Source: Physcia stellaris (taxonomy: Eukaryota; Ascomycota; Lecanoromycetes; Caliciales; Physciaceae). From it: a stretch of DNA of 23,354 nt. Below the pieces are notes generated by a model, which saw only the letters and a list, made by a program, of their open reading frames with translations, made no database searches and had not been told where the DNA came from. Shown piece by piece: positions 1 to 23,354 of this stretch. A program made the translations under genes and the position numbers. How positions within the stretch are numbered: the stretch's first letter is position 1; the number at the start of each line of letters is the position of its first letter. The stretch spans positions 1 to 23,354 of the forward strand of contig JABSSW010000115.1 of assembly GCA_018902385.1 (NCBI GenBank), written 5' to 3'.

Positions 1-479
1 TACATTTCGATTTTCGAATTTTTGATTTTAAATGTTGATCAATTTTCAATTCAACATTTGTTACGCATTTTAATCAGAATGAAACACAACGAAAAAATGA
101 ATTTGTTTCGTTGTCGTCAAATAACGATGTCGTTGTGTTTTGTTATTATCGATTCAAACGTGATTTTCAAACAAATGAAAATGCGTATCAAAATGTTGAA
201 AATTAAATCAAAATTTAATAATTTTAAAATATTTTGATCAAAACGAAAACGAAACGTGATCGAAATCGTCGTCGTCGTCGCAACAACGATAATCAATATG
301 AAAATTCGTTTCGTATATCAAAAACGAATCGCACGATCAAAATTTCAAACACGCAAAATGTAAAAATTAAAACAATTTGAAAAATTGATTGCGTGATTGC
401 GAAAATATATCGTTTTCGATTTTGTTAATTTTCAAACAAAAATGAAAACAAGTTAATCGACGTCGTTTTTGATGACGAC

Positions 480-830
480 AAAAAAAATCAATGACGTAAT
501 TATGTTGATGCTCAATTTGAAAAACAAACATGAAAACAATATAAAAATTATTTGTTAACGTTGTTTAACAATTCGATAATTCGTATCATTTAACGCGATT
601 ATTGTTATTGAAAATGTCAAACAATTGTTTCGACAAAACGTTGTTGCGTTCAATCAATATTTAATCAAATTGTGAAACAAATTGAAACGTCGCGTTTCGA
701 ACGAAAAATGACAAAAAAATTGTGATCAAAATTCATGTTTTCATTTGTATCAAATGTGTAAAAATGCGAAATCATGAAATCGATTTTTTTATTTCAAATT
801 AATCGTTAATTTGTTAATTGCGAAACAATT
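480..830 (+). pseudogene. gag: Gag (capsid) remnant of chromovirus 1
   Basis: A weakly conserved stretch resembling the retrotransposon Gag domain. From base 501, in frame with a TGA at 531 read as Trp, the residues read FEKQTWKQYKNYLLTLFNN. This fits the 'W-x2-F/Y-x3-L' core seen in fungal gypsy Gag proteins. It is followed by Gln- and Lys-rich helical sequence up to about 700. Gag would form the virus-like particle in the cytoplasm. A Cys/His cluster near 743-785 could be a decayed zinc knuckle, but its spacing is off. Position just upstream of the protease supports the assignment; sequence similarity alone is modest. Confidence 0.45.
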
Positions 831-1213
831 GTTTGTCGACGATAATACGTTAAATAAATCGTCGAACAATATCACGAAAACAAAACAAAATAATGAAAAT
901 GATCAAAAAATCAAAAAAATAACAATGACGACGACAAAATAAAAACAAAAAATTTCGCGTAACAAATTTGTTGAATTTGACAACGTTTAAAAAGTAATCA
1001 AAATCGATTTTCGAAATCGCAACAAAATCAACAAAAAAAATGAAAATCGAAATCAAAATCACAATTTCGTATTTTCAAAATTCGAAAAACCGCGTGTTTT
1101 TCATGTATGCACAAATCGAATCATAACAAATGATTTTGTGTGTGAAAAATTATACGCAAATTTAAAAAAACGCAATCAAAATCAAAATCAATCGTCGAAA
1201 AAAAACGAATTTA

Positions 1214-1396
1214 ATGTTTGTCGTTGAAACATTGAAAATAAATTTAAAACGAAATAAATTTCGTGTTTTGATAATCACGTTATCAATCAAAACATTTGTT
1301 ACGCAAACAAACAATACAACAATTATTTGTTTGATTGATTTTGATGTCGAAACGAATTTATATACAAATTTTTGTCAAACAAATACAATTGTTTAA
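1214..1396 (+). pseudogene. Retropepsin-like aspartic protease remnant of chromovirus 1
   Basis: The protein segment contains CLIDFDVETNL with the Asp codon at 1337-1339. It aligns with the active-site region of gypsy proteases, usually L-I/V-D-S-G-A-E-A-N/x-L/F. Here the catalytic Asp survives, but Ser-Gly-Ala has become Phe-Asp-Val, which C-to-T and G-to-A changes explain. The enzyme normally cleaves the Gag-Pol polyprotein inside the particle. It lies between the gag remnant and RT, as expected. Only about 60 codons remain open; downstream sequence to 1900 is broken by stops in every frame and contains the rest of the protease and linker. Confidence 0.6.
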
Positions 1397-1923
1397 ATTC
1401 AAAAAAATTGTTAAACAATATGTAAAAACTGTTGACGATCGTGTAATTTAAATGTATGAACATTATGAAAACGTGTCGTATCATGACACGAAATAATGAA
1501 AAACATGTAAAAAAAAACAAAATGTTGATTTTGAACGATTGATATGCGTGAATACGACATGATTTTTGAATATTTATGATTGAATATTGTCGATTTTGAC
1601 ATTCGCTGATATGATCGTCGTTAATTATATCGTGATGATAATTATGAAAATTCAAACAAATTTCAATCGATTTTTGTTTTGCGAAAAATTCGTTGATTTA
1701 ATTATGATTGTCGTTGCGAATCGCGATCGTGTTTATGTCGCAATGTCATATCAAATATTTTTTTAACACAAAATTATCAATATCGAAAACGAAATGTTGT
1801 TCGTTGTGATGCGTTATAAATGAATCGCAACGATCATGATTTTGATGTTATAAAAAATTAATCGAAATATTTTCCAAACGTTGTCGAACAGTTTGAATAA
1901 ATGATCGAATCGAACATGTTATT

Positions 1924-2836
1924 GATTTGCAATTAAACAAAAAATCGCGTTTTGAATTTATATACAATATGTCACATAACGAATTTATTGTTATACGCAA
2001 TTATTTCGAAAACAGCGTTGACGAAAAAATGAATTCGTTTTTCAACGTATTTGCGAAAACATTTGTGTTGTTTGTCGAAAATCAAATGACAATTTACGTT
2101 TATGTGTGAATTATCGAAAATTGATGAAATCGCGATCAAAAACAATTATTTATTGTCGTTATTGTTTGAGACGCTAAAACGTTTCGCGAATGTTAAACAT
2201 TTTATCAAAATAAACATTCGAAATGCGTATCGTAAAATTCGTATTTGTCGAAAAAATGAATGAAAAACTGTTTTCGTATTCGTTATGAACAATACGAATA
2301 TCAAATGATGTTTTCGATTTTGTAACGTTTTTGCTATTTTTAATTTTATGTTTGAAGCATTATAAATACATTGACGTTTTTTTTTTTTTTTTTTTTTTGC
2401 GTGATGTATTTGAATGATATGTTAATTTATTTCGAAAATGAACAATAACATTGAAAACATATTCGTTTGATGTTTCAAACGTTGTTACGTTATCGTTTGT
2501 ATGTCAAATTGAAAAAATGCGAATTGTTAAAAAAATCAATTTTTAAATTTCGTTGTTGAAAATGATATTCAAATGAAACGTTCGCGTATAAACGTAATCG
2601 TCGATTGATTTGAATTCGAAAATGTTAAAAATATGATGATTTTTCTAAATTTTGCTGAATTTTATAAACGTTTTGTTAAAAAATTTTCGCAAATCGTAAC
2701 ATCATTTACGAATTTGACACGTGATGCGAAAAAAAAAAATCGTTTTTCATTTGTTATGACAAAGAAAATTAAAATTGCGTTTAACGAATTCAAAATTAAA
2801 TTCACGATTGTTTTTATTTTTACGCATTACGATTGA
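1924..2836 (+). pseudogene. pol: Reverse transcriptase domain of chromovirus 1
   Basis: RT normally copies element RNA into DNA. The domain starts with FEFIYNMSHNEFIVIRNYFE (1945 onward; gypsy consensus 'xGPIYNMSxxEL..LREYL'). It shifts frame near 2083, continues as LRLCVNYRKL (2094 onward; 'LRLCVDYRxLN'), then FIKINIRNAYRKIRI (2201 onward; 'xTKLDLRxAYHxIRI'). The active-site box reads YLND at 2407-2418 instead of YLDD, followed by MLIYFENE. The motif-A Asp is Asn (AAC, 2213-2215). The domain ends with the conserved FLNFAEFYKRFVKKFSQI block at 2640 and on. A run of 22 T at 2377-2398 replaces the residues just before the catalytic box. Both catalytic changes are G-to-A after a purine. Certainly dead. 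Confidence 0.9.
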
Positions 2837-3330
2837 AAAACGAAATTACGTATGAAAATTGATGTTTTTGATCGCGAAACAAATAATATGTTCAATCAAA
2901 AAAACAAAAACGATCAATAACATTTTATTGTGTTTTTCAATTATAAAATCAAAAAAAACAAAAATTAATTGAAATACGCATGACAAAAAATTGTATACAA
3001 TAATATTTGATTTCAAAAATTGAAAACATTATTTGCAAAATAGCAAACATTTTATTCGCGTTATTTTTGATCATAACAATTTTCGATATTTTATGACAAT
3101 TAAAAAATTCAATGCGAAACAAATTCGCTGAATTGAAAAATTAATTGCGTTTGATTTCAATATAAAATATCGCAAAAACAAATTGAATTTTGCGAACGCG
3201 TCGTCGAAAAAATTTAATTTTATGAAATCGAACGATAACGACAAAAACAATAATAAATTTTTATTTATTTTGCGAAACAAATTTCGCAATCAAAATTATC
3301 AATTTGATTTGCAAAACGATTAACGTGTGT
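2837..3330 (+). pseudogene. pol: RNase H domain of chromovirus 1
   Basis: RNase H removes the RNA strand of the RNA:DNA hybrid during reverse transcription. Directly after the RT connection the frame reads THYD, TGA (2834, former Trp), then KTKLRMKIDVFD, matching the 'x-DASD' start of gypsy RNase H with its first Asp retained. A frameshift in the poly-A near 2951-2964 leads to NTHDKKLYTI, where the consensus has DKELxAI, so the catalytic Glu is now Lys. VIFDHNNFRYF (near 3069-3101) keeps the third acidic residue. RQIRW is encoded with TGA at 3129. Other TGA codons at Trp positions occur at 2970 and 3021. A Lys/Asn-rich tail runs to about 3320. Confidence 0.88.
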
Positions 3331-3710
3331 TTGTTTTAATCAAATTTGCAACATCGATAACGCGATTGCGTAACATTGTTACGATAAATATTCGAAATAT
3401 TGTTTCGAATGAAAAAGTTTTCGATAAACATGTTTGCAAAATTTTAAATATTGTCGCATTTCGATTTTTAATTTATCAAATTATGAAATCGAAAAAATTT
3501 TATTTGAAATTGCGAAAATCAATAATTGCGTAATTATTCAAATTACAACAAAAAAACGTTTTTGTTGTTGAGAAACAATGACGTCAAAAATACGCAAACA
3601 AACAAAACGAATTTTCGAAATAAAATGTTGAAAAAAATGAATTGTTTCGTCGTGATTTCGCAATTTATGTGTTTAAAAATTTCGTTACAAAACAAAAAAT
3701 TTTTCGTATG
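3331..3710 (+). pseudogene. pol: RNase H-integrase linker of chromovirus 1
   Basis: About 380 bases between the RNase H and integrase domains. The stretch 3327-3533 stays open for 68 codons and 3526-3711 for 61 codons in a shifted frame. Neither has a recognisable motif, which is normal for the variable linker of gypsy polyproteins. I assign it to pol from position and strand only. Confidence 0.5.
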
Positions 3711-4700
3711 AATTATGACGATTTAAATGTTGAACATTTTGCGCGAACAAAAATCGAAAATTTTGTGCAACGTAAATATTTTTAATTTGATATGATTAAA
3801 AAAATAACAAATTATGTACGCATTTGTTCAAATTGTTAACGAATACGAATTTATCGACATAAATTTTATGACGACATAATAGCAATTTTATCAAATGAAA
3901 AACAATCATTTGATACAATTATCATGAATTTCATTACAAATATATTTTTTGCTAAAAATTTTTATATTGAAAAAATTAGCGATTCAATATTAATATTGAT
4001 AAACAAATTAACGAAATACGCAACGTACATAACAATCACAAAAACGATAAACGCGATAAATTTTGCGAATTTGTTATGACGAAAATTCGTATGTCGTCAT
4101 GAAATGATGCGTAACATTATTTCGAATCGAAAATTTTTTTTCACAAACAATTTCTGATTTATTTTGTGCTAAAATTTGAAAACGAAACGTAAATTTAACA
4201 TTGTTTTTCATTCACAAACAAATGAACAAACAAAAAAACAAAATGTTGTGTTCGAACATTATTTGCGTGTGTATTGCAATTTCAAACAAAATAATTGATC
4301 AAAATTGTTATTCATGACACAATTTATTTACAATAATAATAAACATTCAAACATTGATCAAACGTTTCAAAAATTTTTGTCTGAATACGTTGCGACGTTA
4401 AACAGCGATTTTGTGAACAATTTTCAAAAAAAAAAACAACATTTGCAACAAACAAAACAAAAACGTTGCGAAACAATTGAACGCATTTAATGAATTTGTG
4501 AAAAACGATTTTCGAACAACAAATCAAATATTATAATGAAAATCATATAATGAAAAATTTTAAATTTGAAAAAAAAATGTTGTTGCGTGATATAAATATA
4601 CGTACATTGCGTTTCAAAAAAAAATGATAAACAATTAAATTTTTCGAAATTGTCAAAAAAATAAATACGCAAATTTACGAATTTGATTTGTTTAAACAAT
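3711..4700 (+). pseudogene. pol: Integrase of chromovirus 1 (H2C2 zinc domain and rve core)
   Basis: Integrase would insert the cDNA copy into the genome. The zinc-binding part is visible: a Tyr (3714) in place of the first His, His at 3735-3737 in VEHFARTK, and Cys-x2-Cys in ICSNC (3822-3836). The core begins with SFDTIIMNFITN, where the consensus is MDF. The first catalytic Asp is AAT (Asn) at 3927-3929. Near 4115 a SNRK motif replaces SDRG, and QTNEQTKKQN near 4222-4245 replaces QTDGQTERQN, so all three catalytic acids are lost. The conserved FIYNNNKHSNI block (consensus AEFAYNN) follows at 4321. Later segments include LLRDININTLR and FEIVKKINTQIYEFDL, typical of the C-terminal integrase region. 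Confidence 0.88.
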
Positions 4701-4841
4701 ATGAATTAAATACATTTTGTGTTTCATTTTTTTTATTCGAATTTTGATATAATCGTGACGACGCAAATTCAAAATCAATCGATATTAATGAAAAACGAAA
4801 AAAAATGAAAAATATCGCAAATGCTAAACAAACGCATTAAA

Positions 4842-5105
4842 AAAAATCAATTTGAATATTTTATTGCATAAATAAATTCATCGTCATATGAAAATTCGTG
4901 AAAATCAATGAAACATTTCGAAAATACGAAAAACGCAATTGTCAAATTCGAAAATACGCGCGAATTACGCAAATTTAAAAAAATTGCGAAACGTCGAAAA
5001 ACAAACAAATTCAAAACGAAATCGAACGAAAAATTTTCAACAAAAAAACAAACACGTCAGTTTCTAAAACTGAAAAAACGTGAACGATTCAAAAAACAAA
5101 AATAA
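4842..5105 (+). pseudogene. pol: Chromodomain at the C terminus of chromovirus 1 Pol
   Basis: Reading from 4842, with TAA at 4869 and TGA at 4899 standing for Trp, gives FEYFIA-W-INSSSYENS-W-KSMKHFENTKNAIVKF. This matches the chromodomain core 'Y-L-V-K-W-x-G-Y-x-x-x-x-x-S/T-W-E-P-x-x-x-L'. In chromoviruses this domain reads histone H3 lysine-9 methylation and directs integration into heterochromatin. Both conserved aromatic Trp codons are now stops. After the domain come about 45 Lys/Arg-rich residues ending in TAA at 5103-5105, which I take as the end of Pol. Confident from motif plus position directly after integrase. Confidence 0.85.
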
Positions 5106-5428
5106 CAATAATTACGACGCAAAAACACAAATAATAAAATGATATTGTAAATTGTTTTTGATTACATGCACAATTTGCATACAACAAACAAACAACAAAA
5201 CAACACGTCACAACAAAAAACAAAATTCAACATTTAACGAGAAAAAACACAACAACAAACAAAATCATGCGATCATTAAATCGAAAAAAACACGAAAATG
5301 TAAATTAACGCGTCAATAAATTTATCAATCAAAATTCATATCACAACAATCAAATCGATTTCGATTGCGTCATGTTAATTGTTCTCGCGTTTAATGAAAT
5401 TTTGTTTATCATTGATTACGCGATTTGA
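5106..5428. other. AT-rich stretch after chromovirus 1, no gene
   Basis: Purine-rich on the plus strand, with many short 'aacaaac' motifs between 5180 and 5270. The 3' LTR of chromovirus 1 should begin here if present, but with the 5' LTR outside the window it cannot be delimited. No reading frame or structure recognised. Confidence 0.5.
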
Positions 5429-5667
5429 TTGAATCGAAATCGACGTAAAAACAAACGCGACAACAAACGAATTTGTTTGCGATGCAAACGCAACGAAATC
5501 AACAAACGAAACAAACGCAAACGAAACGAAAACGAAAAAAATCAAAAAAACGACGCGAAAATCGAAAAACGAAACAAAAAAATTCGAATTTTTTTTTTCG
5601 AACAAAGACAAAAGTAAACGAAAAAAAAAATGACAAACAAAACGATTTTTTTTTCAACGAGTTTTGA
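5429..5667 (+). pseudogene. Unrecognised Lys/Arg/Asn-rich coding remnant
   Basis: Two overlapping plus frames (5429-5617 and 5473-5667) encode low-complexity Lys, Arg, Asn and Glu. Under the mutation process inferred here, Glu becomes Lys and Asp becomes Asn, so the ancestor could have been a mixed-charge, possibly coiled-coil or disordered protein. One frame contains ICLRCKRNEINK with a Cys-x2-Cys pair, too little to name. It could equally be non-coding purine-rich DNA. Confidence 0.25.
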
Positions 5668-5735
5668 CGTGACAATTAACGCAAATTTACGAAAAAAAAT
5701 CTTGATAAAAAATAACGAATTTTTTTTATGTCATT

Positions 5736-6470
5736 TTGTTTCATGTTAATCACGTTATGCGTCAAAAATCGTATGTTATTATTTTTTCAATGTTGAAAAA
5801 TCAATTTCAAATTGTCGTTATTTTTGACAGCGAAAATGCGAACGTTGTTTTGCAATTTGTAAAAAACATTGTTTTTTTCACAATAATGAAAATTTTTGTT
5901 GCAAAATTCGCATTTGTTTTGTTTGTTTTCGTCAAAAAAAACGCAAACGTGTTTTGAATTATAACGAAATTTTCGAACGCAACGTTGACATTATATATGA
6001 ATTGATTTTGTTACGCGTCAAATTGATATGAAACAACAATGTGTGTTTGTTTATTGAATTTGATTACAATGCGATCGCGAACATCGCGATTCGAATATAT
6101 ATTTGTCGTATTGATTGTATTCAACAATTCGAACGTAAAAAAATTATCAATTTAATACGCGTCAACAACGTCATCGTTATTTGTAATACATTTACAGCAA
6201 AAACAACAAATTGCATGTTTTTGCGAAACGTAACAAACAACGACGAAAAAAAAATGAAATAATGAATTTATTGTATCGTTATCACACGCATTGCATTGTC
6301 GACGTTCGAAAATCAATTTCGTCGTCATTGAAATATTATTGCGACAACATCATCATTTGCAAAAACGATGTGATAATTGTACAAACAACGATATATCATA
6401 TTGATATCATTGTCGCAATAATTGTTGTTATCGCAAAAACAAAAAAAATCAAATGAAATATTTATCATGT
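5736..6470 (+). pseudogene. Unrecognised Cys-containing coding remnant
   Basis: Frame 5736-5957 is open for 73 codons and continues past TGA at 5955 (consistent with Trp) into LYMN-W-FCYASN-W. The other frame then reads 6041-6262, ending in ICRIDCIQQFERKKIINLIR and VICNTFTAKTTNCMF. Long open stretches broken mainly by TGA suggest real coding ancestry. A Cys-x3-Cys pair and a Cys-x7-Cys spacing are visible, but I cannot match them to a family. It sits between the two chromovirus remnants and could be ORF1 of a retroelement or a separate sequence. Function not assigned. Confidence 0.35.
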
Positions 6471-6950
6471 TATGAAATAAAAATGTTAAAAAAAAATTCA
6501 AAAAATGAATTGAAAAATTGAAATAAACATTCATTAACACGCGACGCGATTTATTTCGATTCGATTTCACAACACGAACGCGATATTTGAAATTACATTA
6601 CATTATTATTGCTATTTCTATTTATTGAATTACAATGTTTCAAAATTACACGTCGAAAACACAAAATTATTTACAAAACAACGTTGTTGCGATACATTTC
6701 TGATATATTATAAAAACATTGATAATTGACGCGAAAAATCGATCATTCAGAAAAAAAACAATTGTAATGAAACGAAATCGATCAAGCGAACGCTAAAACG
6801 CTGTGAATTTAATTGTCGCATTTCGTGTTTATATATTCGAAATTTCACGAATTTCTTTTTGTTTTTTTAACAATTAATTTTATTATGTGTTTAACATTTA
6901 TTATAACAATTCATATTATTATTCGCACATTCTAATCACGCAATGTTTAC
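6471..6950. other. AT-rich stretch, no gene recognised
   Basis: No frame resembles RT, which should precede the RNase H tail of chromovirus 2. RT and most of RNase H are therefore absent, so chromovirus 2 is 5'-truncated or was replaced here by unrelated sequence. The stretch 6770-6850 keeps a few CT/AG steps, unlike its surroundings. Confidence 0.45.
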
Positions 6951-6954
6951 ATTT

Positions 6955-7735
6955 TTACAAATATCGCAATTTGAAACAATTTATGATCACAATTAAATTG
7001 TCGTCACGTCAAATTCGATGAATTCAAAAATTGAATCGATATAATTTTTTAATCGATTATCGTTTCGATAACAAAAATTTTGTTGACGAATTTTCAAAAC
7101 GATTTGATCACATGATGATTATTGAAAAAAACGTCGAAAACAATCGTCAAATTTTGAAACAATTGCAAAAATCATTGATCGCAAATTCGAAACGTTTCGA
7201 AAAAATGCGAATAAATGCGATCAAAATCATGAATGCGATGCATGTCATGAAACGATTCATGAATGCGATACATAACATGAAACGTTAATCGCATTTAAAT
7301 AATTTAACAATCGAATCAATCAACGTTGTTTCGAAAACATTTAATTCAAAAAATTTAAAACGAAATCGAATTTCAATCAACGTTGTTTCGAAAATATTCG
7401 ATTCAAAAAATTCAAAAAATTCGAAACATTCGATTGAACAAAAATCAAACGTGACATTCATAAAACGAAAAATTTTTGTGTTAAAATCAACGATTGTATT
7501 TGAATGCGCAATATATAAAATTCGAATACAAATTGTTTTACGAGAAAAAACGACATATAACGACGAGTCAACACAATCATTGTTGAATTTCGTTCGTGAT
7601 TTGATCGTTAAAAATCAATTCGTTTTTAAAACATGTCGAAAATTAATTATTTCGAAAACAAAAACAAATCATTGACAACACAAAAATGAATTTTTGTATT
7701 ACGATGACGTCGTTTACATTTCAAAAAATTTGCGT
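6955..7735 (+). pseudogene. pol: RNase H tail and linker of chromovirus 2
   Basis: The frame reads NLKQFMITIKLSSRQIR, then TGA (7019, consensus Trp), then IQKLNRYNFLIDYRFDNKNFVDEFSKRFDH. This corresponds to the end of gypsy RNase H ('NLxxFM..K.L..RQ.RW...L..F.F.I.YRPGxxNxxADALSRR'). A helical Lys/Asn-rich linker follows with two short internal duplications: an 18-residue-scale repeat around NAMHVMKRF / NAIHNMKR (7222-7288) and a 57-bp period repeat starting at 7316 and 7373. The first RNase H acidic residues lie in missing upstream sequence. The linker ends just before the integrase zinc domain. Confidence 0.8.
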
Positions 7736-8460
7736 GAAAACGTTATTCGTGTCAATCACGATAATTCGTTCGTTGATTACTTCGACATCGAACGAACGTT
7801 AAAATTGATACGTCGAAAATATTATTGATCGAATCAAAATTTTATCGAAATTTTTAAAATGCGACAACAAATCAAAAAACATTGTGAAACATGCATCGTT
7901 TGCAAACGAAACAAGATTGCACAACACAAATCATACGACGAAGTTTTTTTTTCGATTTTTGAATTTAAATGAATTGATTTTTTCATGAATTTCGTAACAA
8001 AATTTTTTTCAAACAAAACGTGAAACGAAACGATTTACGATTCGATTTTAATGATTGTGAATCGTTTAACGAAAATGATTTATTACATATCAATAATTAA
8101 AACGATTTTCGCAAAAAAATTGATCGAAATTTTATTTCGCGAAATCATTCGATTTCACGATTTTTTTTCGTCAATCGTTATCGACAAAAATTTCATTTTC
8201 ATATTCAAATACAACGATGCGTTGTGTTACGACTTGAAAATCAAACGTAAATTGTCAATCGTTTTTTATTTTCAAATCGATAAACAAATCGAGCGAATGA
8301 ACAACGTCATAAAACAATTTTTTCGCGTTTTCGTCAATTTCAAACAAAATAATTGAATAAATATGTTGTTCATGATCGAATTCGTTTACAACAACAACAA
8401 ACACGCATTCACAAATTTTTTTCGTTCGAAATCATGTTTAAATATTCGTTTTGCATGTTT
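7736..8460 (+). pseudogene. pol: Integrase of chromovirus 2 (zinc domain and catalytic core)
   Basis: RVNHDNSFVDYFDIERTLKLIRRKYY followed by TGA (7826) matches 'HDDPLAGHFGxxRTLELxRRxYxW'; the second His is Tyr. HCETCIVC at 7880-7903 supplies the Cys pair. The core reads DFFMNFVTKF (consensus 'MDFV'), with the first catalytic Asp now Asn (AAT, 7988-7990). The second Asp (GAC, 8183-8185, in SSIVIDK) and the Glu (GAG, 8291-8293, in KQIERMN) are retained. VNRLTKM and EFVYNNNKHAF are further standard integrase blocks. Loss of one catalytic acid and several stops make it inactive. It is better preserved than the integrase of chromovirus 1, which has lost all three. Confidence 0.9.
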
Positions 8461-8469
8461 TTCGAAAAA

Positions 8470-9281
8470 AAACATGAAACAAAAAAATTAAATTCAAATT
8501 CGCAAAGAAACACGTTAAACATTTAGTTGAATTATTTCGAATATTAAAAAATAATTTATTCGTGACACAACAACAACAAACGATGTACAAAAACGAACGT
8601 ACGAAATCAATATCATACAACGTCGAAAATTACGTGAATTTGAACGATAAAAACATCAAAATTAAACGAAACAAAAAGTTGAAATGAAAATTCTTTGAAT
8701 TATTTCAAATTTTAAAAACTATAAAAAATCAAATTTATCGTTTAGATTTATTCAAACGTTGACGTATTCACGACGTTTTTCACGTTTTTTTGAAAAAATT
8801 CAATTTTTAAAAAAAAAAAAAACATACGTCACATTTTTTTGAATTTTCGTATCAAATTGAAAATATTGAATTCGACGAAAACATGAAAATGAAAATCACG
8901 AAAAAATTTTATGAAATCGAAATCATTAAAAATAACAAAATTTTCAAAACAAATGAAATTTCAAACAAACTTTACAACGAATTCGATTTTTACTATTTGA
9001 TAAAATAAAAAAATTATGAAAACGCGATTTGAAAATTTGCATCGTTTGTCAAACATTTTCGAAAAATTTTGCGACAATTTCACAACGAAAATTCAAAAAA
9101 TTTGATGTCAATAAAAAAACAAATCATCGAAAATTACGAAAAAAATGAATTAAAATATTTATTGCATGTTAATACATTTTCGTTTTCAAAAATTTTGTGT
9201 ATTATTTATTGTTTAAAATTTACGACGTATGAAAAATTGAATTGTATTAAAAACATTTTCAAAATTTGTTGTTCGATTTGA
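8470..9281 (+). pseudogene. pol: Integrase C-terminal region and chromodomain of chromovirus 2
   Basis: After a frameshift the plus frame reads KLK, TGA (8685, Trp), KFFELFQIL, matching 'KLxxKFxGPFxIL'. RIHDVFHVF (8763-8789) matches 'IHxVFHVSLL'. The chromodomain then reads FYYLIK, TAA (9006, Trp), KNYENAI, TGA (9030, Trp), KFASFVKHFRKILRQFH, close to the consensus 'YYLVKWKGYxxxTWEPxxxLxxxxxLLxxFH'. It would direct integration toward methylated histone H3K9 chromatin. As in chromovirus 1, the two core Trp codons are stops, the first TAA and the second TGA. An open frame runs on to 9281 without recognisable motifs. Confidence 0.88.
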
Positions 9282-9290
9282 TCGAACGAT

Positions 9291-10094
9291 AAATCATTAA
9301 ATAAAAAATGTGAAATGAAATAAAAAAAAATTCGAAATTTGAATATCAATGCGATCGCGATTAATGAACGTTTATCGCGTTATATATTTTTTTCATGATA
9401 TCGATGTTAATATTCGAAATAAAAAAATGAAAAAATAAAAAAATGTTCGAATTCAAAATTTTCTGTCAATAAATCAAATGTCAATCATTATATCGAAAAT
9501 TGTGAATAATACGAAATTAAACATTCGATTATAAAAACAACAAACAATTGATTTATCAAATTATGTTTTTTTTGAATTATTCAAAAAAATGTTTTTTCAA
9601 ATTTTTAACGCAAATTGATTATTGAATTCGAACAAAAATAGTTCGAAATGCGAAAATCACGATCATAATGATTTTTCAAATTAATGTAACGTCAAAACAA
9701 ACAAAATACGTCAAAATTTCTGTTAATATGTTGATTTCAAAAAATTTCGATATTTAAAAAAATGTATGTAAAAAATAAAAATTCAAAATTTTCGAAAATG
9801 CGATTCGTATTTCGTCAAACAATTCGATTATCGAAATTCGAATGATTTCGAAAAAAATTAATTTCAATCATTTTACAATTCGATCAACGATAAATTCAAC
9901 GAATTCATATTGTCAGTCGAAATCGCTCGAATTCGTACGATTGAATAAATAAAATATGAATAAAAAACAATTGCAAAACGTAATTTGTTTTGTAACGATT
10001 AATAAATCAATATATTACATTTCAAATTATACATTTTTGATGTCAATAATTCATTAAATTATAATATTTCTAATACGAAATTTACAATTTTATC
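9291..10094. other. AT-rich stretch, no gene recognised
   Basis: Short A and T runs, no frame longer than about 50 codons with plausible composition, and no internal repeat that I can align. Likely contains the decayed 3' end of chromovirus 2. Confidence 0.5.
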
Positions 10095-10798
10095 GTGACG
10101 AAATATTGTGTAATTGAATCGAAACAAACAAATTTTAATTTTTTCGCAAATCAAAATGCGAAAAAAAAAACGTTTTGCGAAAAATTTTCGTTTTTTTTTT
10201 CATGTCGTTTTGCGTGTTTTTACAAACAACATCACGAAATCAATTTTCAATCATTTGTTTTTTGTATTGTTCGTTTAAAATTTGAAAATGTTAACAATCG
10301 ATATATGAAATGTTTTTTTTGTGTACATCAATTAAAATACGATTACAAATTTTTTCGACTTTGTAATTTCAAAATTATATTGTTTTTTTGATGTCAAATA
10401 TCAATTTTTAAAATTTATTGTCATTTTGAACGTTTTACGTTTCGAAATATTGAAATATTTTTTTTTTTAAATTCGTTTTCGATTTTTTTCATTTCGTTCA
10501 TGAAATTTTGCAAAATTTGAAATTTTGATTGACAATATTTTTTTATTTCGAAATTTCATGAAATCGAGTAGAAAACACAAACGCATATTTGCAATTTCAA
10601 TTACGAATTGTTTCGCGACAGATTGATATTCGTTTGTTTGAAAATCGACATTAAAAATATCATTGATGAAAAAACGTTAAAAAATTCGAAAAATATCGTC
10701 GTGAAAAAATTGAAAACAACAACGATATACAGAAAAAATCGAAAAAACAACGAAAAAACGACAATATCATGATAAAATGAACGAAAAAAAAAATTCAA
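10095..10798 (+). pseudogene. Unrecognised coding remnant with Cys pairs
   Basis: An open frame of 98 codons (10095-10391) ends at TGA and the same frame continues in pieces to about 10798. It includes CRFACFYK and MKCFFCVHQLKYDYKFFRLC, with Cys-x3-Cys and Cys-x2-Cys spacing. The later part (NIIDEKTLKNSKNIVVKKLK) looks helical. Abundant Phe is expected from loss of C in Ser, Pro and Leu codons, so the ancestor was probably Pro/Ser-rich with a small Cys cluster. I do not recognise the family. It may be an ORF1-type protein of a retroelement or a fragment of a captured gene. Confidence 0.35.
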
Positions 10799-11040
10799 TC
10801 AAAAAAAAACGAAAATCGAAACGAAAAAAAAAACACGCGTGATAAAATTAACACAATACATATGTTGACAAAACAAATCGCGACGCGTCAAATTTTGTTT
10901 ATTATATTGTTTTTATAAATAACGTTGTTGTTTATATATATCAATCAACAATTTGTTACAACAATTAATTAATTTCAAAAAAATTCACAAAATTGAAATT
11001 GACATGAAAAAAAAAAATAAACATCAATTATTCAAAAAGT

Positions 11041-11569
11041 ATTGAAATGAAAAAATGATTGTATTGATCGAATTATAATTAAAACAAAATATTAAATCGA
11101 ATTAAAAAAACGCGTATTTGTTGACGATTTAAATTTACGCGTTTTCGTTTAAAAATCGTGTAAATTGTCGACACATCGAAATATTTTTTCATCGAATAAA
11201 TTTCGAATTATTATAATTATGATCGCTTTGAATTGCAATTGAAAAATTTTATATCAAAATTACGAAATTTCGAAAAAATTCGAAAATTAATTAAATTTTA
11301 ATCGAAATAACTCGTCGTGCAAATTTTTCGTCGAATCAATTTTTTTTTCAAATCGATTTTTTTATTTTGATCGTGATTATTTTTTTTATATTTGTTTTAA
11401 CATTGTTAACAATGTATATTTGAACGTTGTAAATAAATTATTTTTATTATCGTTATTTTTTTCAAATTTGAAAAACGTTGATCAAAATGTTTGAAAAAAT
11501 CATCGACAATTTTTCATTTTTTTTTTCAAATTCAATTTTCAATTTTCAATAAGATGATTTTTTCACAAT
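11041..11569 (+). pseudogene. Unrecognised ORF, 5' part, interrupted by LTR element at 11570
   Basis: Reading with codons ending at 11569, the frame is open from about 11041, interrupted by TGA codons (for example 11492 and 11555) and by TAA at 11099, 11150 and 11288. Removing the LTR element plus one target-site copy joins this frame directly to the frame that starts at 14880. The joined segment reads RWFFHN | NFKKNIFVIDC with Trp at the TGA of 11555. The protein is rich in Phe, Ser and Asn, suggesting an ancestral Ser/Pro/Asp-rich region. No domain recognised. The start was not found. Confidence 0.4.
11565..11569. repeat. 5-bp target-site duplication, left copy (ACAAT)
   Basis: The left flank reads acaat and the right flank (14875-14879) acaac. 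The single difference is C to T at a C that is followed by the LTR's first T on the left but by A on the right, as CpY mutation predicts. Confidence 0.65.
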
Positions 11570-11778
11570 TGTTGAAATACAGTTTTCGCAAATGTGTTGT
11601 GCAAATGTTGCAATCAAAATTCAATTAATATAATTTGACGAAAACAAAATTAATGCGTTTTTGTTGAAATTAGTGCTTTGACATTCGCACATTGTTTGTG
11701 TTTTCATTTTGCATGTATGTTATCATAACAACGAAATTCAAAACAATAAAATGATAATCATTTATGATTTTTTCAATA
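11570..11778 (+). repeat. 5' LTR of the 11570 element
   Basis: 209 bp, direct repeat of 14666-14874, with 7 differences and no indels. Five differences are AG/AA or CT/TT, one is CA/TA (11763) and one is G/T (near 11693). Only three CT/AG steps remain in this copy. No primer-binding site can be recognised after it. Confidence 0.85.
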
Positions 11779-12165
11779 GATTATGAAAATCGAATTAACA
11801 GTTTTCGTTACATTTAGTATTAATTACAGCATGTCAGAAAACGAAACGCAATAATATTTAGTCGTCGAACAATACAACAATCGATTTGCAATATTTCAGC
11901 AATAATCAATTTCATTGAGAATATTCAATTTTGTCAAATTCGAAATCGACTCAATTGCATTGACAGCATTCAATATTTTGATACAAATCAATTTTCGAAC
12001 ATTTTATCTATTTTATTATTTTTCGAAACAGTCAGTTTTCGATTTATTTATTCATCGTACAAATTTTTACGAATTCGCTTATTTACGAATTTCTTGCGAA
12101 TTTCTTACGAATTCGCGTATATTTATTCGAATTTCTACGCGAAATCTATTTCTCATTCGATCAAA

Positions 12166-13374
12166 ATGACGATTTTTACTTTCACGACATTTGATTTTTT
12201 ATCTTTTTCGTTTGTTTTTTGCGATCACGTGTTTGAAAATCATTTCATGACGCAAAATTTCAAAACGTTTTATAACATGCATTTGATTGATGATGTTAAG
12301 ATTTTGCGATACAATTGATTCACTCAAGCGAAAAAAACACAAGAAAATTATCATTTACGAAAACATGAATTGAAAATCAAAAACAAACTCAAAAAGAAAA
12401 TGAAGCAATTGACAAAGCAAAAGAAAAAAATTCGTCTGATCAAAAAACGAGCAAAAAAATATACGTGCAAACGTTGCAAACATTCGATTAAATTCGATAA
12501 CAACATCAAGTTTCACGAACATATTCGTATTCGTCATGCAAAGAAGTCGAAATCAATCGTTTCATCGATTTTCGAATCGAAATTTTTTATATTTTTTCAA
12601 TCGATCATTTCGTCATCTTTTACGTCATCGAAATCGATAATCGAATCATCAATTACATCTCTCTCGTCATCGAAACTCATATTTTTCTCGATGCTCGCAT
12701 CAGAAATTGTACGCGAGCGTTCAAAGAGTACATTTTTTTCAAAATTCTCATCAGAATCATTGTCGGCTGCAACATCAAGAAAGTCGATATTTTGAACAGA
12801 AATCGTTTCACGATTTGTTGCGTCGAAACTCTTTCGTTTTTCGATTGCGACACTCAAATCGATGTGCAAATTCTCGAAAAATGCAAACATTGTTTGTTCG
12901 TTTATTTCGTTTCGAATTTTTACATCGAGATTTTATTTCATCGTGAACGATTTGTTTCGCATGTTCGTTGAAAAGTCGAATTCATTTGATTTGCAACGAC
13001 ATCAAATGCGTTCGTTCTTTTCGCGCGATTTTGACAAATGCAATCGCAAATGCAATTTCGCAAACAAATGTGATTTCATACAAAGTCGCATTACGTTATT
13101 TTTTCATGCGATGATCACATTTGTTTTCAAATCGATCAAATTCGAAGCATTTGAATCAACACATGTTCGCGAAAATTTTTCGCGTCAATTTTCGATTTTT
13201 TCACGATCGATTTCATCTATTTTCTTTTCTTTTCGATTTTCAAAGATTTTTCGTTCGTTTTCTGTTTGCAAACATTGTCAAAAACGTTTCGTCATTTATT
13301 GATTTATTGATTAAGTCATGTCAATTGTCGCAAAAGTCGAGAACAATGAAATATTCAAGAAAATGCGTTATTGA
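12166..13374 (+). pseudogene. C2H2 zinc-finger protein of the 11570 LTR element, broken at Trp codons
   Basis: Starting at the ATG of 12166 (MTIFTFTTFDF), one frame runs about 402 codons to TGA at 13372. It is interrupted only by TGA at 12316, 12793 and 13300 and TAA at 13312. These stops lie in contexts such as VIY-stop-FID-stop-V where Trp is plausible. A C2H2-type finger lies at residues 99-124: Y-T-C-K-R-C, then a 14-residue spacer, H-x4-H (ligands Cys101, Cys104, His119, His124). It is preceded by a Lys-rich helix (residues 70-98) and followed by a Ser-rich region. A Cys cluster (CNRKCNFANKC) and a second Cys-x2-Cys pair (VCKHC, residue 368) occur later. Fungal repeat-associated C2H2 proteins of this layout exist, but their role is unclear; a gag-like nucleic-acid-binding role is inference. 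An in-frame ATG at 12094 is an alternative start. Confidence 0.72.
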
Positions 13375-14658
13375 CGTTTCGTTTCTTTTCACTTTATTTT
13401 GAAAGAATATTGATTTTTTTATTTCGAAGAAATCACTATTTTGAAAAAGTTAACATGTTGTTTGTTTGTTTGTTTTGCTCGTTCGTTTTTTTTATTAATC
13501 GTTGATCGATCTGAAAAAATTAAAAATTGTTGTTGTTGTTGTTTTAATGAATTCGATGTTTCGTCTTTCTCGTTCTGTGATCTGAAAAAGCTTTACAAAT
13601 TGTTGTATGTTTTGTTTATTTGTTTTATTGTTTTACTAATGAGTAAAGACTTATTTCTGTTGTGATTTCGTCTTGATTTAACACGAAAATTCATTTATTT
13701 TTTACACTTTGCGACTTCGTTATTCGTTCGATAAATACGAAAGAAAAAAATGACAATACAGCTCAAAGAAACGTACTGTACGTACAATTGTTAGAAAAGA
13801 AAAAACATTCTACTAGACAATACAATTTCGAAAAAGTGTATCGATCAAGATGCTCACGTTCAGATAATATCGTTTCGGAAAAGCGTATTGTATAAAGTCA
13901 TTACATACTCGTTGAAGTCACATAGTATCGCTTCGAAAAAACGTATTATGTAATCATTACATTTCGATTTTGCAGAGCAGAAACTCGATCAAAAAAAACT
14001 GAAAATATTTGATCTTTTCGCATATTAATCGATTTGATTCTCTGACAGATTTTAGTCAAATCAGAAAAGCTCGATTTTGCATTCTTTGCATCGATGTATG
14101 TTCGCAATGCATGTCGCGCATTCGATGCATTGTTTTTTTTATCGATTTCTCGATTATCTGACATATCTTATGAACTTTCTACAATCAAATTGCATAAATA
14201 TTGAATCATTGATGTCGCAAGAAGTATTTGAAAATTCTGAAACACAATGATGCTACATGATGTGATTCGCATTCTCGTTCGTCATCGCAAAACTCAAACA
14301 TAGAATATTTATTTCATGATGTATCGTTTAATCAATTCTAAATATCAAATTTCACATTTATGTTTCATCTCGTCGAGACATTCAGAACGTCGCAATTTTT
14401 CAGATATTCGATCGCACGTTTTACAATTCGACTTTACGTCATATTTGAAGTCAATAAGTCATCGAATTTCGATTCGTTCGTTTTTGCAACTTTCGCATCG
14501 ATGCACGATCTGATTCTAAAATTCATCGCGTTGAAGAAATTTGTTCGAAAACTTCAAACAACGTATCGTTGAAAAAGTCACATCGTTGAAAAAGTTTGCA
14601 CGAAAGTTTTTGACTGAACTCGTCAAAATACATAACAGAAAACACAAACGATTGTTGT
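13375..14658. other. 3' interior of the 11570 element, no coding region supported
   Basis: The CT and AG steps are well preserved. The minus strand has a 72-codon frame (13946-14164) rich in Asp, Ser and Lys with no known motif. Plus frames at 13441-13665 and 14316-14572 are short, and their composition reflects T-rich sequence. I do not call these as genes. Confidence 0.45.
13816..13963 (+). repeat. Three imperfect ~40-bp direct repeats
   Basis: Copies near 13816, 13867 and 13925 share the form 'atcgnttcgnaaaancgtattntnta'. The last two extend to a common 'tcattacat'. Differences are mostly G/A after A or G. They lie in the non-coding interior of the LTR element. Confidence 0.55.
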
Positions 14659-14665
14659 AAAAAAA
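14659..14665 (+). promoter_or_regulatory. Possible polypurine tract before the 3' LTR
   Basis: Seven A immediately upstream of the 3' LTR. A mixed A/G polypurine tract, the plus-strand primer of LTR elements, would collapse to poly-A under loss of G after purines. Position is right, but the sequence is too simple to be sure. Confidence 0.35.
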
Positions 14666-14874
14666 TGTTGAAATACAATTTTCGCAAATGTGTTGTGCAA
14701 ATGTTGCAATCAGAATTCAATTAATATAATTTGACGAAAACAAAATTAATGCGTTTTTGTTGAAATTAATGTTTTGACATTCGCACATTTTTTGTGTTTT
14801 CATTCTGCATGTATGTTATCATAACAACGAAATTCAAAACAATAAAATGATAATCATTCATGATTTTTTCAATA
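14666..14874 (+). repeat. 3' LTR of the 11570 element
   Basis: 209 bp, matches 11570-11778. Only two CT/AG steps remain in this copy. Ends CAATA directly before the right target-site copy. Confidence 0.85.
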
Positions 14875-14879
14875 ACAAC
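14875..14879. repeat. 5-bp target-site duplication, right copy (ACAAC)
   Basis: Follows the 3' LTR. It pairs with 11565-11569 and keeps the C that the left copy has lost. Confidence 0.65.
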
Positions 14880-15743
14880 AATTTTAAAAAAAACATTTTC
14901 GTAATCGATTGTATTGCGTTTCGTTACGTTTTTGAAAAAAAACAAAGAAAATCGTTACGTCAAAAAATAAAAATTCGAAATCGATTTTTGTGTTTCAAAT
15001 TTTTTAAATTTTCATTTGATCAAATTCATAATATTGTTCGAAAAATCATTGACAATTATGACGATACGAAGATGTATTTTTTGAAAAACGTTAATAAAAT
15101 TCAAAACAATATGTCGAAAGAAAAATAAAATTTTATAAAAATCATAATTATGAATTTTGTGTCGAACAATAATGATTGACAATTAACGTCATTTTAAATT
15201 TATATCGATAAATTATACGAAATTAATTTCATGATGATACATATTCGCGACAATTTTTTTCGATTATTTTGAAAAACAATGTGCGATAAAAAATGCGAAA
15301 AAAATATTTAATTACGTTTTTAAACATTATATATTTTTCGTTCAATTCAAATGTTTCGTTCATCGATAAATCAAAAATGAAATATTTAAATATTTGTTAA
15401 TTTCAATGTTGATTATGTTAAATTTTTTTGCAATTTCGTCGTTATCGTTAAAATGCATCACGACAATCAAAACGATGAAATTTGTAATCGTAAAACATTG
15501 CATGTTTTTTACAATCATTTCGAAAAATTTATGAAAAAAAACGAAAATGACAATGAAACGTTTTCGTCGAATTTCGATTACGATATTGTAAAATTCGATT
15601 CGTTTAAATTTCGACGCGAACGTCGTTTCAAAAAATTTAAACAAAAAATTCGAATAACGATGTTTTTCGAAAAAAATAAAATTTCAAAAAACTATAACGT
15701 TGAAAATGAATTCTATCTGCAGATTGACAGTTTCGAAATTTGA
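14880..15743 (+). pseudogene. Unrecognised ORF, 3' part, acidic C terminus
   Basis: One frame can be followed for 288 codons to TGA at 15741-15743, broken by several TAA and TGA codons between 15126 and about 15390. The uninterrupted last part (15453-15743) encodes MHHDNQNDEICNRKTLHVFY, then Asn/Asp/Lys/Glu-rich sequence and FYLQIDSFEI. Because Asp and Glu codons after a purine become Asn and Lys, the ancestor was probably strongly acidic. It continues the frame that ends at 11569 once the LTR element is removed. It belongs either to a host gene or to another transposon; I recognise no domain. A hairpin lies 14 bases after the stop. Confidence 0.42.
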
Positions 15744-15757
15744 AAATGCAAATCGCG

Positions 15758-15778
15758 CGTGACGTTTTTAGCGTCACG
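15758..15778. other. Perfect 7-bp stem, 7-base loop hairpin
   Basis: CGTGACG at 15758-15764 pairs with CGTCACG at 15772-15778 around a TTTTTAG loop. It lies just 3' of the acidic ORF. Role unknown; it could be a transposon end or a 3' UTR structure. Confidence 0.5.
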
Positions 15779-15786
15779 TTATCGTA

Positions 15787-15817
15787 TAATCAATAGAAAT
15801 TCGATTTTTATTGATTA
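15787..15817. other. 9-bp stem hairpin
   Basis: TAATCAATA (15787-15795) pairs with TATTGATTA (15809-15817) around 13 bases that can extend the stem further. It directly follows the hairpin at 15758. Confidence 0.45.
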
Positions 15818-15973
15818 ATTCTGACACGTGTAATCGCGAAAATGAAATCGCGTAAACAAATCATGTTATGATGATATCGTCGTTTCATTTTTTGTAATAA
15901 ACATTTTCGTTTTTATCGCAATATCATTTGTTTAACAATTAATGTTTTGTTGATTTCGTCAACATTGTATAAT

Positions 15974-16400
15974 TGACGTACGATACAAAATGTTTGAAAT
16001 CAAATCGATTCGATCACAATTTATCGATTTTAAAATCAACGCAATACGATCATATTTAAAAAAATCATTTTCAAAAAAAACATACATCAAACGAAAACAT
16101 TTTTTGTACAAACATTTTCGATTTTATTGCATTACAATCAATTTCGTATATAACGTTTTTTTGTTTTTGTTTAAAAATCATTTTTGATGTACGATGAAAA
16201 ATGTTTGAAATCAAATCGATTCAATCATCGTTTTTAAATTTTGAAATCAACGACATACGATTTTTTTAAAAATATTATTTCAAGCAAAAACAAACAACAA
16301 ACGCAAAATATCATTATCATTTTTTTTTATTATCGTTGTTCGAAATTTCGACAATTCGATTTTGTTATTGTAAAATTATCAACGATGTACGATTGAATTC
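15974..16400 (+). repeat. Tandem repeat, ~200-211 bp, two copies plus a partial third
   Basis: Copies begin at 15974, 16185 and 16383, each with 'tgacgtacgat' or 'gatgtacgat'. The first two share 'aaaatgtttgaaatcaaatc' and 'aaatcaacg..atacgat', then diverge. Lies upstream of the MULE coding region. No known family. Confidence 0.65.
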
Positions 16401-16640
16401 GTTTTTACAAATTTCGATTAATTAATCGTTGACAATTCGTTATTTTTATTTATAATAATTTGATCACATCAAAATAACGAACAATCAATTTTTCGCATTT
16501 TTCACAATCGTCGAGACATTTTTTTCGAACGAATCAATTAAATTTGTTGTATAACATCACATTTTTAAAACAAAACATAACGTTTTCATAATTTACGTCG
16601 AAAATCATGATTACAATATCAAAATCAAACGATCAAAATA
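16401..16640. other. AT-rich stretch between tandem repeat and MULE, no gene
   Basis: No frame or repeat recognised. The 5' terminal inverted repeat of the MULE should lie somewhere between 15744 and here, but I could not identify it. Confidence 0.4.
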
Positions 16641-16656
16641 TCGTTCAATCATAAAA

Positions 16657-18227
16657 AATGATTCAATTATCACGAAACGTTTTAAAATTACGTTTGAATG
16701 CGATCAAAATTGTTCATGAAAAATCACATGTTACAAAAACGTTCGTGCGACGTTATAAAAATTCACGATTAAAACGAAATTTCATAATGATTCGTTCGTT
16801 TTAACGAAAAATTTTCGTGTACATCACAAACATCAAATAACAAACGAAATTTTGAAAAAAATCGCAATTGCAAACGACAAAAATCAATTTTTTGATCGAC
16901 AAATTCAATTGTCAATTTAACAAACATAAACATGATTTCGATCGAAATTTTGAATGATTTGATCACGAATCATTTCAATCATTTTTTCATTTTTCAAAAC
17001 ATTTACAATGCGAAAAAAAAAATCAAAACGCAAAAATTGAACATTGACATTTTTATGAAAACTTTGTACGACGTTTTCGATTTTATTAATTAATTTTGAA
17101 ATCGTCGTGATATAAAACATTTCGATCGTGTAAATAAATTTTTTTTTGTCAATAAATATGTCGTCGATTTTTTATTCAAAAATTTCGAAATTTTTGTGTT
17201 AAATAACATTTGCAAAATCAAACAATACGAATTGTCGATATTTGTTTTTCTGAAACAAATTTTATTAAACATTAATTTTTATTGAAATTTGATTTTTGTT
17301 AATACGAAAAATAAAACGAATTTGACATGAATAATGTTTAATATCGATCAATTGTATCGACGATTAAATTTTCAATTTTTTCTTGTAATCGTTTTCATTT
17401 CGAATTGAATATTGTTCGAAATTTTCGAATTTCGATATTCAACAACAAACATTTTTTTATTTATTTATCACATGAACAAGAAAATTCGAAAACATTGCAA
17501 ACATTTTTTCAACGATAACAAAATCGAACAAAAATGACAAAAATTCATGAAATATTGATTCGAAATTGTTCACGTTTTCATTCGTGAAAATTACAATTTA
17601 ATTTGAAAAAATTTGAAAAATAAATACAAACGTTTTTATCGCGACGAGATTTTGTATTTGCACAAAATTTGATTTGATGTTTCATAACGACGTTGTTTTT
17701 GCAATTACAACATCAACGATTTATTGCATTTCAACGTTCATAAATTTTTTCGAATTGAAAACGATTATCGCATTTTGAAACAAATGTTCAAATGTTTTAT
17801 TGACAATATGAAACTTGTAATTAAACGTTTAAAAATTTTATTTTTTAAACAATATGAAAATTTTTTCGAAATCGTTAAACAAATTCGAACGAAATCAATA
17901 ATCACGAAATTTAATCGACAACTTTATCGCGATTTGTTTATTTTGATTACATTTCACGTTTTGTACAAAATCGAAAAACAATATAAACGATTCATCAAAA
18001 TCAAAAAGAAATCGAATACATATTTTTTTGAATCGTGTATTGACATTTACAATATCACAACAGATATTTCGTGTGTTCACAATATACGAAACTTTTTGAA
18101 ACAATTCGAAATCGATCGATTTGAAAATGTATCGTTGTTTTCGTTTCAATTGTTTCATTTTTATTTGAAATTGTTAAAGTTTAAATTTTTTTTTATCACA
18201 TCGAAATTTGATATTATTCGTTTTTGA
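16657..18227 (+). pseudogene. MULE transposase, catalytic and SWIM regions
   Basis: The transposase would cut and rejoin the element ends. The frame reads NIYNAKKKIKTQKL (16998 onward; MULE 'DIYNxxxx'), then FVLNNICKIKQYELSIFVF (17193 onward; 'LLDCTYKTNxYxMPLL'). There the first catalytic Asp is AAT at 17202-17204. ISNWILFEIFEF (17397 onward; 'TDRxxALxxAxxxxFP') has AAT at 17403 for the second Asp. IYHMNKKIRKHCKHFF (17463 onward) matches 'CxWHINKN...CKxxF'. The 167-codon open frame at 17724-18227 holds LYRDLFILITFHVLYKIEKQYKRF and the SWIM-type zinc motif, with Cys at 18036, Cys at 18072 and His at 18078 (SCVHNIR; 'xxPCAHxI'). TGA codons at conserved Trp positions are frequent. A shift of frame occurs near 17700. 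Confidence 0.82.
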
Positions 18228-18252
18228 AATTCATTGATCACGCACGTCGTTT

Positions 18253-18278
18253 CGAATTCGAATTCGAATTCGAATTCG
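18253..18278 (+). repeat. GAATTC hexamer microsatellite
   Basis: Four consecutive GAATTC units encoding Glu-Phe in the MULE tail frame. Confidence 0.8.
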
Positions 18279-18419
18279 ATTATTTTTGACAAAAAAAACG
18301 TTTTCTTGACGTAAAATACGTGTTATGAAATAATCGCAATCGATTTCAATCACGTTTCGTTTTTTTCGTTTTATCGATTGACGATGAAAACGATGTTTTC
18401 AATTTTAATCGTGTTTTCG

Positions 18420-18424
18420 AAAAT
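18420..18424. repeat. 5-bp target-site duplication AAAAT, left copy
   Basis: Identical to 20235-20239 on the other side of the nested LTR element. Low complexity, but exactly placed at both TG...CA borders. Confidence 0.7.
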
Positions 18425-18606
18425 TGTAAAACGCGTGCCTAGAACTCAATAGATAGCATAACGAGAATATTTGATCTAAGAAGCAAATATTTACATGAAA
18501 ATCGAATGTCAGAAGTAAAAATGTGTGTCAAGTCATCATTAGTTCCGATATGGACTTTCGCTGATAAGATAAGTTCTCAATCGAGATTTCAGACATGCTC
18601 GTAACA
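18425..18606. repeat. Left LTR of the miniature element
   Basis: 182 bp, aligned without gaps to 20053-20234 at offset 1628. It differs at 16 positions, all C/T before a pyrimidine or G/A after a purine. Confidence 0.9.
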
Positions 18607-19563
18607 TTATTTTTTCGTTTTTTTCAAGCTTCGTTTCGAAGCGAATAATTCATTTTTTTTATCGATCGGCATTGCGAAGAAATTCGTTGATTGTGACTCA
18701 GATATCAGTCTGATCAGTGTTGAAGCTGAAAGTTTCAAGGCAAATGCGATAGACGTGAAGAGATAAATTCGAAAGCAGAAAAAGAAGTGCGAAAACAAAA
18801 AATATAAGATCACGAGAATGAGAACTTTGTTGAGAATCTTGATCGCGAAAATATTTGCAGATTAGTATGATGAAACGATCGATGTCTCGAGCAGAACAAA
18901 AGCGACAAAACGATATCGATTTCGCGAACGTGTGCTGTTTTAAACTTTTCGGATTTGAGCTTTTCGAGTTTTTATTAATCGGCGCGTTTTGATTGATTGC
19001 AAGTTTTGAAACAGAAAATCATTGACGACGACGAGCAAACGATTGCGAAGAAGGCGAATTGATTTGATCGTGTAACAAATTTATTGAATCGATGTTTTTC
19101 ATCTTTTCATGCTATTTGCTTTTGTATCGCTGTATGTAATAGGTTCATCTTTTGATGTTGATTGCAAAGATGTAAAGAATCGAACGCATGCGTTTTTGAG
19201 ATCGTTTTAGTCGACTAATTAAGAATTTCATTGAAGCAAGTTCATTAATCGTTGTAGCGAACTCATTGAGTGTCATTGACGCAAACAGATTGCTGAGATT
19301 GACGAAGCGAAACGAAACGTAATTCAAATTTTTTGTTTGAGATTTTGAATGATTGTTTGTTGATTTGATGTGAAATTGTTGTTGTGTGTGATTTCTATTT
19401 TTCTTTTTCACAAGCGATGTTTCAACGCTTCAAGAAGATGAGTATTGTAGAAGTCGTTCGAGAGTAGATGGACTGATTGACTCGAAAAAGCACGAAAGTC
19501 GTTTATTGATTGAATGTCGACTGATTTCGACGAACAAGAAAATCGACTATTGATTGTCATTTT

Positions 19564-19697
19564 CGCAGATTCACGATCATTTTCGTTGATTCACGATGCG
19601 TCAAGTGAAAGTAAAATGCAATCATCGTTTTCAAAGAAAAAACTTATTCATTCACGCAGATTCACGATCATTTTCGCTGACTCACGTCGTTTCGTGA
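19564..19697 (+). repeat. Internal direct repeat in the miniature element
   Basis: The 22-base core at 19564-19585 recurs at 19655-19676, a 91-bp period, with similar flanking 'tga(t/c)tcacg'. Related 'gattcacga' and 'ttcacga' motifs recur up to 19790. Confidence 0.65.
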
Positions 19698-20052
19698 AGG
19701 TTCGTTTTGTTGCTTCATTCACGAAAATTCGTTCTGTGATTTCGTGATTTCTCTCGAGAGAACTTTCGTTTGTTTTTCACGAAGAATTTCGATCTGACGA
19801 TTTTATTTAATTACTCGCGTATTTCGACGAGCAATTTTTGCAGAATTTGATCGAATGTTTCTTAGTTTCGCAGAATTCAGAGCGAGAAATCGCTGTGCTA
19901 GAGACAGTGAATTATCGTCACTGTTGATTAATGAAGATTCGTGCTGAAGATGTGCAATCGTCACGAATTGAGTCGATTTTGTTTCTTTTTACTCGCAGAT
20001 CGCTTGCGAGTGTGAAGTTTACATCGTTCGTCACGATGAAGATCAAATATAA

Positions 20053-20234
20053 TGTAAGGCGCGTGTTTAGAACTCAATAAATAGCATAACGAGAATATTT
20101 GATTTAAGAAACAAATATTTACATGAAAATCGAATGTCAGAAATAGAAGTGTGTGTCAAGTCATCATTAGTCTCGATATGAATTCTCGCTGATAAGATAA
20201 ATTCTCAATCGAGATTTCAGACATGCTCGTAACA
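20053..20234. repeat. Right LTR of the miniature element
   Basis: Direct repeat of 18425-18606. Retains the AGG at 20057-20059 where the left copy has AAA, while the left copy keeps the CCT where this one has TTT. Both copies have thus been hit separately. Confidence 0.9.
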
Positions 20235-20239
20235 AAAAT
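20235..20239. repeat. 5-bp target-site duplication AAAAT, right copy
   Basis: Pairs with 18420-18424. Confidence 0.7.
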
Positions 20240-20989
20240 AATGATGTCGTCGATGTTGATCGAAATAACGATTTTGTTGTCAATGATAACGATGTTTTCG
20301 ATATTAACGAAATTTCAATTGTTGATCATGTAAATGACGATAATTTTTCGAATTTTGTTCGTGTTTTCGATAATAATGATGTTTTCAATTTTGTTCACGA
20401 CAAAAACAATGTTTTTAATTTTGATCACGTCGATGATATTGACAATGTTATGAATATTAATCATATTTTCGATGTTAACGACGTCAACGTTATTGAAAAT
20501 GTTATGAAAATTGACGATATTTTAACAAACAAAAAATTTGTTATTATCGAATTGAAAAACAAACATCGAAAATCACAAAACAAAAACGACACAACAATTC
20601 GAATCAAAAAATGAAAATCAAAATTCATCGATCGAAATTCTTTTGATCATGAGTCGAAATTTTCAAATATAACGATTCGAAACAAAAAAACGAAATCGAT
20701 CGAAATCAAGTTTACACGAAAAAAAATTGTCAAAATGACGCAATCGACTGAAATTCAAAATACATTAAAACGTGATCGAAATCGCGATAATCAAAATCGC
20801 GATAATCGAAATGAAAATGTCACACGCAATAAAATGATAATTGAAAAATCAATAAAAATGTTCAACGACAATTTCGATAATTTTGACAATATTTTCAAAA
20901 AAAACAACGATTTCGATTATTTGTTCAACGACGATATTTATGAAAACGCAAATAACGAAAATCATGATTCGAATTTAAACATTAAATAA
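20240..20989 (+). pseudogene. MULE C-terminal tail, second part, Asp/Asn-rich
   Basis: 250 codons in one frame from 20240 to the TAA at 20987-20989, broken only by a TGA at 20612. Early residues are imperfect repeats of the form NDNDVFDIN / FDNNDVFNF / NNVFNFDHVDD. Later residues are Lys/Arg/Asn-rich (LKRDRNRDNQNRDNRNENV), and the end is again acidic (NFDNFDNIFKKNNDFDYLFNDD). The frame is continuous with the one ending at 18424. A disordered acidic tail after the SWIM motif is plausible for a fungal MULE transposase. It could also be a separate ORF, since low-complexity sequence gives little family signal. Confidence 0.55.
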
Positions 20990-21229
20990 TTTAACTTTTT
21001 CAAAGAATTGAAAATATAATTGTTTAATTAAAAATTTAATAAAACGCAAAATGTTCAGAAACAATCACGTCGACGTTGATAATATTATAACATATATTCA
21101 TAAATAAATTTCAATCGAGAAATATTTTTTTCAACAATTAAAATCATCAATACAATTATTTTTTCGACGTTCGATGTTATTATTCTTTGAAAATGTTAAA
21201 ACGTACGATTAAAATCATATATGTATACG
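20990..21229. other. AT-rich stretch, no gene
   Basis: Between the MULE tail stop and the foldback element. The 3' inverted repeat of the MULE would be expected in this region but is not recognisable. Confidence 0.45.
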
Positions 21230-21240
21230 AATTTCATTTT

Positions 21241-21385
21241 TTCGCATTCAATTTGTGAAATTTAACGCGTTTTTTTTATTAAAACTATTATTATTTCACG
21301 AAATATACATATATTTCAATATAATTTAATAGAAAATATCAATAATATACAAGTATTTAATCGCTGCAATATAAAGTCGTTTCGA
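21241..21385 (+). repeat. Left arm of foldback element
   Basis: Inverted copy of 21479-21623. Five differences are CpY-type transitions and one is at a CpG (21267 region). Confidence 0.88.
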
Positions 21386-21478
21386 AATCTATTGAAATCA
21401 TTAATATATTTTGAATCGTTTTCACACGTTTTCAAATCTTATTATAAAGCAAAACATTTGTATTGCATTTTTTTTTAA

Positions 21479-21623
21479 TCGAAACGATTTTATATTGCAA
21501 CGATTAAATACTTGTATACTATTGATATTTTCTACTAAATTATATTGAAATATATGTATATTTCGTGAAATAATAATAATTTTAATAAAAAAAACGTGTT
21601 AAATTTCACAAATTGAATGCGAA
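21479..21623 (-). repeat. Right arm of foldback element
   Basis: Reverse complement of the left arm. Ends GCGAA at 21619-21623. Confidence 0.88.
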
Positions 21624-21639
21624 AAGAATGAATTATTAT

Positions 21640-22945
21640 TGATGTTACGTGAAAATGCAAAATGCGTGAAACAGATTCACATCATGATATTTGTTTTTCG
21701 TGTTATTTGATGTTTAAAAACGAATTTTCTTTTTCGTTGAAATTCGTTATTTCGAAAATCAAACATTATATATTTTATATTCGCATAACGTTATCAACAA
21801 TACGTCATTATTTTTTGAAAATTCAACAAAATACGACATCAAACATTTTTACATTTTAAAAAATTGTCATTGAAAACGATGCACATGATTTTCGCATGTA
21901 ATTCAGATTGTTTTTTTTCACGAAAAAATGAAAAAATTGAAAAAATTAAAATTGCATAAATGTGATTATCGAAATTTTGAATAAAAAAAATAAAATCAAA
22001 AATTCAAATATTTGAAACATGAATGAAAATATTAATTACAATAATTTCGTCATTGATAATTTGAGTCTTGATATTATTATTTGTAATATAAACATTTTGT
22101 ATAAAAATGAATATATTGTTTTGTAAAATACAAAAAATTTAATATTGAATGCAAAAATTAATATTGAAAATGTATTTGTTGTATTATATGATATTTACAT
22201 TTCAATGTTAAATTCAAATATGTTAATTTAGAATTTTAATATTAACAATACAAAACAAATGTATTTCATTTCATTTTTTTTTCGTTTGAAACAATCATTT
22301 TGTTCATTTATAATTCGATCAATTCGAAAAACAATTTTTCAAAAATCAAATCATGCATGACAATTATGATAAAATTCTTGATATTTTATGATAAACAAAT
22401 TTCAAATGATTTCGATAAACAAATTCAAAAAAATTTGAAAAATAAACATTATTTTTGCGAAAATGTGACGATAAAATAAAACGATTAAATAGAAATCAAT
22501 GAATATATTCAATGTTAAATGTTGATTTTCGTAAAACGATAATTGACACAAATGCAAAAATTTCGAAAAGAAAAAAAAATTGAAAAAAAAAATTGAAAAA
22601 GAAAAAAACATGTAAATTTTCTTGAATAACGTATCGTGTTTATATATGCAAATAAATGATCAATGATTTAACGAAATAAAATCGACTTGTTAATTTAATA
22701 ATTAAAATTGCGATTTAAACTGAAAATGATAAATTTTCATTCAGAAAATGTTCGAATTCGATTCGTGTGATAAGCATTTGATGTTACAATTGAGAAAATC
22801 GAACAATAACAATTCTGAATTCAATAAAAACGTTATAACAATGTCTGATTATCGAATTCGCATTTCGATATCTAATTGATTAATTTGAAATCAATGTTAA
22901 TAAATGAAATATAACAAACAACAAACATCATTTTTTGTTGTTGTG
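21640..22945. other. Extremely AT-rich stretch, no gene recognised
   Basis: About 1.3 kb. A 65-codon plus frame (21662-21859) and a 69-codon minus frame (22402-22611, nearly all Phe/Leu/Ile) have no motif and reflect composition. The stretch 22020-22250 is especially poor in C and G, with many 'aatatt' motifs. No repeats could be aligned. Confidence 0.5.
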
Positions 22946-22949
22946 ATGA

Positions 22950-23354
22950 CGATATTGAGAATTCGTGAATATTTTGCGCAAAATACGAAATTGAAAAAAA
23001 AAATTGTCAATTGATTTGATTGAAAAATAATAAACGCGATAAAACAACGATTGAAAATAACAAAATAAAAACGATGTGATAATATCGTGAAAAAAAAAAT
23101 TATGATTGAATAAAAATGAAAAAATCGTTTGAATTGTGATCGTTTGCGCGAAATTGAAAAAAAAAATCGAAAAAAAAATTATGATAAAATAAAAATGAAA
23201 TGATCGCATCGTGAAAAAAAAAAATTTAAAAAAAAATCGTAACAAAATAAAAACGAAATGATTGTTCGAATTGTGATCGTCTAAACGAAATTAAAAAAAA
23301 AACAAAAAAATCGTGACATGATAAAAACGAAATGATCGTTTGAATTGTAATCGT
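22950..23354 (+). repeat. Degenerate tandem repeat, ~65-75 bp units, continues past window end
   Basis: Units contain 'aaatgatcgtttgaattgtgatcgt', then 'gcgaaattgaaaaaaaaa' and 'atcgtgataaaataaaaacg'. Recognisable anchors occur near 22960, 23125, 23195, 23262 and 23337; the last two are 75 bp apart. Copies differ by length of A runs and by G/A changes. Probably a minisatellite, or repeats at the edge of another element. The minus-strand 105-codon frame across it (22928-23245) is a by-product of T-rich repeats. Confidence 0.7.

What the first reader, a model, noticed from the sequence alone, without database searches (positions are those of the whole stretch)
1..23354. RIP-like hypermutation with CpY (CpT and CpC) specificity that spares CpA and CpG
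Seen: in bases 1-600, of 79 C, 41 are CG, 37 CA, 1 CT and 0 CC; there are 2 AG and 0 GG. The same depletion is obvious by eye in most of the window on both strands. Known: RIP in Neurospora and most Pezizomycotina acts mainly on CpA; other fungi show CpG or TCG preference. A strong CpT/CpC target with CpA intact is, as far as I recall, not the described mode. Inference: this genome has a RIP-type defence, or another repeat-directed deaminase or methylation pathway, with altered 3' nucleotide preference.
Basis: partly seen in the sequence, partly recalled or inferred. Interest (0 to 1): 0.92.

Follow-up and report, generated by a model that had tools for sequence, protein, structure and literature searches.

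The report
Lichen RIP-like hypermutation at CpC/CpT
A lichen fungus wrecks its repeated DNA by turning C into T almost only where the next base is C or T, nearly the reverse of the target preference described for this genome defence in other fungi, so the usual tests for it miss it here.

Summary
Confirmed and extended. The window is from Physcia stellaris, a lichen-forming fungus. Its 23.4 kb hold 4 CC and 12 GG. Twenty 10-kb stretches on nine contigs of the genome are normal. Comparing less- with more-mutated copies of three Copia-type groups gives C-to-T at CpC 678/709, CpT 592/797, CpA 42/923, CpG 32/782. Inside the window, two terminal repeats of one element differ at 16 sites, all CpC/CpT; none of 39 CpA/CpG sites changed. 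One copy's composition shows loss of CpC on one strand, CpT intact. Classical RIP indices flag 0 of 45 windows. In two pairs 24 of 25 stop codons come from tryptophan TGG. The genome has one DIM-2-like and two RID-like methyltransferases; one RID forms a separate clade with a changed stretch after its catalytic cysteine. Best reading: RIP-type mutation with order CpC>CpT>>CpA~CpG; enzyme and timing not shown. In Neurospora CpA comes first and CpC last (PMC5496416, passage).

The parts
1..23354 (.). whole stretch carries the CpC/CpT (GpG/ApG) depletion, GC 26%
   Evidence: shuffles
1..6960 (+). part of an RT-bearing, LTR-type retroelement (type inferred). 2090-6800 has 16 near-full-length matches elsewhere in the genome at 85-94%. 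An RVT_1 remnant is inferred at about 2076-2546 from the place of RVT_1 matches in sister copies; 6761-6960 recurs about 265-280 bases upstream of position 1 in 7 of 7 fetched copies (LTR-like)
1875..12765 (.). 10,891-base run without a single CC or GG
11567..14874 (+). LTR-like element, 212-base terminal direct repeats (11567-11778 and 14663-14874, 96% identical), less mutated at CpT; longer matches elsewhere 72-82% identical
18425..20234 (+). short LTR-like element, least mutated part of the window (GC 35.5%)
18425..18606 (+). left terminal repeat; differs from the right one at 16 sites, all transitions at CpC/CpT
20053..20234 (+). right terminal repeat of the same element (91% identical to the left)
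21225..21639 (.). inverted repeat, 161-base arms, 93% complementary, 93-base spacer, inside a CC/GG-free segment

Best explanation
The window is a nest of retroelements in Physcia stellaris mutated by a RIP-type, repeat-directed process that converts C to T when the 3' neighbour is a pyrimidine, in the order CpC (about 96%) > CpT (about 74%) >> CpA ~ CpG (about 4-5%). Shown: the 3' context, the dominance of transitions, normal composition in the unique DNA that was sampled, and the order CpC before CpT. Shown by composition only: one copy that lost CpC on one strand. Inferred: that a cytosine-5 methyltransferase of the RID family, which reads the 3' base, prepares the cytosine for deamination, and that this happens in the sexual cycle. 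The enzyme (RID-A, RID-B or DIM-2) is open. A consequence seen in two pairs: frames are broken almost only through tryptophan codons (TGG to TGA or TAA, 24 of 25 stops), while CAA codons, a usual stop source under CpA-type RIP, are kept.
For: Three pairs pooled: CpC 678/709, CpT 592/797, CpA 42/923, CpG 32/782 (per pair; sites that became A or G are left out of these denominators). Control pair of two open copies: 1-4% in every context. In-window terminal repeats: 16 of 16 differences at CpY, 0 of 39 CpR sites changed, Fisher p 8e-8. 20 of 20 sampled 10-kb stretches normal. Copy L044: CC 244, GG 88, but CT 235, AG 222 over 4 kb; against open L043 p 4e-13 for CC:GG and 0.61 for CT:AG. Eleven copies of the 18425-20234 family hold 0-7 CC and 0-10 GG each and differ in CT:AG ratio, 0.50 to 1.48, chi-square 39.2, 10 df, p 2e-5. 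In-frame stops: RVT_2 TGA 401, TAA 101, TAG 3 (137 matches, 4 without stops); RVT_1 250/33/3 (best 150 of 527 candidates, 10 without stops); DDE_1 44/3/0 (10 matches, 1 without stops). TGG to stop 13/13 and 11/11; CAA kept 11/11 and 11/11. Three C5-methyltransferase genes: one DIM-2-like and two RID-like.
Against: No link between any enzyme and the mutations was tested. In one of the three pairs the less-mutated copy (L044) is itself half mutated. Three open Copia copies (L046-L048), 95-97% identical over about 3 kb, are unmutated although the culture came from ascospores (PMC7513301, passages), so the process is not fully penetrant. CpA varies among old family-A copies (132 C/T columns against 47 for CpG). 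A fifth of the RVT_2 stops are TAA, whose origin was checked only in the two pairs. The second terminal-repeat pair (11567/14663) differs at 5 CpT, 1 CpA and 2 transversions. The more diverged pair L043-L045 (59% identity), left out of the pool, shows CC 121/178, CT 93/156, CA 55/187, CG 68/172, a blurred pattern. Only a small part of the genome could be read.
Confidence: 0.82

Rival explanations
1. Gradual decay of 5-methylcytosine laid down at CpH by DIM-2 in heterochromatin, with slow deamination, rather than RIP pulses.
For: A DIM-2-like gene is present (best matches 9bap/9baq, E 2e-188, of which names 9bap as DIM2); a review gives DIM-2 all CpN contexts with a CpT preference (PMC13297926, passages). 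Copies show graded CpT loss.
Against: By composition L044 lost CpC on one strand over most of 4 kb while CpT on both strands is untouched, and copies differ in strand bias; slow independent decay should hit both strands alike. The stated DIM-2 preference is CpT, not CpC first with CpA spared.
Confidence: 0.13
2. Ultraviolet-type mutation at dipyrimidines.
For: CpC and CpT are dipyrimidines, and lichens are sun-exposed (reasoning).
Against: TpC followed by a purine is also a dipyrimidine and is spared: TCA 13/301, TCG 5/273. It would not be confined to repeats.
Confidence: 0.01
3. An APOBEC/AID-type deaminase.
For: C-to-T apparently on one strand at a time.
Against: Such enzymes are recalled to read the 5' base; here the 5' base has little effect (NCC 0.94-0.97, NCT 0.64-0.79 over the four N). 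The genome was not searched for such deaminases.
Confidence: 0.02
4. Assembly or base-calling artefact from modified bases.
For: The published assembly is Nanopore-based with Illumina reads (PMC7513301, passages).
Against: Open and mutated copies of one family coexist at high contrast, C-to-T and G-to-A both reach the consensus, and copies are at different stages. A modified C would still be read as G from the other strand (reasoning). Reads were not seen.
Confidence: 0.02

Closest known systems
RIP of Neurospora crassa (RID-dependent)
   Same: C-to-T in repeated DNA on both strands; RID homologues present; open reading frames destroyed
   Different: Neurospora order is CpA>CpT>CpG>CpC (PMC5496416, passage); here CpC>CpT>>CpA~CpG. 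CpA is kept and TpA is low (TpA/ApT 0.48)
RIP of Trichoderma reesei
   Same: RID and DIM-2 orthologues, C-to-T (PMC5496416, PMC13297926, passages)
   Different: order there CpA~CpG ahead of CpT>CpC (PMC5496416, passage; one sign is lost in the held text)
CpT-rich RIP signatures (Colletotrichum truncatum Copia families, Anisogramma anomala, some Stagonospora nodorum repeats, Neurospora Tad1, RIP-capable control genomes of van Wyk et al.)
   Same: CpT-to-TpT reported as dominant or co-dominant in alignments (PMC6180176, PMC10998396, PMC2621366, PMC7882544; passages)
   Different: In the C. truncatum CpT families (CpA+TpG)/(ApC+GpT) is 0.08-0.12 and TpA/ApT 1.6-1.7, so CpA is depleted there; here the indices are 1.30 and 0.48. 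No passage seen names CpC as main target
RIP-like mutation in Basidiomycota (Microbotryum; Rhizoctonia solani AG8)
   Same: C-to-T; in the AG8 table CpC-type SNPs have the shortest mean spacing of the four CpN types (214 bp genome-wide, 301 bp in repeats; PMC4014442, passage), the nearest hint of CpC in print that was seen
   Different: the authors call the AG8 pattern CpG-biased, and its SNPs are no denser in repeats; Microbotryum is CpG-biased (PMC2621366, passage). CpG is kept here
Monilinia RIP
   Same: CpC-to-TpT double changes mentioned (PMC8959702, passage)
   Different: classical CpA-to-TpA pattern is described as the expected main one
Cladonia rangiformis RIP (another lichen fungus)
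   Same: AT-rich mutated transposons in a lichen-forming fungus
   Different: mutated DNA peaks at about 16% GC (PMC12542154, passages), lower than the 22-30% of most of this window, which suggests a broader target; the words CpA, CpC and dinucleotide do not occur there

Membership tests
RIP (repeat-induced point mutation) | C:G to T:A transitions dominate in copies | tested here: met
   family A: 294 transition against 27 transversion columns, 8 columns with more than two states; L043-L049: C>T 276, G>A 287, all other changes 55
RIP (repeat-induced point mutation) | restricted to repeated DNA | tested here: met
   20 of 20 10-kb stretches normal; four pieces of the window searched, 1-600, 2090-6800, 11500-15000 and 18200-20500, are all repeated. 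The stretches were on nine large contigs at round positions plus three methyltransferase loci, not a random sample; the rest of the window was not searched for copies
RIP (repeat-induced point mutation) | CpA as main target | tested here: not met
   CpA 42/923 converted against CpC 678/709. This is a typical rather than a defining feature; CpG-type variants are also called RIP-like in print
RIP (repeat-induced point mutation) | strand-wise episodes | tested here: met
   by composition: L044, and CT:AG heterogeneity among 11 copies; no unmutated parent of L044 was compared
RIP (repeat-induced point mutation) | a RID/Masc1-type methyltransferase in the genome | tested here: met
   two RID-like genes
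RIP (repeat-induced point mutation) | acts in the sexual phase before meiosis and needs RID | not testable with these tools
   needs crosses and gene removal
Masc1/RID methyltransferases | C5-methyltransferase motifs with ExT instead of ENV in motif VI (motif rule recalled) | tested here: met
   RID-A PPCQ and MEETF, RID-B PPCQ and LEQTS; Pfam PF00145; tree with A. flavus DmtA and others
DIM-2 | sequence relation to a solved DIM-2 | tested here: met
   L021 ORF 1064 aa, best PDB match 9bap, E 1.9e-188; 9bap is titled Apo-DIM2
UV signature | TpC before purine mutated too | tested here: not met
   TCA 13/301, TCG 5/273

The most novel reading that the evidence does not exclude
A RID paralogue clade (RID-A; the only named member in the tree besides Physcia is Heterodermia), separate from the Lecanoromycete RID clade, was retargeted from CpA to CpC/CpT, with the stretch after its catalytic cysteine rewritten (for example F fourteen residues after it in 13 of 14, where 24 of 24 others have D). 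The result would be a RIP system that breaks transposon genes almost only through tryptophan codons and that CpA-based RIP detectors do not see, so RIP may be undercounted elsewhere.
Probability: 0.35. Interest if true: 0.9.

Novelty: new variant of a known kind. Interest (0 to 1): 0.82.

Why it matters
The CpA bias is built into RIP indices and surveys; a screen of 1,239 fungal genomes concluded that RIP-like defences share it (PMC12543289, abstract and sections 8-11 read). Here the order is nearly reversed, and standard thresholds flag 0 of 45 windows, so RIP of this kind may be missed elsewhere. It offers a natural specificity switch in a genome with two RID paralogues, which makes the question of what sets RIP's target base directly testable.

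Tried and rejected
UV dipyrimidine damage: rejected by sparing of TCA and TCG. Genome-wide bias: rejected. RNA genes: no Rfam match at gathering score and no tRNA in the window. Coding content of the window: 20 of the 44 stop-to-stop pieces of 75 aa or more were scanned apart with Pfam; nothing over a curated cut-off. RID-A relatives in viral contigs: none. The target-recognition region of RID-A and RID-B was compared by eye without a clear answer; the column test skips gappy columns, so it does not speak for or against that region. The AlphaFold model of the Heterodermia RID-A (mean pLDDT 86.8) matches DNMT1, MET1, ZMET2 and DIM-2 structures but does not tell the specificity; most of the listed alignments have high rmsd. 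The pair L043-L045 (59% identity) was dropped from the pool; L047 and L048 against L055 were not pooled because L055 was already used. For the RID tree 64 of the 233 proteins found plus RID-A were chosen by hand, and 6 of these 65 were dropped because the motif I pattern did not match. PMC5602860, PMC4234444 and PMC10648671 were false word matches. That no paper with CpC as main RIP target was found rests on ten searches of the open library, of whose hits 15 papers were opened, most as passages only; Clutterbuck 2011 (cited in a passage) and other subscription papers were not seen, and PMC3897900 and PMC10170752 only as listings.
Full report
WHAT IS THERE. CC+GG is 16 against about 782 expected from shuffled sequence; CT+AG is 475 against about 2239. 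A run of 10,891 bases has no CC or GG. CpC is almost gone in every segment; CpT loss is graded between segments, while CA+TG stays at 115-134 per kb in all five segments counted.

WHERE IT IS FROM. The window is contig C115 of a 44.0 Mb assembly. A methyltransferase on contig C5 is 99% identical to a Physcia stellaris protein whose contig is 1,184,035 bases long, the length of C5. Physcia stellaris is a Lecanoromycete. Its genome paper describes a lichen fungus grown as an ascospore-derived axenic culture, 46.57 Mb, 43.3% GC (PMC7513301, passages); the whole word RIP does not occur in its held text. The held assembly is somewhat smaller than the published one.

REPEATS, NOT UNIQUE DNA. Twenty 10-kb stretches on nine contigs have GC 48-51%, CC o/e 0.88-0.99 and CT o/e 1.01-1.14. 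They were chosen at round positions on large contigs, three of them at methyltransferase genes, so they show that sampled unique DNA is spared but do not give the mutated fraction. The window is repeated: matching places, the window's own included and several being pieces of one copy, number 35 for 1-600, 43 for 2090-6800, 78 for 11500-15000 and 80 for 18200-20500; in each only part of the candidates was scored or the list is a lower bound.

DIRECTION AND CONTEXT. Copies of Copia-type elements (found with RVT_2) were compared base by base: two open copies (L043, L046) and one half-mutated copy (L044), each with a more mutated relative. L043 to L049: CpC 301/313, CpT 223/273, CpA 20/308, CpG 19/302. 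L044 to L051: 180/192, 160/264, 6/326, 0/244. L046 to L055: 199/206, 211/263, 16/290, 13/242 (strands summed by hand; sites that became A or G left out). Pooled, with sites lacking full flanks dropped: CpC 678/709, CpT 592/797, CpA 42/923, CpG 32/782. CpC exceeds CpT (p 6e-33), and CpA and CpG do not differ (p 0.72). The 5' base has little effect. Two open copies compared with each other give 1-4% in every context. The diverged pair L043-L045, not pooled, is blurred: CC 121/178, CT 93/156, CA 55/187, CG 68/172. In the window itself, the terminal repeats of the element at 18425-20234 differ at 16 sites, 12 CpT and 4 CpC; 14 CpT, 23 CpA and 16 CpG sites are unchanged. The repeats of the element at 11567-14874 differ at 5 CpT and 1 CpA sites and by two transversions.

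HOW IT PROCEEDS. L044 keeps 244 CC but only 88 GG, with CT 235 and AG 222; open copies have CC and GG nearly equal. By composition, one strand was hit at CpC only, so CpC comes first and one strand can be hit alone; no unmutated parent of L044 was at hand. Eleven copies of the 18425-20234 family have 0-7 CC and 0-10 GG each and differ in CT:AG ratio. Next to one family-A copy (L005) CC+GG recover over roughly 300 bases into normal DNA. In eight family-A copies, CpT positions have C in the minority in 108 of 108 C/T columns; CpA varies in 132 columns, with C in the majority in 120. CpA is thus a slow secondary target or decays by ordinary mutation.

CONSEQUENCE. In-frame stops in reverse transcriptase and transposase remnants are mostly TGA: 401 of 505 (RVT_2, 137 matches), 250 of 286 (RVT_1, best 150 of 527 candidates scored), 44 of 47 (DDE_1, 10 matches). 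In the two pairs with an open frame, every aligned tryptophan codon became a stop (13 of 13, 11 of 11), one further stop came from CAG, and CAA codons were kept (11 of 11, 11 of 11). CpA-type RIP would make TAA/TAG from CAA/CAG (reasoning). Both classical thresholds (TpA/ApT at least 0.89 and (CpA+TpG)/(ApC+GpT) at most 1.03; as given in PMC6180176, passage) are met by 0 of 45 one-kb windows.

WHO MAY DO IT. PF00145 has four matches at three places. L021 is DIM-2-like. L028 (RID-A) and L026 (RID-B) are RID-like. In a tree of 59 sequences RID-B sits in a Lecanoromycete clade (support 0.98) and RID-A in a separate clade of 19 (0.994). RID-A falls within a wider group of 28 that holds Eurotiomycete DmtA sequences (0.965), but the closest node to them has support 0.5 only. 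Twenty columns set 14 RID-A-clade sequences apart from 24 others; six of them (311, 314, 318, 322, 324, 326) lie 7-22 residues after the invariant cysteine 304 of the PPCQ motif, taken as the catalytic loop (naming recalled). This is a lead, not proof: RID-B and DIM-2 remain candidates.

WHAT IS KNOWN. Neurospora: CpA>CpT>CpG>CpC; T. reesei: CpA~CpG ahead of CpT>CpC (PMC5496416, passage). CpT-dominant or co-dominant signatures are reported in several fungi (PMC2621366, PMC6180176, PMC10998396, PMC7882544; passages), and in C. truncatum the indices show CpA depleted as well. In Rhizoctonia solani AG8 CpC-type SNPs are the most closely spaced of the four types, though the authors describe a CpG bias and the SNPs are not denser in repeats (PMC4014442, passage). 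A survey of 1,239 genomes states a shared CpA preference (PMC12543289, abstract and sections 8-11). Ten searches of the open library found no paper with CpC as main RIP target in what was seen; subscription papers were not seen.

VERDICT. A real, strong, repeat-directed C-to-T process with order CpC>CpT>>CpA~CpG. It works like RIP; the enzyme and the timing are inferred.

Noticed in passing
L046, L047, L048 (C8, C42, C7 of the same genome): Three open Copia-type copies, 95-97% identical over about 3 kb, show no CC/GG loss although the culture came from ascospores; the process looks leaky or the copies very recent.
   Followed up: partly
L028:3907 to about 5560 (RID-A): RID-A and its relatives group, with weak support at the closest node, with Eurotiomycete DmtA rather than with the Lecanoromycete RID clade; ancient paralogy or transfer.
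   Followed up: partly
L044 (C20:569901-573900): A copy that by composition is mutated on one strand at CpC only: a snapshot of the process half done.
   Followed up: yes
L005:3101-3400: CC+GG recover over about 300 bases at the edge of a mutated stretch, graded rather than abrupt.
   Followed up: no
window 17688-18227: Longest stop-to-stop frame (179 aa) with a weak match, below cut-off, to the Xrn1 D2/D3 domain; probably chance.
   Followed up: no
window 21225-21639: 161-base inverted repeat, 93% complementary, of unknown kind.
   Followed up: no
proteins P0047 (cf. Caloplaca), P0063 (Teloschistes), P0068 (Fulgogasparrea): A further RID-like form that falls outside both the RID-A and the RID-B clades in the tree.
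   Followed up: no
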